DNA of 64,000 nucleotides from Fredinandcohnia onubensis (GTDB taxonomy: Bacteria; Bacillota; Bacilli; Bacillales; Bacillaceae_L): assembly GCF_031181385.1 (NCBI RefSeq), contig NZ_JAPSKV010000001.1, positions 372,001 through 436,000 of the forward strand, given 5' to 3'. The notes beneath the pieces are model-generated. The model was given only the letters and a program-made list of their open reading frames with translations, did no database searches and was not told where the DNA came from. Shown piece after piece: positions 1 through 64,000 of this stretch (its first letter is position 1; each line of letters starts with the position of its first letter). A program made the translations under genes and the position numbers.

Positions 1-624
1 TAATGCTTCGATGTGTTCCATTGTCATAAATGTTTGATGTGTCACATCTAAACTTACTAACGTAATGTCAGAACCAGAGTGGAATACGATGGAAGCAGCT
101 TCCGCATCTGCAAAAATATTGAATTCTGAGTTTGGTAGTTTATTTCCTTTTCCAGCATTGGATACAAGTCCACCCATGATAACAACTTTGTCTAGCCATT
201 TAGCTAAGCGTGGTTCTTTTCGTAGTGCCAATGCAAAGTTTGTTACAGGGCCAACCAAGATGAGGGTGATTTCACCCTTGTGTTTTTTTGCTTGCTCAAT
301 AATAAAATCTGGTGCAAACATTTCTTCGTTTACTTCCGGAACCTCGTAGTGATCCAGGGCATTCCCAATTCCGTCGGTACCATGAACAACATATTCATGC
401 TCAGGTTCACGAAGGATTGGGCGGTCAGCACCTGCATAAACCTTTATATCTTCACGACCGAGTAGACGAAGTACTTTTTTTGTATTTTTCGTAACCATGT
501 GAAGCGGAACATTCCCACTTACAGCTGTAATACCTAAAAGATCTAATTGTTTACTTTCAATTCCATAAATAATCGCTAACGCATCATCAATACCCGTATC
601 CACATCAAGAATAACCTTTTTCAT
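1..624 (-). CDS. Inosine-uridine type nucleoside hydrolase (C-terminal part outside window)
   Basis: Hydrolyses the N-glycosidic bond of ribonucleosides to free ribose and base in the cytosol. The start is the ATG at 622-624, preceded by AAGGGTGAT. The N-terminus has the calcium-binding signature DVDTGIDDA (residues 6-14), typical of the family, followed by ILVGPVTN and VVIMGG blocks. 208 residues are visible, about two thirds of the usual 310, so the stop lies beyond base 1. It is the last visible gene of the operon that starts near 3860 and sits 66 bases after the nucleoside transporter, which fits import followed by cleavage. Substrate preference (pyrimidine or purine) cannot be told from this fragment. 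Confidence 0.9.
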   Translation of the reverse strand, partial: MKKVILDVDTGIDDALAIIYGIESKQLDLLGITAVSGNVPLHMVTKNTKKVLRLLGREDIKVYAGADRPILREPEHEYVVHGTDGIGNALDHYEVPEVNEEMFAPDFIIEQAKKHKGEITLILVGPVTNFALALRKEPRLAKWLDKVVIMGGLVSNAGKGNKLPNSEFNIFADAEAASIVFHSGSDITLVSLDVTHQTFMTMEHIEAL

Positions 625-689
625 TTAAATCACCCTTTTATTAATATTTTTGGAGACAATCGTTTCTTGTACCACGATTAATTTTTATG

Positions 690-1928
690 TTAGAAGAAGA
701 ACATCCCAACAATTGCACCGTTTAATAGATTCGCAAGTGTTGCAGCAATCAATGATTTAATCGCCATTCCTTGAATTTCATGTTTTCTTTTCGGAGCAAT
801 CCCAATCATGATTCCTAAAATAATCCCGATTGACCCAATGTTCGCAAAACCTGCTAATGCAAATGATAGAATCGCTACTGACTTATCGGAAAACTGACCG
901 ATCATTTCTGAGAAAGAAGCAAATGCAACAAACTCATTTAGGATTAATTTTTCACCTAATAAGGTTCCAGCCATAATAGCTTCATTCCATGGAATACCGA
1001 TAATGAAAGCGACTGGAGCAAATAAGTAACCGAAAATTAATTTAAGTGACAAAGCATCAAACCCAACTAGTGAACCGACACTTCCTAAAATAATATCGAC
1101 AAGTGCAACTAAACCAATAATGGAAATTAACACCATTGCGGCATTTACCGTTAAATTAACTCCATCACGTGAACCTTCGATAATCGCATCCATAAACGTT
1201 GATTTTTCACCTTCTACTGTAGGGGTGAAAGTATCGATGTCTTTCCATTCACTATCTTTCAGTTCATCTGTTTCTGGAATCATTAATTTTGCCATCATCA
1301 GTCCAGCAGGTGCAGACATGATTGCAGCAGATAGAAGATACTCAACTGGAATCCCCATCGCAACTAATCCAAAAAGAACTGCTCCGGATACAGAGGCTAG
1401 TCCACCAACCATAATCGCGAAGATTTGTGAACGTGAAATTTGATTAATATACGGTTTTACGGAGATCGCTGACTGTGTCATCCCTAAAAACATATTTGTA
1501 ACAGCATTTGTTGATTCTACATAACCAGTCTTCATGAACTTTGTAATAAATCCACCAACAACTCGTACAAATAATTGCATAATGCCAAAATGATATAAGA
1601 TTGCGATTAACGCGGTTAAGAAGACCATAATCGTTAAAACGTTAATCACGAATACAGATCCAACAGGACCGCTAGAATTCGCAAGTTCACCAAATACAAA
1701 TTTTAAACCTTCCTTACCTGCTGCCATTACAGCGTTTACACCATTAGAAATGGTTTCAATGAATGCGATTCCAATACTCCATTTAAAAACAATAAATCCT
1801 AAAACAACTTGAAGACCAAAACCAATTCCGGCAGTTTGAAGATTTATTGCCTTTTTATTTTCAGATAATAAATAGGTAATGCCGACTAGAACGGCACAAC
1901 CAAGAAGCCCCCATAAAATAGCTAGCAT
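690..1928 (-). CDS. nupC: NupC-type concentrative nucleoside transporter
   Basis: A 412-residue inner-membrane protein that co-imports nucleosides with protons or sodium. The hydrophobic N-terminus, the central GGLASVSGAVLFG block and the long hydrophobic C-terminal half with a G-N-IGSIGI segment match the NupC/CNT family in order and length. It lies 24 bases after ribokinase and 66 bases before the nucleoside hydrolase, so uptake, cleavage and ribose phosphorylation are encoded together. Membership of the family is clear. The exact nucleoside is not. Confidence 0.92.
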   Translation of the reverse strand: MLAILWGLLGCAVLVGITYLLSENKKAINLQTAGIGFGLQVVLGFIVFKWSIGIAFIETISNGVNAVMAAGKEGLKFVFGELANSSGPVGSVFVINVLTIMVFLTALIAILYHFGIMQLFVRVVGGFITKFMKTGYVESTNAVTNMFLGMTQSAISVKPYINQISRSQIFAIMVGGLASVSGAVLFGLVAMGIPVEYLLSAAIMSAPAGLMMAKLMIPETDELKDSEWKDIDTFTPTVEGEKSTFMDAIIEGSRDGVNLTVNAAMVLISIIGLVALVDIILGSVGSLVGFDALSLKLIFGYLFAPVAFIIGIPWNEAIMAGTLLGEKLILNEFVAFASFSEMIGQFSDKSVAILSFALAGFANIGSIGIILGIMIGIAPKRKHEIQGMAIKSLIAATLANLLNGAIVGMFFF

Positions 1929-1952
1929 ACTTGTTCCCCCTTAAAACATGTT

Positions 1953-2840
1953 TTATATTGAAAGTACTTTTTCTACTTCAGCTTTTGTCGGCATCCCGTC
2001 TTGAGCGCCCACTTTTTGTACAGCAAGTGATGCAGCCGCATTGGCGAATGTGCATGCATCGATTAATGATTTGTTGGTTGCTAGTGAATAAGCTAAAGCG
2101 CCGTTAAAGCAGTCTCCAGCACCGGTTGTGTCAAATGGTGTTGCTTTAAATCCACTCACTCGTTGAATGGTTTGATCTTTGAAAAAGTAAGATCCATTTT
2201 CGCCATCTGTCACGATTAGTTTGTGTTGATAATCTTTCAACAACTGCGGATGGTGTTGTGCCAGTTGCTCTAATTCAATCTGATTTGGCGTTAAATACAT
2301 ACTGTTTTCAATAATTTGATCTGTAAGTTTTTGAGATGGTGCAGGATTTAAAATGAACTTTTTATCAAGTTGTTTACATAGTTTACTAAGTTCATTGATT
2401 GTCTCCAGTGGTATTTCTAGTTGTGCTATTACAACATTACTTTTTCGTAAAATGTCAATATGTTGGTGGAGATATTCTGGTGTGACATGTGCATTTGCTC
2501 CCGGAACAATAATAATATTATTATCACCTTCACTAAGGGTGATAGAAGCAATTCCTGTCGTTGTATGTGGAACCGGTTCCATATTACTCAAAATAATACC
2601 TTCTTTTTCAAGAGAGGACACGATGTCCTTACCAAAAATATCGTCTCCAACTAATCCAATCATATAAACTTCTGCACCAAGTCTAGCTGCTGCTACAGCT
2701 TGGTTTGCCCCTTTTCCACCAGGTTTGGTAAAAAACGTATCACCGATTATAGTTTCACCAACGGATGGACGTCGGGAGGTTTTTACGACTAAATCCATAT
2801 TCATACTCCCGACCACTGTTATAACTGGTTGTTTTTTCAT
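1953..2840 (-). CDS. rbsK: Ribokinase
   Basis: PfkB-family kinase (295 residues) that phosphorylates D-ribose to ribose-5-phosphate. Both family signatures are present: the N-terminal GGKGANQAVAAARLG stretch and the C-terminal DTTGAGDCFNGA with the catalytic Asp. The start ATG at 2838-2840 has AGGAGAG upstream. It lies 14 bases downstream of the LacI-type regulator. Here ribose would come from nucleoside hydrolysis rather than from a ribose ABC transporter, because the neighbours are NupC and a nucleoside hydrolase. Confidence 0.95.
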   Translation of the reverse strand: MKKQPVITVVGSMNMDLVVKTSRRPSVGETIIGDTFFTKPGGKGANQAVAAARLGAEVYMIGLVGDDIFGKDIVSSLEKEGIILSNMEPVPHTTTGIASITLSEGDNNIIIVPGANAHVTPEYLHQHIDILRKSNVVIAQLEIPLETINELSKLCKQLDKKFILNPAPSQKLTDQIIENSMYLTPNQIELEQLAQHHPQLLKDYQHKLIVTDGENGSYFFKDQTIQRVSGFKATPFDTTGAGDCFNGALAYSLATNKSLIDACTFANAAASLAVQKVGAQDGMPTKAEVEKVLSI

Positions 2841-2854
2841 TTTGTTAATCTCTC

Positions 2855-3829
2855 CTATAACCTTGTTGAGCCCCGAGGTACAATTTGAGTAGACAGTTTA
2901 TGAAACTGTTTCTCGATTACTTCATTATTGATTAATTTAATAATTAATTCTCCTGAAATTCTGCCTAAATCATAAATGGGCTGCTCAACAGTTGAAAGCT
3001 CAGGATAAATCATTTTTCCTAATGTGATTCCGTCATATCCCATGATTTGTAGATTCTCAGGCACTTTAATTCCTAATTTTAATGCTACTTTTAAAAATCC
3101 AATCGCAATGATATCATTGCTACAAAAAATACCGTCGACATTTGGGTTCTCTTTATAAAACTTACTAGCCAGTTGCTCTGCATTTTCTAAATTGTAGTCT
3201 GATTGTTCAATGACAAAGGGGGAACCAATTTCCTCCATTTGGTCGAGGAATCCGCGGTATCTTTCTTCAGCAGGTACAATATCCCTAGGTCCACGAATAT
3301 GCGCAAATCGCTTTACGCCTTTTTCGTGCAAAAATTTCACAGCCTTTCTTGCTCCGTGGTAATTATCCACGATAACAGAAGGCATGGCATGTTCTTTTAC
3401 ACGGTCAATGGCAACGATCGGTATAGAAAGATTGAGCCATTGATTCAAATTAGATGGTTGAGAAGCAAGGATGACACCATCCACATAATTTTGCTTCATT
3501 ACATTCAGGTATTTACCTTCTCGCTCTGGATCCAAATCCGAATTGCATAGCATAACTGTATATCCATAACTCGATGCTACATCTTCAATGGCACGAGTCA
3601 TCTCAGGAAAGAAGGGGTTGTTAATATCCGGAACCACCAAACCAATGACATTGGACTTTTTGTAGTTCAATGCTCTAGCGATCATACTTGGTTTGTATGA
3701 TAACTTTCGCATCGCTTCCTCAACCTTTTTTCGACTTTCTTCACCAACATACCCACTGTTATTCAAAACCCTTGAAACAGTACCGACTGATACCCCAGCC
3801 TCTTTTGCCACCTCCCTTATCGTAGCCAT
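2855..3829 (-). CDS. LacI-family regulator of the nucleoside/ribose operon
   Basis: A 324-residue repressor with an N-terminal helix-turn-helix (IREVAKEAGVSVGTVSRVL, residues 4-22), the hinge region, and a periplasmic-binding-like effector domain (from about residue 60, VIGLVVPDINNPFF). It is the first gene of the operon and has a promoter with an overlapping palindrome just upstream, so autoregulation is likely. The effector is probably ribose or a phosphorylated ribose, inferred from the ribokinase directly downstream. It resembles RbsR-type regulators, but the symbol is left open because the operon is not a standard rbs operon. Confidence 0.9.
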   Translation of the reverse strand: MATIREVAKEAGVSVGTVSRVLNNSGYVGEESRKKVEEAMRKLSYKPSMIARALNYKKSNVIGLVVPDINNPFFPEMTRAIEDVASSYGYTVMLCNSDLDPEREGKYLNVMKQNYVDGVILASQPSNLNQWLNLSIPIVAIDRVKEHAMPSVIVDNYHGARKAVKFLHEKGVKRFAHIRGPRDIVPAEERYRGFLDQMEEIGSPFVIEQSDYNLENAEQLASKFYKENPNVDGIFCSNDIIAIGFLKVALKLGIKVPENLQIMGYDGITLGKMIYPELSTVEQPIYDLGRISGELIIKLINNEVIEKQFHKLSTQIVPRGSTRL

Positions 3830-3848
3830 ACACTCACCCCTTATATTA

Positions 3849-3862
3849 TGTTACCGGTTACA
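3849..3862 (-). promoter_or_regulatory. Probable LacI-family operator
   Basis: On the minus strand the sequence is TGTAACCGGTAACA, a 14-bp near-perfect palindrome centred on CCGG, 6 of 7 positions symmetric. That is the usual shape of LacI/PurR-type operators. It lies where transcription from the adjacent promoter would begin, so binding would block initiation. Confidence 0.65.
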
Positions 3863-3866
3863 CACA

Positions 3867-3895
3867 ATAATAAACACAAATGTATCCGCTGTCAA
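3867..3895 (-). promoter_or_regulatory. Sigma-A promoter of the nucleoside/ribose operon
   Basis: On the minus strand there is a perfect -35 TTGACA (3890-3895), a 17-bp spacer and -10 TATTAT (3867-3872). The LacI-type operator follows immediately, and the regulator start codon is about 35 bases further on, with AAGGGGTGAG as ribosome binding site. Confidence 0.75.
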
Positions 3896-4148
3896 CAAAA
3901 AAATGGGGTGGAGGGACAGGTCCCCTTGTATCGGAATAATACTGCTGGAACCCCAGAAGAGACGAGACAAAGAAAAGGGAGGGACCACAATCTCTATTCC
4001 AATCCACAAAGAAGGGCGTCATCTGAGTCCACATATTCGTAGGCCATGCAGGCTCCTTTTTGACCTTTACAGGAACAAGGAATGATGATACGACCTTATG
4101 AAAAAGGATCGAGAATTGAGGTTGCATTTTTAAAATTGTGTTAAAAGA
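3896..4148. other. Gene-free stretch with a REP-like palindrome
   Basis: GGGACAGGTCCC occurs at 3913-3924. No credible coding sequence: a minus-strand open frame at 3858-4127 overlaps the operon promoter and has no recognisable domain or good ribosome binding site. Confidence 0.6.
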
Positions 4149-4178
4149 TTGTTACAACATGTACGAAATTTATAGAAT
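4149..4178 (+). promoter_or_regulatory. Possible promoter of the Amidase_2 gene
   Basis: TTGTTA (4149-4154) with TATAGAAT at 4171-4178 (16-18 bp spacing). Consensus match is moderate. AAAAGGAGAGG just before the start codon at 4209 is a strong ribosome binding site. Confidence 0.35.
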
Positions 4179-4208
4179 AACATATTTTATTAAAAAGGAG
4201 AGGTAAGC

Positions 4209-5240
4209 ATGTACGAAATTACAAGAGATTATATTCGTATGGGGAATTCTCGTTCAGGGCAAAAGATTTCAAGAGTACTTTTCATTGTCTCACATGACAC
4301 CGGTAATCCTGGTTCAACTGCTTATCAAAATCAAAAATATTTTAACAACAGTCAACCAAGTGCAAGCGCACACACATTTATAGATGATAAGGTCATTCTC
4401 GAAATTATTCCAACCACTGAAAAAGCATGGCATGTACAATACAACAAACCAACGGATAATCGTATGTTTGGTGACGATGCAAATGATGCTGCTATTGGTG
4501 TAGAGTTGTGTTGGGGTGGTAATATTAATTTTCAAGAAGCCTATAAGCGTTATGTTTGGTACCACGCTTATCTTTGTAAGACATATAATTTACAACCTAG
4601 AAAGCATATTGTCTCACATAAAACACTGGATCCACAAAGACGGAGTGATCCAGACAATGCACTCAATCGTTATGGTATTACATGGAATCAATTTATTGAT
4701 GATGTAGCAAAGGCATACGATGAAAAACCAAAACAACAGGTTGGTGAACTGTATCTCTTATATGTGGATGGACTGCTTATTGGTCGTTATACTACTTTTA
4801 ATGCCCTGAAATTTGCCAGGGATCATCTAGATAAAGGTGCAAAGGAAATAACAATGTTGCGTAATGATGTAGCAAAGGCATACAGTGAAAAACTAAAGGA
4901 ACAATCGAGCGAGCAGCCTAAACCACAGGTTGATGAGCTGTACCTCTTATATGTAGATGGAATACTCATTGGTCGATACACTGCTTATAATGCTCTAAAA
5001 TTTGCAGGAGATCATCTAGATAAAGGTGCAAAGGAAATAACAATGTTGCGTAATGATGTAGCGCAGGCAAACGGTGAAAAACCAAAGGAACAACCGCAGC
5101 CTAACCCACAGGTAGGTGAGTTGTACCTCTTATACGTAGATGGATTACTAATTGGTCGCTACACTGCCTATAATGCCTTGAAATTTGCTGAAGATCATTT
5201 AGATAAAGGTGCAAAGGAAATTAGAATGGTACGTGTTTAA
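4209..5240 (+). CDS. N-acetylmuramoyl-L-alanine amidase (Amidase_2) with three C-terminal repeats
   Basis: Zinc-dependent peptidoglycan amidase that cuts between MurNAc and L-Ala. The catalytic domain (about residues 15-165) has the expected histidines: FIVSHDTGN near residue 30, HTFIDD, and SHKTLDPQRRSDP near residue 140. The C-terminal half (about 178-343) is three copies of a roughly 44-residue unit beginning ELYLLYVDG and containing IGRYT..NALKFA..HLDKGAKEI, probably a wall-binding repeat of SPOR-like style (inference). The repeats are also nearly identical as DNA: a stretch of about 50 bases from 4819 recurs at 5010. There is no signal peptide, as in many phage-derived or mother-cell lysins. 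It converges with a second amidase at 5522-6394. No holin is visible nearby. Confidence 0.88.
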   Translation: MYEITRDYIRMGNSRSGQKISRVLFIVSHDTGNPGSTAYQNQKYFNNSQPSASAHTFIDDKVILEIIPTTEKAWHVQYNKPTDNRMFGDDANDAAIGVELCWGGNINFQEAYKRYVWYHAYLCKTYNLQPRKHIVSHKTLDPQRRSDPDNALNRYGITWNQFIDDVAKAYDEKPKQQVGELYLLYVDGLLIGRYTTFNALKFARDHLDKGAKEITMLRNDVAKAYSEKLKEQSSEQPKPQVDELYLLYVDGILIGRYTAYNALKFAGDHLDKGAKEITMLRNDVAQANGEKPKEQPQPNPQVGELYLLYVDGLLIGRYTAYNALKFAEDHLDKGAKEIRMVRV

Positions 5241-5367
5241 TATTAATCTGTTAAGATGATTGTTCTAGGGGATAAAGGTGTTTTTTCTTTGGTATCTATT
5301 TTTGGATGGATAGTGCTATTATGTAATGGATAAATTAATATTAAACCAAGATTTTTTGTTAGTAGTA

Positions 5368-5404
5368 GGCTCTATCTTTTTAAAGGTAGGGCGCCCATTT
5401 TTTT
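5368..5404 (+). terminator. Terminator after the Amidase_2 gene
   Basis: An imperfect hairpin between GGCTCTATCTTT and AAAGGTAGGGCGCC is followed by a run of T's (5397-5404). Confidence 0.6.
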
Positions 5405-5433
5405 CAATTAGATGTTGGAACTATTACATGCAG

Positions 5434-5472
5434 AAAAAACTTTGGGGAGGGGCCAGCAAATGGTTCCCTCCC
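5434..5472 (-). terminator. Possible terminator of the Amidase_3 gene
   Basis: GGGAGGG (5445-5451) pairs with CCCTCCC (5466-5472). Read on the minus strand it is followed by a T-rich stretch. Confidence 0.45.
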
Positions 5473-5521
5473 ATTTTATGTTTTAATTACAAATAATTAT
5501 TTGTTCTTACATAGCAATGGG

Positions 5522-6394
5522 CTAGCCCAAATTCCCTTTATTTAATCTTCTTTGCAGTTCTTTTATGACGAGAGAAGGTTTGCTTATGACACCATCAACG
5601 GGTGTTCCGAGTCGTTTTTGTAAGGCTGAAATTGTAATTGGCAACAAGTAACCATCCTGCTTGACACCTAGCCATTTTTGCAATGCTTTTATTACCAGTG
5701 ATGGTTTGCTAATGTAACCATCTACAGGTGTCTCAAAGTATCTTTGGAGGGCACTGATTGTTTTTGGACCGAGATAACCGTCAACTGCGAGATTTTCTTT
5801 CGGTGGTTGGACCGGTTTTGGTTCGGGTTTAGGCGTTAGTTTTAGTCCAGGTCCAGCATAATTAACACCTTCCTCGCGACAAATAGCGCGGACCACACAT
5901 TCATACATCCCTTCACGATATGATTTATCCTTGATTTTTTCTGATTGTGGGCCATCCACAAATTCGTATTCTAGTATAGTAGTACGACAATTTCCTGTAA
6001 GTCTATGCATATAGTAATAATCTCCGCCCGAAGAATTCTTGCGGGTGTATACAGGTCTCGGTCTAACTGGGTATCCAGCTTTTTTAAATTCTTCAATTAG
6101 GATTTGCTCAAACGAACCGTTGGAATAAATCGAGTGGATTGTTTCAACTCCACTTCCTCCCCCAGCATTAAAATGATGGGAAATACACTTTCTGTATTTC
6201 TTTACCTTTGAGGTCCTTGGCTCGGGATTTATTGTAACATCACTAGAACGAGTCAAATCACTTGCAATCGCCAATTCAGCCAACCTTTTGTCCACATAAA
6301 GCGCAGCTTCTAACGTATATATCTTCTCTGTATTCCCATCCGCCACCGCACCTGGGTCACTACCTCCATGCCCGGCATCTTGAATCCAACTCAT
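5522..6394 (-). CDS. N-acetylmuramoyl-L-alanine amidase (Amidase_3) with C-terminal peptidoglycan-binding repeats
   Basis: Zinc amidase of the Amidase_3/CwlC type. The N-terminus reads MSWIQDAGHGGSDPGAV, where the first zinc histidine lies in DAGHGG. SHHFNAGGGSG supplies the next histidine and LEYEFVD the catalytic Glu. From about residue 205 there are two or more copies of a short unit (VDGYLGPKTISALQRYF; P-VDGYISKPSLVIKALQ) that resembles peptidoglycan-binding domains. I chose the ATG at 6394 because AAAAGGAG lies 8 bases upstream. A GTG three codons earlier sits directly on that ribosome binding site. No signal peptide. It is convergent with the other amidase, so the pair may be a lysin remnant or act in sporulation-linked lysis (inference). 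Confidence 0.88.
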   Translation of the reverse strand: MSWIQDAGHGGSDPGAVADGNTEKIYTLEAALYVDKRLAELAIASDLTRSSDVTINPEPRTSKVKKYRKCISHHFNAGGGSGVETIHSIYSNGSFEQILIEEFKKAGYPVRPRPVYTRKNSSGGDYYYMHRLTGNCRTTILEYEFVDGPQSEKIKDKSYREGMYECVVRAICREEGVNYAGPGLKLTPKPEPKPVQPPKENLAVDGYLGPKTISALQRYFETPVDGYISKPSLVIKALQKWLGVKQDGYLLPITISALQKRLGTPVDGVISKPSLVIKELQRRLNKGNLG

Positions 6395-6572
6395 AAAAAT
6401 CACTCCTTTTCTATTAAAATATGTAATAAATATTTATTGGTACAGGCACAAACCTTGTTTGGTGAAATAGGGGCTCTAGATGGGACAAAGGTCTAAGTTC
6501 TAAATGGTCTTCAGACACACCCTCGCCTTTTCGTTGTTTCCTTGTCCGTAGTCGACACGGCTTTAGAAAGGT

Positions 6573-7001
6573 TCAGTTTTCACTGTCCGAACTACTAATA
6601 GGGTGTGCCGAGGCACCTGTCCCAGCGTCCCAACCTGGAAACGGATTAAACACATAGAGGTTGCCCCCTTGAGCCCCATTTTTGTCCGCAGTTTCATAGA
6701 CTTTTAACATCCCAAGACGTATACACTTCCAAACCATTCGTTTAAATGTCGAGCGGGAAATGGCGAGTTCTCCCAAACCCATGTCCTGGCAACATATGAT
6801 TGTTCTCATGGCTTCGAAGCAAACCCCAGGGACTTTTGAAGATAGGTGTGTCAATTGATTTAACCCGTATAATTCTCCTCGTGTGAAATTCTGTTGATGC
6901 TCGATAAGCCAAATCTCTGTATTGGTTTTAAATTCCTCAAAATCGTAAAACTGTGAATAATCCTGAATATCGTTGCTAGACGCTACTCTTACTTTCAGCA
7001 T
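6573..7001 (-). CDS. Truncated winged-helix/HTH-type DNA-binding protein
   Basis: A 142-residue protein. The middle (about residues 80-125) contains an HTH-like segment, LAISRSTFKRMVWKC, followed by LGMLKVYET and NLYVFNPFPG. I recall this pattern from Bacillus HTH proteins that continue well beyond this point, but did not search. The last 20 or so residues are encoded by a REP-like palindrome (6611-6632), which suggests the original C-terminus was replaced by the repeat. GGGGG lies 9-13 bases before the ATG and AGGAG directly abuts it. Function unknown. Confidence 0.6.
   Translation of the reverse strand: MLKVRVASSNDIQDYSQFYDFEEFKTNTEIWLIEHQQNFTRGELYGLNQLTHLSSKVPGVCFEAMRTIICCQDMGLGELAISRSTFKRMVWKCIRLGMLKVYETADKNGAQGGNLYVFNPFPGWDAGTGASAHPISSSDSEN
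6611..6632. repeat. REP-like palindrome, degenerate, inside a coding end
   Basis: GGCACCTGTCCCAGCGTCCCA, matching the right half of the common unit. It is translated as part of the C-terminus of the minus-strand HTH gene. Confidence 0.55.
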
Positions 7002-7439
7002 CTCCTGAACCCCCTTTTACCACTGTTATAGACGGCAATAAGGTAAAAAGGGGCATCAATTTTAGAAATTATAGGACAGAGGCTTGGAACGGGGGGGACA
7101 GGTCCCATTTCCACGAAAAAATATGGTGAGACTGTAAATACCAAAACTCCTTTTAATTTTTTATACGAGTTATACTTTTAATCGCATAACTAATGGAGAA
7201 ACTAATTAAGAAGGAAATTTCTGAGAGTTTCACAAAAAATTAGTTATATAAACAAGGGTTACCTCTTTAACTCCACAATCAGATAAGGAGACTAGCCGTT
7301 GGACATAATGTTAAAAACCTTAAATTATTGACCCACTTTCTTAAGTGTGGGATTATATTATTTGATTACTAAAATGTATTTTTGATGAATTTGTTTCGTT
7401 TACTTATTGAAAGTTATATATAAGGAGAGAACTCAAAAG
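7002..7439. other. Gene-free stretch between the HTH gene and ugd
   Basis: Contains a REP-like palindrome (GGGACAGGTCCC at 7095-7106) followed by the A-rich ATATGGTGAGAC linker typical of the pairs. A small imperfect hairpin CCCACTT..AAGTGTGGG lies at 7332-7351. TTGACC at 7329-7334 could be a -35 element, but no convincing -10 at 17 bp follows. No coding sequence seen. Confidence 0.55.
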
Positions 7440-8606
7440 ATGAAAATTACTATCGCTGGTACGGGTTATGTTGGTTTATCCAATGCGATTTTGCTAGCGC
7501 AGCATAATGAGGTTATAGCCCTAGATATTATTCAGGAAAAGGTAGATTTAATAAATAATAAAAAATCTCCGATTGCTGATCATGAAATTGAAGAATATTT
7601 AGCAAGAAAAGAATTAAACTTAACGGCAACTTCTGATAATGTTAAGGCCTTTAAAGATGCGGAATATGTTATCATTTCAACTCCAACCAATTATGATTCG
7701 GAAAAGAATTATTTTGATACTAGAACAGTTGAAGCTGTTATTTCCAATGTTATATCTATTAACCCAGATGCAATTATGGTAATAAAATCAACTGTACCCG
7801 TGGGATATACTGAGAAGATTAAGGAGGAATTTGAAACAAACAATATTATCTTCTCGCCAGAGTTCTTAAGGGAAGGTAAAGCTTTGTATGATAATTTATA
7901 TCCTTCACGAATTATTGTTGGTGAACAATCCGAGCGAGCAAAAGTGTTTGCAGACTTATTAGTACAGGGAGCTCTTAAAGAAGATATACCTGTATTGTTC
8001 ACAAATTCAACAGAAGCAGAAGCCATAAAATTATTTGCCAATACTTACCTTGCAATGAGAGTTGCATTCTTTAATGAACTTGATTCCTATGCAGAGGTAA
8101 GAGGGCTAAATACGAAGCAAATTATCGAAGGTGTCGGGCTTGATCCGCGTATTGGTAACCACTACAATAATCCTTCATTTGGTTATGGGGGATACTGTCT
8201 TCCTAAAGACACTAAGCAATTATTAGCGAACTACGCTGATGTACCGAACAATATCATGACAGCTATTGTTGATGCAAATAGAACAAGAAAAGACCATGTA
8301 GCTGAGATGATTCTAAAGAGAAATCCAAAGGTAGTCGGAATCTATCGACTAACCATGAAGATGGATTCTGATAACTTTAGACAGTCCGCTATTCAGGGTG
8401 TTATGAAGCGTATTAAAGCACAAGGTATCGAAGTAGTGATATATGAGCCAGCTATGCAAGAAGAGACATTCTATAATTCAAGAGTTATTGGAGACTTCGA
8501 TGAGTTTAAAAAAATCAGTGATGTCATCGTAGCAAACAGACTCACAGAAGATTTGCAAGATGTTGCAGACAAAGTCTATACAAGAGACATCTTTAGTAGG
8601 GACTAA
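7440..8606 (+). CDS. ugd: UDP-glucose 6-dehydrogenase
   Basis: Oxidises UDP-glucose to UDP-glucuronate with two NAD+, giving a precursor for acidic wall or capsule polysaccharides. The 388 residues match the length of the E. coli Ugd type. Visible features: Rossmann motif [10 protein letters not shown] at residues 7-16, STPTNYD, the [10 protein letters not shown] block, and the catalytic cysteine in [12 protein letters not shown] near residue 250. I placed the start at the ATG at 7440 because AAGGAGAG is 12-19 bases upstream; a TTG 11 codons earlier would sit in front of that site. It stands alone and ends in a strong terminator. A degenerate REP-like repeat overlaps its stop codon. Confidence 0.95.
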
Positions 8607-8628
8607 GGGATAGGTCCCTTTTCCCAGT
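8599..8628. repeat. REP-like palindrome overlapping the ugd stop
   Basis: GGGAC..AGGGATAGGTCCC..TCCCA arrangement, degenerate relative to the common unit. The first bases code for the last residue of Ugd. Confidence 0.55.
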
Positions 8629-8647
8629 AATATGAATAATAAAAAAT

Positions 8648-8697
8648 AAAAGCAGCGAGTGAAAAAAACATTGTTTTTTCGCTCGCTGCTTTATTTT
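8648..8697 (+). terminator. Strong terminator of ugd
   Basis: AAAGCAGCGAG..AAAAAA pairs with TTTTTT..CTCGCTGCTTT (8673-8692), followed by ATTTTTT. Confidence 0.9.
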
Positions 8698-8830
8698 TTC
8701 GAGATCTTTCAGACAGCCCTCCTATAAGAAAGGCAGGTGGAATAGTGTACTTTTCCATTTGCCCGACATTTCTGCCCTTCTAATTTTTATTGAATTTTTC
8801 TAAAATTCGACAATTTCATCGTGTGGAAAA

Positions 8831-8839
8831 TGATATGAT
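8831..8839 (+). promoter_or_regulatory. Extended -10 promoter element before the surface-protein gene
   Basis: TGATATGAT matches the extended -10 form TGnTATAAT. No good -35 is present at normal spacing, which is common for extended -10 promoters. It leaves a leader of about 115 bases before the ATG at 8961. Confidence 0.4.
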
Positions 8840-8960
8840 AGTCCTGTTTGGAAGGAGGTGGGTGTTATAGTAAAAGTTTACATTTTTGTAGGTCGTTAGT
8901 TTTGGTTGGAATTAGTCGTTGGTCATTTAAAAAATAATGTACAAATGTGGGGAGTAGGTT

Positions 8961-11900
8961 ATGAAAAGGGGAATGAAGAAGCTGTTTTATTCCTTGCTAG
9001 CATTCTTATTGCTAATCTCAACTATGCCTTTTCAAACTGTAAATGCGATTACAAATCCTAGTGTGGATGTGGAATCAATTGCGGATCAGATTGCAGAAAT
9101 TGAGCTAAATGAAGTTCCAGGTGTAGAAGTTGAGGCAACCACGGAACCGAATGCAGAAGAGGAAGAAAATACAAATCCGAGTGCAGATGATGAAACTCTT
9201 TCAGAAGAAAGTGAAAAGGAAGATGATTCTGCAAAGCAAAATACTAAGGAAGTAGCAGATGAAAATGCAGTTGAAGTGGACAAAGAGGTCCTAGAAGAAA
9301 AATCAATTGTTTTAGATCCAAATGCAGATTCGAAGACGTATCAAAAGCAAAAGAAGGCAAAGATACAATCAGCTTCACCAAGAATGAGTGCTCTTGAATC
9401 CGGTCAAGCATACATAGCTAATGAATTTTTATCTATAGCTAATGATGATACTGGTAGATTTACAATTGGGGTCACAGGTGGTAACCCATCCATTGATACA
9501 GATGATGATCAGATTTTACTTTATGGCCATCCTTATCCAGGTACATCCTTTACAACAGTAAAAATCAATGGGGAAGATTATATTTTTACTGCTGAAAAAG
9601 TTACGGTAGATGAAAGTAAGAATGAGATCATTTCTACTCAAACGATTCAAAATGTAACCGTAAAGCAAATTTTAACATTTAGTGTAAACTCAACAACAAA
9701 CCGTGCTGATATTGTGAACATGCGTTACGAGATTGTGAATAATGGCGCAGAAGAGATTATGGCTGGTACTCGTATTATGCTTGATACAATGTTGGGACAA
9801 AACGATGGTGCACCATTTAGAGTACCGGGTATTGGTGAGGTTCTTTATGAACAAGAATTATCAGGAGCTCAGGTTCCGCAGTATTGGCAAGCCTTTGATA
9901 ACCTAGAAAACCCTAGCGTTATCGCAAACGGTACTTTTTATCGTTCGTTATATGAGCGTCCTGATAAAGTGCAGTTTGCTTATTGGGGTGATATTTACGA
10001 TTCAGCGTGGGACTACGGGGTAAGTGCAGACAAGCCTGTAACTCGGGATAGTGCAGTTGCTATCTATCATAATCCACAAACGATTGCTCCCGGTGCTACG
10101 AGAGTAATAGATTCCTATTACGGAATTGGTGATTTTGCGATTTCTGATACAGAGCCACCACTTTCGTTTCGAATCACGGCACCTCAAGAGCTTCAGGAAG
10201 ATGCTGAGAATGGAAACTATTTTTCAAATCCATTTACCATTACAGGTTATGTTCGAAATATAGGAGAAGAAACAACCAAAAATACAACAGTTTCGCTTGA
10301 GTTACCAGAGGACAGTGGTTTATCCATTTTAACCCCTCAAGAACCAAGTATTTCACTTGGTGATTTAGCAGTTGGCGAAGAAAAAATAGTCACTTGGACA
10401 GTGCTGGCATCTTCACAATCAAGTGATAAAACAATTGACTATTCGATAAAAGTTAATGCTACCGATGTAGATGAAAAAGTAGTTCCTATCTCTCTTTTCC
10501 TACCTCAGGTGACTACTGAATCAAACGGGACGATTTCTTTAAATAAGGAAGAACTTCATCTGAATGTTGGTGAATCGGAAACGCTTCGTGCAACATTAAG
10601 CGGAATCAGAGGAAATGTGACATGGTTAAGTGATAATCCGAATATTGCATCGGTGAATTCAAGTGGAAAAGTGACTGCAAAATCTGGTGGGGTCGCTACT
10701 ATTATTGCTGCAGCAGGCGGTAAAATAGCCGAAGCTAAAGTGATTGTTAATGGTGATCCGATTCCAGTAGATTCTATTTCTTTTTCAACTGACAAGCTTG
10801 AGCTAAATGTCAATCAATCTAAAAGGGTAAATGTACAATTCACACCCGAAAATGCGACAAATAAGCGTATTGCTTATTGGTTCTCAATTAATCCATTCGT
10901 AGCTAGAGTTAGCAACGGGACCGTTACGGGAGTATCAGCAGGGATAGCTAGAATTTATGCAATCTCCGAGGATGGACGTAAGACAGCATCTATTCTTGTT
11001 GAAGTAAAAGAAGCTCAACCGACATTAGACCTTGGAGATGGAATTGATTTTTCAGAGACGGTTGAAGGACCGGAAATTTCATTTGGTGGGCATAGTTTTT
11101 CATTATTTTCACTGCCGCTGGAAATGGAATTGCATATTTCCGATCGTGTAAAACTTGTTTATGATACAACAGAGGACAAGTTTACCGGATTTTTTGGGGA
11201 TTTAAGTGTAACTGGAACGAATGACCAAAATCCTGATGGAACATTAACAGAAGATGCAAAACGATTAAGAAAAGAGACATACCAGAATATTAAGTCTCTC
11301 ATGAGCAAACTAGGGAGAAGCACAAATCGAGATTTTTATAATTCCTACCGTAGCCTTATTAAAAAGAACAGTGGATTTGTAATAAAAGGGGACCAAACCA
11401 TTTTCGGTTATGTAGATGTGGTTAATACTCGAGATGGATACAGGTTAGCGGAAGGCCAGGTTGTTGTCTTACAAACTGCTGGTTTCGATATGAGATATCG
11501 TTTTCCTCCTGCACCTGTAGCTTATATGAAATTCGGTGTAACAGGTTCTCTTCAAACTGGTCTAAAATTAAAGCTAAAGGAAGCTGGCAGCCTAACTGAC
11601 GGTATTGATGTATATGGGTCCTTCAAAGGGGAATTAACGCCAGCATTAGGTGTAGGTGCAGGACACGATGCGGTGGTGAGAGTTGAAGCGGGGCTAGAAG
11701 GAAAACTAGGGGCTTCTCTAGATATTCCGTTTACTCGAGCTTTTAACGCAAGAGATCATCTTGGACTGGATTTTACCGCGAACGTCTATCTAGAATATCA
11801 GGCATTACTGTTTATTAATGGTAGAAATACATGGAAAATCCATGAAACGCAGTTGTATCCAAGACCAAGTTCACGTGCGCTAAGTACATTACACATCGAT

Positions 11901-14621
11901 AACAATGCTGAGTCATTTAAATTAATGCCAAGGGATTATGCAAATGCCTCTTCATCATTCGTAGCGAATAATGTCAAGCGGTCATTCAGCATGTCACAAG
12001 CAAATGCGAGTGGAAATGCCTTGAAAGTCATTAAAGAAAACGTATATCCATATGGGTCACCTGTATTAACTACCTTAAGCAACGGAAATCAACTGTTAGT
12101 ATGGGTGGATGATGACAGAGACAGAACATCTTCTAACCGAACGGCGCTTTATTACTCCATTTTTAATGGAAGCAATTGGTCAACACCTCAACAAGTTGAA
12201 AATGACGGAACTGCAGACTTTGCACCAAGTGTTGTTGCTTGTAACAATGAAGTGTATATCGTTTGGCAAAATTCAAGCAAAATCTTTGATGATTCAAGTG
12301 TAACACTTGATGACATGGCACAAGATGTTGGTATTCGTGTTTCAAAATACGATGGTGAAAAGTTTGTTGATTTTACCAATATTTCAAATGGAAGCAATGT
12401 ACCAACAAGTGTTCCAAAGATTGCATCCAACGGTACAAATCTGTCAGTTATTTGGACAGAAAATGATAAGAACGATGTTCTAGATATGTCAGCTGAAAAT
12501 CGTATCATGGAATCAACATATTCAAGTGGTTCAGGATGGACATCACCAGCTGTTGTGGTTGATGGATTAGCAAGCGTCGCTAGCCTTGATGTTTCCTATC
12601 TAAATGGTGATAGAGTGCTAGCTTATGCAGTCCAAGACAATGTGTATATGGTAAAAGGTAGCGGGTCACCTATTCAATTAACAAACAGTGGCTCAAATCG
12701 CTCTCCAATTTTTAGTTTTACAGCAAGCGGAACAGACCTTTACTGGTATGCCGATGGTGGAATTAACTATATTGAAGATTTAAATGTAAGTAATGTAAAA
12801 ACCGCCGTTGAAAATTGGGCAGGCATTGGCAACTTCAAAGTGATGACCAACAATGATACGCGTTTGGTTTATTGGGAACAAGATAATGGGTTTAAAACGG
12901 AAGTATACGGAGTCAATTTTAATGAACAATGGGGAAGCCCGGTTCAGCTTATTAACGATGATAGTCGTCTCCGTAGTGTGAATGGCGTTATGAATGAAAA
13001 TGGTAGCGCGACATTCACTTTTAATTCTGTGGAAGTAGATGAAAGTAAGTTTGACACTGAAGAAGGGCCATTTGGCAAGGTTGACCTAAAAACAACAACC
13101 ATTATGCCATCTACAGATCTGGCAATCTTAAGCAACATCAACTTTGATAGCAATCGTGTGAAGCCTGGTGAAGCATTACAATTAAGCTTTGATGTTGGAA
13201 ATGTTGGCCAGAAAACGGTTGAAGGTGTAAAAGTTGAACTTTCTCATAATGGAGAAGTCGTTCACACTGAGAATATTGAAGGTACACTCCTATCTGGTGA
13301 AGAAAAGTACGTAGAAGTGAATTATACTTTACCAGCCAATCTAAATGACTATTCTGTAAAAGTGAAAGTGAGTCCATTAAGTGATGCGGATTCAAATGTA
13401 GCTGACAATGAATCAGAAGTATTGATTGGAAAAAGTAATATCGAAGTAACAAAGCCAATTATTACTGGTAACGGAGCTACTCGCACGCTGAAATCAGAAG
13501 TGAAGAATATTGGTTATAAGACCGCTACAAACGTCGAGGTGAAACTTGTTTCTGACAGAGCAGATGGAGATGTTATTGCTACTAAGGTAGTTGATAGCAT
13601 TGCACCAGGTGAGTCTAGTTTCGTAGAATTTGAGATTGCAATTGAGGACATGAACTTCAATCCTGAAAGCAATGATGTCGTGCTTTATGTGGTTGCTGAA
13701 GGAAATGAAGAATTTAAAAACGGGTTGCATACCAATTTTACAAAACTAACGAATCCGTATGACGAAAACCTTTTACAGATTTCAGAGGTTGGAATTGCGG
13801 GTAATAACTTAATTTTTACCATCTATAACAATGTTCCAGAAGATGTTGAAGGGACAATTCTGGTTCAAACCATTAATGATGGAGTTCAGGATACCATTGG
13901 CCAAGCAGCTACATTCCAAGCTCTATACGGACAATCGCTTCAATTTGATATTAGTAAGCTTTTGACGAATATGGATGAATCAAGCACAATTCGACTTTTT
14001 GTCGTCGATGAAAATGATGTGACAATCTCGAATGTGATTGATATAGGTGGAAAAGTGGATGCCCCTGTTTCAAATCCTGAACCAGGTACGTATAAAGAGC
14101 CTCAATCAGTTGTTCTGTATACATCCACAACAGATGCTGATATTTATTATACAACCGATGGAACAGAACCAACGGAAGAAAGCACTAAATATACGCTGCC
14201 AATCAATGTGGCTGAAACAACTACGATAAAAGCAATTGCTGTAAAACCAGGTCAAGACAATAGTGATATTGTTGAGTTAACATTTGTGATCGAACCTGAT
14301 GGGGAAGATCCGGGTAAAGAAGATCCAGATAAAGAGGACCCAGATAAAAATCCAGGGGATGGACCAGGAAACGGCGGTAGCGACAAACCAGGTGATGATG
14401 ATGATAAGCCAGGTAGTCCTGATAACAATGAAAAACCTACAGCTCCGGTTGGCGGTAATCCGAGTGATGACAAGGATTCTGGAGATAAGGATAACAAAAA
14501 TAATGACAATAACAAACTACCTACGACAGCGACGTCCTTCTATAATATTTTACTGATAGGTGCAGTCATGTTAGGGGTTGGATTTGTCGTAATCCGAAGA
14601 GTACGACGAAGAATGATTTAA
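8961..14621 (+). CDS. Giant LPTTA-anchored surface protein with Big_2, beta-propeller-like, CARDB and CHB_HEX_C domains
   Basis: An 1886-residue exported wall protein. Signal peptide at residues 1-29. Then an acidic low-complexity stretch (about 45-110), a beta-rich domain of unknown type (about 147-397), an alternate-domain-type Ig region (about 404-520) and two bacterial Ig-like Big_2 domains (about 526-597 and 603-683). A unique middle (about 690-1000) follows, then a repetitive region that looks like a BNR-type beta-propeller (about 1030-1376), two CARDB-like adhesion modules (about 1385-1600), a chitobiase/hexosaminidase C-terminal module (about 1698-1777, IYYTTDGTEPT) and a D/P/G-rich wall spacer. 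The tail is LPTTA at 1853-1857, a hydrophobic segment and RRVRRR. The ligand is unknown; adhesion or glycan binding is likely. GGGGAG upstream supports the start. Confidence 0.88.
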   Translation: MKRGMKKLFYSLLAFLLLISTMPFQTVNAITNPSVDVESIADQIAEIELNEVPGVEVEATTEPNAEEEENTNPSADDETLSEESEKEDDSAKQNTKEVADENAVEVDKEVLEEKSIVLDPNADSKTYQKQKKAKIQSASPRMSALESGQAYIANEFLSIANDDTGRFTIGVTGGNPSIDTDDDQILLYGHPYPGTSFTTVKINGEDYIFTAEKVTVDESKNEIISTQTIQNVTVKQILTFSVNSTTNRADIVNMRYEIVNNGAEEIMAGTRIMLDTMLGQNDGAPFRVPGIGEVLYEQELSGAQVPQYWQAFDNLENPSVIANGTFYRSLYERPDKVQFAYWGDIYDSAWDYGVSADKPVTRDSAVAIYHNPQTIAPGATRVIDSYYGIGDFAISDTEPPLSFRITAPQELQEDAENGNYFSNPFTITGYVRNIGEETTKNTTVSLELPEDSGLSILTPQEPSISLGDLAVGEEKIVTWTVLASSQSSDKTIDYSIKVNATDVDEKVVPISLFLPQVTTESNGTISLNKEELHLNVGESETLRATLSGIRGNVTWLSDNPNIASVNSSGKVTAKSGGVATIIAAAGGKIAEAKVIVNGDPIPVDSISFSTDKLELNVNQSKRVNVQFTPENATNKRIAYWFSINPFVARVSNGTVTGVSAGIARIYAISEDGRKTASILVEVKEAQPTLDLGDGIDFSETVEGPEISFGGHSFSLFSLPLEMELHISDRVKLVYDTTEDKFTGFFGDLSVTGTNDQNPDGTLTEDAKRLRKETYQNIKSLMSKLGRSTNRDFYNSYRSLIKKNSGFVIKGDQTIFGYVDVVNTRDGYRLAEGQVVVLQTAGFDMRYRFPPAPVAYMKFGVTGSLQTGLKLKLKEAGSLTDGIDVYGSFKGELTPALGVGAGHDAVVRVEAGLEGKLGASLDIPFTRAFNARDHLGLDFTANVYLEYQALLFINGRNTWKIHETQLYPRPSSRALSTLHIDNNAESFKLMPRDYANASSSFVANNVKRSFSMSQANASGNALKVIKENVYPYGSPVLTTLSNGNQLLVWVDDDRDRTSSNRTALYYSIFNGSNWSTPQQVENDGTADFAPSVVACNNEVYIVWQNSSKIFDDSSVTLDDMAQDVGIRVSKYDGEKFVDFTNISNGSNVPTSVPKIASNGTNLSVIWTENDKNDVLDMSAENRIMESTYSSGSGWTSPAVVVDGLASVASLDVSYLNGDRVLAYAVQDNVYMVKGSGSPIQLTNSGSNRSPIFSFTASGTDLYWYADGGINYIEDLNVSNVKTAVENWAGIGNFKVMTNNDTRLVYWEQDNGFKTEVYGVNFNEQWGSPVQLINDDSRLRSVNGVMNENGSATFTFNSVEVDESKFDTEEGPFGKVDLKTTTIMPSTDLAILSNINFDSNRVKPGEALQLSFDVGNVGQKTVEGVKVELSHNGEVVHTENIEGTLLSGEEKYVEVNYTLPANLNDYSVKVKVSPLSDADSNVADNESEVLIGKSNIEVTKPIITGNGATRTLKSEVKNIGYKTATNVEVKLVSDRADGDVIATKVVDSIAPGESSFVEFEIAIEDMNFNPESNDVVLYVVAEGNEEFKNGLHTNFTKLTNPYDENLLQISEVGIAGNNLIFTIYNNVPEDVEGTILVQTINDGVQDTIGQAATFQALYGQSLQFDISKLLTNMDESSTIRLFVVDENDVTISNVIDIGGKVDAPVSNPEPGTYKEPQSVVLYTSTTDADIYYTTDGTEPTEESTKYTLPINVAETTTIKAIAVKPGQDNSDIVELTFVIEPDGEDPGKEDPDKEDPDKNPGDGPGNGGSDKPGDDDDKPGSPDNNEKPTAPVGGNPSDDKDSGDKDNKNNDNNKLPTTATSFYNILLIGAVMLGVGFVVIRRVRRRMI

Positions 14622-14754
14622 TAAGAAACTTTCAGTTTGAATATGCTTCCCTAAGTAGTGGGTTTTGGTCTACTCATAGGGGGGCATATCATTATTAGGG
14701 TTGTTTTCACTGTATGTTGATGATTCAATAAAATTATAAAAGAGAGGTGTTTTG

Positions 14755-15303
14755 ATGGAGAAATTAAGAAAAGTATTATTATTCACCGGAATAGGGCTTT
14801 GCACTTTATCAGTATTATTGCTGTTAGCTATACTTCTTTTTCCAAATACATATTTTATCATTGCTCTAGCCAATGCGTTTACGATGCCTTTTGTGATGGG
14901 ATTATTTTTCATAATCCTTTCCTTCTTACTTGCCGATGGGGGAAAGAAAAAAGGCATGATTTTCAAGAAAGCAATTTATCTTATCGTACTAATCGCACTT
15001 ATTAACTTTTTTATTCAAAATCCAATTACAAATTCAATCCGTGATATACAGACAGTCGTAACTAATGATTTATACGTGACAGAAGGAAAAGTTACTGAAA
15101 GCTATATCGAACGTCGCTCTAACACATCCATCAATGGAAGAGGCTTCAGCGACAAATACTATCAAACCATTAAACTAAATAACGAAAACCAAGACGAATT
15201 CGTCATCATGGTTGAAAACCAAGAAGACTACATCTTCAAGCAAGGCCAAACCTACCAAATCACTGCTCTCCCTCATTCTCGAATCATCCTGGAATGGGAA
15301 TAA
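14755..15303 (+). CDS. Small membrane protein with extracytoplasmic C-terminal domain
   Basis: 182 residues. Three hydrophobic segments (about 8-30, 36-60 and 72-90) are followed by a soluble beta-rich domain of about 90 residues (VTEGKVTESYIERRSN to the end). I do not recognise a named family. The start is the ATG at 14755 with AGAGAGGTG upstream, not the TTG one codon earlier. It stands alone between the surface protein and the FkbM methyltransferase. Its stop lies against a REP-like repeat (15305-15322). Confidence 0.7.
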   Translation: MEKLRKVLLFTGIGLCTLSVLLLLAILLFPNTYFIIALANAFTMPFVMGLFFIILSFLLADGGKKKGMIFKKAIYLIVLIALINFFIQNPITNSIRDIQTVVTNDLYVTEGKVTESYIERRSNTSINGRGFSDKYYQTIKLNNENQDEFVIMVENQEDYIFKQGQTYQITALPHSRIILEWE

Positions 15304-15304
15304 C

Positions 15305-15322
15305 TGGGACAGGTTCCGTGTC
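15305..15322. repeat. REP-like half unit
   Basis: GGGACAGGTTCCGTGTCAC immediately after the stop of the membrane-protein gene. Confidence 0.55.
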
Positions 15323-15452
15323 ACATTAAAAATAGTGGAACAATCTGCACACGCAACCCTATTAGGTTTGGAGATCAGGTTACTTATATCATTCTCTGGT
15401 GCTTATGACATGCAGGTTTTGTCGAGTAAATCATATTATATGTAACCAAACC

Positions 15453-15484
15453 TTTACACCCACTTAATAATCTCTTTCTATAAT
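15453..15484 (+). promoter_or_regulatory. Promoter with PhoP-box-like half-sites before the FkbM gene
   Basis: TTTACA (15453), 5 bp, TTAATA (15464), 9 bp, then -10 TATAAT (15479-15484). The pair-to-minus-10 geometry is the same as in the stronger candidate at 39621. A third 11-bp step gives only TTTCTA, so one pair is seen instead of two. The leader of about 60 bases contains a REP-like unit. Confidence 0.35.
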
Positions 15485-15500
15485 TGAGGATAAACTAGTT

Positions 15501-15532
15501 AGTGGGACGAGGGACCTGTCCTTGTGACCCAC
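15501..15532. repeat. REP-like unit (GGGACCTGTCC orientation)
   Basis: AGTGGGACGAGGGACCTGTCC followed by TTGTGACCCAC. Lies between promoter and ribosome binding site of the FkbM gene. Confidence 0.7.
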
Positions 15533-15552
15533 AAAAGGGGAGATTATGATTT

Positions 15553-16497
15553 ATGGCGATTCCGAGAGGTGTTTTGAGCAAGCCAGTTTTTGTGAAGCTA
15601 TGGGAGAATTATCCGCTTTTTTCAAAGGCGGTCATCAATGTTGGTATTTTTCTAAAGTATAAGACGTTAAAATTGGCTAACATTCCACATAAAATTACGC
15701 TTCCTTCTAGAAATATTATCTATATCAATAATGCTGAAAATCGAGGGAGGGCGCTTTTGATCAGTGATGGGATTACGCAATCGCGAGTGTCTGAGTTCTG
15801 GGGGGAAGCCGTGGAATCGTACAAGCCGTCACTCGTTTTGGATATTGGTGTAAATTATGGGGAGTGCATTTTCTCTACTCAGTATGGACAGGACACGACA
15901 ATTGTTGGAATTGAAGCGAATAAATATTTGATGGAGTACATCGAGCGCTCGCGCCAACAACACGTCAATCGGGACCAAATTAAAATCATTCATGCCTTTG
16001 CGGGAGAAAATGAAAACCAGGACCAAGCTTTCTTTATTGATACCCATTGGTCTGGTACTTCATCAGGCGTGCAAATCTCAGATAAAAATACCATTGAAAA
16101 AACGGAAGTACCTGCAATTACAGTTGATTCCCTCTTTAATCAGGAAACGTTAGAAAATCAACGACTCTTATTTAAAATTGACGTCGAAGGGTACGAGTAC
16201 AGCGTCCTAAAAGGAATGATAAATCTCCTAAAAAACTGCCGCGAAACCCAAGGAATTGTTGAATTTGACAGTCGCTACCTAGAAAAGGCCGGGGTAAACC
16301 TAGATTCTTATCTAACCTTTTTAGCAAATCACTTCGAAATTAGATTTTATAATGAAGATAACAAGCTAAAAAGGTTATCCGCTCCTTCAATATCTGCAAT
16401 GCAGAAGGAGCTTGGATCCGAACATATCCACACGGATCTCATCCTCCGGGGCAGAGGTTCAGTGTCCCACAAATTGTCTATTAACCAGCCGTATTGA
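15553..16497 (+). CDS. FkbM-family SAM-dependent methyltransferase
   Basis: 314 residues. The SAM-binding core starts at LVLDIGVNYGE (about residue 94), and the family motif FKIDVEGYEYSVLKGM lies near residue 212, followed by GIVEFDSRYL. FkbM enzymes O-methylate sugars or other hydroxyls. Ugd is about 7 kb upstream, so a surface-glycan role is plausible but inferred. The start ATG at 15553 has AGGGGAG about 10 bases upstream. The last 14 or so residues (RGSVSHKLSINQPY) may come from a decayed repeat, since GTGTCCCAC appears there. Confidence 0.85.
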   Translation: MAIPRGVLSKPVFVKLWENYPLFSKAVINVGIFLKYKTLKLANIPHKITLPSRNIIYINNAENRGRALLISDGITQSRVSEFWGEAVESYKPSLVLDIGVNYGECIFSTQYGQDTTIVGIEANKYLMEYIERSRQQHVNRDQIKIIHAFAGENENQDQAFFIDTHWSGTSSGVQISDKNTIEKTEVPAITVDSLFNQETLENQRLLFKIDVEGYEYSVLKGMINLLKNCRETQGIVEFDSRYLEKAGVNLDSYLTFLANHFEIRFYNEDNKLKRLSAPSISAMQKELGSEHIHTDLILRGRGSVSHKLSINQPY

Positions 16498-16614
16498 TAA
16501 GTATGAAACAACTTGTAAATGCAGTTAATATAAGGTGTTTATCTATAAGGCACATGAGCGAAAGCAAAGAGCTTAAGTGACTTTTACATTCTCCCATAAT
16601 TTTTCCTCGAATAG

Positions 16615-16655
16615 GGCACAATGAGTGTAATAAAAAAGCTCGTTGTGCCTTTTTG
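16615..16655 (+). terminator. Hairpin/terminator of the dispersed GCACAATGAG type
   Basis: GGCACAATGAG pairs with CTCGTTGTGCC, with one G-U pair, followed by TTTTT. Related hairpins occur at 18875, 39447, 45533 and 46649, each followed by a REP-like palindrome. Confidence 0.7.
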
Positions 16656-16676
16656 GCATGTAATTGCGGAACTCGT

Positions 16677-16703
16677 GATGAGGGACCTGTACCCGCGACC
16701 CAC
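16677..16703. repeat. REP-like unit
   Basis: GAGGGACCTGTACCCGCGACCCAC, directly upstream of the TraX-like gene. Confidence 0.65.
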
Positions 16704-16735
16704 AACCCCATTCCACAAAAAGTGAGGGAATTTTG

Positions 16736-17476
16736 ATGCAGTATACTACTTATCAGAAAGATATGTTTCAGGATGCTATTTTTCAGAGGGATTTGACGTC
16801 AAATGCTTTGAAGTACATAGCACTTATTGCGATGTTTTTTGATCATCTTTTTGCAGGTTTTATCCCTCAGGAAACGATAGCTGGTTTTGTTTTACGGATT
16901 CCTGGAAGGGTTGTGGCTCCGATATTTTGTTATTTTATCGCGATGGGATATTTTTACACATCCAATATTAGAAAGTATATCGAAAGACTGGTTATTTTTG
17001 CAGCTATCTCTCACTTTCCGTATGTACTATACTTTAATTTGCCATGGTGGAAAACGACGAGTGTCATGTGGGGGCTTGCGTTGGGGTTAATCGCGTTGAC
17101 GATTGTTAAAAGTGAAAAGATCCCCATGTATGCGAAGCTTGCCCTTGTGTTTTTATGTTGTATGCTCGCGTATCCAGCAGATTGGAACTTCGTGGCTGTA
17201 TTGTGGATTGTCTTTTTCGGTATCTATCAAGGACAATTGAAAAAACAAATTATTAGCTTTGTGATCATTGGAATTTTTGCGCACATCATACCGCAAATCA
17301 TCAATATGGGCTGGCACCATGCGTATCAAATTGGGATTTTCTTGGCAATTCCGTTGTTACTGATGTACAAAGGTAGACGTGGTCGAAAATCAAACCTTTT
17401 AAAATGGGGCTTTTATGTCTTTTATCCATTACATTTAATCGTTTTATATATTATAAAATATGTGGTTTGCGCTTAG
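16736..17476 (+). CDS. TraX-family membrane protein
   Basis: 246 residues, about seven to eight hydrophobic helices. The N-terminus TSNALKYIALIAMFFDHLFA and the IPGRVVAPIFCYFIAMGY block are hallmarks of the TraX family. In F plasmids TraX acetylates pilin. Chromosomal Bacillus homologues have no settled role, and acetyltransferase-type membrane activity is only inferred. The start is the ATG at 16736 with GTGAGGGA upstream. The lipoprotein gene begins 13 bases after the stop, so the two are probably co-transcribed. Confidence 0.85.
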   Translation: MQYTTYQKDMFQDAIFQRDLTSNALKYIALIAMFFDHLFAGFIPQETIAGFVLRIPGRVVAPIFCYFIAMGYFYTSNIRKYIERLVIFAAISHFPYVLYFNLPWWKTTSVMWGLALGLIALTIVKSEKIPMYAKLALVFLCCMLAYPADWNFVAVLWIVFFGIYQGQLKKQIISFVIIGIFAHIIPQIINMGWHHAYQIGIFLAIPLLLMYKGRRGRKSNLLKWGFYVFYPLHLIVLYIIKYVVCA

Positions 17477-17489
17477 GGGGAGGGAATAT

Positions 17490-18629
17490 ATGTTCAAATT
17501 TAAGATACTTGCATTTATGTCATTTTTACTGGTTCTTGCAGCTTGCTCAAATGTTACAGAAGAAGCGACCGTTGAAGAGTCAGTAGAGGCTGTGGCGAAC
17601 GTTCAAGAGACCGTTCCGCTGGAAGAGTTAGAGCCAATCCCAACTCCTGAAAAATATGAGGGTGATTTAGAGTTGCCGATTAATGGGGCGACAGGATACG
17701 CTTCTGTTGATTTAAACTTAAAAACTGCTCCAAATGTAGACTCTGAAACTATTGAAACATTAAATGCTGGAACAGCTTTTACGATTATAAAAGAAGAAGG
17801 AAACTGGTGGTTCGTAAAGGATGCCACTTCAGAAGGATGGATTGATAGTACGTATTGTTTTATTAACCTTCCCGACGTGATTCCTTCCATTGTTTATGAT
17901 AGCAGCAACACTTATTCTTCTAAGTTCGTGTCGTCCGGAAATGAAATCCCAGGAATAACTGGACAAGCCTTGTATGAGGGGAACATTTTTAATGAGAGGC
18001 TTGGAAAAGAAGAATTTATTGTGCCAGTTTTGTATTCTATGTCAAAAAAGATTCATCTCGCACAACAAGAAGCAATTGCTAATGGCGATACGCTCGTCAT
18101 CTATGAAGGATATCGACCGTATTCCGTTCAAAAAGCAGTAGTAGATGCATTGACTTCTGTCGCATATGAGGATATGGCTGTGATGGCTGGCATAAATACA
18201 GCACCGTGGAGCACAGGTTGGTTTATCGCTAGAAACATTTCGAACCATCAAATGGGCTATGCGATTGATGTAACGTTAGCCAAAGTCGAGTCAAAAGAAG
18301 AAGTTGCAATTGGTGAATATTTAGTTACCGACATCACGGATTACACAGAGTATACGATGCCAACTCCTATTCACGAATTAAGCTTGGCATCCATTACATT
18401 TACCAAGCCCGTCCCATCATCGTCACCAACAGCATGGAAAAATGCAGTCTTAGCAGACACAATGAATGAGTCTGCAAAAACACTTCAATCCTATTTAACA
18501 AACGCTGGACTCACACCATTGGCATCAGAATGGTGGCACTTCAACGATCTAGATGCCATGAACCAAACGAAACAAAACCCAAGTGACGGGGGCTACCTAC
18601 TAACTGACATTTTAAGCGTGAGCCCATAG
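17490..18629 (+). CDS. Lipoprotein with SH3 domain and VanX-like D-Ala-D-Ala dipeptidase domain
   Basis: 379 residues, secreted and lipid-anchored (lipobox LVLAAC, Cys19). A bacterial SH3 domain spans about 65-130 (ASVDLNLKTAP..W.WFVKDATSEGWI). The C-terminal half is an M15D peptidase: YEGYRP with the conserved Arg, SNHQMGYAID giving zinc ligands His253 and Asp260, and EWWHF giving catalytic Glu347 and zinc ligand His350. It cleaves D-Ala-D-Ala or related D,D-dipeptides. Outside the cell it more likely trims wall peptides than confers vancomycin resistance, because no VanA/H-type genes are near. The start ATG at 17490 follows GGGGGAGG; a GTG ten codons upstream overlaps TraX. Confidence 0.87.
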   Translation: MFKFKILAFMSFLLVLAACSNVTEEATVEESVEAVANVQETVPLEELEPIPTPEKYEGDLELPINGATGYASVDLNLKTAPNVDSETIETLNAGTAFTIIKEEGNWWFVKDATSEGWIDSTYCFINLPDVIPSIVYDSSNTYSSKFVSSGNEIPGITGQALYEGNIFNERLGKEEFIVPVLYSMSKKIHLAQQEAIANGDTLVIYEGYRPYSVQKAVVDALTSVAYEDMAVMAGINTAPWSTGWFIARNISNHQMGYAIDVTLAKVESKEEVAIGEYLVTDITDYTEYTMPTPIHELSLASITFTKPVPSSSPTAWKNAVLADTMNESAKTLQSYLTNAGLTPLASEWWHFNDLDAMNQTKQNPSDGGYLLTDILSVSP

Positions 18630-18647
18630 TTGGGCAAAGGCGATCAG

Positions 18648-18961
18648 AGGGACAGGTCCCTCGACCCTATTCTACTATAGTGAAATTTCACTTTAATAAA
18701 ATCTGTACTAATCAGGAATTTTAATTTCAAACAAACGTTTGTTTAGTAGTCTACCTCAATAGCAGCGTGAAAATTGAATTTCAATTAAGCGTTTGTTTGG
18801 ACGTAATTTCGAGGTGTGAAAATAGGCTGTTATAGTGGAAAAAATCGACTTGAAATTATATGAAAAAAAGCTAAGGCGCAATGAATGGCTAAAACTACTC
18901 ATTGTGCCTATTTTGTGTTTTATTGGGAGTGGGGACAAGGGACATGTCCCAGCGACCCAAC
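18648..18961. repeat. Long dispersed non-coding element, copy 1 (about 310 bp)
   Basis: Starts with GGGACAGGTCCC plus TCGACCC and ends with GGGACAAGGGACATGTCCC plus AGCGACCCA. The body aligns almost without gaps to 45309-45612. Shared landmarks are CTATTCTACTATAG, CTGTACTAATCAGGAA, the palindrome AAACAAACGTTTGTTT, TAGCAGCG, AATAGGCTGTTATAGTGG and the hairpin GGCGCAATGAAT..CTCATTGTGCC (18875-18908). No open frame. Function unknown. The 3' hairpin could terminate the upstream lipoprotein transcript. Confidence 0.85.
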
Positions 18962-19010
18962 TCATGTCCTACTACTTTATTCCTATTTGTTTGGAAATTC
19001 AAGTTTCTCG

Positions 19011-19039
19011 TTGACCTCTTATATATACTTCTGTATGTT
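19011..19039 (+). promoter_or_regulatory. Sigma-A-like promoter of the secreted GHL10 gene
   Basis: TTGACC (19011-19016), 17-bp spacer, TATGTT (19034-19039). A leader of about 130 bases follows, with several AGGAGG-like stretches (19047, 19077, 19116) that do not precede good open frames. Confidence 0.5.
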
Positions 19040-19176
19040 AAAATAAGGAGGATTATTCCTAAATTTTTATACTTTTAGGAGGTTATTACCTTCACTGAAC
19101 TTATCCCATATCTACGGAGGTGGAAAATCTATTTTGCTTGACCAGTTTCTAACACAAAATTAGGGGAGTGAAAGTT

Positions 19177-22059
19177 GTGAAAATCAGAAAGTTTTTTGGG
19201 ATTTTTCTATCATTGCTACTATTGATTTCGCTATTTCCGGTTTCTTCATTTGCAGAAACAAATAATGAAGATTTGATTGAAGTTGAGGCAGCTCCATTAG
19301 ACGCGTCTATCGATCCAATGGGGCCGAAGCATAAAATCAGTTATATTGATGAAAGTGTTGAGGGAAAAGCAGATTTTATCATGCTTTATACATCTGAGTA
19401 TGCAAAAGAGATTTTAGTTAAAAAGTTCTGGGTAGCCGTACAAGTAGATGCAAACAACACGGTTACAGACGTAGTCAGTCAATCCGTAAATGGTGCGCCA
19501 CCTGTATGGGAGGACGAACAATATTTAGCAATTCCAGAAGGCGGATATGTGCTTCTAGCTCACGACGATTCATGGGCAACGAAAGACTTCCGCAAATTCT
19601 TAGCTACAAAATTTAAAATAGGCGATACCATTAAGTTGTGGAAAAACGGTAATGTTGTTCCTATTACAGAATTTATGACTGGTGATGGACTAAAGGCAAG
19701 CATTAACTTACAAAATGAGTTAATGTATACGCTTACTAAATCGCAAGCCGATATCTCTGGATCCATTCAAAACATCGAAAGTGATCAAAGCTATCAATTA
19801 CTCGTAAACGGGCAAGAGGTAGAGCTTCAGGAAGATGGTTCCTTCCAATATGTGTATGAACTAACTAAAGGAACAAATTATATCGATGTAGAAATTTACA
19901 AGAATGATATTTTACATGACTTAAAATCTTTAATTGTTTACTATCAGGACAACCCATCTATGGAGGAGAAGGAAGTATTTCTCTGGGTTGAGCAAGGACC
20001 GAACGCAAGAAGATTCCAGTCCAGCGAGGATGTCTATAACATGATCCATGAAGCGAAAGATGCTGGCGTAACCGCTGTTGTTCTAGATGTAAAAGGTGTT
20101 GAAGGTTTCGCTTCCTATCAAAAGAACGATTTAACAAATCGTCCATATGTAAGTGAAATGACAGCAGAAGGCAGAAGTGGTTCAAATCCAGATCTTGATT
20201 TATTAGAAGAATTTATCAAACATGGTCATGAGTTGGGATTAGAGGTTCATGCTTCTTTTAACGTGTTTGCGGAAGGCTCTATTGCTCATAATGAATTTGC
20301 TGTTTTAAATGACCATCCAGAGTGGGAAGAGGAAGTCTATCGTTCTGAAGATAACGGAGAAATTCTACCTTTAAGAGAAAGTACGTATGGTAAAAGTGGT
20401 GCATTAGTTACATTTGTGAACCCATCTAACCCTGAGGTTCGTGAATATCAATTAAAAACATTGGAAGAAGTAATGAAAAACTATGATGTAGATGGTGTTT
20501 TATTAGATCGTGGCAGATATGACAATTATTTTGCTGATTTTAGCGATCTTACTAGGGCTCAATTTGAAGAGTTCCTTGCTAAAAAAGGAAAAACATTAAC
20601 AAATTGGCCGGAAGATATCTTTTATTATGAAGGAAGTAACCGTGTAGATGGTCCACTTATTAATGAGTGGTATACGTTTAGATCAAGTGTCATTAATAGT
20701 TACGTAGAAGAAACAAGGGAATTAGTTGACCGCTATAATAGTAGTGAAGATCGTGATATTCAATTATCTGCGTATGTGGGTTCTTGGTATGAATCGTATT
20801 ATCTAAACGGTGTAAACTGGTCGAGCCCGACTTTTTCATATGATTCTCGATTGCAATTTCCACAAGAGAGTTTATATGATGAAGAGTATAGAAAAACAGC
20901 ATATACAGATAAATTAGATTTTCTAATGATTGGTACGTACCAAACGACAGCACAGGAAATCAATAAATATATTACATTAGGAAATATATTAACTGATGGA
21001 AAAGTACCTCTTTACTCAGGGATGGCATTGGTGAATGTGCAAGACCCAGCCCTACAAAGAGAAGTCTTCCAAGCTGGTCTTCAAAATACAAGCGGACTAA
21101 TGCTGTTTGACTATTCACAAGCGAATTTCCCTGTCATCAAAGCTTCTATTGCAGACGAGGAATACGTGAAAGATTACGTTTTAGGAATCAGTAATCCAAC
21201 CCAACCAGAAAATCCATTCGTTGGCGATTACTTAAATGTCAATCGTAATGATGATAATCTAAATGTTTACTCTGACTCGTTTGGACTTTCGACGGGAACC
21301 AATAAATGGGGAGTAGAAGCAGTAGTTGATGCAAATGGTAAAGTCGTTAAGATGGTCAATAAAAAACAAGCCATGAGCTGGAACTGGTCTGCTGTAGAAG
21401 ATAACAATAGCCTCATTCCTGAGGGTGGATTTGTCGTTTCAGCACTTGATCGTTCCGGTGCACGTGAAAAAAGAGTCCTTGTTGGTACTAATTTTGATAT
21501 TGGGGATGAAGTCCGTTCCGCGTTATTAAAAGGGTTCTTAGACTATGAAGGCAAAACCTTCTCAACTGTTGGTTTTGAATATCAAGGAAAGGTACAAGTG
21601 GTCGGACCTGGAGAAGCAGAGATACATGTGAATGGTTCACCAGTAACACTACAATCAAATGGTGAATTCACTGCACAGATTGCGCTTCAGCCTGGTGAAA
21701 ACCAAATTGAAATTGTCGTGACTGTCGATGGTTTTAAGACGCTCGAACAAACTGTAACCGTTATTGGTGAAGAACTTACATTTGATCAAGTGATCGAGTT
21801 TGTTGAAAATGCAGCTTTCACGAATAAAGGTATCCAACAAGCGGTACTGTCTCAATTAGCAAGTGCACAAAAGGATTTTGCTTCAGCAGAAGAGCTTACA
21901 GAGGCCGGCTCAGTTGAGGAAGCTGAGGAAGTAAAAGCCAATGGTAATCAAAAACTAGATGAACTTCAGTTATTTGTACAAAAACATACAGGCAAACATA
22001 TTCCAGCTGAATTGGCTGAACAATTAGTTTCATATATTAAAAATTTAATAGAATCCTAA
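19177..22059 (+). CDS. Secreted GHL10-type glycoside hydrolase (alpha-amylase-like fold)
   Basis: 960 residues. Signal peptide at 1-27 (KIRKFFGIF..PVSSFA). The centre (about 265-690) is a GHL10/DUF187-type TIM barrel: VFLWVEQG, AVVLDVKG, EVHASFNVFAEGS and VDGVLLDRGRYDN with candidate acidic residues. Similar beta-rich domains precede and follow the barrel (about 50-170 and 690-800). A cadherin/Ig-like module and a helical tail close the protein. The barrel is clearly related to the cytosolic protein at 31764-32945: both have a DGV.LDR.RY motif and NWP.DI further on. I chose the GTG at 19177 because AGGGGAG is 9 bases before it; a GTG three codons earlier abuts that site. Substrate unknown. 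Confidence 0.82.
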   Translation: MKIRKFFGIFLSLLLLISLFPVSSFAETNNEDLIEVEAAPLDASIDPMGPKHKISYIDESVEGKADFIMLYTSEYAKEILVKKFWVAVQVDANNTVTDVVSQSVNGAPPVWEDEQYLAIPEGGYVLLAHDDSWATKDFRKFLATKFKIGDTIKLWKNGNVVPITEFMTGDGLKASINLQNELMYTLTKSQADISGSIQNIESDQSYQLLVNGQEVELQEDGSFQYVYELTKGTNYIDVEIYKNDILHDLKSLIVYYQDNPSMEEKEVFLWVEQGPNARRFQSSEDVYNMIHEAKDAGVTAVVLDVKGVEGFASYQKNDLTNRPYVSEMTAEGRSGSNPDLDLLEEFIKHGHELGLEVHASFNVFAEGSIAHNEFAVLNDHPEWEEEVYRSEDNGEILPLRESTYGKSGALVTFVNPSNPEVREYQLKTLEEVMKNYDVDGVLLDRGRYDNYFADFSDLTRAQFEEFLAKKGKTLTNWPEDIFYYEGSNRVDGPLINEWYTFRSSVINSYVEETRELVDRYNSSEDRDIQLSAYVGSWYESYYLNGVNWSSPTFSYDSRLQFPQESLYDEEYRKTAYTDKLDFLMIGTYQTTAQEINKYITLGNILTDGKVPLYSGMALVNVQDPALQREVFQAGLQNTSGLMLFDYSQANFPVIKASIADEEYVKDYVLGISNPTQPENPFVGDYLNVNRNDDNLNVYSDSFGLSTGTNKWGVEAVVDANGKVVKMVNKKQAMSWNWSAVEDNNSLIPEGGFVVSALDRSGAREKRVLVGTNFDIGDEVRSALLKGFLDYEGKTFSTVGFEYQGKVQVVGPGEAEIHVNGSPVTLQSNGEFTAQIALQPGENQIEIVVTVDGFKTLEQTVTVIGEELTFDQVIEFVENAAFTNKGIQQAVLSQLASAQKDFASAEELTEAGSVEEAEEVKANGNQKLDELQLFVQKHTGKHIPAELAEQLVSYIKNLIES

Positions 22060-22061
22060 GT

Positions 22062-22090
22062 GGGATGGAGGAACCTGTCCCGTGACCCAC
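22062..22090. repeat. REP-like unit
   Basis: GTGGGATGGAGGAACCTGTCCC then GTGACCCAC, between the GHL10 stop and its terminator. Confidence 0.65.
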
Positions 22091-22093
22091 AAA

Positions 22094-22122
22094 AAGGCTG
22101 CCATGTTGATCATGGCAGCCTT
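22094..22122. terminator. Bidirectional terminator between convergent genes
   Basis: Perfect 12-bp stem AAGGCTGCCATG / CATGGCAGCCTT with a short loop. T-rich on the plus side; TTTTTGTG on the minus side. Confidence 0.88.
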
Positions 22123-22130
22123 ACTTTCTT

Positions 22131-23201
22131 TTATTTTTCCGGAACAAAGTAAATTACAGATGGACCTGATGCGCCACCTGGGAGACTTGTTACAAAGTCA
22201 TATTGATTCCCGTTAGCTCCAATGTTTTCGGATGCAAATTTCCATGCATTTACATAGCTTAGGAATCCGGTTGTGTTAAGGTGACCATTCCATTGCATCA
22301 CAAAATGGCCGAATCCACCTGCTGGGTTATCATAGATGGAAAGTTGCAGTGGTTGATGTAAACTATTATTCACTCTAACGTCTAAATCATATAAAACCCC
22401 ATAGTTTCCATTGTTAATCACTGGTTTATTTCCATCGACTACACTAACACCTTCTTCATACTCTCCCGGTAATTTATCACTCCATTGACCATACGCAGCA
22501 GAAGAAAGGCGAATATAAGCATTTCCTAATGCCGTATCATACGTAAGAGTACCTTCACGATCAAAATGTGGAAAGCTTCCGCGAACATGTGAGTCAGGAG
22601 GTAAGATGTTAACAGAAAGCGGGTCAGCTGGACGTTCTACATAGTTAAGAGTCGTTGCAGTGACCGTGGCTGGTTGATGACCGTGTTTCGTATAAACATC
22701 ATACTGGGCAATCCCACTTACCGTTTCTCCATTGGGTGCATTTGTTTCCAAGTAATAGCTCTCACCAGGCTGTAGGGTTTGAATGTATTTTTTCTCAGCC
22801 TTTTCTTCTAGGAATTGTACTAATGCTTCTTTTCCAGCTACGTCAGGATAAATACTGACTGAAGCTCCAACGCCTTTAGAAAACAACATTACTGGTTCCT
22901 CTGACGTATTTGTTAGGGCTAGGCTGACGTTTCGAGTCTCTCCACTCGTATTTTGATGATGCCAAAATACACGGAATTCTCCTGTAGCGGAGTCCCGATA
23001 AAACGCACCACTGTCGGAATATGTTTCTGGAGAATCACTCAGAATCAGCTTTCCTCCTGTTTGTTTTAATTCTGGCTTTTCTAGATGAACCGCGGGCTTA
23101 AGTGTTTCGATGGGTACATAATTTTCATTGGCAAATGTCTGGGATGGCAGAAGAAATGCCAATAGAACAGTACCTAAGGCTAAAGCAGACTTCATTTTCA
23201 T
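22131..23201 (-). CDS. Secreted protein of unknown function
   Basis: 356 residues with a clear signal peptide (KSALALGTVLLAFLLPSQTFA, residues 4-24). The mature part is beta-rich with no membrane segment. Landmarks are FRVFWHHQNTSGETRNVSLALTN (family unknown to me), ERPADPLSVNILPPDSHVRG and a glycine-rich C-terminus. The start ATG at 23201 has AGGAGGAAAAG upstream. It is divergent from the amino-sugar cluster and convergent with the secreted GHL10 gene. A role with surface glycans is only guessed from position. Confidence 0.75.
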   Translation of the reverse strand: MKMKSALALGTVLLAFLLPSQTFANENYVPIETLKPAVHLEKPELKQTGGKLILSDSPETYSDSGAFYRDSATGEFRVFWHHQNTSGETRNVSLALTNTSEEPVMLFSKGVGASVSIYPDVAGKEALVQFLEEKAEKKYIQTLQPGESYYLETNAPNGETVSGIAQYDVYTKHGHQPATVTATTLNYVERPADPLSVNILPPDSHVRGSFPHFDREGTLTYDTALGNAYIRLSSAAYGQWSDKLPGEYEEGVSVVDGNKPVINNGNYGVLYDLDVRVNNSLHQPLQLSIYDNPAGGFGHFVMQWNGHLNTTGFLSYVNAWKFASENIGANGNQYDFVTSLPGGASGPSVIYFVPEK

Positions 23202-23541
23202 TTTCTTTTCCTCCTCTATTATTTTATTGAAAACCCAATAATGGCTGCCAAATCATCTAAGGAGGTTGATAGGGTATTCAATGATTAAGTAGATTCGAGA
23301 ATAGATGGATTTATCCTTCTTATTTTAATAAAATGGGGAAAAAGTCCCCCCCTTTTTTTTCGAATAATAAGTGATGTTAAGGCAACTTGTACATGTAAAT
23401 AAATGGTGGGACAAGGGACCTGTCCCCTTGACCCAGCGGGGAGAATTTTGTATTCTTGAGTTGGAGGATATATTCTCTTTTATTTGAAATGGAGGAATAT
23501 TTCTTCAAACTATTTTAGCAGTAAAAAAGGAGATTTTTATA
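23202..23541. other. Gene-free stretch upstream of the amino-sugar cluster
   Basis: Holds a short hairpin GGGGA..TCCCC followed by CCCTTTTTTTT (23335-23361), possibly an attenuator or a stray terminator. A REP-like unit lies at 23405-23437 and two AGGAGG-like stretches near 23463 and 23490. The RpiR gene has its own AAAAAGGAG at 23526. Confidence 0.5.
23405..23437. repeat. REP-like unit (GGGACCTGTCCC orientation)
   Basis: GGTGGGACAAGGGACCTGTCC, then CCTTGACCCAG. Confidence 0.75.
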
Positions 23542-24399
23542 ATGCCAAAGACAGAGAACGTAAACCCTCTTTTAATTATTACATCTGTATATAACTCGCT
23601 TACGAAAACAGAACAAAAGGTAGCGGATTATATTATGGAAAACCACAAGGAAGCTGTCTATTCTTCTGTTACCGATTTAGCGGAAGTGGTAGGGGTTGGA
23701 GAAACGACTGTTTTGCGCTTTTGTAGAAAACTAGGATACCGTGGATTTCAAGAATTTAAATTGTCTGTCGCTCAAAACCTGATGGAAGTTGATGAACAAG
23801 TATATGGAAAGATTGAGGAAAATGATCCCTTTGATGTAATCGCCAAAAAGATAGCAAATCAAAATGTAAGTGCTTTAAATGATACTGTTGCACTTCTACA
23901 AGATCAGACAATCCAGACGGCAATTGAAAAGATTAATAGTGCCAAAAAGATCTATTTCTTCGGGGTGGGTTCTTCTGGTTTCACAGCCTTAGATGGCAAA
24001 CATCGATTTATGAGGCTGGGCTATGATACAGAACATGTTTCCGATTCACACATCATGTCAATGACTGCTTCGTTATTAGGAGAAGAGGATTTAATTATTG
24101 CTTTATCTTCATCAGGAAGCACAAAGGACGTCGTCGATGCGATAGAAATTGCAAAGAAGAATCATGCCTTTATCATCTGTATTACAAACCAGGCGAGATC
24201 ACCGATTACAAAATATGCGGATTTAATTCTACTAGCTGCAAGCAAGGAATCCCCATTTGAGGGTGGAATTTTCTCTTCCAAGATTGCTCAGCTTTTACTA
24301 TTAGATGTTCTCGCGACTAATGCAGCTATTAAGAATAAAGAACAGGCATTTAGAGCGATAAAGAGTACAGCGGAATCGGTCCTTGATAAATTGTACTAA
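23542..24399 (+). CDS. MurR/RpiR-family transcriptional regulator
   Basis: 285 residues. N-terminal HTH_6 domain (about 1-75: TEQKVADYIMEN, VGVGETTVLRFCRKLGYRG). The C-terminal SIS domain (about 115-255: KIYFFGVGSSG, IALSSSGSTKDVVDA) binds phosphosugars. Such regulators control amino-sugar and muropeptide pathways, for example MurR. As first gene of the cluster, and with NanE and a ROK kinase downstream, its effector is most likely ManNAc-6-P, GlcNAc-6-P or a related sugar phosphate (inference). A nearby inverted repeat at 25101-25122 is a candidate target. Confidence 0.92.
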   Translation: MPKTENVNPLLIITSVYNSLTKTEQKVADYIMENHKEAVYSSVTDLAEVVGVGETTVLRFCRKLGYRGFQEFKLSVAQNLMEVDEQVYGKIEENDPFDVIAKKIANQNVSALNDTVALLQDQTIQTAIEKINSAKKIYFFGVGSSGFTALDGKHRFMRLGYDTEHVSDSHIMSMTASLLGEEDLIIALSSSGSTKDVVDAIEIAKKNHAFIICITNQARSPITKYADLILLAASKESPFEGGIFSSKIAQLLLLDVLATNAAIKNKEQAFRAIKSTAESVLDKLY

Positions 24400-24426
24400 C
24401 TCAACGAATAGAAAAAGGTGAAAATC

Positions 24427-25023
24427 ATGGTTTCTTCAAATAACAAGCTATTTGAGGTTCTCGAATATATAGTGGATTTGGTTCTATTAAACTTTCTATT
24501 TATTATATGTTCACTTCCTCTCGTAACTGTATACCCTGCCTTTGTTGCATTGGTGGGGGCGATTAAATCTACATCAGAAGAGGAGCCGCTACCTGCATGG
24601 AAAATGTTTTTTAAGCTATTTATTCAGTATTTAAAAAAAGGGATGAAAATCTGGTTCGTTCTTCTTATTGTTTCAATCGTCATCATAGGAGACATTTTTG
24701 CCTCCTTTTATTTACCAAATGAGTTACAGAATTTTCTGCTTCCGTTTAATATCATTATGATTCTTTTATTTTTCGGGGTATTAAGCTATCTTACAAAACT
24801 GTTTATCTTGGGTGAATATCGTTTTAAACCATTAGTGATTCAGAGTTTTGTACTATTCTTTAGGAAACCATTTAAGCCTTTACTCATCGTCATGATCAAT
24901 ACAATGATTGTGATTCTATCAGTCTACTTGAGATTTGTTCCTTTTTTAATTTCCTTCAGCCTTCTTGCGTTTACGTACTATTTTGTCATGATGGCAAGAG
25001 ATTATGACGCGGAGAATAGTTAG
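24427..25023 (+). CDS. YesL-like DUF624 membrane protein
   Basis: 198 residues with four to five hydrophobic helices and the DUF624 pattern near the N-terminus (LFEVLEYIVDLVLLNFLFI). These proteins accompany CUT1 sugar ABC transporters in Bacilli, as yesL does in B. subtilis. Their precise role is not known. The ATG at 24427 is used because AAAGGTG sits just upstream; the GTG at 24418 is part of that site. Confidence 0.82.
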   Translation: MVSSNNKLFEVLEYIVDLVLLNFLFIICSLPLVTVYPAFVALVGAIKSTSEEEPLPAWKMFFKLFIQYLKKGMKIWFVLLIVSIVIIGDIFASFYLPNELQNFLLPFNIIMILLFFGVLSYLTKLFILGEYRFKPLVIQSFVLFFRKPFKPLLIVMINTMIVILSVYLRFVPFLISFSLLAFTYYFVMMARDYDAENS

Positions 25024-25100
25024 ATTAAAATAAAAAATGGAGATTTTTTTATTTTTTAATAAAAAAGGTGGATTTAATCTCCAAAAGGTGTTACATTTCT

Positions 25101-25135
25101 AATAGAGAGAAAATTCTCTATTGAAAGCGTTTAAT
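25101..25135 (+). promoter_or_regulatory. Inverted repeat and cre-like site before the binding-protein gene
   Basis: AATAGAGA..TCTCTATT (25101-25122) is a perfect 8-bp inverted repeat with a 6-bp spacer, a candidate RpiR-type operator. Overlapping its end, TGAAAGCGTTTAAT (25122-25135) matches 12 of 14 positions of the CcpA consensus TGWAANCGNTNWCA. Together they suggest inducer and catabolite control of the transporter genes. Confidence 0.5.
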
Positions 25136-25228
25136 CAAAAAAGGGTTTTGAAGTCTAGTAGGGGGTACACAAAGAGAATTACTATTAGAGATCAAAATTC
25201 AAAAAAATCCAAATGAGGTGGGGAAAAA

Positions 25229-26515
25229 ATGAGTAGATTCAAAAAAGTACTATCCGTAGCAATGGTGTTTTTACTTGTTTTAGGTGTCTTAGCTGCATGT
25301 AGTTCTGAAGATTCAGGCACAAAGGATTCAGGCTCAGATAAAGCAAAAGGCGGGGACGAAGAGACAACAGTTGAATTTTGGACAATTTCGCTTCAACCAA
25401 CATTTAATGATTATTTCAATGATCTTATTGCGAAATATGAAGAAGAAAATCCAAATGTAAAAATCGATTGGAAGGACTTCCCTTATGATGCAGTACAGAA
25501 CAAATTATTAACTAGTATTGCAAGTAAGAAAGCTCCTGACGTAGTTAACTTAAATACAGTTATGGCTCACCAAATGGCGTCAAAAGGTGCCTTAGTAGAT
25601 TTCAATCAGACGTTAACCGATGAGCAAAAGGGTATTTACTTTGAAGGAATCTATGATTCTACTGTCCAAGGTGATGGTGCATATGCACTTCCATGGTATA
25701 CAGGTATTCCGGTTCTTTATATCAATAAGTCATTAGCGGAAAAAGCAGGTTTGGATCTAAATAATCCACCACAAACAAAAGAAGAGCTAGCAGCATGGGG
25801 TAAGCAAGTTGCAGACAAAACAGATTCTTTTGGATACGTATTCACAATGGAAACTCGCTCAATCCTTGAAGAAGGTTTCAAAATTGTAGAAGGCGATAAA
25901 GCAATCTTCAATAACGATGAAGTAAAAGATTATATCCAAGGCAATATCGATTTAATCGAAGCTGGGGTTATTCCAAAGGATATTCCGAACTTTAGTAAGC
26001 AGGTTGAGCTTTTTGGTAGTGAACAAGTAGGGATGATTATCTCAAGTTCTTCATTTATTAACCAATTAAAAACAGCTTCACCAGATGTATATGAAAATAC
26101 AATCGCGGTTCCAGCACCAGTAGGAAAAGCGGGCATTCGTTTTACAAACACGATGAATCTAGTTGTTCCTAAAGAATCTAAGAATGTAGATGCTGCAGCA
26201 GCATTTGCACATTATGTAACAAATGATGCGAATCAATTAGCATTCTCTAAAGTAGCAAACACACTTCCATCTACTAAAGAAGCTGCGAAGGATGAACACT
26301 TCTATAAAAATGATGGAACATTAGAAGGACAAGCGTTAACTGCATCTGTTGAAAGCTTAGACAAAGCAACAGATTTCTACCTTGGTGTTGAAAACGCAGG
26401 CGATGTAGACAGCGCAATCAATAAACATCTACAAAATATCTACATCAATGATCAAGACCTTGATGCAGAGCTTGAAGCAGCTGAGAAAGAAGTTAATGAT
26501 ATTTTAGCTCGTTAA
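25229..26515 (+). CDS. Sugar ABC transporter substrate-binding lipoprotein (CUT1 type)
   Basis: 428 residues. Lipobox LAAC with Cys24, an S/D/G/K linker, then the SBP_bac_1 fold (TVEFWTISLQPTFNDYF, KAPDVVNLNT, ALPWYTGIPVLYIN). It captures an oligosaccharide outside the membrane and hands it to the two permeases downstream. The 240-bp gap after it carries a stem-loop, as often seen where the binding protein must be made in excess. The ligand is probably an amino-sugar oligosaccharide, judged from the enzymes of the cluster. Confidence 0.93.
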   Translation: MSRFKKVLSVAMVFLLVLGVLAACSSEDSGTKDSGSDKAKGGDEETTVEFWTISLQPTFNDYFNDLIAKYEEENPNVKIDWKDFPYDAVQNKLLTSIASKKAPDVVNLNTVMAHQMASKGALVDFNQTLTDEQKGIYFEGIYDSTVQGDGAYALPWYTGIPVLYINKSLAEKAGLDLNNPPQTKEELAAWGKQVADKTDSFGYVFTMETRSILEEGFKIVEGDKAIFNNDEVKDYIQGNIDLIEAGVIPKDIPNFSKQVELFGSEQVGMIISSSSFINQLKTASPDVYENTIAVPAPVGKAGIRFTNTMNLVVPKESKNVDAAAAFAHYVTNDANQLAFSKVANTLPSTKEAAKDEHFYKNDGTLEGQALTASVESLDKATDFYLGVENAGDVDSAINKHLQNIYINDQDLDAELEAAEKEVNDILAR

Positions 26516-26528
26516 TATATGAAAATTG

Positions 26529-26554
26529 AATGGGCAGATGAACTTCTGCCCATT
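26529..26554 (+). terminator. Intra-operon stem-loop after the binding-protein gene
   Basis: Perfect 10-bp stem AATGGGCAGA / TCTGCCCATT with a 6-base loop. Followed by CCTTTTATCC, so partial termination or mRNA 3'-end stabilisation is likely. The rest of the gap to 26755 shows no gene. Confidence 0.75.
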
Positions 26555-26755
26555 TCCTTTTATCCAGCGGAAACGGAATAAAAGGAAATCCTTTGGCGGT
26601 GCCACAGATTTTATAAGGAAATTTTTTAGAAAGTAGTTCCAAAGACGAAGGCTAAATGCTCCACTTCCTGTGGAAACGTCTTGTGACTCACATCATGTGG
26701 ACTTACTAATCTGAGCAATACGCCAAGGTTTTAGAAGATTAGGAGGGAATAACCT

Positions 26756-27655
26756 ATGGGAAAGAAAAGAGCCCACAGTTATAGCAGATTCAACGAGGTA
26801 CAAACTGCATGGCTTTTTATGGCGCCAGGGTTGATATTACTTGCTCTATTCACCTTTTGGCCGATTATTTTCAGTCTTCCTTTGGCATTTACGAACTATT
26901 CGGTTATAGGAGAAACATCGTTCGTAGGACTGGACAACTTTAAACGTGCATTTTCTGACGTTGATTTTATTGCTTCGCTTAAAAACTCTCTACTTTATAT
27001 GATTATTGTGCCTTTTATCCAAATTATCTCCATCTTAATGGCTATTCTAGTAAATCGAAAAATGGTAGGAATTAAGTTTTTCAGAACAGCTTATTATATT
27101 CCAGTTGTTACATCAATGGTTGCTGTTGCCATTATCTGGGGTTGGTTGATGAGTTCAAACGGAGTTCTCAACTATCTCTTAATGTCAATTGGAATATTAG
27201 ATGAAAAAGTGAATTGGTTATCGGATAAAGATACCGCTCTATGGGCCCTTATGTTTATCACCTTATGGAAGGGCTTAGGTTATTATATGATGATTTATCT
27301 TGCTGGCCTACAAGCAGTCCCAACCGATTGTATTGAGGCAGCAAGAATCGATGGCGCTAGTAACTGGCAAATCATTAGTAAGATTACTATTCCGTTATTA
27401 AAGCCATATGTATTTTTATGTACGTTAGTTTCCTTAATGGCAGCGATTCGAGTGTTTGATGAGGTATTCGTATTAACGTCTGGTGGACCAGGTAATGCAA
27501 CTTTAACAAGTAGTGTCTATATCTACCAGCAGGGATTCGAACAATTTGAGTTTGGCTATTCATCTGCACTAGGATTAGTGGTAAGTTTCATTATCATGTT
27601 CTTCAGTATTTTCGTCTTCCTGTTTAACAAGAAGGGTGGTGTAAATCCATATTAA
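26756..27655 (+). CDS. Sugar ABC transporter permease (MalF-like)
   Basis: 299 residues, six transmembrane helices. The EAA loop reads IEAARIDGASNWQIISKITIP near residues 190-215, and the C-terminus has TSGGPGNAT, typical of CUT1 permeases. Start ATG at 26756 with TTAGGAGGG upstream. It pairs with the next gene, whose start is 1 base after the stop. No ATPase gene is in the cluster, so a shared MsmX-type ATPase must energise it (inference from Bacillus CUT1 systems). Confidence 0.94.
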   Translation: MGKKRAHSYSRFNEVQTAWLFMAPGLILLALFTFWPIIFSLPLAFTNYSVIGETSFVGLDNFKRAFSDVDFIASLKNSLLYMIIVPFIQIISILMAILVNRKMVGIKFFRTAYYIPVVTSMVAVAIIWGWLMSSNGVLNYLLMSIGILDEKVNWLSDKDTALWALMFITLWKGLGYYMMIYLAGLQAVPTDCIEAARIDGASNWQIISKITIPLLKPYVFLCTLVSLMAAIRVFDEVFVLTSGGPGNATLTSSVYIYQQGFEQFEFGYSSALGLVVSFIIMFFSIFVFLFNKKGGVNPY

Positions 27656-27656
27656 T

Positions 27657-28502
27657 ATGGATGAACCTATGAAAAATACGAATCTATTTAAAAAAATTGT
27701 CAGTAAAACAATCGTTTATGTGTTGTTAATCTTATTTGCCATCTTCATGATGGGGCCATTTCTTTGGCTAATCAGTGTGTCACTCATGCCTGGTAAAAAT
27801 ATTTTTGCTTTTCCACCTGCAATACTGCCAACTTTTATTGACTTTAAAAACTATATAGAAGTTTGGGAGTATATGGATTTTCTTAAATATATTTGGAACA
27901 CCGTGATCATCACCTTCTTAGGTGTCACATTAAGTATTATATTTAGTGCTTTAACAGCATATCCGTTAGCTATTTTCAATTTTAAAGGAAGAAATTTCAT
28001 TTTCATGTTACTCGTATCGACAATGATTATTCCTGCAGCTGCAGCACTTGTTGTTAACTATTTAACAATTAATAATCTGGGGTTAATTAATACGTTTACC
28101 GGGGTCGTCCTTCCAACGTTGGTCTCTGTATTTAACGTCTTCCTCTTTAGACAAGCATTCATGGGGATTCCAGGCGATATCAGGGATTCTGGAAAAATGG
28201 ACGGCGCTTCCGAATTCCGGATTTGGGTTCAATTAATGATGCCAATGATCAAACCAGCAGTAGCAGTTGTGGGCTTGTTTGAATTTATGGCGAACTGGAA
28301 TAGTTTCCTGTGGCCAATCATTGTACTGGATACAGAAAAATACCCATTAGCTTCAGCATTAAGCTTTTTAAATGGTCAGTTCTCCTATAACTTTGGGTGG
28401 ATTGCTGCAGGTACAGTAATCTCAGTAATACCAATCATATTCGTGTTCTTATTCACTCAGAAATATTATATGGAAGGACTTGCAGGAGCGGTTAAAGGAT
28501 AA
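27657..28502 (+). CDS. Sugar ABC transporter permease (MalG-like)
   Basis: 281 residues, six transmembrane helices, EAA loop IRDSGKMDGASEFRIWVQLMMP and a C-terminal YYMEGLAGAVKG typical of MalG-like subunits. The start may be the ATG at 27657 or the ATG four codons later. Neither has a strong ribosome binding site, so translation is probably coupled to the upstream permease. Confidence 0.94.
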   Translation: MDEPMKNTNLFKKIVSKTIVYVLLILFAIFMMGPFLWLISVSLMPGKNIFAFPPAILPTFIDFKNYIEVWEYMDFLKYIWNTVIITFLGVTLSIIFSALTAYPLAIFNFKGRNFIFMLLVSTMIIPAAAALVVNYLTINNLGLINTFTGVVLPTLVSVFNVFLFRQAFMGIPGDIRDSGKMDGASEFRIWVQLMMPMIKPAVAVVGLFEFMANWNSFLWPIIVLDTEKYPLASALSFLNGQFSYNFGWIAAGTVISVIPIIFVFLFTQKYYMEGLAGAVKG

Positions 28503-28544
28503 ACCACCTGAAATAAAAAGTGCTAAGAAAAAGGGAGATTTCAA

Positions 28545-30116
28545 ATGTATAAAATTGCTTACATCCCACTAGACGAACGTCCATGTAACTATGACTTCCC
28601 AAGCCTCCTAACAGGGTGGGACAAGGGGACAGGTCCCTCGTCCCACGGTGAAGTGAATCTCGTACGACCAGATTTGAGTCTGATGGGGGATAAAAAAACA
28701 CCTGGAAATACGGAAAAGATTTGGGAATGGCTGTACCAGGAAGCAGTGAATGCAGACGGTCTCATTCTATCAATCGATACATTGTTATATGGCGGAATCA
28801 TTCCGTCTAGACTGCACGATTTAACATTGGATGATTGCAGAGATGTGTTAGCGAGGCTTTCACGAATTAAAGAAGTTAATCCAGATGTAAAAATATACGC
28901 ATTCAACTTAATCATGAGATGTCCGAAATATTCAAGCAGTGATGAAGAACCGGACTATTACGAGGATTGGGGAAGTGAAATCTTCCAATATGGCAGATTG
29001 CATCACTTACTTTCTGCCAATCTTGCATCTGAAGAAGAACAAAAACAGTACGAAGAAATTAAACAACAGCTTCCAATAGAGGTTGTAGATGACTATCTAT
29101 CTCGCAGAAAAGTCAATGTTGAAGTAAACAAGCTTGCACTAGAATTTGTAAGTACTGGAACGATTGATTTTATGATCATTCCACAAGATGATTCTGCACC
29201 TTACGGGTGGACGGCGATCGACCAGCAGGAGGTAAGGGGTGCGATTGCTTCTCGTAATCTTGAGTTAGATGTATACATGTATCCAGGAGCTGACGAGGTA
29301 GGGTGTACGATGCTAGCAAGAATGGTCAATAGCTTTAAAGGGAAAAGACCATTGGTCTATCCAGTTTTCTCAAGTACACAAGGCCCTTCTGTCACACCTT
29401 TATATGAAGATCGCCCTTTAATGGAGACTCTGAAATATCAAATTTTAGCTGCAGGTGGACTGATTGCTTCAAGTCTTGCTGAAGCTGATTTTGCTTTATT
29501 TTTGAATTCACCTGTAGAGACAATGATGGAGGCTGCCTATCAGGATAACTTAAGTACAAAATATCAGGTGAATCGTAACTTAATTGATTTTGTTGAGCAG
29601 CTCGAATTTACAGTGAATGAAAGAAACATTCCATGTGTGGTGGCCGATATCGCATTTGCAAACGGGTCAGATTTAGGCCTACTCAAGCTATTAAAAAGGA
29701 AAAACCTTCTATTTAAAATAGCGGGGTACGCTGGTTGGAATACGAGCTCGAATACACTTGGAACATGCATTGCACAAGGGATGTTCTATCATGTTTATGG
29801 AAGTACACAAACTCATATGGATTTTCTAGCACTACGCTATGTCGAAGATGCGGGATATTGTAGCTCAGTCAGAAAAAATGTCACAAATAACATCCTGCCA
29901 GAGCTAGGCTATGACTATTTCCTTGTTGACGGAAAACGCGGAAAGGTTTCTGAAATTGTGCAGGAACAATTAACGGAGTTTATAAAAGAAAACCTTAGCG
30001 ATGAAGAAAACGAACTACGAATTACAGATTGCTACATGCCGTGGAGCCGAATGTTTGAAGTCGGCTTAAATGTTGAACATATCCGGGTCGGAGGGACAGG
30101 TTCCTCGTCCCTGTAA
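28545..30116 (+). CDS. DUF4127 family protein with REP-derived in-frame insert
   Basis: 523 residues, predicted cytosolic. The N-terminus IAYIPLDERPCNYDFP and the later GDKKTPG and LSIDTLLYGGIIPSR blocks identify the DUF4127 family, whose reaction is unknown. Residues about 22-36 (including GWDKGTGPSSHG) are encoded by a complete REP-like repeat at 28615-28650, inserted in frame between PSLL and the conserved V-RP-LSLMGDKKTP region. The C-terminal residues VGGTGSSSL come from another copy. The gene is otherwise intact. AAAGGGAG precedes the ATG. Position between the transporter and an FAD oxidoreductase suggests a step on the imported glycan. Confidence 0.82.
   Translation: MYKIAYIPLDERPCNYDFPSLLTGWDKGTGPSSHGEVNLVRPDLSLMGDKKTPGNTEKIWEWLYQEAVNADGLILSIDTLLYGGIIPSRLHDLTLDDCRDVLARLSRIKEVNPDVKIYAFNLIMRCPKYSSSDEEPDYYEDWGSEIFQYGRLHHLLSANLASEEEQKQYEEIKQQLPIEVVDDYLSRRKVNVEVNKLALEFVSTGTIDFMIIPQDDSAPYGWTAIDQQEVRGAIASRNLELDVYMYPGADEVGCTMLARMVNSFKGKRPLVYPVFSSTQGPSVTPLYEDRPLMETLKYQILAAGGLIASSLAEADFALFLNSPVETMMEAAYQDNLSTKYQVNRNLIDFVEQLEFTVNERNIPCVVADIAFANGSDLGLLKLLKRKNLLFKIAGYAGWNTSSNTLGTCIAQGMFYHVYGSTQTHMDFLALRYVEDAGYCSSVRKNVTNNILPELGYDYFLVDGKRGKVSEIVQEQLTEFIKENLSDEENELRITDCYMPWSRMFEVGLNVEHIRVGGTGSSSL
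28615..28650. repeat. REP-like unit inside the DUF4127 coding sequence
   Basis: GGTGGGACAAGGGGACAGGTCC then CTCGTCCCACGG. Palindromic over its whole length and in frame with the gene. Confidence 0.85.
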
Positions 30117-30152
30117 AAAAATGGTGGGACAAGGGACCTGTCCCTGTGTCCC
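30089..30152. repeat. REP-like pair across the DUF4127 stop codon
   Basis: Left unit GGAGGGACAGGTTCC..GTCCCTG is coding for the last residues. An A-rich linker ending ATGG follows, then right unit TGGGACAAGGGACCTGTCCC with TGTGTCCCA. Confidence 0.85.
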
Positions 30153-30173
30153 AAAAAGGAGTTGCTGCTAGTG

Positions 30174-31748
30174 ATGGAGCGCAGAATTTCAGATGTTGTT
30201 GTGATTGGTGGAGGTTTAGGAGGGTGTATGGCTTCCTTGGCTGTTGCCAAAATGGGGTTAAAGGTCATTATGACGGAAGAAACGGATTGGCTAGGTGGAC
30301 AGCTTACGAGTCAGGCAGTACCTCCGGATGAACATAAATGGATTGAGAGATATGGTTGTACCGCCACTTACCGTGAATTTAGGGATCGCGTGCGCCAATA
30401 TTATCGTGATAACTATCCGCTTTCGAAGGAAGCCTTGGAAAATGACATATTAAATCCTGGAAATGGTTGGGTAAGTCGGTTAGCACATGAACCAAAAGTT
30501 TCATTAAAAGTAATTGAGGATATGCTTGCCCCATATATTAATAGCGGGAAAATAACAATCCTTTACAACTATAAGCCTTTAGAAGCAAAGACAGAAGAGG
30601 ACTTAGTAAAATCTGTCACTGTTACTCACATCAGTGAGCCTAAAAAGATCGAGTTGATTGGTCAATATTTCTTAGATGCTACCGAAAGTGGAGATGTTTT
30701 ACCCATTGCCGGTGTTGAATATGTAACGGGAGCAGAATCGATTAAGGAAACTGGTGAACCGCATGCTTTAGAAGAAGCGGATCCACTCGATATGCAATCC
30801 TTTACCTATGTGTTCGCAGTGGACTATGTAGAGGGCGGAAATTTTATAATCGATAAGCCTGAACAGTATGACTTTTGGCGTGAATATATGCCGAGTTTCT
30901 CTCATTTGCCTCTCTTTAGCTGGTATGCAACAGATGCGGATGATACATCAAAGCTCAAGCAGTTTACACTTTTCCCTAATGATGAAGGTATTCCTTCTTT
31001 ATTTACGTATCGAAGAATACTAGATACAGAGAATATGGAGGGGAATTTATATGAAGGTGATATTTCCCTTATCAATTGGGCGCAAAATGACTATTTTCTA
31101 GGCCCAATCTATGAAGTGCCTGAAGAAGAAATCGAAAAAAACCTATTGAATGCAAAACAACAAAGCTTGTCACTTTTATATTGGTTGCAAACAGAAGCAC
31201 CAAGACTGGATGGTGGGAAGGGATTCCCTGGTTTACGACTTCGCAAGGATGTATTAGACACGGAGGATGGCCTGGCGAAATATCCATACATTCGTGAATC
31301 TAGAAGAATTAAAGCTGTTTATACCATTACAGAGCAGGATGTTAGCAAGGAAATAAGAGGGGACCAAGGGATTTGTGAGTATTACGATAGCGTGGGTGTT
31401 GGAAGCTATCATTTAGATTTGCATCACACAACAGTTTCAAATCGTAGCTTTTATATCCCGAATTATCCATATGAAATACCACTTGGCGCCCTATTGCCAG
31501 TACGTGTAAAGAATTTGATTCCTGCTTGTAAAAACATTGGGACCACCCAAATTACGAATGGTTGCTACAGGCTTCATCCAACAGAATGGAATATTGGAGA
31601 ATCAGCGGGTTATTTAGTGGCGTATTCACTATTAAACAATGTGACTCCACATCAGGTAAGAGAACAGCAGGAGAACTTAGAGGAATATCAAAATCTATTA
31701 GTAAATCATGGCGTTCAGCTTCACTGGCCAGATGATATTGACCTATAA
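30174..31748 (+). CDS. FAD-dependent oxidoreductase
   Basis: 524 residues, cytosolic. The N-terminal dinucleotide-binding motif VVVIGGGLGGCMASLAVA is followed by ETDWLGGQLTSQ, the FAD_oxidored pattern (PF12831-type). Later landmarks are FLDATESGDVLPIAGV, and near the C-terminus LIPACKNIGTTQITNGCYR with a second flavin-binding segment. The reaction is unknown; oxidation of a sugar hydroxyl would fit the surroundings. The start may be GTG 30171 or ATG 30174; AAGGAG at 30156-30161 fits either. It lies 15 bases before the GHL10-type gene. Confidence 0.83.
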   Translation: MERRISDVVVIGGGLGGCMASLAVAKMGLKVIMTEETDWLGGQLTSQAVPPDEHKWIERYGCTATYREFRDRVRQYYRDNYPLSKEALENDILNPGNGWVSRLAHEPKVSLKVIEDMLAPYINSGKITILYNYKPLEAKTEEDLVKSVTVTHISEPKKIELIGQYFLDATESGDVLPIAGVEYVTGAESIKETGEPHALEEADPLDMQSFTYVFAVDYVEGGNFIIDKPEQYDFWREYMPSFSHLPLFSWYATDADDTSKLKQFTLFPNDEGIPSLFTYRRILDTENMEGNLYEGDISLINWAQNDYFLGPIYEVPEEEIEKNLLNAKQQSLSLLYWLQTEAPRLDGGKGFPGLRLRKDVLDTEDGLAKYPYIRESRRIKAVYTITEQDVSKEIRGDQGICEYYDSVGVGSYHLDLHHTTVSNRSFYIPNYPYEIPLGALLPVRVKNLIPACKNIGTTQITNGCYRLHPTEWNIGESAGYLVAYSLLNNVTPHQVREQQENLEEYQNLLVNHGVQLHWPDDIDL

Positions 31749-31763
31749 GGAGGGGAAGACCAA

Positions 31764-32945
31764 ATGGAACAACCAAACATATTATGGGTTGACTTTTTAG
31801 CCAATGGTTCTCGATTATTAGACCCAGAAAAAATGAAAGAGTTAATCAAACATGCCGTTAGATGCGAGATTACACATCTTGTAGTTGATGCAAAAATTCC
31901 ATATGGATTTACAACGTACCCAAGTGAGTTTGCCTATCATGTAAGTGAATTGAAGGATGAGCAATATCACGATTGGAAAGGTCGAGACTTCCTTCAAGAA
32001 ATGATTCATCATGCAAAAGGGTCCGGGATAAAAGTGATCGCCAATGTCGATGTATTTGCAGAAGGAAATGGAATCGGTAAAGAAGGAATGGTCTATGCCA
32101 AGCCTGAGTGGCAAGTAGTTCACTATGACCAGGCCCTTTCAAATATGCCGACAGCTGCGGAAAATCACAATGATCCAACGGTATTTGTGAATCCGATTCA
32201 TCCAGAAGTAGAGGCTTATGAACTAAACATCGTTCAAGAAATTGTAAGTAACTATGAAATAGATGGTGTTGTTTTAGACAGATGCCGTTATCCGAACATT
32301 TATGGAGATTTTAGTAGTTTGAGTCGTTTGAAATTTGAAGCTTATATCGGTCAAAAAGTGGAAAACTGGCCGCAGGACATTATGACTGTTGAGGATAAGA
32401 AACCTGTATTTGGTCGCCTTTTTCCGAAATGGGCGGAGTTCCGTGCGAAAAATATTAAAAATTTTGTTCAAAAAGCGAAAAATGTGGTTAAAACAAGGAA
32501 TTCAGATTTGATTTTCACGATCTATGTGGGTTCGTGGTATCCATTGTATTATAACGAAGGCGTCAACTGGGGAAGTGAGACCTATCACCCTTCATTCGAG
32601 TGGACATCTGATACGCACAATACGTCTGGATATGCCGAGGAATTTGATTTTATCATGACAGGCTGCTATTACCCAGAGGTAACGATTGAGGAAGCGTTAG
32701 TCAACGAAAGACCAGCAACTTGGTATAGTGTTGAGGGCGCGATTAAGATGAGTAAGGAAGCAATCAACGGACAAATTCCTGTGATTGCTAGCTTATATTT
32801 AAAAGATTATACCGATAATGTTGAACAATTTAAGAAGGCTGTGCAGCTATGTAAGGAAAAATCAAATGGAGTTATGCTGTTTGACACAGTGTATTTAGAG
32901 GATTATCAGTGGTGGGATGAGCTAGAAAAATCCATTAGTAAGTAA
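31764..32945 (+). CDS. Cytosolic GHL10-type glycoside hydrolase-like protein
   Basis: 393 residues without a signal peptide. One TIM-barrel domain: ILWVDFLANGSRL, THLVVDAKIPYG, VIANVDVFAEGNGIG, IDGVVLDRCRYPNIYGDFS and YVGSWYPLYYNEGVNWG. It shares these blocks with the secreted protein at 19177-22059, so they are paralogues acting on the two sides of the membrane. GHL10 proteins are classed with alpha-amylase-like hydrolases, but few substrates are known. It ends 14 bases before nanE. Confidence 0.8.
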   Translation: MEQPNILWVDFLANGSRLLDPEKMKELIKHAVRCEITHLVVDAKIPYGFTTYPSEFAYHVSELKDEQYHDWKGRDFLQEMIHHAKGSGIKVIANVDVFAEGNGIGKEGMVYAKPEWQVVHYDQALSNMPTAAENHNDPTVFVNPIHPEVEAYELNIVQEIVSNYEIDGVVLDRCRYPNIYGDFSSLSRLKFEAYIGQKVENWPQDIMTVEDKKPVFGRLFPKWAEFRAKNIKNFVQKAKNVVKTRNSDLIFTIYVGSWYPLYYNEGVNWGSETYHPSFEWTSDTHNTSGYAEEFDFIMTGCYYPEVTIEEALVNERPATWYSVEGAIKMSKEAINGQIPVIASLYLKDYTDNVEQFKKAVQLCKEKSNGVMLFDTVYLEDYQWWDELEKSISK

Positions 32946-32959
32946 TTGGAGTGGATGAC

Positions 32960-33652
32960 ATGGAAAACAAACAAGGGTTTTTTGACAAAATATATAGAAA
33001 GTTAGTTGTGTCTTGCCAAGCTTTACCTGATGAGCCTCTTCATAGCTCCTATATTATGAGTAAAATGGCGGTGGCTGCAACTCAAGCAGGCGCAAGTGGA
33101 ATCAGGGCTAACAGTGTTGAGGATATCCATGAGATAAAGAAGGTAACAGATCTACCAATCATCGGAATTATTAAACAGGATTACGATAACTCGGAGGTTT
33201 TTATCACACCAACATTGAAGGAAATTGAGCTTCTTGTAAATGAAGGTGTCGATATGATTGCGCTAGATGCGACAAGCCGGGTACGACCAGATGGCCATAC
33301 AATTACTGAGATTTTTCCAGAAATCAGACGAAAATATCCCAATCAACTCTTTATGGCGGACTGCTCAACGTTAGAAGAGGGCATTCAAGCAGAAAAATTA
33401 GGATTTGATGCGGTAGGAACCACATTGTCGGGCTATACCGCATACACGAAGGGTGTAAAACTACCCAATATTGACTTGATAAAACAATTTGTGGAACATC
33501 TGAGTGTACCAATCATTGCTGAAGGTGGAATCTCATCGCCCGAGGAATTAAAGGAAGTCATGGCAACAGGAGTTCATTCAGCCGTAGTTGGATCCGCAAT
33601 CACACGTCCACAAGAAATCACAAAACGATTCCTAAACGCTTTACAGGATTAG
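32960..33652 (+). CDS. nanE: N-acetylmannosamine-6-phosphate 2-epimerase
   Basis: 230 residues, (beta/alpha)8 barrel. Converts ManNAc-6-P to GlcNAc-6-P. Family blocks: LVVSCQALPDEPLHS, AGASGIRANSVEDI, LPIIGIIKQDY, DMIALDATSRVRPDG, ADCSTLEEG, GTTLSGYT and IAEGGI. The start is the ATG at 32960 with TTGGAG upstream; the GTG three codons earlier abuts that site. Together with the ROK kinase next door it gives a ManNAc-to-GlcNAc-6-P route. No sialic acid lyase (nanA) is present, so free ManNAc rather than sialate is the likely input (inference). Confidence 0.95.
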   Translation: MENKQGFFDKIYRKLVVSCQALPDEPLHSSYIMSKMAVAATQAGASGIRANSVEDIHEIKKVTDLPIIGIIKQDYDNSEVFITPTLKEIELLVNEGVDMIALDATSRVRPDGHTITEIFPEIRRKYPNQLFMADCSTLEEGIQAEKLGFDAVGTTLSGYTAYTKGVKLPNIDLIKQFVEHLSVPIIAEGGISSPEELKEVMATGVHSAVVGSAITRPQEITKRFLNALQD

Positions 33653-33734
33653 GGACAGAGGTAGGGACAAGGGGACAGGTCCCTTGTCTCTGAAAAAATA
33701 TGGTGGGACGAGGGAACTGTCCCTGTGACCCATG
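33651..33734. repeat. REP-like pair between nanE and the ROK kinase
   Basis: Left unit GGGACAAGGGGACAGGTCCC..TCTCTG, A-rich linker AAAAAATATGG, right unit TGGGACGAGGGAACTGTCCC..GACCCA. Lies directly before GGTGAGAGAG, the ribosome binding site of the kinase gene. Confidence 0.85.
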
Positions 33735-33747
33735 AGGTGAGAGAGAA

Positions 33748-34626
33748 ATGAAAATATTTGCTGCGGATATTGGTGGGACATCGATCAAAATCTGTGTGAC
33801 TGATGAGAGCGGTACGGCACAGATTTTCGATGAGGTTGAAACGGAAAGTAAAAAAGGTGGCCTGCATATTATTCAAAAATTGGGAGATATCATCGCCACT
33901 TACCCAGATATAGATGCAATCAGCATTAGTACAGCTGGCCAGGTAAATAGTGAAGAAGGGTATATTATCTTTGCAAATGAAAATCTACCAAACTATACCG
34001 GTACCCGGATAAAGGATTTACTAGAATCAAGGTTTAACGTACCTGTGAAAGTAGAAAACGATGTGAATGCAGCAGCTCTTGGTGAAAAATATAATGGGGT
34101 TGGCAAGGAATATCGTGATTTTCTGTTTTTAACTTTCGGAACAGGCATCGGTGGAGCGATTGTAATTGATTCTAAGTTGTATCGCGGTTTTACGGGCAGC
34201 GCTGGAGAATTTGGCCATATGAATCTATATCCAAATGGGATCCAGTGCGGTTGTGGTAAGTTGGGGTGTTATGAACAATATGGCTCTACAACAGCCCTTA
34301 TCAGGGAAGCGAAAAAGGTTAATCCCGACTGCGCGAACGGTAGACAGCTGTTTGAAATGATTCAGCATGGTGATGAACAGTTATATGAAGTTTTTGATAA
34401 TTGGACGAACGAAGTGGCCCTGGGTCTTGCTAGTTTAATTCATATCTTCAACCCTCCTTGTGTCATTTTGGGTGGAGGAATCATGGAACAGGACTTAGCT
34501 GTTAAACTCGTATCTGAAAAGGTTCAAAAACATATTATGGACAGTTATTCAGGTGTTGAAATTTTGAGAACCCAAAATGGCAATAAATCTGGGCTTTACG
34601 GAGCGATTTCGCTTCACAAAATTTAG
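33748..34626 (+). CDS. ROK-family sugar kinase, probably N-acetylmannosamine kinase
   Basis: 292 residues. ATP-binding motif ADIGGTSIKICV at the N-terminus, ENDVNAAALGE, TFGTGIGGAIVI, the catalytic/substrate block GSAGEFGHM and the ROK zinc motif CGCGKLGCYEQYGS. Phosphorylates a hexose or N-acetylhexosamine at C6. ManNAc is the best guess because nanE is directly upstream; GlcNAc or glucose cannot be excluded. Confidence 0.88.
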   Translation: MKIFAADIGGTSIKICVTDESGTAQIFDEVETESKKGGLHIIQKLGDIIATYPDIDAISISTAGQVNSEEGYIIFANENLPNYTGTRIKDLLESRFNVPVKVENDVNAAALGEKYNGVGKEYRDFLFLTFGTGIGGAIVIDSKLYRGFTGSAGEFGHMNLYPNGIQCGCGKLGCYEQYGSTTALIREAKKVNPDCANGRQLFEMIQHGDEQLYEVFDNWTNEVALGLASLIHIFNPPCVILGGGIMEQDLAVKLVSEKVQKHIMDSYSGVEILRTQNGNKSGLYGAISLHKI

Positions 34627-34645
34627 CTATAAGGGGCTAAATACA

Positions 34646-35386
34646 ATGAATAAATACAATCGAACATTTTATAGTTCTCATTTAAATAAAACACTAGATT
34701 ACATGGTACTAACGTTAAGCGAAAATATCGAGGATGCTTATCTGTTATATGTCCAGGATGGCCGTGACTATTTAGAACTAGGTGGAATGGAAAAGGCGAT
34801 TCAAGACTTAGTAAGTGTAAATCCTGAGTTGGCAAATCATCTTGTTCTCGTGCTGATTCATCCTGGGGATTCGGTTGAAAGATGGGAATCGTTCAGTAGA
34901 TCAGGATCTTCCTTTCATCAATACCTGCGTTTTATGAACGATGAATTCATTCCTGAGTTTGAGAGAAACCTAGGCACTAATATTTCTAAAAGAGGTCTTC
35001 TTGGAGACTCATTAGCGGGGAATATAAGTTTAAATATCGCATTAGAGAAGCCGGAACGCTGGACGCACTTATTGCTACAGTCTCCGGCTATTTCTGATGG
35101 GGATATTCAACAGGTGAAAGAGGTGGACGTTTCTGAATGGAATGTGCTTCAAACTGTTGGGACTTATGAAGATGAATTTGTATCATCGATTTCAAATGAA
35201 AAATTGTATATCTTAACTAGAAATCGAGAGTTATATAGAAGCTTTTCATCAAAAAATATAAACGTGCAATACTTCGAAACAGATGACGAGCATCTGTGGA
35301 AAGTGTGGGAGCGGGACTTACCTTCCGTTCTTGAATTTTTCTGTTGGGACAGAGGGACCTGTCCCAGTGAAGGAGGTTTGAGATGA
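34646..35386 (+). CDS. Alpha/beta-hydrolase esterase (Esterase D/Fes-like)
   Basis: 246 residues, cytosolic. Nucleophile elbow GDSLAG near residue 117, preceded by the Fes/IroE-like oxyanion region (LVLIHPGDSVERWESF), and a C-terminal His in DDEHLWKVWERDLPSVLEFF. It probably removes an acyl group from the imported glycan. The start ATG at 34646 lies 20 bases after the kinase stop, with TAAGGGG upstream; an open frame continuing back into the kinase gene has no ribosome binding site. The last residues (CWDRGTCPSEGG) are encoded by a REP-like repeat, and the stop overlaps the next start (ATGA). Confidence 0.82.
   Translation: MNKYNRTFYSSHLNKTLDYMVLTLSENIEDAYLLYVQDGRDYLELGGMEKAIQDLVSVNPELANHLVLVLIHPGDSVERWESFSRSGSSFHQYLRFMNDEFIPEFERNLGTNISKRGLLGDSLAGNISLNIALEKPERWTHLLLQSPAISDGDIQQVKEVDVSEWNVLQTVGTYEDEFVSSISNEKLYILTRNRELYRSFSSKNINVQYFETDDEHLWKVWERDLPSVLEFFCWDRGTCPSEGGLR
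35344..35370. repeat. REP-like unit coding for the esterase C-terminus
   Basis: TGGGACAGAGGGACCTGTCCC then AGTGA. AAGGAGG, the ribosome binding site of the next gene, follows directly. Confidence 0.8.
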
Positions 35387-37251
35387 GGATTCATTTTACA
35401 GGTGATTTAGCCGAGGTGCTGGATGGGGTTGGAATTCTTTGTGATGATTTGGGATTAGAAGTGGCGGAGGACGGATACCCGATTGAAGTGGTAAATCGTC
35501 AAGGTCCCTTGGTCGTGACGAACAAACAGATCATTTTTGATAAGAGGATACATTTTTTCAGAGGGTTAGGGCTATGGCTTCAACATATGGAAAAGAACAA
35601 TGAGTTCCATCTAACTGAAGAGCCTCAATTTGAAACGAGTGGAGCGATGATTGATGTATCTAGAAACGCGGTTCTAACAGTAGACGGCATTAAAATTTTG
35701 CTACGTAAAATGGCCGTAATGGGCCTTAACATGGCAATGGTTTATACAGAAGATACGTATGAGGTTCCAGAAGTGCCTTATTTCGGATATATGCGTGGAA
35801 GATATACGGAAAAGGAAATTCGTGAGTGTGATGAGTATGCATTTCAATTAGGGATTGAAATGATACCGTGTATCCAAACATTGGCGCATTTAAAGGAAGC
35901 CCTAAAGTGGGGCTATGCGAATGAAATTAAGGATACAGATGATATACTGCTCGTCGGTGAACCGAAAACCTACGAGTTTTTAAAACATTTGATTGAGGCA
36001 GCTGTTAGACCGTATCGGACAAAAAGGATTCATATCGGAATGGATGAAGCCCTGCAGTTAGGTCGCGGTAAGTATATGGAGAAAAATGGGTCTCATGACC
36101 GTTTTGAAATTATGAACAAGCACCTTCAGGAAGTTGTATCAATTACCGAGGAATTCGGCTTGGAACCAATGATTTGGAGTGACATGTATTTTCGTTTAGC
36201 TTCTAAAAACGGGAATTATTATGACTTTGATGAGACGTTATTGGAACAAGTTAAACAATCTATACCAAATGTCCAAATGGTGTACTGGGATTACTATCAT
36301 GCCGAAGAGGAATTTTATGAGGGAATGTTAAATACCCATAAACAAATCGTATCGGATCCACTTTTTGCGGGCGGTATATGGACCTGGAATGGAATCTCCC
36401 CGAACTATGCGAGGGCCTTTCGAAATTCGGAGGCCGCATTAAATGCCTGTAGAAAAACAGGAATTAAAGAAGTATTTACAACAATGTGGGGTGACAATGG
36501 AGCTGAAACCCCAATCCAAACTGCGCTTCCAGGACTGCAATTGTTTGCTGAGCACACATATCATCAAGAGGTGAGCCGAGAACATTTGGAAGAACGTTTT
36601 TACTACTGCACAGGTTATCAGTTAAATGATTTCTTTTTGTTAAACCAAATGGATGAGATCCCAGGAGTCATGGAGGATAACTTATATTCCTCAAATCCGT
36701 CTAAGTTCTTGCTTTGGCAGGATGTGTTAATGGGACTGTTTGATGAAAATATAAAAGGATTGCCGATTGCTGACCATTACAAAGGTTTAGTGGAAAAGCT
36801 AAAGGAAGCTAAGGAACGCAATCTAGGTGCTGAAAAGTTGTTTCACTTTTATGAGCAACTAGCAAAAGTCTTAAGTGAAAAGGCTGAGTTGGGAATTGAG
36901 CTAAAGCTTGCCTATGATAACGGGGATAAAACCGGAGTAAAGGTGTGTCTTAAAAAGGTAGAGCTTCTTAGAGTAGAAATTGATGCTTTACGAAAGGCGC
37001 ACAGAGATGTATGGTTTACCGTCAATAAACCGTTTGGATGGGAAGTTCTAGACATGCGATACGGCGGCTTGCTAACACGGATCGAAACAGCAGAATATCG
37101 ATTAAATCAATGGCTGAGCGGTAACATTTCAACACTGGCAGAACTAGAAGAAATGCGACTTCGTTACGACGGTCCAGAACAATTCCCTGAAAATGTAACT
37201 CTAGGTAGAGGCGAAACCTACAACCGAATCGCCACAGCAAGCGCGACATAA
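35383..37251 (+). CDS. GH20-like exo-beta-N-acetylhexosaminidase
   Basis: 622 residues, cytosolic. The catalytic pair is in HIGMDE (residues 217-222), with Asp221 and Glu222 as in the HxGxDE motif of GH20, where the Asp orients the substrate N-acetyl group. Other blocks: GAMIDVSRNAVLTVDG, IPCIQTLAHL, MIWSDMYFR, WDYYH, GGIWTWNG and TTMWGDNGAE. A helical C-terminal domain (about 455-600) resembles that of intracellular GH20 enzymes of Firmicutes. It would release terminal HexNAc from imported oligosaccharides. The start overlaps the esterase stop by 4 bases, and AAGGAGG is 7 bases upstream. Confidence 0.86.
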   Translation: MRIHFTGDLAEVLDGVGILCDDLGLEVAEDGYPIEVVNRQGPLVVTNKQIIFDKRIHFFRGLGLWLQHMEKNNEFHLTEEPQFETSGAMIDVSRNAVLTVDGIKILLRKMAVMGLNMAMVYTEDTYEVPEVPYFGYMRGRYTEKEIRECDEYAFQLGIEMIPCIQTLAHLKEALKWGYANEIKDTDDILLVGEPKTYEFLKHLIEAAVRPYRTKRIHIGMDEALQLGRGKYMEKNGSHDRFEIMNKHLQEVVSITEEFGLEPMIWSDMYFRLASKNGNYYDFDETLLEQVKQSIPNVQMVYWDYYHAEEEFYEGMLNTHKQIVSDPLFAGGIWTWNGISPNYARAFRNSEAALNACRKTGIKEVFTTMWGDNGAETPIQTALPGLQLFAEHTYHQEVSREHLEERFYYCTGYQLNDFFLLNQMDEIPGVMEDNLYSSNPSKFLLWQDVLMGLFDENIKGLPIADHYKGLVEKLKEAKERNLGAEKLFHFYEQLAKVLSEKAELGIELKLAYDNGDKTGVKVCLKKVELLRVEIDALRKAHRDVWFTVNKPFGWEVLDMRYGGLLTRIETAEYRLNQWLSGNISTLAELEEMRLRYDGPEQFPENVTLGRGETYNRIATASAT

Positions 37252-37254
37252 ATC

Positions 37255-37323
37255 TGGGACAGAGGGACAGGGCCCTTGTCCCTGTGAAAAAATGGTGGGA
37301 CGAGGGACCTGTCCCCTTGACCT
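37255..37323. repeat. REP-like pair before the SGNH gene
   Basis: Left unit GGGACAGAGGGACAGGGCCC..GTCCCTG, A-rich linker, right unit TGGGACGAGGGACCTGTCCC..TTGACCT. Confidence 0.85.
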
Positions 37324-37340
37324 AAATGGGGGGATGAAAG

Positions 37341-38399
37341 GTGCAAGAGCAGTTGCAGTGGTACAGTCCAAAAGAAAAGCCTTTTCGTTTAAGTGGGTTT
37401 GCGTGGTTTAATGAGAAAGAACGATATCGGCGACTTCCTGTAAATCCGGAATATAATATTCCGCCACGTGTGGATGAATTAGCGGATCATACTTCCGGTG
37501 GACAAATTAGTTTTCGGACAAATGCTACAAAGCTTGAAATAAAAGTAAAGCTAACGGATGCGGCTTACATGGGGCATATGACGGCCTCTGGTCAATGTGG
37601 TTTTGATGTATACGTGGGGGAACCTGGGCAACAACAGTATTATACAACTGCGATTCCATCACTACTCGATCAATCTTATGAGAAAACGGTATGGGATTTT
37701 ACCAATAGTAATCAGCACTCGAGTGAGCATTTCAGGGAGGTAACGTTGTATTTTCCTTTGTATCAGGGGGTAGAAGAAGTTTTAATCGGAATTAATCCAA
37801 GCGCAGTAATTAAACCGCCTACTCCGTATTCTTCAGATAAACGAGTGATTTTCTACGGTACATCCATTACGCAGGGGGCTTGTGCGAGTAGGCCTGGTAT
37901 GTCGTACACAAATATCCTTAACCGAAGATTCAATTTTGAATTTATTAATCTAGGATTCTCCGGAAGTGGGAGAGGTGAGCAAGGAGTGGCCTTAACCATC
38001 AGAGAAATCGAACGGCCAGCCAGCTTTGTTCTTGATTATGAGGCAAATGTTTCATACAAGGAATATAAAGGGACACTACATCCTTTTATCGAAACCTATC
38101 GGGAAGTTCATCCGGAAGTTCCTATTGTCATAGTGTCAAGAATTCCATTTGTACAGGATAAAGAAATTGGAGAGTACGAGGATTATCAAAACCGTAGAGA
38201 GTACTCGAAATCAACTGTGGAAAAATTAAAGCAACAAGGCGATAAAAATATTTCATTTATAGATGGATCTACATTGTTAGGGGAATACTGGCATGAATGC
38301 ACAGTCGATGGAATCCATCCGAATGACCTAGGATTCATGGAAATGGCAAATCGTATGGAGAGTGCGTTTGCTTTTTTAAAGACCCATAAAGGTGATTAG
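37341..38399 (+). CDS. Two-domain SGNH hydrolase (SsfX3-like carbohydrate esterase)
   Basis: 352 residues, no signal peptide. N-terminal beta-sandwich (about 10-160) as in SsfX3-type enzymes, then an SGNH domain: block I FYGTSITQGACAS with the catalytic Ser, LGFSGSGRGEQG (Gly block), and DGIHPNDLGF with the catalytic Asp and His. It probably removes acetyl groups from sugars. The start is GTG at 37341 with GGGGGGA upstream; the nearby ATG is out of frame. It is one of three esterases in the cluster. Confidence 0.87.
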   Translation: MQEQLQWYSPKEKPFRLSGFAWFNEKERYRRLPVNPEYNIPPRVDELADHTSGGQISFRTNATKLEIKVKLTDAAYMGHMTASGQCGFDVYVGEPGQQQYYTTAIPSLLDQSYEKTVWDFTNSNQHSSEHFREVTLYFPLYQGVEEVLIGINPSAVIKPPTPYSSDKRVIFYGTSITQGACASRPGMSYTNILNRRFNFEFINLGFSGSGRGEQGVALTIREIERPASFVLDYEANVSYKEYKGTLHPFIETYREVHPEVPIVIVSRIPFVQDKEIGEYEDYQNRREYSKSTVEKLKQQGDKNISFIDGSTLLGEYWHECTVDGIHPNDLGFMEMANRMESAFAFLKTHKGD

Positions 38400-38451
38400 T
38401 AATTCCTAGTCACTGCTCAAGAAACTATTAAAAGTATTTGGGAGGGTTATT

Positions 38452-39402
38452 TTGTTATATTTCGAACAACAAATCAAAGAATATGAAACATATAAACCAC
38501 CTTTAACAAAGACGGAGGACTTCCATACATTCTGGGAAGATACGTTAAAAGAGTCTGAGCAACTCCCTTTACAAAGCACTCTAGTAAGAGAAGAATATCC
38601 GATTAAGCAGATCGACGCTTATAAGGTTACCTACCAAGGGTTTGGTGGAACACCAATAAGAGGGCATTATATTTTACCGAAAGAAGCTAAGGAAAACATG
38701 CCTTGTATCATTTTGTACCATGGCTATGGCATGGATAAGGGGTCCATCTCAAATTATATGAAATGGGTCATACAGGGATATGCTGTTCTAGCGATTGATA
38801 ATCGTGGGCATGGTGAGAGTAGCGACAACTCTGGCTATATGACTGGTACAAATGGAACGTGGGTGTTACATGGTATTTTAGACAAATCCGAATATTATTA
38901 TCTCAAAGTATACATCGATAATAAACGCGCAATCGATTTTCTGTTTACAAGACCTGAAATCGATAAAAGTCGGATTTGTATTTATGGTGGAAGCATGGGT
39001 GGAGGAATCGCCCTAGCCGTGGCAGCCTTAGATAATCGGCCAAAATTAGTAATAGCTGATGTGCCGAATATGTGTAATATTGAACTAGCTATTCAGCTGA
39101 AGCTAGAAGGATCTCTCGTAAGACTTGAAGGCTACTTTGCAAGATATCCTGAAAAGACACATCAAATTTTCAATAACCTAACTTACTTTGATAATCTGAA
39201 TTTTGCCTCCATGATAAAAAGTAAGACGAGAGTAACAATTGCGTTGAAAGATCCGGTTTGTCCAGCCCAATCAATTTTTGGCGTATATAATCACATCCAA
39301 GCAGAGAAGAGTTATGTCGTTTATCCGTTTACTGGACATAACGTCGGGGGCATAAGCTCGCATCTAGACGATACGCTTAAGTATGTGAACGAGAATTTGT
39401 AA
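38452..39402 (+). CDS. Acetyl xylan esterase / cephalosporin-C deacetylase family (AXE1)
   Basis: 316 residues, cytosolic alpha/beta hydrolase of the CE7 family. HGYG oxyanion region, DNRGHGESSD, nucleophile elbow GGSMGGGIAL (RGxSQ is replaced here), DPVCP with the catalytic Asp, and C-terminal FTGHNVGG with the catalytic His. CE7 enzymes deacetylate small oligosaccharides inside the cell. The start is TTG at 38452 with GGGAGGG 6 bases upstream. It is the last gene before a terminator hairpin at 39447. Confidence 0.88.
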   Translation: MLYFEQQIKEYETYKPPLTKTEDFHTFWEDTLKESEQLPLQSTLVREEYPIKQIDAYKVTYQGFGGTPIRGHYILPKEAKENMPCIILYHGYGMDKGSISNYMKWVIQGYAVLAIDNRGHGESSDNSGYMTGTNGTWVLHGILDKSEYYYLKVYIDNKRAIDFLFTRPEIDKSRICIYGGSMGGGIALAVAALDNRPKLVIADVPNMCNIELAIQLKLEGSLVRLEGYFARYPEKTHQIFNNLTYFDNLNFASMIKSKTRVTIALKDPVCPAQSIFGVYNHIQAEKSYVVYPFTGHNVGGISSHLDDTLKYVNENL

Positions 39403-39446
39403 ATATGAAGGCATGGAAGTCCGCGCAAAATGGTATAAAAATTTTA

Positions 39447-39490
39447 AAGGCACAATAAGTGGCTAAAACCACTCATTGTGCCTTATTTGT
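39447..39490 (+). terminator. Terminator at the end of the intracellular gene set
   Basis: AAGGCACAATAAGTGG pairs with CCACTCATTGTGCCTT (one mismatch), followed by ATTTGTGTTT. Same hairpin family as at 16615, 18875, 45533 and 46649. It separates the AXE1 gene from the wall-protein gene. Confidence 0.75.
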
Positions 39491-39499
39491 GTTTACAGG

Positions 39500-39615
39500 C
39501 AGTGGGACAGGGAACCTGTACCCGTGTCCCGCAAGAAGTGGTGGGTCAAAAGGAACAGGGTCCCTTGTCTCGGCAAAAATTTGGTGGACCGACGGACCTG
39601 TCCCTGTGTTCCACC
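39500..39615. repeat. Three REP-like units in tandem
   Basis: Unit 1 AGTGGGACAGGGAACCTGTACCC (39500-39532). Unit 2 GGGTCAAAAGGAACAGGGTCCC (39541-39575). Linker CAAAAATTTGG, then unit 3 TGGACCGACGGACCTGTCCC..TTCCACC (39582-39615). Units 2 and 3 form the usual pair. Confidence 0.8.
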
Positions 39616-39620
39616 AAATT

Positions 39621-39672
39621 TTTACATAGGGTTTACATAGTTAATAGTAGGTTAATAGTTTTTTGTTATGGT
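39621..39672 (+). promoter_or_regulatory. Candidate PhoP box and promoter of the phosphodiesterase wall protein
   Basis: Four half-sites: TTTACA (39621), 5 bp, TTTACA (39632), 3 bp, TTAATA (39641), 5 bp, TTAATA (39652). All fit the Bacillus PhoP consensus TT(A/C/T)A(C/T)A and are arranged as two pairs with 11-bp steps. An extended -10 TGTTATGGT follows at 39664-39672, so the second pair replaces the -35. This is the layout of PhoP-activated promoters. Confidence 0.6.
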
Positions 39673-39720
39673 AGAGATGTGTTGCAAATTTTATCGAATT
39701 ATAAGGATAGGGGGAGAAGT

Positions 39721-42700
39721 ATGTCTAGTTTTTGGAAAAAAGGTCTGATTGGTTTATTTAGTATTTTCTTAGTTTTGCAGCCAGTCGTCCCATTGTACCC
39801 AGCTACTCACGAGGTAGTTGCCGCTGAAAATCAGTCATCAGCAGTAGGGACCATACTTAATGAACAGGAAATAACCATTACACCGGGTGTCACACAAACA
39901 AAGGTACACACCTCTACAAGTAGAGGGGATCAACGGATTTCCATGTTGGAAGTTGATCTTTCAAATGAATTTCTTTCTATTGAAACAGGGATTGCGAACA
40001 ATAGCTATCCAGGGATGCAACCTTTAACGAAGCAGGCCCAGTTAGTTTCCAAGGAAGGCCATCAAGTTGTGGCTGGCGTGAATGGAGACTTTTTTAATAC
40101 GAGTACTGGTGATGTTTCGGGTCTTTTCATTCACAAGGGTCAGCTATTACATTCAAGCACAAGACCTGCGTTTGGGGTTACTGCAGATGGACATCCGATT
40201 ATTGGTACTCCAGATATCCATCACCTTGCAAAGGTCGCTGAGCAAACCTTCAATGTTACTGGAGTGAATACTAGCCGTGGTACTAACAATCTCATTATCT
40301 TTACTCCTTCCCATGGTGCTTCAACCTCTACAAATCCATACGGTGCTGAAGTGATATTAGAAAATGTCGAGGGTGATGTTACTAAGCCAGGAACAGTAAA
40401 AGCAACGGTAAAGGAACTTAGAAATGGAGTTGGAAATACTCCATTAGAAGAAGGAACTATTGTATTATCAGGACATGGAACAGCAAGAAGCTTTTTAGTA
40501 GACCATTTTTCAGAAGGAGCCCAAGTAGAAATTACTTTAGGCTTAAGTGAACCTTGGAATCAAGCGGTAGAAGCAATTGGTGGAAGTCCAATTCTCGTTG
40601 AATCTTCTAAACTAGCAAACCTTGAAAGTAACGCTTTTAACAATGCTACTGCACCAAGAACTGCTGTGGGGATAAAAGCAGATGGTAGTGTATTCTTTTT
40701 AGTTATTGATGGACGTCAGCCTGGATATAGCGAGGGTGTTACCATTCATGAATTAGCTCAAATCATGCTTGAACTAGGTGCGGTTGAAGCGGTGAACCTT
40801 GATGGTGGTGGTTCTTCAACCTTGGGAGCAAGACAACCTGGTGATAGTTCATTATCGGTTGTTAATACGCCTTCAGATGGTTCAGAACGAAATATTGCTA
40901 ATTCAATTTTTATTGTAAGTTCTGCACCAAAAGGAACAATCTCGAGTTTATTTGTTCGTCCTACAAATCCATTGGTGTTAGCTAATAGTCAATTGTCTTT
41001 CGAGGCAAGTGGTCTAGATATGTCGTATCAACCAGTTGAAGTAGCAGAGCCAATTGCTTGGTCTGTGGAGGAAGGGCTAGGAATGATTTCGGAAAATGGC
41101 GTGTTTACTGCAGGTTCCGAGGCAAAATCAGGCACAGTAACAGCTACTGCTGGTTCGGTAACAGGAAATAGTACGATTAAAGTAGTAGATACAATAGATG
41201 AATTGCAGCTACCACAGTCAGAGGTAACGCTAGATCGTGGAGGAGAATTTGATTTAGCAGCTAAGGCAATTAAAGATGGAAAACAAGTCACAATCGACCA
41301 AGACCAGCTTCATTGGGAAGTAGAAAATGGAATTGGTTCAGTAGATGAAAATGGTTATTTTACCGCTACGGATAAAAGTGCAATCGGTACTGTAACGGTT
41401 TCGTATGGTGATGTAACAGATACAATCACAATTGAAGTTGGTAAAATGCCAATTATTGTAGAGGATTTTGAAAATGGGATTGATCACTGGACGAAGAGTG
41501 GAGCACGTTATAATACCGTAAATATCCGCCAAACAACGTATCCTGAACCTGCTCGTTTCGGAGACCATGCACTTCAACTTGACTATGATTTTATCGGAAC
41601 TCAAGGAACTTCTGGTGCATATGCTTATCCGAAGACGGATATTGAGCTAGAGGGTTACCCTGAAACAATTGGTATGTGGGTATATGGAGATGGAAAACGT
41701 CACTGGTTACGTGCTCAATTAAAAGACGCTGATGGGAATGCATTCCCAGTAGACTTTGTGAATGAAGTAGATTGGGTAGGATGGAAATATGTTGATGCAA
41801 AGATTCCAACTGGAAAAACGACACCACTGAAACTCGATCTAGCAGTACGATATATGGAAACAAGTAATAATAAGAAAGATGCTGGAACCATTTACATTGA
41901 TAATATCCGTGCTGTATATGGAGAAACCAATGATGACTTAACAAATCCTAGCTTATCGGATATTTCTCCAGTAGATGGTACAGAAGTAACAGATAATATG
42001 GTACAGATTTCTGCGATTGCAAAAGATGATGCAGAAGGTACTGGAATTAACGCCAATCGTATTCAAATGATGATTGATGGAATGGCGGTTACACCAACTT
42101 TTAACGAGTCAACTGGCGAAATAAGTTATGTTCCTGAACATCCATTCGCTGATGGCATTCACTATGTGAATCTTGTCGTACAGGATAACTTTGGGAACCC
42201 AATTGAACAAACATGGAGCTTTACAGTAAATACGGGTAGTGCATCATTGTACATGGAAACTCCTGAGAGGGTTTATGCTGGTAATGAATTTGAAGTAACC
42301 ATTTCAGCAAAAGAATTACAAGATATGTATGGTGCAAAGCTGGCTTTTGATTATGATCCAAGTAAGATCGAAATTATGGACCAAGATGAAAATGCGGAAG
42401 GTATTCAAATTGGTGTTAGTAAAAAGGTTAATAAAGCAACGATTGTAACTAATCAAGTGAATGTTGAAGATGGAAAAATCTCGATTGAAGCCAGTGATCT
42501 TGATAAAATTGGCAACGTGGAGGAAGATGAAAAGCTATTTACAATTGTTGCAAAAGTAAAATCAGATGCCACAGAGGACGTGTCAATTGATTGGGCTAAA
42601 GGGAATATCCGCTTACTAGCTAACAAAGAATTGTCAAACTCAATTAATCTACCTGATTTTAAGAGAGAGATTAAGTATGGTCTAAATCTTGAAGTGGGTG

Positions 42701-45261
42701 TGATGGCAATCGGTATGACTACTGAAATCAAGGTTACGAATGAAAAGGGTGAGCCTGTATTAGGTGCTGGTATTTTCGTAAAGAGCTATATGGATCAATC
42801 AGCGTTAGTAAAGAGCGATACTGCCTTCATCTACAAGGAAAAGAATAACCAATCTGAAATCATAGCAACAGCTAAGGAATATGACAAATTCCTCGTCGTT
42901 GAAGTAGATTCCGATTGGGTGAAAGTGAAAACAAGAGATGGCGGAAATGGCTGGATTGAATTAAAGGATGTTACCATTTCTATGTGGGGGAATCCAATTG
43001 GAATAACGAATTCAAAAGGAGTCCTAACAACGAACGACGTAACACTAGCAGAAGGGAATTACCTTCTTCAAGCGAAAAAGGGAACGGATTATAGTGTCGT
43101 TACTTCCGGAACAGTAAAACCGCTTCTCGGAAAAATGACGCCTGAACAGATTGTGTTAACATGGGAGCAGAGCCCTAAGACAACGCAAAGCTTTACATGG
43201 AGAACCTCTCCAGAAATTACTGAATCAGTCGTTCAATTAGTAGAGCAAACTGCTTTTACAAGCTTTGAAGCTGAAAATGTACAAGAAATAAAAGGGACAA
43301 GCTTCTTACATGAGACAGATCTTGGTGTAAAACAAATGCATGAAGTCGATGCCGTTAATTTAAAGCCGAATACAACCTATGTGTATCGTGTGGGTGACGG
43401 AACGGAAGCTGGATGGAGTGAATCTGGTACATTTACAACTGAACCAGAAGAGGATGAAGCATTTACATTCTTATTCACTTCAGATACTCAATCTATTGCT
43501 AATGGTACGAATTTAAATGGGTATGGCATTTGGGGTGAAATTTTTGGAAAGTCATTGCAGGAATATCCACATGCGAAATTTATGCTGTTATCTGGTGACA
43601 TTGTAGACTATGGGGACCAGCAGATTCACTGGGAATACTGGTTTGATGCAGCAAAACAATATCTACCAAATATCAATATGGTTCCTGTTCTAGGTAACCA
43701 TGACGTCATTGGTGAAGGTACTGATAATTTTAAAGCGCAATTCCAGTTACCATTAAATGGTCCTGAAGGAGAAATCGAAGAAGCATATTCATTTGATTAT
43801 GGAAACCTGCATTTAGCTGTGCTAAATACAGAAGGCGATTTGGAGAAACAAGCACAATGGCTAATCGAAGACATGAAAAACAGTGAAAAGGATTGGAAAA
43901 TTGTGTCATTCCACCGATCTCCATACCATAGTCATGAAACAAGAGGTAGTGAGGATATCCGAAAAGCATGGACAGGAGCTTTTGATGAAGCGGAAATAGA
44001 TCTTGTTTTATCTGGACATGATCATGCATACATGCGTAGTTGGCCATTATACGATGGTAAAATTGTAGAAGAAGGAGAAGGAACAACCTATATTATTGGT
44101 GGTTCAGCAGGCCCTAAGTTCTACGAGATGGGCGACCAAGAATGGATACGTGTAGCGTTTGATGAAAACATTCAAATCTATTCTGGGGTTACAATTGATG
44201 GTAATGAGTTAACGTTCAAAGTAACAACGAGAAATGGTGAGAACGTTGATGCCTTTACAATGGTTAAACCGGAAACACCTGTTGAAAATTCTGGTGACGA
44301 TGATGACAACAATCAAGGTGAAGACCCGGGCACAGGAAATGATGATGACGACAACCAAGGTGAAGACCCAGGCACAGGAAATGATGATGACGACAACCAA
44401 GGTGAAGACCCAGGCACAGGAAATGATGATGACAACAATCAAGGTGAAGACCCGGGCACAGGAAATGATGATGACGACAACCAAGGTGAAAATCCGGGTA
44501 CAGGAATTGATGATGATAATGAAGGTGAAGATCCAGGCACAGGAAATGATGATGATGAATCGGATGGTAAAAGGTCAATAGTATCTGCATATCCTAAAAT
44601 GAACAAAGGGATTGTTACCATTTCAAATGGCTCAGTCGAACAAGTTGCAACATTCGGCACAGTAGCCATTCCATTAAAAAATGAAGAAAACATCAATTTA
44701 TCATTAACTGAAGAACAAGTTAAGTTATTAAGACAAAAAAATGCATCAATAGAAGTGACACTTTCTGGAACTAAAGTGGCTATTCCAGCTATCAATTTTG
44801 TAAATCAAGATAAAGCAATAACCATTACATTTACGAAGCTTCCAGAAGTGAGTGGTGCTGTAAGTGCAGTCTATGATTTTACAATTATTCAAGGGAATAA
44901 AGAAATAACAGATTTCCAAGCTCCAGTAACGTTAAGCTTCTCAATTGATAAGGTAGAAGATCCAAATACAGCAAAAATCTATTATTATAATGAAACCAAG
45001 AAAAAATGGGAGTTAATAGGTGGAACATATGCAAATGGTTACGTAACTGCCACAACAAACCATTTCAGTGTGTATACTGTATTTGAATCTGACAAAGTGA
45101 ATATAGATGGAGAAGCACCAACTCTAGAAGAAACATCCGATGAGATTGGAAAAGAATTACCTGAAACAGCAACAAATATGCCTACGATATTGGCAATAGG
45201 CATAGTGCTTCTCATTATGGGTGGAACATTTATCATAATTACCAGAAGACGCAAGGCGTAA
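39721..45261 (+). CDS. Wall-anchored fusion of phosphodiester glycosidase (NAGPA) and purple-acid-type metallophosphatase
   Basis: 1846 residues, exported (signal peptide about 1-37). NAGPA domain about 77-400: VNGDFFNTSTGD, RPAFGVTADG, FLVIDGRQPGYSEGVT, NLDGGGSST. Two Ig-like modules (403-577), a carbohydrate-binding-like jelly roll (579-735), another Ig module, a cohesin-like domain (839-974) and an SH3-like domain (1027-1090). Then an FnIII-type phosphatase N-domain (1137-1244) and a calcineurin-like phosphatase (1247-1515) with SGDIVD, GNHD and SGHDHAY metal ligands. A D/G/P-rich spacer of 14-residue repeats follows, then a C-terminal beta domain, LPETA (1813-1817), a membrane segment and RRRKA. 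NAGPA enzymes release GlcNAc from sugar-1-phosphodiesters; the second domain could free phosphate. I chose the ATG at 39721 (GGGGGAG upstream); an upstream open extension runs through REP repeats. Confidence 0.88.
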   Translation: MSSFWKKGLIGLFSIFLVLQPVVPLYPATHEVVAAENQSSAVGTILNEQEITITPGVTQTKVHTSTSRGDQRISMLEVDLSNEFLSIETGIANNSYPGMQPLTKQAQLVSKEGHQVVAGVNGDFFNTSTGDVSGLFIHKGQLLHSSTRPAFGVTADGHPIIGTPDIHHLAKVAEQTFNVTGVNTSRGTNNLIIFTPSHGASTSTNPYGAEVILENVEGDVTKPGTVKATVKELRNGVGNTPLEEGTIVLSGHGTARSFLVDHFSEGAQVEITLGLSEPWNQAVEAIGGSPILVESSKLANLESNAFNNATAPRTAVGIKADGSVFFLVIDGRQPGYSEGVTIHELAQIMLELGAVEAVNLDGGGSSTLGARQPGDSSLSVVNTPSDGSERNIANSIFIVSSAPKGTISSLFVRPTNPLVLANSQLSFEASGLDMSYQPVEVAEPIAWSVEEGLGMISENGVFTAGSEAKSGTVTATAGSVTGNSTIKVVDTIDELQLPQSEVTLDRGGEFDLAAKAIKDGKQVTIDQDQLHWEVENGIGSVDENGYFTATDKSAIGTVTVSYGDVTDTITIEVGKMPIIVEDFENGIDHWTKSGARYNTVNIRQTTYPEPARFGDHALQLDYDFIGTQGTSGAYAYPKTDIELEGYPETIGMWVYGDGKRHWLRAQLKDADGNAFPVDFVNEVDWVGWKYVDAKIPTGKTTPLKLDLAVRYMETSNNKKDAGTIYIDNIRAVYGETNDDLTNPSLSDISPVDGTEVTDNMVQISAIAKDDAEGTGINANRIQMMIDGMAVTPTFNESTGEISYVPEHPFADGIHYVNLVVQDNFGNPIEQTWSFTVNTGSASLYMETPERVYAGNEFEVTISAKELQDMYGAKLAFDYDPSKIEIMDQDENAEGIQIGVSKKVNKATIVTNQVNVEDGKISIEASDLDKIGNVEEDEKLFTIVAKVKSDATEDVSIDWAKGNIRLLANKELSNSINLPDFKREIKYGLNLEVGVMAIGMTTEIKVTNEKGEPVLGAGIFVKSYMDQSALVKSDTAFIYKEKNNQSEIIATAKEYDKFLVVEVDSDWVKVKTRDGGNGWIELKDVTISMWGNPIGITNSKGVLTTNDVTLAEGNYLLQAKKGTDYSVVTSGTVKPLLGKMTPEQIVLTWEQSPKTTQSFTWRTSPEITESVVQLVEQTAFTSFEAENVQEIKGTSFLHETDLGVKQMHEVDAVNLKPNTTYVYRVGDGTEAGWSESGTFTTEPEEDEAFTFLFTSDTQSIANGTNLNGYGIWGEIFGKSLQEYPHAKFMLLSGDIVDYGDQQIHWEYWFDAAKQYLPNINMVPVLGNHDVIGEGTDNFKAQFQLPLNGPEGEIEEAYSFDYGNLHLAVLNTEGDLEKQAQWLIEDMKNSEKDWKIVSFHRSPYHSHETRGSEDIRKAWTGAFDEAEIDLVLSGHDHAYMRSWPLYDGKIVEEGEGTTYIIGGSAGPKFYEMGDQEWIRVAFDENIQIYSGVTIDGNELTFKVTTRNGENVDAFTMVKPETPVENSGDDDDNNQGEDPGTGNDDDDNQGEDPGTGNDDDDNQGEDPGTGNDDDNNQGEDPGTGNDDDDNQGENPGTGIDDDNEGEDPGTGNDDDESDGKRSIVSAYPKMNKGIVTISNGSVEQVATFGTVAIPLKNEENINLSLTEEQVKLLRQKNASIEVTLSGTKVAIPAINFVNQDKAITITFTKLPEVSGAVSAVYDFTIIQGNKEITDFQAPVTLSFSIDKVEDPNTAKIYYYNETKKKWELIGGTYANGYVTATTNHFSVYTVFESDKVNIDGEAPTLEETSDEIGKELPETATNMPTILAIGIVLLIMGGTFIIITRRRKA
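44299..44566 (+). repeat. Coding tandem repeat, 42-bp period
   Basis: About six copies of a 42-bp unit coding for DDDDNQGEDPGTGN, nearly identical at DNA level. It forms the wall-spanning spacer before the LPETA region and is prone to copy-number change. Confidence 0.9.
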
Positions 45262-45299
45262 ACCATTGCGGGACATGAAGTTGCCTCCTTTCCCGTTTT

Positions 45300-45612
45300 T
45301 GGGTCAAGGGGACAGGTCCCTCGACCCTATTCTACTATAGCGAAATTTCAATTCAATAAAACCTGTACTAATCAGGAAGTTTTATTTCAAACAAACGTTT
45401 GATTAGCACTCTACCGTAATAGCAGCGGGAAGAATAAAATTCAATCAATCGTTTGATTGGACGGAATTTTGAGGTGTAAAAATAGGCTGTTATAGTGGAA
45501 AAAATCCACGCAAAATTATATAAAAAAAGATAAGGCGCAATGAATGTGGATAAATCCCACTCATTGTGCCTATTTGTGTTTAGTGAGAGTGGGAAAGGGG
45601 ACCCTGTGTCCC
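45300..45612. repeat. Long dispersed non-coding element, copy 2 (about 310 bp)
   Basis: Begins GGGTCAAGGGGACAGGTCCC plus TCGACCC and ends AGTGGGAAAGGGGACC..GTGTCCC. Collinear with 18648-18961, roughly three quarters identical by eye. It carries AAACAAACGTTTGATTAG and a second near-palindrome CAATCAATCGTTTGATTGG, then the hairpin GGCGCAATGAATGTGG..CCCACTCATTGTGCC (45533-45570), whose inner stem differs from copy 1 but still pairs. No open frame. Confidence 0.85.
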
Positions 45613-45724
45613 AAAATATTTTTTGTTGAGATAGAGTCTCTGGTAATTTAAGATATTATTAACGAAGAGGTAAATACGTATGAAAGTTTTTATGGTGCAT
45701 TTACCTTGAACAATGATACAACTA

Positions 45725-45852
45725 ATGGAGGAATATAAATCTCTTACTAAAAGTGAAGCTACTACAGCCGCAACCTTTTTTGGTCGTTTATTTTTACTAC
45801 TTCTGTTACAGCTACACTTCTTGTTATTTATTATCTAAAGGATTGGTCTTAA
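45725..45852 (+). pseudogene. Possible small membrane protein gene with one-base frameshift
   Basis: Reading from the ATG at 45725 and adding one T to the run at 45776-45781 gives a 42-residue protein with a polar N-terminus (MEEYKSLTKSEATT) and one hydrophobic helix (SFIFTTSVTATLLVIYYL), ending KDWS before TAA. Without the correction the frame goes on as a leucine-rich tail. It may be a decayed small membrane protein or chance. Confidence 0.25.
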
Positions 45853-45913
45853 TAGGTTAGTAGGTGAAATACATCATATTTTTTATAGAATAAGTTTTTA
45901 AGGAGAATTTAAA

Positions 45914-46636
45914 ATGAGCACGATTTATACATCCTATCAACTTTCGGAAAGGTTTGAAGTGGCTTTTAATCAAATACATGACTCGTTAAAATCTATTGTT
46001 AAGATACCGGATGATAGATTCAAAGTACTATTAGATGTTGGTTCCAGGAAACACCAAATCATTAGGGAATTTTACGACGACTTAAAGCAATATGCAAAAC
46101 TTCGGAACTCTCTTGTTCATGATAAAAAGCAGCTAGGGTTTTATATTGCCGAACCTCATATCGATGTTGTCAAACAGATTGAAAAAATTGCGGCAATCTT
46201 TAGTCGGCCTAATTTTGCACTAACGATTGCAACAAAAGAGGTAATAACTGTTGGCTACGAAGATGATCTCATCGATACGTTTCAAACAATTAAAAGGTAT
46301 GGATTTTCCCAATATCCTGTTTATAAAGGGAAAGAATGTGTGGGGCTTCTTAATACTGGGGACATTGTAAGATGGGTGACTGAGAACGTAACAACTACAA
46401 TAGTTGATTTGTCAGGTATTAAAGTAAAGGATGTCCTATCCAGCGTCCGTCAGCATCCAATCGATTTTGTTGCAAAATCGATTGATATCTTTTCAATTGA
46501 AGATATTTTTGAGGAAAAACATAAGAAAAAGGTAGATTTAGAAGCTGTTATTATCACGGAAAATGGAAAAAATGATGAGATTCCATTAGGTTTGGTTACT
46601 GCATGGGATTTGATTGAGATTGATTATACTAATTAA
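45914..46636 (+). CDS. HEPN-like plus CBS-domain protein
   Basis: 240 residues, cytosolic. The N-terminal about 95 residues are helical and contain RNSLVH (Arg64-Asn-Ser-Leu-Val-His69), matching the R-x4-6-H signature of HEPN domains, in an AKLRNSLVHDK context. The C-terminal part has two CBS domains (about 100-160 and 165-235: YGFSQYPVYKGKECVGLLNTGDIVRWV; IPLGLVTAWDLIEID), which bind adenine nucleotides. The plain reading is a nucleotide-sensing protein. Whether the HEPN-like part is an RNase is inference. AAGGAG lies upstream of the ATG at 45914. It converges with the TPR/dynamin-like gene. Confidence 0.72.
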   Translation: MSTIYTSYQLSERFEVAFNQIHDSLKSIVKIPDDRFKVLLDVGSRKHQIIREFYDDLKQYAKLRNSLVHDKKQLGFYIAEPHIDVVKQIEKIAAIFSRPNFALTIATKEVITVGYEDDLIDTFQTIKRYGFSQYPVYKGKECVGLLNTGDIVRWVTENVTTTIVDLSGIKVKDVLSSVRQHPIDFVAKSIDIFSIEDIFEEKHKKKVDLEAVIITENGKNDEIPLGLVTAWDLIEIDYTN

Positions 46637-46648
46637 TCTTATAAAAAA

Positions 46649-46692
46649 GGTCCAACGAGCTGTATTTGCTGGCTCGTTGGGCCTGTTTGTTT
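46649..46692 (+). terminator. Terminator of the HEPN-CBS gene
   Basis: GGTCCAACGAGC pairs with GCTCGTTGGGCC around an 11-base loop, followed by TGTTTGTTTTT. Its form and its position before REP-like units match the hairpin family at 39447. Confidence 0.88.
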
Positions 46693-49371
46693 TTAGTTGG
46701 AGTGGGTCAAGGAATCTGTCCCCGTGTCCCCAGCTGCTGGGTCAAGGGACCTGTCCCTGCGTCCCACTATTTTTTCGAAGTGTACGAGTCTTGTTTCGAA
46801 TAGTTTCAATGGGTCGTAGTAGACCTCTGGGTTTGATTTCATTTTTGCCAAGGTTTCTTTGTCTTGTTCGATACGGCCTTTTGTTTGGTCGATTGCTTGT
46901 GAAAGTCCATCTAAAGGTTCCTTGTAGAATAAGCTGACATCCTGTGGCAGTGATCGCTTGAAGAAGTCGAATTGCTGCCAAAACTTACGTTGGATGGATT
47001 CAACTACTTCTGCGTAAGACGCATTTTCTACATATTTTTTATACTGGTTGAGCATGTAAGATTGTTGCTTTTGCGGTAACAAGCCCAGTACTTTACCTAC
47101 ACCTTTCAGCAATACTTGTGCTGGATTATGGCGAAGCATGATGTTTTCCTTATCAATTTGGATTTGATAAGTCATGCGGCCAATGTCTCGGCGCCAGTCC
47201 TCAACAACTTTAAAGTCACATTCCAACTTGAGCTCTTTTTCAGGATAGACCTCAGACAGTGACTGTGTCATGTCATCTAAATATTCTTGAGTCGCAACCA
47301 ACTTCGAATTCGAATTTTCAAGCCAATTTTGTAGTTTAGTAGAGAGCCCAGGTATAACCTCTTGATGGAATAAACGCTGAATCTCTTCGTTCATTTTTTC
47401 ATTTAACTCAATATGCAATTGGTTGAGGTTGCTGACTTCTGTAATAATCTCCGAGCAGCCTGTAAGGATCTTTGGTATTTTTTCAGAAAGATCTCGTTTA
47501 CCGTTCGCGATTACTTCGGAGAATGAATCTGTAATCTCTTTACTCTTCTCTGTTTCTTTATCATGAAGGCTATTTAAAAATCCAGCTAACCTTGTATTGT
47601 ATTCCTCATTATGCGCGATTACATCAAGCAATTTGTTCTCTGCATCGGCACGTTTTTTTAACAGGCTGGAAATCACTTTTCTTAGTAAAAATAGTGTTTT
47701 TCCAACACGAGAGTTTGTTCCAAAGCTCGCTTTAATATCACGAAGGAAGTTCATGTTTCTGATTGAATGAATCGCAGCTTCAGGGAAATAATCATTTATC
47801 TTCACTGCGTCCAATGTATTACGCAATACAAAATGGACCGGTGTATCCTTTGCGCTATGTTTGATTTGCGCTAGATAGTCATAATCAGCCTCTGACAGGC
47901 TTTCTGCGTCGCTCACGAATAGTACGCCATCGACAACTGGTAAGAAGCCGAATGTTTTTCTCTTCTCCATAAAATACTCTTTATATCCAGTGGTATTCAA
48001 TCGCAGTCTAGACGTTCGTAACTGGGCAGATGGCACTGTCACCTCTAAAATAGAGTCTGGAGTAATAGCTTCCTCCGGACTTGGTAGGGGGTGACGACCT
48101 GCGTCAGACACGTCGGCTATTTTTTTTTCTGCTCCATAATGAATGCTTGTAAAATTAGAAAGAGTTGGAGTCAGCATTTCCTCATCTAAAATGGAGTTTA
48201 CAAACGAAAATTTTCCTTTTCCAAGGACAAGTAAATTCGTTGTTTTCGTATCAAAAAGTTGATCAAAGTTCCATATTAAACGGTCGCTCGTTTCGATATT
48301 ATTTTTTTGAGCCCAATCAATGATTGTTTTCATGAAGTGTTGGCATTCATCCAGGGATAATGAACGGCTATGTGCATTTTCTAGGACAATTTCTGCCTCT
48401 TTTACGATGACCATTTTGATGGCAGAAGGGAAAATATCATCCCACGCAAGGATGGCTGCTGCTGCGGCTAACCCATTTGTTGCAGTTGTAGTGTTTAACC
48501 AATTGACCAGTAATTTTGGCATTAGCTGCCCGATTTCACGCAATAAATAATCACCAGTCGTTAATTCAAGATACGCTTCCTCAAATAAATGAGTAATGGA
48601 ATGCCACTGCTCGTACGGATTGATCTCTAAATCCTTCATGATTTTCACGACCGCTTGAAGCCAGTTTAGATATTCGCTCGTATTTCGGTAGCTTTTCCAA
48701 ACAGCAGCCATTAGCTGTTTAAATCTTGCTTGGTCCAGTTCGTATAACTTGCGCAACACCGAAACGAAGGTATCGGGTGCAAATGAACTGCTATGCCCTA
48801 ATCCGCAGTAATCAATTAAAGCGTCAAACCACTCAATACTTTCAGTTCGCTTCGTTTCATTGATTGCAAGTTCGATCGCATTCTTCCAATCTTCTTGTTC
48901 CTCATAAAAATGCTTGGCAACCGTTGTAATGTTCGGATAATCCGGATAGCCTTCAACTGCTTCCTGTATAACACGGTAGGCTGCATCAATCTTGTTATCC
49001 TCAAGATAAAGTGAGAATAGGCTTAACGAAACCTCACTGGTCAAGGTTTTATTTGTCGAAATAATCGAGCCATACACTTCATCCGCATTTGAGAGCAAGC
49101 CAAGCTCATAATACGCATCCGCAATATTTTTCTTCGCCCACGGCTCTAAGTCGTTCGAGATGTTCTCCCACTTATAAATCGCAGCTTCAAAATCCTTGTA
49201 ATGAAAATAAATTTCCCCTTGCGCAAAGCGTATATAGGACAGGTCATACAGCTCCTTCTCCTGCTCAGCCATATATGCCTCACCAAGAATCTCAACCGGA
49301 TGCCTCTTGTCATTTTCAGAAATAAACGTTTGATAATACGTCTTCGTAATAAACTCATGCTCAGATGTCAT
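46693..49371 (-). CDS. TPR protein with degenerate dynamin-like GTPase domain
   Basis: 892 residues, cytosolic. The N-terminal about 260 residues are TPR-like helical repeats (FAQGEIYFHYKDFEAAIYKWENI; IADAYYELGLLSNADEVY). Around residue 377-400, LLVLGKGKFSFVNSILDE aligns in form with the dynamin P-loop (GKSSFINALLG) but lacks the canonical GKS/T. TPTLSNFTSIHYG follows, like the dynamin G2 region, and the G4 NKxD is not recognisable. The C-terminal 350 residues are long helices or coiled coil. It is likely a membrane- or stress-related pseudo-GTPase scaffold (inference). The start is the ATG at 49371, with GGAGG 7 bases upstream. The last about 20 residues come from REP-like repeats, which replaced the native end. 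Confidence 0.68.
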   Translation of the reverse strand: MTSEHEFITKTYYQTFISENDKRHPVEILGEAYMAEQEKELYDLSYIRFAQGEIYFHYKDFEAAIYKWENISNDLEPWAKKNIADAYYELGLLSNADEVYGSIISTNKTLTSEVSLSLFSLYLEDNKIDAAYRVIQEAVEGYPDYPNITTVAKHFYEEQEDWKNAIELAINETKRTESIEWFDALIDYCGLGHSSSFAPDTFVSVLRKLYELDQARFKQLMAAVWKSYRNTSEYLNWLQAVVKIMKDLEINPYEQWHSITHLFEEAYLELTTGDYLLREIGQLMPKLLVNWLNTTTATNGLAAAAAILAWDDIFPSAIKMVIVKEAEIVLENAHSRSLSLDECQHFMKTIIDWAQKNNIETSDRLIWNFDQLFDTKTTNLLVLGKGKFSFVNSILDEEMLTPTLSNFTSIHYGAEKKIADVSDAGRHPLPSPEEAITPDSILEVTVPSAQLRTSRLRLNTTGYKEYFMEKRKTFGFLPVVDGVLFVSDAESLSEADYDYLAQIKHSAKDTPVHFVLRNTLDAVKINDYFPEAAIHSIRNMNFLRDIKASFGTNSRVGKTLFLLRKVISSLLKKRADAENKLLDVIAHNEEYNTRLAGFLNSLHDKETEKSKEITDSFSEVIANGKRDLSEKIPKILTGCSEIITEVSNLNQLHIELNEKMNEEIQRLFHQEVIPGLSTKLQNWLENSNSKLVATQEYLDDMTQSLSEVYPEKELKLECDFKVVEDWRRDIGRMTYQIQIDKENIMLRHNPAQVLLKGVGKVLGLLPQKQQSYMLNQYKKYVENASYAEVVESIQRKFWQQFDFFKRSLPQDVSLFYKEPLDGLSQAIDQTKGRIEQDKETLAKMKSNPEVYYDPLKLFETRLVHFEKIVGRRDRSLDPAAGDTGTDSLTHSN
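46700..46767. repeat. Two REP-like units, coding for the end of the TPR protein
   Basis: GTGGGTCAAGGAATCTGTCCCC..GTCCCC (46702-46732) and GGGTCAAGGGACCTGTCCC..GCGTCCCAC (46739-46767). The minus-strand gene reads through both. Confidence 0.8.
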
Positions 49372-49459
49372 ATGTAAACCTCCAATGCTCAGACAGTGGT
49401 ATCGAGTCGGTGGTGCCTCGCCCAATGTGCAAGCCCTATGCCAAGGTCTCACCTCACTC

Positions 49460-49490
49460 TGGGACAAGGGACCTGCTCCTTTGTCCCACT
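49460..49490. repeat. REP-like unit
   Basis: TGGGACAAGGGACCTGCTCC..TTGTCCCAC, upstream of the TPR gene. Confidence 0.7.
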
Positions 49491-49626
49491 GTCTTTTGAT
49501 GTTTAATTTGGTTCATTGTTTTAGGGTATTCGAATACCCAATCATATATTAATACGTTTTATAAGCTGATTTTATGTCGATTATTGGAGAAGTGAAACCT
49601 AGTATTCTCTTAAAAAAATCTCCCTT

Positions 49627-49695
49627 ATGATAACTGTACTAAATAAGGATGCTATATTCAATCAAACGTCTTATTGGTGCTTTGGGTCGATGAGC
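49627..49695. repeat. Diverged internal fragment of the 310-bp element
   Basis: AACTGTACTAAATAAGGATGC and TTCAATCAAACGTCTTATTGG correspond to CTGTACTAATCAGGAAG and TTCAAACAAACGTTTGATTAG of copy 2 (45363-45405) in the same order. Similarity fades after about 49680. Confidence 0.5.
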
Positions 49696-49725
49696 AAATA
49701 GTCACTTTCTGACTGTAAAAAAAAT

Positions 49726-49757
49726 GGTGGGACGAGGAACCTGTCCCTGTGTCCCTT
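49726..49757. repeat. REP-like unit with A-rich linker
   Basis: AAAAAAAATGG linker then TGGGACGAGGAACCTGTCCC..TGTGTCCC. Confidence 0.75.
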
Positions 49758-49771
49758 TTTTATTCTTATAT

Positions 49772-49793
49772 TATAGGAAAAGTCCTATATAAT
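49772..49793 (+). promoter_or_regulatory. Promoter with overlapping perfect inverted repeat
   Basis: TATAGGA (49772-49778), AAAG, TCCTATA (49783-49789): perfect 7-bp inverted repeat. It overlaps a -10 hexamer TATAAT at 49788-49793. The -35 region is poor, which is usual for promoters that need an activator or are blocked by a repressor. Confidence 0.45.
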
Positions 49794-49840
49794 TAATGAT
49801 ATGTGTAAATTAGAAGTAAAGAAATCAGGGGGGGCAACCT

Positions 49841-50368
49841 ATGTATTTTATGGATGAAGCGAGCTTGAAGGAAATCGATGAATTGATAGAGGAAGCAGAT
49901 AGAATCCTTCGAACGGATCAAGTTTTATTATTGGGTGGCAGCACCACTTCATTAGCTGTTGGTCGAGCCATAGGTGGCAGCATTGGAGAGGACATTATGT
50001 ACGGTGGTATGGGTGCCTTACACGATGACATTTTAAAGAGGCTCAAAGCCCTTGAATCGATAAGCATCGAGTCAGGAAGGCCATCTTTTTTTAAGTGGTT
50101 AAAACAAATCATTACGAAAATCATTTTTAAGAAAAAAAGAGAAAGAGAATTACTTCAGAAGAAAATAGCTAGGTTACAAAAGGTGGTTGCGAAACAAAAT
50201 GAACTGTACGAAAGACAGAAAAGTGAAAAAGAAAAACTAACCAGGGAATTTGATCGAACGAAAGAAGAGAATCAAAGGTTAAAGGATAAATTGAAAGAAT
50301 ACGAGCTATTATTTGAAGCTCTATTGAAAAAACAAGAAGAGTTGATGAGTGACTTAAATCAAATATAG
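49841..50368 (+). CDS. Coiled-coil protein of unknown function (partner of next gene)
   Basis: 175 residues. A short amphipathic N-terminus (SLKEIDELIEEADRIL) is followed by a glycine-rich, weakly hydrophobic stretch (residues about 28-62: LLLGGSTTSLAVGRAIGG, then YGGMGALHDDILKRL), a basic patch (KKKRERELLQKK) and a long heptad coiled coil to residue about 165. No named family recognised. GGGGGG lies 5-10 bases before the ATG. The following gene starts 13 bases after the stop, so the two form one transcription unit. Confidence 0.72.
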   Translation: MYFMDEASLKEIDELIEEADRILRTDQVLLLGGSTTSLAVGRAIGGSIGEDIMYGGMGALHDDILKRLKALESISIESGRPSFFKWLKQIITKIIFKKKRERELLQKKIARLQKVVAKQNELYERQKSEKEKLTREFDRTKEENQRLKDKLKEYELLFEALLKKQEELMSDLNQI

Positions 50369-50381
50369 GGGCTAGAGCGAG

Positions 50382-51788
50382 ATGGATAATGAAAAAGAAC
50401 AACAATTATTGAATCTATTAAAATATAACCAGGACAAAATCGAAAACCTGATACAAGAATCAAAATCAAAAAATGATGAAGTGAAAAAACACAACAGAGA
50501 CTTAGAAAGTCTAAATGCACAAGCGGACCTAAAGCTTGCCCATTTTAAGCAGCGCATGCAGGGGATAGGAATCGATTTATCAAAAGTTGATCAACAAATG
50601 GCTCAAGACAAAGAATCTAGGGCCACAGATGTGAAGGAAGAAACGTTTGATGAACATATTAAACCTAGTACATATGAAGACCTAGTCGAAACAGCAACTA
50701 AAAGTGGCTATCATGAAACAACCATCGAGGAGTTATTGACTCCAACTGAGATTGCTGAGGCAGATGCGAGAGTTGATGAGATAAATCAACTGTTTCAAAA
50801 TAAAACGAAGCTGACAAAGGTGGATATAACCTTTCTTATCCTAGCTACGGCCATCCAATGTATTCGCCAGTATGTCTTTACATCATTTGAAAGTCGCTAT
50901 GGACACAAAGAAGGAGAAAAGGCTGTTAAAGAAGAAAAAGTAAAATGGAAGCAAAAGTTTCCAGAAGGTTTGCACTATATTTTAACTGATGGAGTTCCTT
51001 ATGATGTTACGAATGGAAGTAAGGAATTAGGATTAGGCGGTGATGGAAAGGGCTATGGTAGCGTAAGCCATAGGTATCGAACACTAGGACACGATCCTAT
51101 CCTTGGATGGGTGTTTGGAACATTAAATATATTAACAAGCACTTTAACAGATTGGCGATTTTCCACATATAAAGTGATGAAGGTCCCGGATATTCTCGGT
51201 AGGATGTCAAAGAAGATTGTGGATGAACCTCATGTTACTACAGGAGAAATGATTGAAAATGGGATTCAAAAAGCAATGGATGAAAAGGTCTTACTCGCTG
51301 CGGCGGTTGTTACACAAGGTCTTCATCTTAAATCGGATGTTAACACAAAGGTTGGTCTTCCTATTCCTTTGGTAAGTTCAAGTCTATCCCCGGAAATTGC
51401 AGAAAAGTTAGCCGATGTGGGCATCGATTTTAAAAATCTCGCTACGGTTGGGAAACAGGCAGGAGCATCGATTTTAATCAACCAGATTATCTCAATGATT
51501 CATGCATTATTTTACGACGAAAAAAAGTACCCGAGTCGAGAAATCTATGAGGTCAAAACACGCAAGATCCTTTTGTATTCAAATGTATTAGCGTCATCTA
51601 GTAACCTCATTGTCACAGCACTTACAAAAGATGTGAAAAAATTGGATGTAGGAGGATTGTTGGTGACAATTGCAAGGTTATTTACTGATATCCGCTTTAT
51701 CACAAGAGTAAAACAAGAATTTGTCTATATGGAATTGGACAAGGATCTTCAGAATGAGATTGATCGGTTAGACGGGTTATTAGAATAG
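50382..51788 (+). CDS. Conserved-looking protein of unknown function (second gene of pair)
   Basis: 468 residues. N-terminal coiled coil (about 1-60), an acidic linker, then a globular domain with several strongly hydrophobic stretches (KVDITFLILATAIQCIRQYVF near 145; GASILINQIISMIHALFY near 365; GGLLVTIARLFTDIRFI near 425). The sharpest motif is HRYRTLGHDPILGWVFGTLNILTSTLT (about residues 228-254), with its GHDP core. No signal peptide. I cannot assign a family. The shared coiled-coil design with the upstream protein suggests they form a complex. Confidence 0.75.
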   Translation: MDNEKEQQLLNLLKYNQDKIENLIQESKSKNDEVKKHNRDLESLNAQADLKLAHFKQRMQGIGIDLSKVDQQMAQDKESRATDVKEETFDEHIKPSTYEDLVETATKSGYHETTIEELLTPTEIAEADARVDEINQLFQNKTKLTKVDITFLILATAIQCIRQYVFTSFESRYGHKEGEKAVKEEKVKWKQKFPEGLHYILTDGVPYDVTNGSKELGLGGDGKGYGSVSHRYRTLGHDPILGWVFGTLNILTSTLTDWRFSTYKVMKVPDILGRMSKKIVDEPHVTTGEMIENGIQKAMDEKVLLAAAVVTQGLHLKSDVNTKVGLPIPLVSSSLSPEIAEKLADVGIDFKNLATVGKQAGASILINQIISMIHALFYDEKKYPSREIYEVKTRKILLYSNVLASSSNLIVTALTKDVKKLDVGGLLVTIARLFTDIRFITRVKQEFVYMELDKDLQNEIDRLDGLLE

Positions 51789-51809
51789 TAATCATTGGGC
51801 TTGTCCAAG

Positions 51810-51842
51810 TTCATGGAAACAGGTCCTTGTCCCTGAGTCCAA
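51810..51842. repeat. Decayed REP-like unit
   Basis: TTGTCCAAG..GGAAACAGGTCC..GTCCCTGAGTCCAAC, recognisable but degenerate. Confidence 0.4.
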
Positions 51843-51851
51843 CTACAAAAA

Positions 51852-51884
51852 AGGGTCCAATAAGCGAATAGCTTTTTGGACCCT
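51852..51884. terminator. Terminator between convergent genes
   Basis: AGGGTCCAA pairs with TTGGACCCT around a loop containing an inner AGC/GCT stem. A-rich upstream and CTTAAAA downstream, so it can serve both strands. Confidence 0.8.
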
Positions 51885-51891
51885 CTTAAAA

Positions 51892-52023
51892 TTACAAATT
51901 ATTTGCAAGTAAAGTCATAGCTGCACTAACTAAGATTGCTAGAATCGGAAGAGAAACATATAAAAGAGTTTTGTTTCTTTTTCTTTTTCTTTCCATTTCT
52001 TCTGGTGTAACCCATGTGCTCAT
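51892..52023 (-). CDS. Small single-pass membrane protein (43 residues)
   Basis: Starts MSTWVTPEEMERKRKRNK and ends in one transmembrane helix (TLLYVSLPILAILVSAAMTLLA). The ATG at 52023 has GGGGAGG 8 bases upstream. The longer frame upstream to 52146 has no such site and is basic, low-quality sequence. Function unknown. Bacilli carry many such small membrane proteins near wall genes. Confidence 0.65.
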   Translation of the reverse strand: MSTWVTPEEMERKRKRNKTLLYVSLPILAILVSAAMTLLANNL

Positions 52024-52241
52024 ATTCAGTTTTCCTCCCCGTTTTCGGTAGCTGGCTGGCCTAGTCAATTGGACGGTAGCCCCTATAGCTTTGCGTAGTC
52101 CACTTTTCAGTGGTTTTGCCATTATCGTACGAATATAACAAATCAATAATATTATCGTCGCATTTTGTCGAAAAGTTAATAGGTAAAATGTACTATTATA
52201 TAGTTATTTACTGGGAATTTGATTATGAACACTAGTATAAA

Positions 52242-52277
52242 TATAGGCCCAATTAGCAGATGCTAATCGGGCCTATA
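52242..52277. terminator. Terminator of the LCP gene
   Basis: TATAGGCCCAATTAGC pairs with GCTAATCGGGCCTATA (one mismatch). Read on the minus strand it is followed by TTTATA. A decayed GGGACGAGGAAGCGCGTCCC palindrome follows at 52286-52305. Confidence 0.8.
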
Positions 52278-52327
52278 CAATGTTCGGGACGAGGAAGCGC
52301 GTCCCAAGAAGACATCTTTTCCAATAC

Positions 52328-53284
52328 CTATTTCTTAGTTACACTATTTGACATTTCTAGGTGTTGTTTTAATTTTGCTGTTAGTGCAGTGCGTTCTTCT
52401 TCAGGAACGATATAATAGTAGATTCCGTCAATTCTTGTACCACGTCCAGCAATTTGACTTTGTTCTAGAGTAGTAGAAGCTGCTTTATAGTTTTTCTGGA
52501 TATCAAGCATTTGATCAAACGTAAGGTTTGTTTGGATGTTTTCTCCAAATATATTTAGAATATCGCCTGCTTTTGGAAGAGAAGTTAGTGATGCACCCTG
52601 TTTAATAACAGCTTGAATAATTTGACGCTGGCGGTCTTGTCGACCAAAATCCCCTCTTGGGTCCTCATATCTCATCCTTGAATAAGCTAAAGCTTCATCA
52701 CCATTTAATGTAATGCTACCTTCATCAAAGGAATAACCACCAGATGAAAAAGCAAATGAATTATCTACAGTCACGCCACCCACAGCATTCACAATATCCT
52801 TAAAGCTTTCCATATTTACTTGGATATAATAGTCAATTGGAATATCAAGAAAGTTCTCAACTGTATCAATTGCCATTTCCGGTCCACCAAAAGCATAAGC
52901 GTGGTTAATTTTATCGTCGAATCCTTTACCGATAATCTCAGTTCTTGTGTCACGGGGGATACTTACCATTTGTGTTGACTTTTCATTTGGGTTTACTGTG
53001 AGAACAATTAACGTATCAGAACGGCCACTATCCCCTTTACGCTCGTCGACACCCATTAATAAAATAGAGATTGGGTCTCGTTCCTTAAACTCAACTGCCT
53101 CTGTCCGTTTCTCTGACTTTTCCCTATCAATTGGAATGTGCATCGACTCAACCGTATTTTCCACAGAACTATATAGATAAAAAGCATATCCTCCCAGACC
53201 GAGAATAAGGACGCCAATAATAGTTACTAAACTAACGATCCATTTTTTTGTTTTACTCATTTTCTTCTTTTTTGTTTTCTCCAT
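52328..53284 (-). CDS. LytR-CpsA-Psr (LCP) family wall-polymer ligase
   Basis: 318 residues, type II membrane protein (cytosolic lysines, helix at about 16-38). The extracellular LCP domain has SILLMGVDERKGDSGRSDTLIV, VSIPRDTRTEI and the C-terminal DFGRQDRQRQII with the conserved arginines that hold the polyprenyl-pyrophosphate substrate. LCP enzymes transfer teichoic acid or other glycopolymers from lipid carrier to peptidoglycan. The start is the ATG at 53284 with AAAGGGAG upstream. It is divergent from pbpC. Confidence 0.92.
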   Translation of the reverse strand: MEKTKKKKMSKTKKWIVSLVTIIGVLILGLGGYAFYLYSSVENTVESMHIPIDREKSEKRTEAVEFKERDPISILLMGVDERKGDSGRSDTLIVLTVNPNEKSTQMVSIPRDTRTEIIGKGFDDKINHAYAFGGPEMAIDTVENFLDIPIDYYIQVNMESFKDIVNAVGGVTVDNSFAFSSGGYSFDEGSITLNGDEALAYSRMRYEDPRGDFGRQDRQRQIIQAVIKQGASLTSLPKAGDILNIFGENIQTNLTFDQMLDIQKNYKAASTTLEQSQIAGRGTRIDGIYYYIVPEEERTALTAKLKQHLEMSNSVTKK

Positions 53285-53323
53285 ACATATCTCCCTTTTG
53301 TATGAAACTGTAAATACCATAAG

Positions 53324-53352
53324 ATTATAGACCTATTTGTAAAAATATACAA
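53324..53352 (-). promoter_or_regulatory. Sigma-A promoter of the LCP gene
   Basis: Minus strand: TTGTAT (53347-53352), 17-bp spacer, TATAAT (53324-53329). Leader of about 30 bases to the ribosome binding site. Confidence 0.65.
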
Positions 53353-53433
53353 TAAAAAATCGAAAAGTCTCTAAATATACTATAATATGTATAATATAGG
53401 AATAATACAAAAATATGGAAGGAGTAAATTCAG

Positions 53434-55449
53434 ATGAAACGGTATTTATGGTTAACTGCATTTATTGCATTAAGTGTTTTATTGTTAACGGGTTGCAACC
53501 AAGATCCTCTTCCAGAAGACCGCTTTGACTCATTTATTCAAGATTGGGAGAAGCAGGATTTCAAAAAAGTATATGAGCAATTTTCCTCTGATGTTAAAGC
53601 TAACATCCCCAAAAATGAATTCGATGAACGTTTTACGAAAATCTACAATGATATTGACGTAAAAAAACTAAAAATCAGTTTTAAAGCACCAGAAGAGAAA
53701 ATCGAATCCAACGAAAAAGGAGAGGTTATTTTTCCATACGCCATTTCAATGGAAACAGTTGCTGGTCCCATTGAATTTAAAGAACAAGCGACACTTGTTT
53801 TAGAGGAAAAAGATGACGAAAAAAAATGGACAATTAGGTGGAGACCAGCAATGTTTTTCCCAGACATGGAAGATGGCGATGAAATAGGTCTTGCGCTATC
53901 ATCTCCGACACGTGGGGAAATTTTAGACAGAAACGGTGTGCCGTTAGCTGAAAATGGAATCGTATATGAAATTGGCTTAGTTCCTAAGGACCTTGGAGAA
54001 TATAGAGCATCTACTATTGCAACAGTTGCAGAGAAGTTGAAATTATCTCCTGAGTCTATTGAAAAGAAATTAAATGCTTCATGGGTCCAACCTGATTATT
54101 TCGTACCAATCAAAAGGCTTTCGTTGGAAGAACAAAACCTTGCCACAGAAGTAACACAACTTAACGGCGTTTTATCCAAAAAGGTGGATTCACGGGTGTA
54201 TCCATTTAAAGAAGCAACAGCCCACTTAATTGGGTATATTGGAAATGTGACAGCAGAAGATTTAAAAGAACTTAAGGAAAAAGGCTATTCTGCAAATGAT
54301 GTTATTGGTAGAAAAGGTCTTGAAATGGTTATAGAAGAGCGTTTAAGAGGAGAAAAAGGAGCTAAAGTCTTCATTAAAAAGGCAAATGGTGAAGGTGAAG
54401 TCACCCTTGCTGAAAAGAAAGCAAAAGACGGAGAAACGATTACTCTAGCTATTGATATTGATGTTCAACTTACGACATATGATCAACTGGGTGGAAACAC
54501 GGGGGCTGCTGCTGCAATCCATCCATTAACAGGAGAGACATTAGCTCTCGTAAGTAGTCCTTCCTTTGATCCAAATGCCTTTGTTCTTGGAATTTCGACA
54601 GAAGAATGGAATCGTTTGAATGAAGATCCGTTAAAGCCTTTAATTAATCGTTTTGGTGCTACGTATGCTCCTGGTTCAACGTTTAAACCAATCACAGCAG
54701 GAATTGCTCTTGAGACTCATGTGATTACACCTGAGACAACAATAGATATAAAAGGCAAAGAGTGGCAGAAAGATAGTTCGTGGGGAGGTTATTCAATTAC
54801 GAGGGTAACAGACCCTGGTAAACCGGTGAATTTAAAAGATGCTTTTGTTTACTCAGATAATATATATTTTGCTCAGGCGGCACTAGGAATTGGCGGGGAG
54901 ACATTTGAAGCTGAACTAAAGAAATATGGCTTTGGTGAACCATTCCCATTCGAGTATCCTTTATATGAATCAAAAGTTTCAAACGATGGTTTGAGTTCCG
55001 AAATTCTAATAGCGGATACGGGCTATGGCCAAGGTCAACTTGAAATGAGTCTAGTTCATTTAGCGATTTCCTATACACCGTTATTAAATTCTGGAAATTT
55101 AATCAAACCAAGTCTAGTATTAGATGGTTCAGAAACAGAGGTCTGGAAGGGAAATGTCATCTCTCCTGATACCGCCCAACTAATCCTTGGGGATTTAGTT
55201 CAAGTCATTGAGGACCCTCATGGCACTGCAAGTGATGCAAAAATTGAGGGTATTAAATTAGCTGGCAAAACCGGAACAGCAGAGCTCAAAACTAGTAAGG
55301 ATGAGGACGGAAAAGAAAACGGTTGGTTTGTAGCCGTTAACACTGAAAATCCGAGGTTATTGGTAGCTATGCTGATTGAAAACGTCAAAAATGGAAGTCA
55401 TGATGTCACTCCAAAGGTTAAAGCGGTATTTGAATCTGTATTAAAATAA
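53434..55449 (+). CDS. pbpC: Penicillin-binding protein 3, MecA/PbpC type
   Basis: 671 residues, close to 668 for B. subtilis PBP3. Lipoprotein signal with LLTGC (Cys21). MecA_N (NTF2-like) domain at about 28-140, PBP dimer domain at about 155-320 (SSPTRGEILDRNG), transpeptidase domain from about 345. Active-site motifs: SxxK at Ser415-Lys418 (GSTFK), SDN at 474-476 and KTGT at 612-615. It cross-links peptidoglycan outside the membrane. This class has low beta-lactam affinity and can support growth when other PBPs are inhibited (family knowledge). AAGGAG precedes the ATG. It is divergent from the LCP gene, across an AT-rich region with two TATAAT sequences (53381, 53390). Confidence 0.93.
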   Translation: MKRYLWLTAFIALSVLLLTGCNQDPLPEDRFDSFIQDWEKQDFKKVYEQFSSDVKANIPKNEFDERFTKIYNDIDVKKLKISFKAPEEKIESNEKGEVIFPYAISMETVAGPIEFKEQATLVLEEKDDEKKWTIRWRPAMFFPDMEDGDEIGLALSSPTRGEILDRNGVPLAENGIVYEIGLVPKDLGEYRASTIATVAEKLKLSPESIEKKLNASWVQPDYFVPIKRLSLEEQNLATEVTQLNGVLSKKVDSRVYPFKEATAHLIGYIGNVTAEDLKELKEKGYSANDVIGRKGLEMVIEERLRGEKGAKVFIKKANGEGEVTLAEKKAKDGETITLAIDIDVQLTTYDQLGGNTGAAAAIHPLTGETLALVSSPSFDPNAFVLGISTEEWNRLNEDPLKPLINRFGATYAPGSTFKPITAGIALETHVITPETTIDIKGKEWQKDSSWGGYSITRVTDPGKPVNLKDAFVYSDNIYFAQAALGIGGETFEAELKKYGFGEPFPFEYPLYESKVSNDGLSSEILIADTGYGQGQLEMSLVHLAISYTPLLNSGNLIKPSLVLDGSETEVWKGNVISPDTAQLILGDLVQVIEDPHGTASDAKIEGIKLAGKTGTAELKTSKDEDGKENGWFVAVNTENPRLLVAMLIENVKNGSHDVTPKVKAVFESVLK

Positions 55450-55451
55450 TA

Positions 55452-55489
55452 AAAAGGCTGACGAAATTGTCGAGGTTCGTCAGCCTTTT
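55452..55489 (+). terminator. Terminator of pbpC
   Basis: AAAAGGCTGACGAA pairs with TTCGTCAGCCTTTT, ending in TTTTA. Confidence 0.9.
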
Positions 55490-55608
55490 ATATGCTAAAT
55501 TTCCAATTTCCGAGGAAATATTACATAAATTACCCAAAAAACCTAAAAAACGTTTGTTAATATTGTATAATATAGTCAATTCGTAGTGTTTTGTTTGGGG
55601 GTTAGTAT

Positions 55609-56418
55609 ATGAAAAAGATACTTGTTTTTATTGTCATAGTTCTTTCCGTTGCAATTGTTGTGACCGGAAAATTGCATTGGAATGATAAAATTCAAGCTAC
55701 TGCTAAGACTGCACAAGTCAAAAAGGTAGAGAAAGTAGATGTAAAAACTGCAGCTGAAGAAGGCCAGGAGAATAGAGGAAAAGAAATAGAAACCTATTCG
55801 AAAAATTTACCGAAAGAGATACAAACTAAACTTATTTCTGCTGTAGAAAATGGTAAGCCAGTGAATCTAGTCATCGTAGGTTCAAGTGCAACACCAGAAG
55901 ATCCAATAGGGTGGCCAACCCTTCTAAAAGATGAGCTAGAACTAACGTATGGTGAAAGTGTATTTAATATTGCAATAAAAGAAATAGCTGATAAATCATC
56001 AACTGAGTTCGTCCAGGAAGAGTTATATCAGGAAATCATAAACCTTTCCCCAGATGTTTTGTTATTAGAACCATTTATTTTGCACGATAATGGGGAATTA
56101 ATCAAAATTGCTGATAGACTAGCTAATCTTACAACCATCATTGAAGCTATCAAAAAGGAACTTCCAGAAGTTGTTGTACTATTACAACCTGCCAATCCAA
56201 TACATAATGCAAAGCACTATCCAATAGAAGTTAATGAACTCAAAGCTTATGCAGAAGAGAATAATATTATATACCTTAACCATTGGGAAGCTTGGCCAGA
56301 TTATCAAACCGATGAGATTACCGAATATTTAATTGATGGTGAAGCAAATGAAGATGGTCATAAACTTTGGGCAGAATATTTATCGAATTACTTTATATCT
56401 AAGGATGTTGAAGAATAA
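55609..56418 (+). CDS. Membrane-anchored SGNH/GDSL-type hydrolase
   Basis: 269 residues. N-terminal helix (residues 2-20), Lys-rich linker, then an SGNH-like domain: LVIVGSSATPED with the candidate Ser near residue 92, DVLLLEPFILHDNG, LLQPANPIHNA, and EANEDGHKLWAEYL with candidate Asp/His. It probably deacylates a wall or exported polysaccharide. It stands alone between pbpC and the oxidoreductase. An AT-rich TATAAT at 55566 may be its -10, but no clear -35 is seen. Confidence 0.75.
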   Translation: MKKILVFIVIVLSVAIVVTGKLHWNDKIQATAKTAQVKKVEKVDVKTAAEEGQENRGKEIETYSKNLPKEIQTKLISAVENGKPVNLVIVGSSATPEDPIGWPTLLKDELELTYGESVFNIAIKEIADKSSTEFVQEELYQEIINLSPDVLLLEPFILHDNGELIKIADRLANLTTIIEAIKKELPEVVVLLQPANPIHNAKHYPIEVNELKAYAEENNIIYLNHWEAWPDYQTDEITEYLIDGEANEDGHKLWAEYLSNYFISKDVEE

Positions 56419-56485
56419 TTAGGAATTATCCACACTATATGGATAGACTATAAATAACCCAAGTATTATTTCATAATTTGTTGGT

Positions 56486-56514
56486 TTGGCAGTAGAGCCT
56501 TTTTGTAATAAAAT
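56486..56514 (+). promoter_or_regulatory. Sigma-A promoter of the Gfo/Idh/MocA gene
   Basis: TTGGCA (56486-56491), 17-bp spacer, TAAAAT (56509-56514). Leader of about 75 bases. Confidence 0.6.
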
Positions 56515-56533
56515 AAGAGAGGGCTATACAAAA

Positions 56534-56552
56534 TTTGACGAATATCGTCAAA
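56534..56552 (+). promoter_or_regulatory. Perfect inverted repeat in the leader, candidate operator
   Basis: TTTGACGA, ATA, TCGTCAAA: 8-bp arms with 3-bp spacer, about 13 bases after the expected transcription start. The loop is too small for a stable RNA hairpin, so a protein-binding site is more likely. Confidence 0.5.
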
Positions 56553-56594
56553 ATCTTACTAAATTGTTGTTACGTTTAATTAAGGAGGAGCAAC

Positions 56595-57677
56595 ATGACT
56601 TTAAAATATGCATTAATCGGTTGTGGACGTATTTCACCAAACCATATCGCAGCTGCTCTAGAAAATGAATTAGAAATCGTTGCCTTATGTGATGTTAAAC
56701 CAGAAAATATGGAGGATAAATTACAGAAATTTAATCTTCCTTCATCAACAGCACAATATGCCGATTATAAAGAAATGCTAGAAAAGGAAAAACCAGAACT
56801 AGTAGCTATCTGTACTGAAAGTGGCAAGCATGCCGCAATCGCGTTAGATTGTATCGAAGCGGGAGCAAACCTTATTATCGAAAAACCAATTGCTCTTTCA
56901 CTAGAAGATGCAGATGAAATCATTCAAAAAGCGAAAGAGAAGAATGTAAAAGTTAGTGCATGTCACCAAAACCGCTTTAACAAATCCATTCAAAAAATCC
57001 GTGAAGCCGTTGAAGCAGAACGTTTCGGTCGTCTTTTACATGGGACAGCTCACATCCGCTGGAATCGAGGAGAAGACTATTATACACAAGCTCCTTGGCG
57101 TGGAACATGGGAACAAGATGGTGGTGCATTAATGAACCAATGTATTCACAATATTGACCTATTACGCTGGATGATGGGTGGCGAAATAAGTGAAGTTGTC
57201 GGAATGACTGACAACCTAAAGCATGGCTTTATTGAGGCAGAAGACCTTGGTTTGGCTTTAATTAAGTTCACAAATGGTAGCTATGGAATTGTAGAGGGAA
57301 CGACAAACATTTTCCCAACGAATCTTGAAGAAACGCTTTACATATTCGGAGATAAGGGAACTGTAAAGGCTGGAGGAAAGTCAGTTAATATCATTGAAGA
57401 ATGGCATTTTGCTGATAATACCGATAACCCCGAGGAGGTTAAAGCGAAATATCAGGAAAATCCACCAAGCGTATATGGATTCGGTCATAATCCACTTTAT
57501 GGTGATGTAATTGATGCGATAAAAAATGACAGAGATCCATACGTAACAGCAAAAGACGGAAGAGATGCCTTAGAACTTGTGCTTGCGATTTACAAATCAG
57601 CAGCTGAAGGCAAGGGAGTTAAGCTTCCATTAGAAAAATGTAGTACTCTTGATTTTAAAGGTAGATTTGATAAATAA
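56595..57677 (+). CDS. Gfo/Idh/MocA oxidoreductase, WlbA/WbpB-like
   Basis: 360 residues. NAD-binding motif YALIGCGRISPNHIAA, the EKPIAL motif with the catalytic Lys, and a C-terminal domain with APWRGTWEQDGGALMNQCIHNIDLLRWM. That last block resembles WlbA/WbpB, which oxidise UDP-N-acetylglucosaminuronate at C3 in the route to diacetamido-uronic acids such as those of ManNAc3NAcA glycans. The isolated position, without the partner aminotransferase and acetyltransferase, leaves the substrate open. AAGGAGG precedes the ATG. Confidence 0.8.
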   Translation: MTLKYALIGCGRISPNHIAAALENELEIVALCDVKPENMEDKLQKFNLPSSTAQYADYKEMLEKEKPELVAICTESGKHAAIALDCIEAGANLIIEKPIALSLEDADEIIQKAKEKNVKVSACHQNRFNKSIQKIREAVEAERFGRLLHGTAHIRWNRGEDYYTQAPWRGTWEQDGGALMNQCIHNIDLLRWMMGGEISEVVGMTDNLKHGFIEAEDLGLALIKFTNGSYGIVEGTTNIFPTNLEETLYIFGDKGTVKAGGKSVNIIEEWHFADNTDNPEEVKAKYQENPPSVYGFGHNPLYGDVIDAIKNDRDPYVTAKDGRDALELVLAIYKSAAEGKGVKLPLEKCSTLDFKGRFDK

Positions 57678-57694
57678 TCATATATACAACTAAC

Positions 57695-57731
57695 AAAAAG
57701 CCATTCCTAATAAATTGGAATGGCTTTTTTA
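57695..57731 (+). terminator. Terminator of the oxidoreductase gene
   Basis: AAAAAGCCATTCC pairs with GGAATGGCTTTTT, with a T-run. Confidence 0.9.
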
Positions 57732-57773
57732 TAAAAAATTTACTTTGCGCTTGAAAAAATGGCTCTATAATAT

Positions 57774-58598
57774 TTGTTGGGGTTGTCCTACAATTTGTAT
57801 GTGAAAAAATACACGCATACATCCAATTCTTTTATACTTGAATTGTCGAGAAACAAGTAAAGAAATGGAGATGCGTGTATATGAATTTTAACATTTCTAT
57901 TCCAGGATTAAAAGATGTGCTGGTAAAAAACGTAGAAGAGGTAGGAGAATATATTCATGTTTATGTAGAGATGGAGCGTAAACCGCACTGTTGTCCAAAG
58001 TGTGGCAGTCAAACCAATCGAATTCATGATTATCGCATTTCAAACATTTGAAGTTGTTTGAACGAAAAACGCTGTTTCGATCAAATAGCCAAAGAAGCAA
58101 TTCATCCAGTCACAGAGCTGCCAAAAGTGATAGCTATTGATGAGTACAAAGGCGATACCAAGGAAGGGAAATATCAATTAATTATAGCTAATGGAATCAA
58201 AGAGAACCAATTGCCATTCTTCCAAATCGGTATAAAAAAACTATTAAACGGTACCTTCAAAAACATGGAGCGCAAGTACAAATCGTAATCATGGATATGA
58301 GTCCATCCTTTAAAGCAGCTGTACAAGAAGCTTTGGGTAAACCAGTTATTGTAGCGGACAGGTTTCATTTTTGTCGATATATTTATTGGGCATTAGATAA
58401 GGTTAGGCGACGTGTCCAACAAAACTTTCATGCGTATGATCGTAAGAAGTGTAAGAGAATGAAACATGTCTTTCATAAAGCAAAAGATAAGTTAAATAAT
58501 GAAGAACGTTGGCTTCTAGAGAGATATCTATCTATGTCGGAAGAATTAAAGCAGGCCACCAAGCGTAAGCGCGGTAGCCTAGTATTTTACCCCAACAA
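57774..58598 (+). mobile_element. ISL3-family insertion sequence remnant
   Basis: About 825 bp between terminal repeats TTGTTGGGGT (57774-57783) and its inverse ACCCCAACAA (58589-58598). A full ISL3 element is about 1.3-1.5 kb, so roughly a third or more is missing. It holds a broken transposase. No obvious 8-bp target duplication flanks it. Confidence 0.75.
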
Positions 58599-58602
58599 TT
58601 GA
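57881..58602 (+). pseudogene. Broken ISL3-family transposase
   Basis: Three pieces. The N-terminus (57881-58051) has the zinc-finger region HCCPKCGSQTNRIHDYR and then a stop. A middle piece has AIDEYKGD, the first catalytic Asp region, and ends in a stop at 58286-58288. A third has MDMSPSFKAAV and IVADRFHFCRYIYWALDKVRRRVQ, the ISL3 second-Asp region. The segment that normally links zinc finger and DDE domain, and the C-terminal third, are missing. The element cannot move by itself. Confidence 0.8.
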
Positions 58603-58640
58603 CTTAGAACCGAAAAAATAATGTATACTTTACTTCTGTG

Positions 58641-59180
58641 TTAAGTCGTTTTGTCACTTTCATCATCTAAATTGAGTTCAATTATATAATCTTTTTTTTC
58701 TGAGTGTTCAGCCTCGGTTCCTAAATAAATTGGCCAAATTAGCTTGATTTCATCTATTTCTGATATATTGGGGTTTTTTAACCTCCAGTAAATATAACCT
58801 TCTTGAACTTCGTTTTGTCCCAGATTTTGATTAATAACATTCGATAGTGCGACAGTTGCTTGTACCTGTTCGCCAGTATTTGTGAGTAAGACTGCTTTAT
58901 TCATTCCTGTTTCAAATAAGTTTGTTGATGTATTTGTTACCTCATATTTAATTCCCAATAAGGAATAGTCAGTGTCATTGTGGGATTCAACTTCTTCTTC
59001 ATTTGTTATAATTACTTCTTGAATGGATGTATGATATCCATGAAAATCGTCTGTCCAATTTTCCTCTACCTTTAATGTGTAAGGTTCTACATTTTCATCA
59101 GACTCCAAAACTTCTCCTTTATCATTATTACATCCAGCTAAAATGAACAAAATAAGTATAAACAGAAAGATGTTTTTCAT
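58641..59180 (-). CDS. Lipoprotein with DUF4352/DUF5067-like domain
   Basis: 179 residues. Lipobox ILAGC (Cys17), acidic linker, then an Ig-like domain with YSLLGIKYEVTNTSTN and GYIYWRLKNP, similar in form to telokin-like DUF4352/DUF5067 proteins of Bacilli. Function unknown. The start ATG at 59180 has AAAGGAGTC upstream. It follows the glucosaminidase gene on the same strand but is separated from it by a terminator. Confidence 0.75.
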   Translation of the reverse strand: MKNIFLFILILFILAGCNNDKGEVLESDENVEPYTLKVEENWTDDFHGYHTSIQEVIITNEEEVESHNDTDYSLLGIKYEVTNTSTNLFETGMNKAVLLTNTGEQVQATVALSNVINQNLGQNEVQEGYIYWRLKNPNISEIDEIKLIWPIYLGTEAEHSEKKDYIIELNLDDESDKTT

Positions 59181-59267
59181 ACTTGACTCCTTTTATTTCT
59201 ATATTAGACCTTTTAAAGAATATTGTACTTTTTATTATGGAATGAGTAAAGTTTTGTCATAAAAAAA

Positions 59268-59292
59268 TAAAGGCTACATCTAGTAGCCTTTA
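59268..59292 (-). terminator. Terminator of the glucosaminidase gene
   Basis: TAAAGGCTAC pairs with GTAGCCTTTA around a 5-base loop. On the minus strand TTTTTTT follows. Confidence 0.88.
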
Positions 59293-59304
59293 TTTAAAAG
59301 ATAT

Positions 59305-62300
59305 TTACTTGCGTAGGTCAAGTACATGGTTCACTAAGTTTCTTGCGATATTCACTATCTTTAAGTGCCAAGCATCATCGGTTGCATATTGATGAGAATT
59401 ATTATTGTTTCTCATAGAATGAACGGTATCTTGGTTTTTCGTTGTGTAGTTGTTATTAATCCAACGAGCTCCTTCCTTAATACCTTCTTCTTTTGTTGCA
59501 AACGAATATGCATTTCCATATGGGTCATGATCATAAGCAGCAATTCCAAAGTAATTGTATTTATCTTGTACAATCCCTGATCTTCCATATCCTGTTTCTA
59601 ATGAAGCATGAGCAACTAGATAAAGAACATTAAGACCTGTTGAATTTGCAGCTTCTACAAAGGTATCTCCCATTCCTATCATCATATTATTAGTAGTGTC
59701 GTTCCATCTATTAATATATGCAATGAAGGAATTAATTTCAGTACCTGTTATATTAAATGACGAGTGAAGCGGCGTGTGAATATCTAAATAAGTGTTGTTG
59801 ACATTCGAAAAATCATAAGGGTGGATAGTGAAGCCAACATCATACCTAGAGTCAAGACCTCCCCACATCCAACCAATGGTTCCGTTCGATAGCATGATCT
59901 TATACCAATCTTTGTATTGAGCATCTTCACCAATTGTATAATCTAAAACCTTAACCTTTGTATTGGCAGGAACTACCTGGCTTTGAACTGTACTATAAGC
60001 TGTAGATGGACCATAACGGATATTTTTGTCGACTCTAGTAATCCAATCTAAATCCATAATATCATCATACAAGTATTTACTAAATACCCAGCCAGTTTGT
60101 CCACTGCTTGTTACAATTTTAGAAGTGTATCCAGAGTTCTCCAGGATTGTCACTTTATCTCCAAAATGTAACGTACCAATAGTTCCACTTCTTTGATATT
60201 CAGCATTTACAGCACTGTTATAAGAATCATAGATTGATAGTCTTTCAGTAAGGACATATTTTCCATCTACAATATTGTTTTGATGGACATAACCAATTAA
60301 GTCACCAATTTTTATCTGATACCAATATCCAGTCTTTTTAATATAAGGATAACTTACACCCTTGTTAATTTTGACGAAGGACTTAAGAGGATTAGATGTC
60401 AGATCATCATAAATATTTGTATCATTTTTAAATTGGATATATCCCTGGAATCCTTCAGAGCCACTTGCCTTATTTGTAACGCTTTTACCTTCATCTGGTA
60501 ATGTATTGTACTTTTGAACATAGGCAATACTGTCCCCAAATTGGATTTTATGAAGATTATCGTTTTCATCCCCAAGACGTTTTATTATACTTCCTTGTGG
60601 AATGGAGCCAACAACATTTGATAAATTTATATCTTGATAGATAGGAGTTTCTAATGTTGTTTTAATATAATCTTCGAATACAATGTTAACGTTGTTCTGA
60701 TGAACGTAGCCGATAAGATTTCCAATTTGAAGTTTATACCAGTATCCATCCTTTTCAATAAATGAATAGGCTGTACCTTTTTTGAATGTAAAGAAAGGCT
60801 CAATTGGATTAGACGTAAGGTCTTCATAAACTAAAGTATCATTAGTAAATTGGATTGTTCCCTGATTTATTGGAGAGTTTCCAGTCTTGTTCGGAATTGA
60901 ATTTCCATTATCGATTGATGTCAATTCTTTTTGAATATAAGCAAATCCATCTCCAAAATCAATTTGATGCCAATTTCCTAAGTCTGCTGATCTTTTTAGC
61001 ATTTTCCCAGTATGGAGGGTTCCTACAATTGTTGAAGAGGTAGTATCCTTATAAACTGGAATATCACTTCCGGCTTTCACAAAGTCAGTGGTGATGACGT
61101 TGTTTTGATGAACGTACCCAATTAAGTCACCAACTTGTACTTTATACCAATATCCAACCTTTTCTACATAAGGAAAGGTTACCCCTTGTTTAAACGTAAA
61201 GAACGTTACTACTTGTGCAGCTTCTAAATCTTCATAGGCATTCGTATCAATTTTAAATTGAAGTGAACCTTGAGAAGTTGCTTGCCCAGGTGCTTTGTTA
61301 ACTACGGATGTTCCGTCATCAGGAATTGTGTTTTCCATTTTGATGTAAGCAGTACCTTCCCCAAAGCTAATCTGATGCAATTCACCAGTTTCCCCAGTGC
61401 GTTTCATGACTTTGCCCGCTTGAAGAATTCCCACAACAGATGTTGCATTCGTATCCTTGTATACAGGCGTATCAGAAGTTGCTTTCACAAAGTCGGAAAA
61501 ATTAGTTGTTACGGTAACATTATTTTGGTGAACATACCCAATTAAGTCACCGACTTTTACCTGATACCAGTATCCAACCTTCTTAATATAGGAGTAGTTT
61601 ACCCCTTTTTTGAATGTGAAAAATGTAACGACAGGGGATACGTCAAGATCCTCATAAGCATTTGTATCAATTTTAAATTGGATTGTTCCTTGAGGCGTTT
61701 CAGTTCCTGTCGCTTTATTCGGAATTAAGTTTCCACTATCCGGAATTGTAGAGCCCTTCTGGATATATGCTGTACCATTCCCAAAGTTAATCTTATGCCA
61801 ATCCCCAGTTTCCCCAGTGCGTTTCACGACTTTCCCAGCTTGAAGAATCCCAACAACAGTAGTTGTATTAGCATCCTTGTAAACGGGAACGTCTGAAGTT
61901 GCTTTTACATAGTCCGTAAATTCAGTAGGAACAACGGTAACATTATTTTGGTGAACATACCCAATTAAGCCACCGACCTGAACTTGATACCAATAGCCTA
62001 CCTTTTGAATATAGGAATAGGTAACTCCCTGTTTAAACGTAAAGAAAGTAACAACAGGAGATACATTCAGATCTTCATAAGCATTTGTATCAATTTTGAA
62101 TCTAATTGAACCTTGTGATGTTGCAGGAGAAGTAACTTTGTTTGGAATCGATAATCCATTGTCAGGAGTTGTGTACTGTTTTTGAATATAAGCAGTACCT
62201 TCCCCAAAGCTAATCTTATGCCAATCACCCGTTTCACCATTACGTTTTACAACTTTACCAGCCTGAAGGATCCCAACAACAGTGGTTGTGTTAGCATCCT

Positions 62301-63402
62301 TGTAAACAGGAACATCAGAAGTTGCTTTTACGTAATCTCCAAAAGAAGGTGCAACAGTAACATTGTTTTGATGGACGAATCCGGTTAAGTCACCGATTTG
62401 TACTTGGTACCAATAGCCGACTTTTTGAATGTATGAAATCGTAACTCCTTGTTTAAACTTAAAAAAGGTAACAATAGGAGAAACTGAAAGGTCCTCATAT
62501 ACATTTGTATCAATTTTAAACTTTAAAGATCCTTTTGATATTAAAGAACCTGACGCTTTATTTGGAACAAGTGAACCACTATCGGCAGTAGTATCTTGTT
62601 TTTTAACAAAAGCTTGGCCTTCTCCAAAGTTGATTTTGTACCAATCCCCAGCATCTTCAGCAATTTTCAATACTTTTCCGGCAGGAAGAGTACCCAAAAT
62701 CGTACCACTAGACGTATCTTTGTAGACCGAAATATCTTTTGAAGCTTTAAAGAAACTAGCAGCTGTTACAGCCTGAGTTGTGGCCATTTTTAACGTAGCC
62801 GTGCTTTGCGGCTCCACGTTTTCTTCAACGACCTCATCTGATGTTTCCAAGTTAGATTTCTCAGTCCCACTTACTGTAGCAGATTCGCTAGCGTCTGTTG
62901 CCTCACTTGTTGTTTCAATGCCACTTGTAGGCGTCACTTGAATCGGATACTTTTGATCCCCAAAAATAAAAAATACTGTTTCATTTTCAATAACAGTTGA
63001 TAGTTTAAGAGGGTTTAAGACTTCAATTGAAGTGACCCCACTTTGGGCTTCGTAAGTTCCAGGCTCAATTACTTGAAAGTCAGAAATATTTATAGATTCA
63101 TTCTTGTAATCTATAAGTTCTAGATTTTGTAAAGATATTGAATAAGATGAACTATCGATTGAAATCTCAAAGTTTCCATCTTCTACTATCTTTCCTTCAA
63201 TCTTTGTACCTTTACTTAACAAAGCTACAACGTTTTGCTCGTTGTCCAGTAATTCTGTTTCATCCTGGGTAGTTTCAGCCCAAGCCATACTATCATCGCT
63301 ATTGTTGGTTATTTCACTCGCATAAACTGGAATAGCTTGTACAAGTAATAACACACAAATGAAAAGGGACAAAATGGATTTCCATCTATTTAGTTTTTTC
63401 AT
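59305..63402 (-). CDS. Secreted SH3-repeat beta-N-acetylglucosaminidase (autolysin)
   Basis: 1365 residues from the ATG at 63402. Signal peptide to about residue 29 (IPVYA). The N-terminal about 215 residues include an acidic Ser/Thr/Glu-rich linker. Then come six tandem units of about 138 residues (about 217-1042), each made of two SH3-like modules (SDVPVYKDA..VVGILQAGKVVKR..GDWHKI; TNAYEDL..VVTFF.FKQGV..GYWYQVQVGDLIGYVHQNNV), and two further SH3 domains. The C-terminal glucosaminidase (about 1230-1365) has AHASLETGYGRSGI with the catalytic Glu and YNYFGIAAYD. It hydrolyses GlcNAc-MurNAc bonds in the wall. A TTG at 63414 is an alternative start: AAGGAG is 5 bases from it but 16 from the ATG, so the choice is not certain. 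Confidence 0.9.
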   Translation of the reverse strand: MKKLNRWKSILSLFICVLLLVQAIPVYASEITNNSDDSMAWAETTQDETELLDNEQNVVALLSKGTKIEGKIVEDGNFEISIDSSSYSISLQNLELIDYKNESINISDFQVIEPGTYEAQSGVTSIEVLNPLKLSTVIENETVFFIFGDQKYPIQVTPTSGIETTSEATDASESATVSGTEKSNLETSDEVVEENVEPQSTATLKMATTQAVTAASFFKASKDISVYKDTSSGTILGTLPAGKVLKIAEDAGDWYKINFGEGQAFVKKQDTTADSGSLVPNKASGSLISKGSLKFKIDTNVYEDLSVSPIVTFFKFKQGVTISYIQKVGYWYQVQIGDLTGFVHQNNVTVAPSFGDYVKATSDVPVYKDANTTTVVGILQAGKVVKRNGETGDWHKISFGEGTAYIQKQYTTPDNGLSIPNKVTSPATSQGSIRFKIDTNAYEDLNVSPVVTFFTFKQGVTYSYIQKVGYWYQVQVGGLIGYVHQNNVTVVPTEFTDYVKATSDVPVYKDANTTTVVGILQAGKVVKRTGETGDWHKINFGNGTAYIQKGSTIPDSGNLIPNKATGTETPQGTIQFKIDTNAYEDLDVSPVVTFFTFKKGVNYSYIKKVGYWYQVKVGDLIGYVHQNNVTVTTNFSDFVKATSDTPVYKDTNATSVVGILQAGKVMKRTGETGELHQISFGEGTAYIKMENTIPDDGTSVVNKAPGQATSQGSLQFKIDTNAYEDLEAAQVVTFFTFKQGVTFPYVEKVGYWYKVQVGDLIGYVHQNNVITTDFVKAGSDIPVYKDTTSSTIVGTLHTGKMLKRSADLGNWHQIDFGDGFAYIQKELTSIDNGNSIPNKTGNSPINQGTIQFTNDTLVYEDLTSNPIEPFFTFKKGTAYSFIEKDGYWYKLQIGNLIGYVHQNNVNIVFEDYIKTTLETPIYQDINLSNVVGSIPQGSIIKRLGDENDNLHKIQFGDSIAYVQKYNTLPDEGKSVTNKASGSEGFQGYIQFKNDTNIYDDLTSNPLKSFVKINKGVSYPYIKKTGYWYQIKIGDLIGYVHQNNIVDGKYVLTERLSIYDSYNSAVNAEYQRSGTIGTLHFGDKVTILENSGYTSKIVTSSGQTGWVFSKYLYDDIMDLDWITRVDKNIRYGPSTAYSTVQSQVVPANTKVKVLDYTIGEDAQYKDWYKIMLSNGTIGWMWGGLDSRYDVGFTIHPYDFSNVNNTYLDIHTPLHSSFNITGTEINSFIAYINRWNDTTNNMMIGMGDTFVEAANSTGLNVLYLVAHASLETGYGRSGIVQDKYNYFGIAAYDHDPYGNAYSFATKEEGIKEGARWINNNYTTKNQDTVHSMRNNNNSHQYATDDAWHLKIVNIARNLVNHVLDLRK
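60270..62755 (-). repeat. Six tandem coding repeats of about 415 bp
   Basis: Unit boundaries recur near 62740, 62325, 61900, 61485, 61073 and 60660. The second to fourth units are the most alike at DNA level and the last two are the most diverged. This suggests recent expansion in the middle. Confidence 0.85.
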
Positions 63403-63445
63403 GTAGTTAAACAATCACTCCTTATAAAAAATTACTTTCCCATTT

Positions 63446-63473
63446 ATTATAAATGATTAAGTAGAAATGTGAA
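63446..63473 (-). promoter_or_regulatory. Promoter of the glucosaminidase gene
   Basis: Minus strand TTCACA (63468-63473), 16-bp spacer, TATAAT (63446-63451). Confidence 0.5.
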
Positions 63474-63533
63474 GATAATTGTTGAAAAAGGTATATTTTT
63501 CGTACTTAGGTAATAAGAAACTCTAATCTTGTC

Positions 63534-63566
63534 AAAAAAAGAAAGAAGTGGTAATGACCACTTCTT
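63534..63566 (-). terminator. Terminator of the DHHW-like gene
   Basis: AAGAAGTGGT pairs with ACCACTTCTT around 4 bases. On the minus strand TTTCTTTTTTTG follows. Confidence 0.88.
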
Positions 63567-63570
63567 TTGG

Positions 63571-64000
63571 TTAATCTTTTATAAAATTATACATCTCACC
63601 TGAAAGGTTTGTATCATTATAAAGAATTAGTACTATATCGGTGCCATTAGAGGATACATATTTTGAAATATCACCTGTGTAATGGCGTATGTCCAATACG
63701 AATGTCTCGGAAAAATGACTTGCAATAAGTGGAATAATAGGGTTAGCATAAGAGTCTTTTAAAATTAAAAGACGATTGTTATTTGTATTTTCAAACGAAA
63801 ACTTAATTTCTGGATAATCATACGAAAAAAGGTCAGTATAGCTAACTTCTTTGTTATTTACTCCACTACCAAATACTATATTGAAGTTGGTAAGAGTTTT
63901 CCCATTTCTATCGGTTGCACTAAATTCGGATAGACCAATATTATTTGGCAGATAACGACATACTTCTTCGCCACTAGCATCAATTAGTTCGTATAATTGA
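63571..64000 (-). CDS. DHHW/AlgJ-like SGNH-fold protein (C-terminal fragment)
   Basis: 143 residues visible, no start inside the window; the stop is TAA at 63571-63573. The segment NNRLLILKDSYANPIIPLIASHF, followed by VLDIRHYTGDI and DIVLILYNDTN, is typical of the C-terminal part of DHHW proteins, relatives of AlgJ/AlgX. These act with a membrane-bound O-acetyltransferase to acetylate exported polysaccharides. A partner MBOAT gene would be expected beyond base 64000. Confidence 0.75.
   Translation of the reverse strand, partial: QLYELIDASGEEVCRYLPNNIGLSEFSATDRNGKTLTNFNIVFGSGVNNKEVSYTDLFSYDYPEIKFSFENTNNNRLLILKDSYANPIIPLIASHFSETFVLDIRHYTGDISKYVSSNGTDIVLILYNDTNLSGEMYNFIKD

Follow-up and report, generated by a model that had tools for sequence, protein, structure and literature searches.

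The locus described here, which lies within an analyzed window of 64,000 nucleotides, is tentatively read, with slightly less than even confidence, as an RpiR-controlled system for the catabolism of imported, acylated HexNAc oligosaccharides that contain ManNAc, with the secondary cell-wall polysaccharide (SCWP) of other Bacilli as their likeliest source. Its gene content, its conservation across genomes, an operator-like motif, the exclusion of an adjacent NAGPA gene and the absence of TagA, TagB/F and CsaB matches from the host genome are backed by data; every catalytic step, the order of the steps and the substrate are what we infer.

Gene content and extent of the unit

We found 15 plus-strand open reading frames between 23542 and 45261, with Pfam assignments that agree with the families named in the initial annotation. 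The first encodes an RpiR-family regulator with HTH_6 and SIS domains (23542..24399), followed by a DUF624 membrane protein that is MusI-like, under the MusI cut-off (24418..25023), a CUT1-type solute-binding protein (SBP; 25229..26515) that is a lipoprotein by eye and for which a search gave no telling ligand, and two CUT1-type permeases (26756..27655 and 27657..28502). These are followed by a DUF4127 protein in a form that by eye has no signal peptide (28545..30116; Pfam 1.4e-161), an FAD-dependent oxidoreductase (FAD_oxidored, PF12831; 30162..31748; 1.4e-97), a GHL10+DUF4985 enzyme that appears cytosolic by eye (31764..32945) and the N-acetylmannosamine-6-phosphate 2-epimerase NanE (32951..33652; 9.7e-72). 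NanE scores 315 bits against a curated NCBIfam cut-off of 189, and the Arg, Lys, Asp and Glu positions that we take to be catalytic match those of solved NanE in the alignment. The top solved relative of the ROK sugar kinase (33748..34626; 1.1e-64) is 5nck, named N-acetylmannosamine kinase (3.3e-53). A PF00756 esterase (34577..35386) precedes a GH20C-type beta-N-acetylhexosaminidase (35383..37251), in which the GH20 domain is joined to a Glyco_H_20C_C C-terminal domain (PF18088, 4.8e-68) and the catalytic pair D221-E222 aligns with solved 2epk and 5a69. Two further esterases complete this stretch: an SGNH/GDSL (GxDLY/GDSL) enzyme that few relatives have (37341..38399), and an AXE1 enzyme (38452..39402) that is rare beside the close form of the cluster, with AXE1-like matches of 30-54% identity in 14 of 32 cytosolic-type survey loci. 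The set provides an importer, esterases, a hexosaminidase, a kinase and NanE, in keeping with the ManNAc/GlcNAc catabolism first suggested for the cluster.

Upstream lies a plus-strand gene for a secreted GHL10-type protein with a signal-like N-terminus by eye (19168..22059; GHL10 3.8e-13, over the cut-off; DUF4985 3.2e-5, under it), which shares 31% identity with the cytosolic GHL10 enzyme over 405 columns and is probably the outer glycan-cleaving enzyme of the regulon. Candidate RpiR operators on the plus strand precede the RpiR gene (23493..23507, used in building the motif, and 23306..23320) and the importer (25069..25083, used in building), and another operator-like site used in building lies before RpiR at 23465. 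Since the motif was derived from the sites upstream of RpiR and the SBP, independent evidence comes only from sites upstream of the secreted GHL10 gene, where a minus-strand candidate (19046..19060) had no part in motif building; likewise, the motif cluster probability comes from a motif that some of the scored sites had helped to build. The stretch upstream of permease 1 also reaches p 0.03 (all operator p values are from 300 resamples each, uncorrected). The motif before the secreted GHL10 gene implies that the unit reaches beyond 23542 to 19168-22059. A genome-wide scan gave 22 operator matches vs 19 in a reversed control, so no regulon members can be named elsewhere in the genome. One intergenic match, at C5:11412, precedes a gene that we judged SpoIID-like by eye. 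At the other end, a hairpin (39447..39484) separates the cluster from the NAGPA gene; it has 15 pairs as plus-strand RNA and is listed as a terminator-like site of 17 pairs on the minus strand. It was called terminator-like on the minus strand only, and plus-strand terminator-like hairpins also occur within the cluster (26528 and 35306), so the hairpin proves little about the boundary. The 15 genes are real, but their proposed grouping is not upheld: the last one is excluded and the unit extends further upstream.

A module conserved around DUF4127

The conserved module consists of the CUT1 importer, DUF4127, the FAD enzyme, NanE, ROK and RpiR. Around DUF4127, 80 loci carried NanE in at least 66, SBP in at least 63, the FAD enzyme in at least 59, RpiR in at least 53 and ROK in at least 46 cases; many of these loci are from Paenibacillus, some end at contig ends, which makes the counts lower bounds, and ROK matches, counted at 1e-10, are at family level. 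This recurrence places the gene set beyond chance. Among 53 loci under 90% identity, 40 had NanE and 39 the FAD enzyme, and eight were without both. We sorted survey loci as cytosolic-type or secreted-type by whether their best match was the DUF4127 of the cluster or a secreted one, with no signal-peptide test; the 32 cytosolic-type loci contained the FAD enzyme, a ROK-family protein and a CUT1 permease in 31 cases each and NanE in 25, leaving seven without NanE. In the class survey, 9 of 13 loci came from one genus. Genes flanking several Paenibacillus loci are mostly housekeeping or regulatory. Beta-N-acetylhexosaminidases vary: GH20 occurs in at least 12 and GH84 in at least 12 of the 80 loci, neither was found in 39 order-survey loci, and the divergent clusters of the genus, searched for GH20, had none. 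A hexosaminidase is thus not a constant part of the module.

DUF4127 had no relative among solved structures (best E 2 in a profile search), and our literature search found no paper naming it. Its alignment contains conserved acids and arginines, and the protein of the cluster is a candidate glycan hydrolase; one DUF4127 protein bears an F5/8 type C domain. Solved relatives of the FAD enzyme cover its N-terminal nucleotide-binding part only. In a second form of the module, a secreted DUF4127 and the FAD enzyme accompany a NanE-like barrel of 230 aa, which had no Pfam match and for which a search of solved structures was fruitless; its likeness to NanE comes from a single hhalign comparison between two TIM-barrel-like profiles (92.7%, 211 columns). 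CsaB lies within 5 kb of DUF4127 in 3 of 23 secreted-type and 0 of 32 cytosolic-type loci, counts that have no random-gene control. As a possible tie to a ManNAc wall polymer, a secreted-type DUF4127 shares a run with CsaB and DUF5693 next to SLH proteins (L029), heads a run from TagA to DUF5693-CsaB (L139), or lies 4.3 kb from CsaB on the opposite strand (L141). We speculate, while regarding it as rather improbable, that DUF4127 founds a family that opens beta-ManNAc wall polysaccharides; that it makes up, together with the PF12831 FAD enzyme and a barrel of the NanE fold, a module assembled on two or more occasions (once from cytosolic DUF4127 and NanE, once from secreted DUF4127 and the NanE-like protein); that this module is a widespread route of SCWP degradation in Bacillales; and that a DUF4127 paralogue acts within SCWP synthesis at CsaB loci.

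Proposed pathway and competing substrates

We propose that, outside the cell, the secreted GHL10 enzyme would cut a HexNAc polymer, most plausibly the ManNAc-GlcNAc SCWP of other Bacilli, and that the CUT1 importer would take up the pieces. Inside, the esterases would strip acyl groups, and GHL10 and GH20C (GH84 in some Paenibacillus) would trim beta-GlcNAc. GH20 and GH84 enzymes use the 2-acetamido group and are not expected to cleave beta-ManNAc, so another enzyme would be needed for that linkage; DUF4127 might cleave or unmask the ManNAc-containing part. The ROK kinase would then phosphorylate HexNAc, NanE would convert ManNAc-6-P to GlcNAc-6-P, and the FAD enzyme may carry out a redox step on an intermediate. 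According to the extracts of published work available, SCWPs consist of ManNAc-GlcNAc repeats bearing O-acetyl and pyruvyl groups, which would fit NanE and the esterases. A literature search, mostly by listings, returned no description of such a locus degrading ManNAc-GlcNAc wall polysaccharides.

General scavenging of HexNAc oligosaccharides (chitin-like, N-glycan-like or from capsule), with NanE acting on minor ManNAc or another HexNAc-6-P, is possible though unlikely. The solved GH20 relatives carry the name N-acetyl-beta-D-glucosaminidase and loci differ in their hexosaminidase (GH20, GH84 or no match), as this explanation would have it, but no hexosaminidase recurs as steadily as NanE does (24 vs 66 of the 80 loci, counted as lower bounds).

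Catabolism of peptidoglycan glycan, as denuded and O-acetylated GlcNAc-MurNAc, is doubtful. In the parts of the literature available, the GHL10 enzyme Cwp19 is a peptidoglycan lytic transglycosylase and DigH, presumably also a GHL10 protein, cuts denuded glycans; RpiR regulators and O-acetyl esterases would suit such a substrate. A divergent form of the cluster (G008, annotated; G011 and G012 are similar) contains M55 and MR_MLE genes that could point to peptidoglycan peptides, passing Pfam and falling far under NCBIfam cut-offs. However, NanE is not known to play a part in MurNAc breakdown, and the MurNAc-6-P etherase, over the cut-off in the host and in 9 of 9 genus members searched, is found in the host only at C5:15270, outside the cluster. 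We therefore rejected the MurNAc pathway as the sole role. A paper naming GHL10 describes, in the portion available, a starch-acting enzyme (PMC9967864), which counts against the preferred reading.

The initial annotation had proposed recycling of the teichoic-acid linkage unit, with a NAGPA enzyme cleaving the GlcNAc-1-phosphodiester and the ABC system taking up ManNAc-GlcNAc. We consider this very unlikely, even though NanE, the ManNAc-kinase-like ROK protein and the beta-N-acetylhexosaminidase suit ManNAc-GlcNAc and units from foreign walls would be usable. The last plus-strand open reading frame spans 1927 aa, and its likely start is ATG 39721; the gene so delimited (39721..45261) encodes a protein with NAGPA, SH3 and purple-acid-phosphatase domains (NAGPA, Pur_ac_phosph_N and Metallophos in Pfam) and an LPETA motif close to the C-terminus. 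The gene was absent at the cluster in 4 of 4 genus relatives that keep the cluster, its best relatives are without the cluster, and its upstream region had no cluster operator (p 0.48). We therefore ruled it out as the outer enzyme of the unit, and the sugar-1-phosphodiester step is not supported either. The same domain types occur in the ShfP family of surface calcineurin-like proteins, some of them NAGPA fusions, so that, as far as the available part of that source goes, the architecture is already described (PMC11488536); the protein here adjoins the locus and is no part of it.

In addition, the host genome, rated 100% complete, had no match at 0.001 to TagA/WecG (PF03808) or TagB/F (PF04464) and none to CsaB, for all of which a B. 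subtilis control was positive. This gene content speaks against recycling of an own-wall linkage unit, and we rejected own teichoic acid as the source. Nor does the DUF4127 marker track with TagA, as a check across 299 genomes showed: TagA was present in 31 of 46 marker carriers vs 159 of 253 non-carriers (p 0.62). The host, a soil-type bacterium, encodes two UDP-GlcNAc 2-epimerases, which we looked into because they could indicate a ManNAc wall polymer. The first scores over the WecB cut-off, and may supply UDP-ManNAc, and adjoins FnlA-like and WbcJ-like genes that are both under NCBIfam cut-offs; the second, of NeuC type, has NeuB- and LegC-type genes as neighbors.

Sialic acid or sialoglycan catabolism, whose pathway enzymes include NanE and ROK, is extremely improbable and was rejected, as already anticipated in the initial annotation, because none of the 15 genes encodes a sialate lyase or sialidase and a separate locus at C5:510000-530000 encodes a BNR protein resembling sialidases, a NanA-like lyase (255 bits, under the curated cut-off of 281), NanE and ROK.

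Relation to known systems

If our preferred reading, catabolism of ManNAc-containing oligosaccharides from SCWP, is true, the locus would offer a defined gene set with two uncharacterized enzymes for studying Gram-positive wall-polymer breakdown, together with a candidate operator and its RpiR regulator. The cluster resembles NanE-NanK sialate-type loci in its NanE, over the curated cut-off, and in a ROK protein nearest to ManNAc kinase, but in place of a lyase or sialidase it contains DUF4127, the FAD enzyme, GHL10 and a hexosaminidase. CUT1 oligosaccharide-utilization loci with intracellular glycosidases are a known class, with which it shares a regulator, a binding protein, two permeases, intracellular hydrolases and a kinase; it differs in having NanE and two near-constant enzymes of uncharacterized chemistry (DUF4127 and FAD). 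The likeness to the peptidoglycan enzymes Cwp19 and DigH lies in Pfam GHL10, with Cwp19 the sole solved GHL10 relative at E 0.01 (4e-4, about 70 residues), whereas the enzymes of the cluster have a GHL10+DUF4985 architecture and include one cytosolic copy.

Gene content and conservation of the DUF4127 module

Between 23542 and 45261, the ORF listing of the window confirmed the fifteen plus-strand ORFs that the initial annotation had read as one unit, possibly recycling the teichoic-acid linkage unit, and Pfam recovered the gene families assigned to them. The closest named DUF4127 (96%) is that of Fredinandcohnia onubensis, which puts the host genome within or close to this genus. Among the fifteen genes, the family search found no transporter ATPase. 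Inspection by eye identified the binding protein as a lipoprotein and revealed no signal peptides in the cluster proteins running from DUF4127 (28545-30116) through the AXE1 esterase (ending at 39402). To place these genes in context, we compared the best 80 of 474 DUF4127 relatives, with neighbours identified by tblastn. The core neighbours were NanE (66 loci), the binding protein (63), the FAD enzyme (59), RpiR (53) and ROK (46), and GHL10 (16), GH20 (12), DUF624 (9), the PF00756 esterase (9) and NAGPA (1) were less frequent. A GH84 enzyme adjoins DUF4127 in 12 of the 80 loci and, where both are complete, lies between permease and DUF4127. At the 53 loci with less than 90% identity, NanE was present in 40, FAD in 39, both in 34 and neither in 8, with DUF4127 and NanE separated by a median of 38 bases. 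Literature searches returned no description of this conserved module. We conclude that the module is real and conserved, that it was initially delimited wrongly and over-interpreted, and that its substrate is a matter we infer.

Of nine genomes from the genus, five have a close form of the cluster and three a divergent form, and the remaining one lacks it. The divergent form, annotated in G008 (locus L027), has extra M55, MR_MLE, AP_endonuc_2 barrel and MBL protein genes and two GFO/IDH genes, which are over Pfam cut-offs but not over NCBIfam cut-offs. There, the M55 D-aminopeptidase-like, MR_MLE, AP_endonuc_2 and two GFO/IDH genes lie beside NanE, DUF4127 and FAD, and similar clusters occur at L023-L026 (genomes G011 and G012).

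Boundaries of the cluster

NAGPA-type enzymes remove GlcNAc from GlcNAc-alpha-1-phosphodiesters, and wall teichoic acid is linked to MurNAc via ManNAc-beta-1,4-GlcNAc-1-phosphate. The NAGPA protein had accordingly been cast as the outer enzyme of the unit, a membership that synteny contradicts: its gene is not adjacent to the block in the four genus relatives that keep RpiR to GH20, so the cluster ends before it. In one of these relatives (G005), a 191-aa match (39%) to the phosphatase part lies 10 kb upstream of RpiR, at the extreme edge of the examined stretch. In none of eight other genomes with a NAGPA match does that match adjoin the cluster, and the best NAGPA matches elsewhere in the family (40-41% over about 700 aa) come from G001, G003 and G004, which have no DUF4127 match. 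The NAGPA-calcineurin fusion is an architecture already described in the available part of one report (PMC11488536). The gene is shorter than its ORF, with a likely start at ATG 39721, preceded by 318 bases from the AXE1 end and accompanied by a ribosome site and a signal-like stretch. Folding gave a hairpin between the two genes (61-base stretch, -22.3 kcal/mol, z -4.8), but this leaves the boundary unsettled, since the scan scores it as terminator-like solely for the minus strand, and sites of this kind on the plus strand occur within the cluster itself (26528 and 35306; 17 sites observed in the scan versus 11.7 expected). The SGNH and AXE1 genes occur in 6 and 2 of the 80 loci by tblastn and, among the four genus relatives with the block, in G005 alone; of the 32 survey loci of the cytosolic type, 14 had AXE1-like matches (30-54%). 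A 42-base tandem repeat (44299-44555, 6.2 copies) encodes an acidic linker in the NAGPA protein.

At the upstream end, the gene at 19168-22059 encodes a secreted GHL10 protein with 31% identity to the cytosolic one; its DUF4985 match is weaker. Relatives conserve palindromic sites ahead of both RpiR and the binding protein. An operator matrix derived from these identified strong sites ahead of the secreted GHL10 gene, in the window as well as in five relatives (p 0.003 to 0.017); four Paenibacillus loci also had sites (p 0.007 to 0.09). Among the other stretches scored, no such signal was found upstream of NAGPA (p 0.48), upstream of SGNH, AXE1 and ROK (p 0.70 to 0.84) or in three further window stretches (p 0.17 to 0.42), but the stretch upstream of permease 1 gave p 0.03. 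Genome-wide, the strict pattern occurs 22 times versus 19 for the reversed control, and 4 of the 22 fall within 6 kb at the cluster locus. We also observed 23 GGGAC-NN-GTCCC palindromes with at most one mismatch in the 64-kb window versus 0.57 expected (for example at 18649, 23415, 30133, 33672, 35354, 37304, 45309 and 46746). Several occupy intergenic positions in the cluster, and visual inspection suggests that such elements lengthen the PF00756 esterase at its end and the NAGPA ORF at its false start. Nearby are a minus-strand gene (22131-23201) with a signal-like N-terminus by eye, no Pfam match and relatives in 6 of the 80 loci, and a 1886-aa surface protein (8961-14621) with Big_2, CARDB and CHB_HEX_C domains and an LPXTG-anchor match below cut-off.

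Two arrangements of DUF4127 loci

At 1e-40, DUF4127 was found in 46 of 299 genomes of the order. Our survey combined 39 of 40 further order loci with 13 from a class-wide search using a secreted DUF4127 (13 matches among 398 genomes, nine from one genus), each typed by whether its DUF4127 best matched the window's protein or a secreted one. The 32 cytosolic-type loci contained FAD in 31, ROK in 31, CUT1 in 31, NanE in 25 and CsaB in none; the 20 secreted-type loci contained FAD in 16, a 230-aa protein in 16, CUT1 in 15, CsaB in 2 and NanE in none. Neither GH20 nor GH84 was found in the 39 order loci. In an hhalign comparison, the 230-aa protein, which has no Pfam match, matched NanE across 211 columns with a probability of 92.7%. 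Together, these observations indicate that the FAD enzyme, DUF4127 and NanE or a NanE-like barrel recur in two arrangements. The second system (NanE-like barrel, FAD enzyme and secreted-type DUF4127, with CUT1 permeases in most) is seen at L030, L031, L142-L145, L178-L188 and L190; a histidine kinase adjoins it at L031.

In the recurring secreted-type arrangements inspected by eye, a signal-like N-terminus is present on DUF4127 and absent from the FAD enzyme. DUF4127 therefore probably acts without the product of the FAD enzyme, and a hydrolase role is the more likely one. Twelve diverse members share invariant residues including D10, R12, R89, R125, R188, N191, D208, D215, D216, D250, D368 and W398. 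In one DUF4127 protein, an additional F5/8 type C domain was identified.

Candidate substrate and enzymology

The proposal that the host's own teichoic-acid linkage unit is the source is unlikely, as the host genome (4,259,100 bases, completeness rating 100%) has no TagA/WecG, CsaB or TagB/F match. Nor does the cluster marker track with TagA, which is present in 190 of 299 order genomes: 31 of 46 DUF4127 carriers have it versus 159 of the 253 non-carriers (p 0.62, Fisher test). Four of the 299 have the close form of the cluster, and TagA is missing from two of these four. Two UDP-GlcNAc 2-epimerases, one over the WecB cut-off, lie in surface-sugar loci (FnlA/WbcJ-like and LegC/NeuB/NeuC-type); the surface-polysaccharide locus L115/L116 (C5:290000-329999) holds genes of both types. 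The genome also has a MurNAc-6-P etherase (C5:15270) and a candidate sialoglycan locus (L032, C5:510000-529999) that encodes a BNR protein resembling sialidases and a NanA-like lyase scoring below cut-off, along with NanE, ROK, GH2, a GDSL esterase and galactose genes.

NanE converts ManNAc-6-P to GlcNAc-6-P. Available parts of the literature describe pyruvylated secondary wall polymers as ManNAc-GlcNAc repeats (PMC6801904) and their O-acetylation as possible (PMC9487903). Such O-acetylatable polymers would suit NanE, the esterases and the beta-HexNAcases. Three loci place DUF4127 in or near CsaB/DUF5693 loci, two of them with TagA. In G016 (L029), a secreted DUF4127 gene is followed by DUF5693 and CsaB, with SLH-GH18 and SLH-subtilase genes adjacent; in G194 (L139), a secreted-type DUF4127 is the first gene of a series that also includes TagA, a gene judged flippase-like by eye, DUF5693 and CsaB; and in G065 (L141), CsaB lies 4.3 kb from a secreted-type DUF4127 on the opposite strand. 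As CsaB is near DUF4127 in 3 of 23 secreted-type loci, a count without a random-gene baseline, the genomic tie to a ManNAc polymer is no more than suggestive.

GH20 and GH84 require the 2-acetamido group on the side opposite the leaving group, so cleavage of beta-ManNAc calls for another enzyme. DUF4127 would be a candidate for this linkage, since it is the shared gene and is also found extracellularly. For the GHL10 proteins, among which we presumably may count DigH, there is precedent in glycan cleavage: in the available parts of the respective reports, Cwp19 is a lytic transglycosylase (PMC6016235) and DigH a denuded-glycan hydrolase (PMC12288456).
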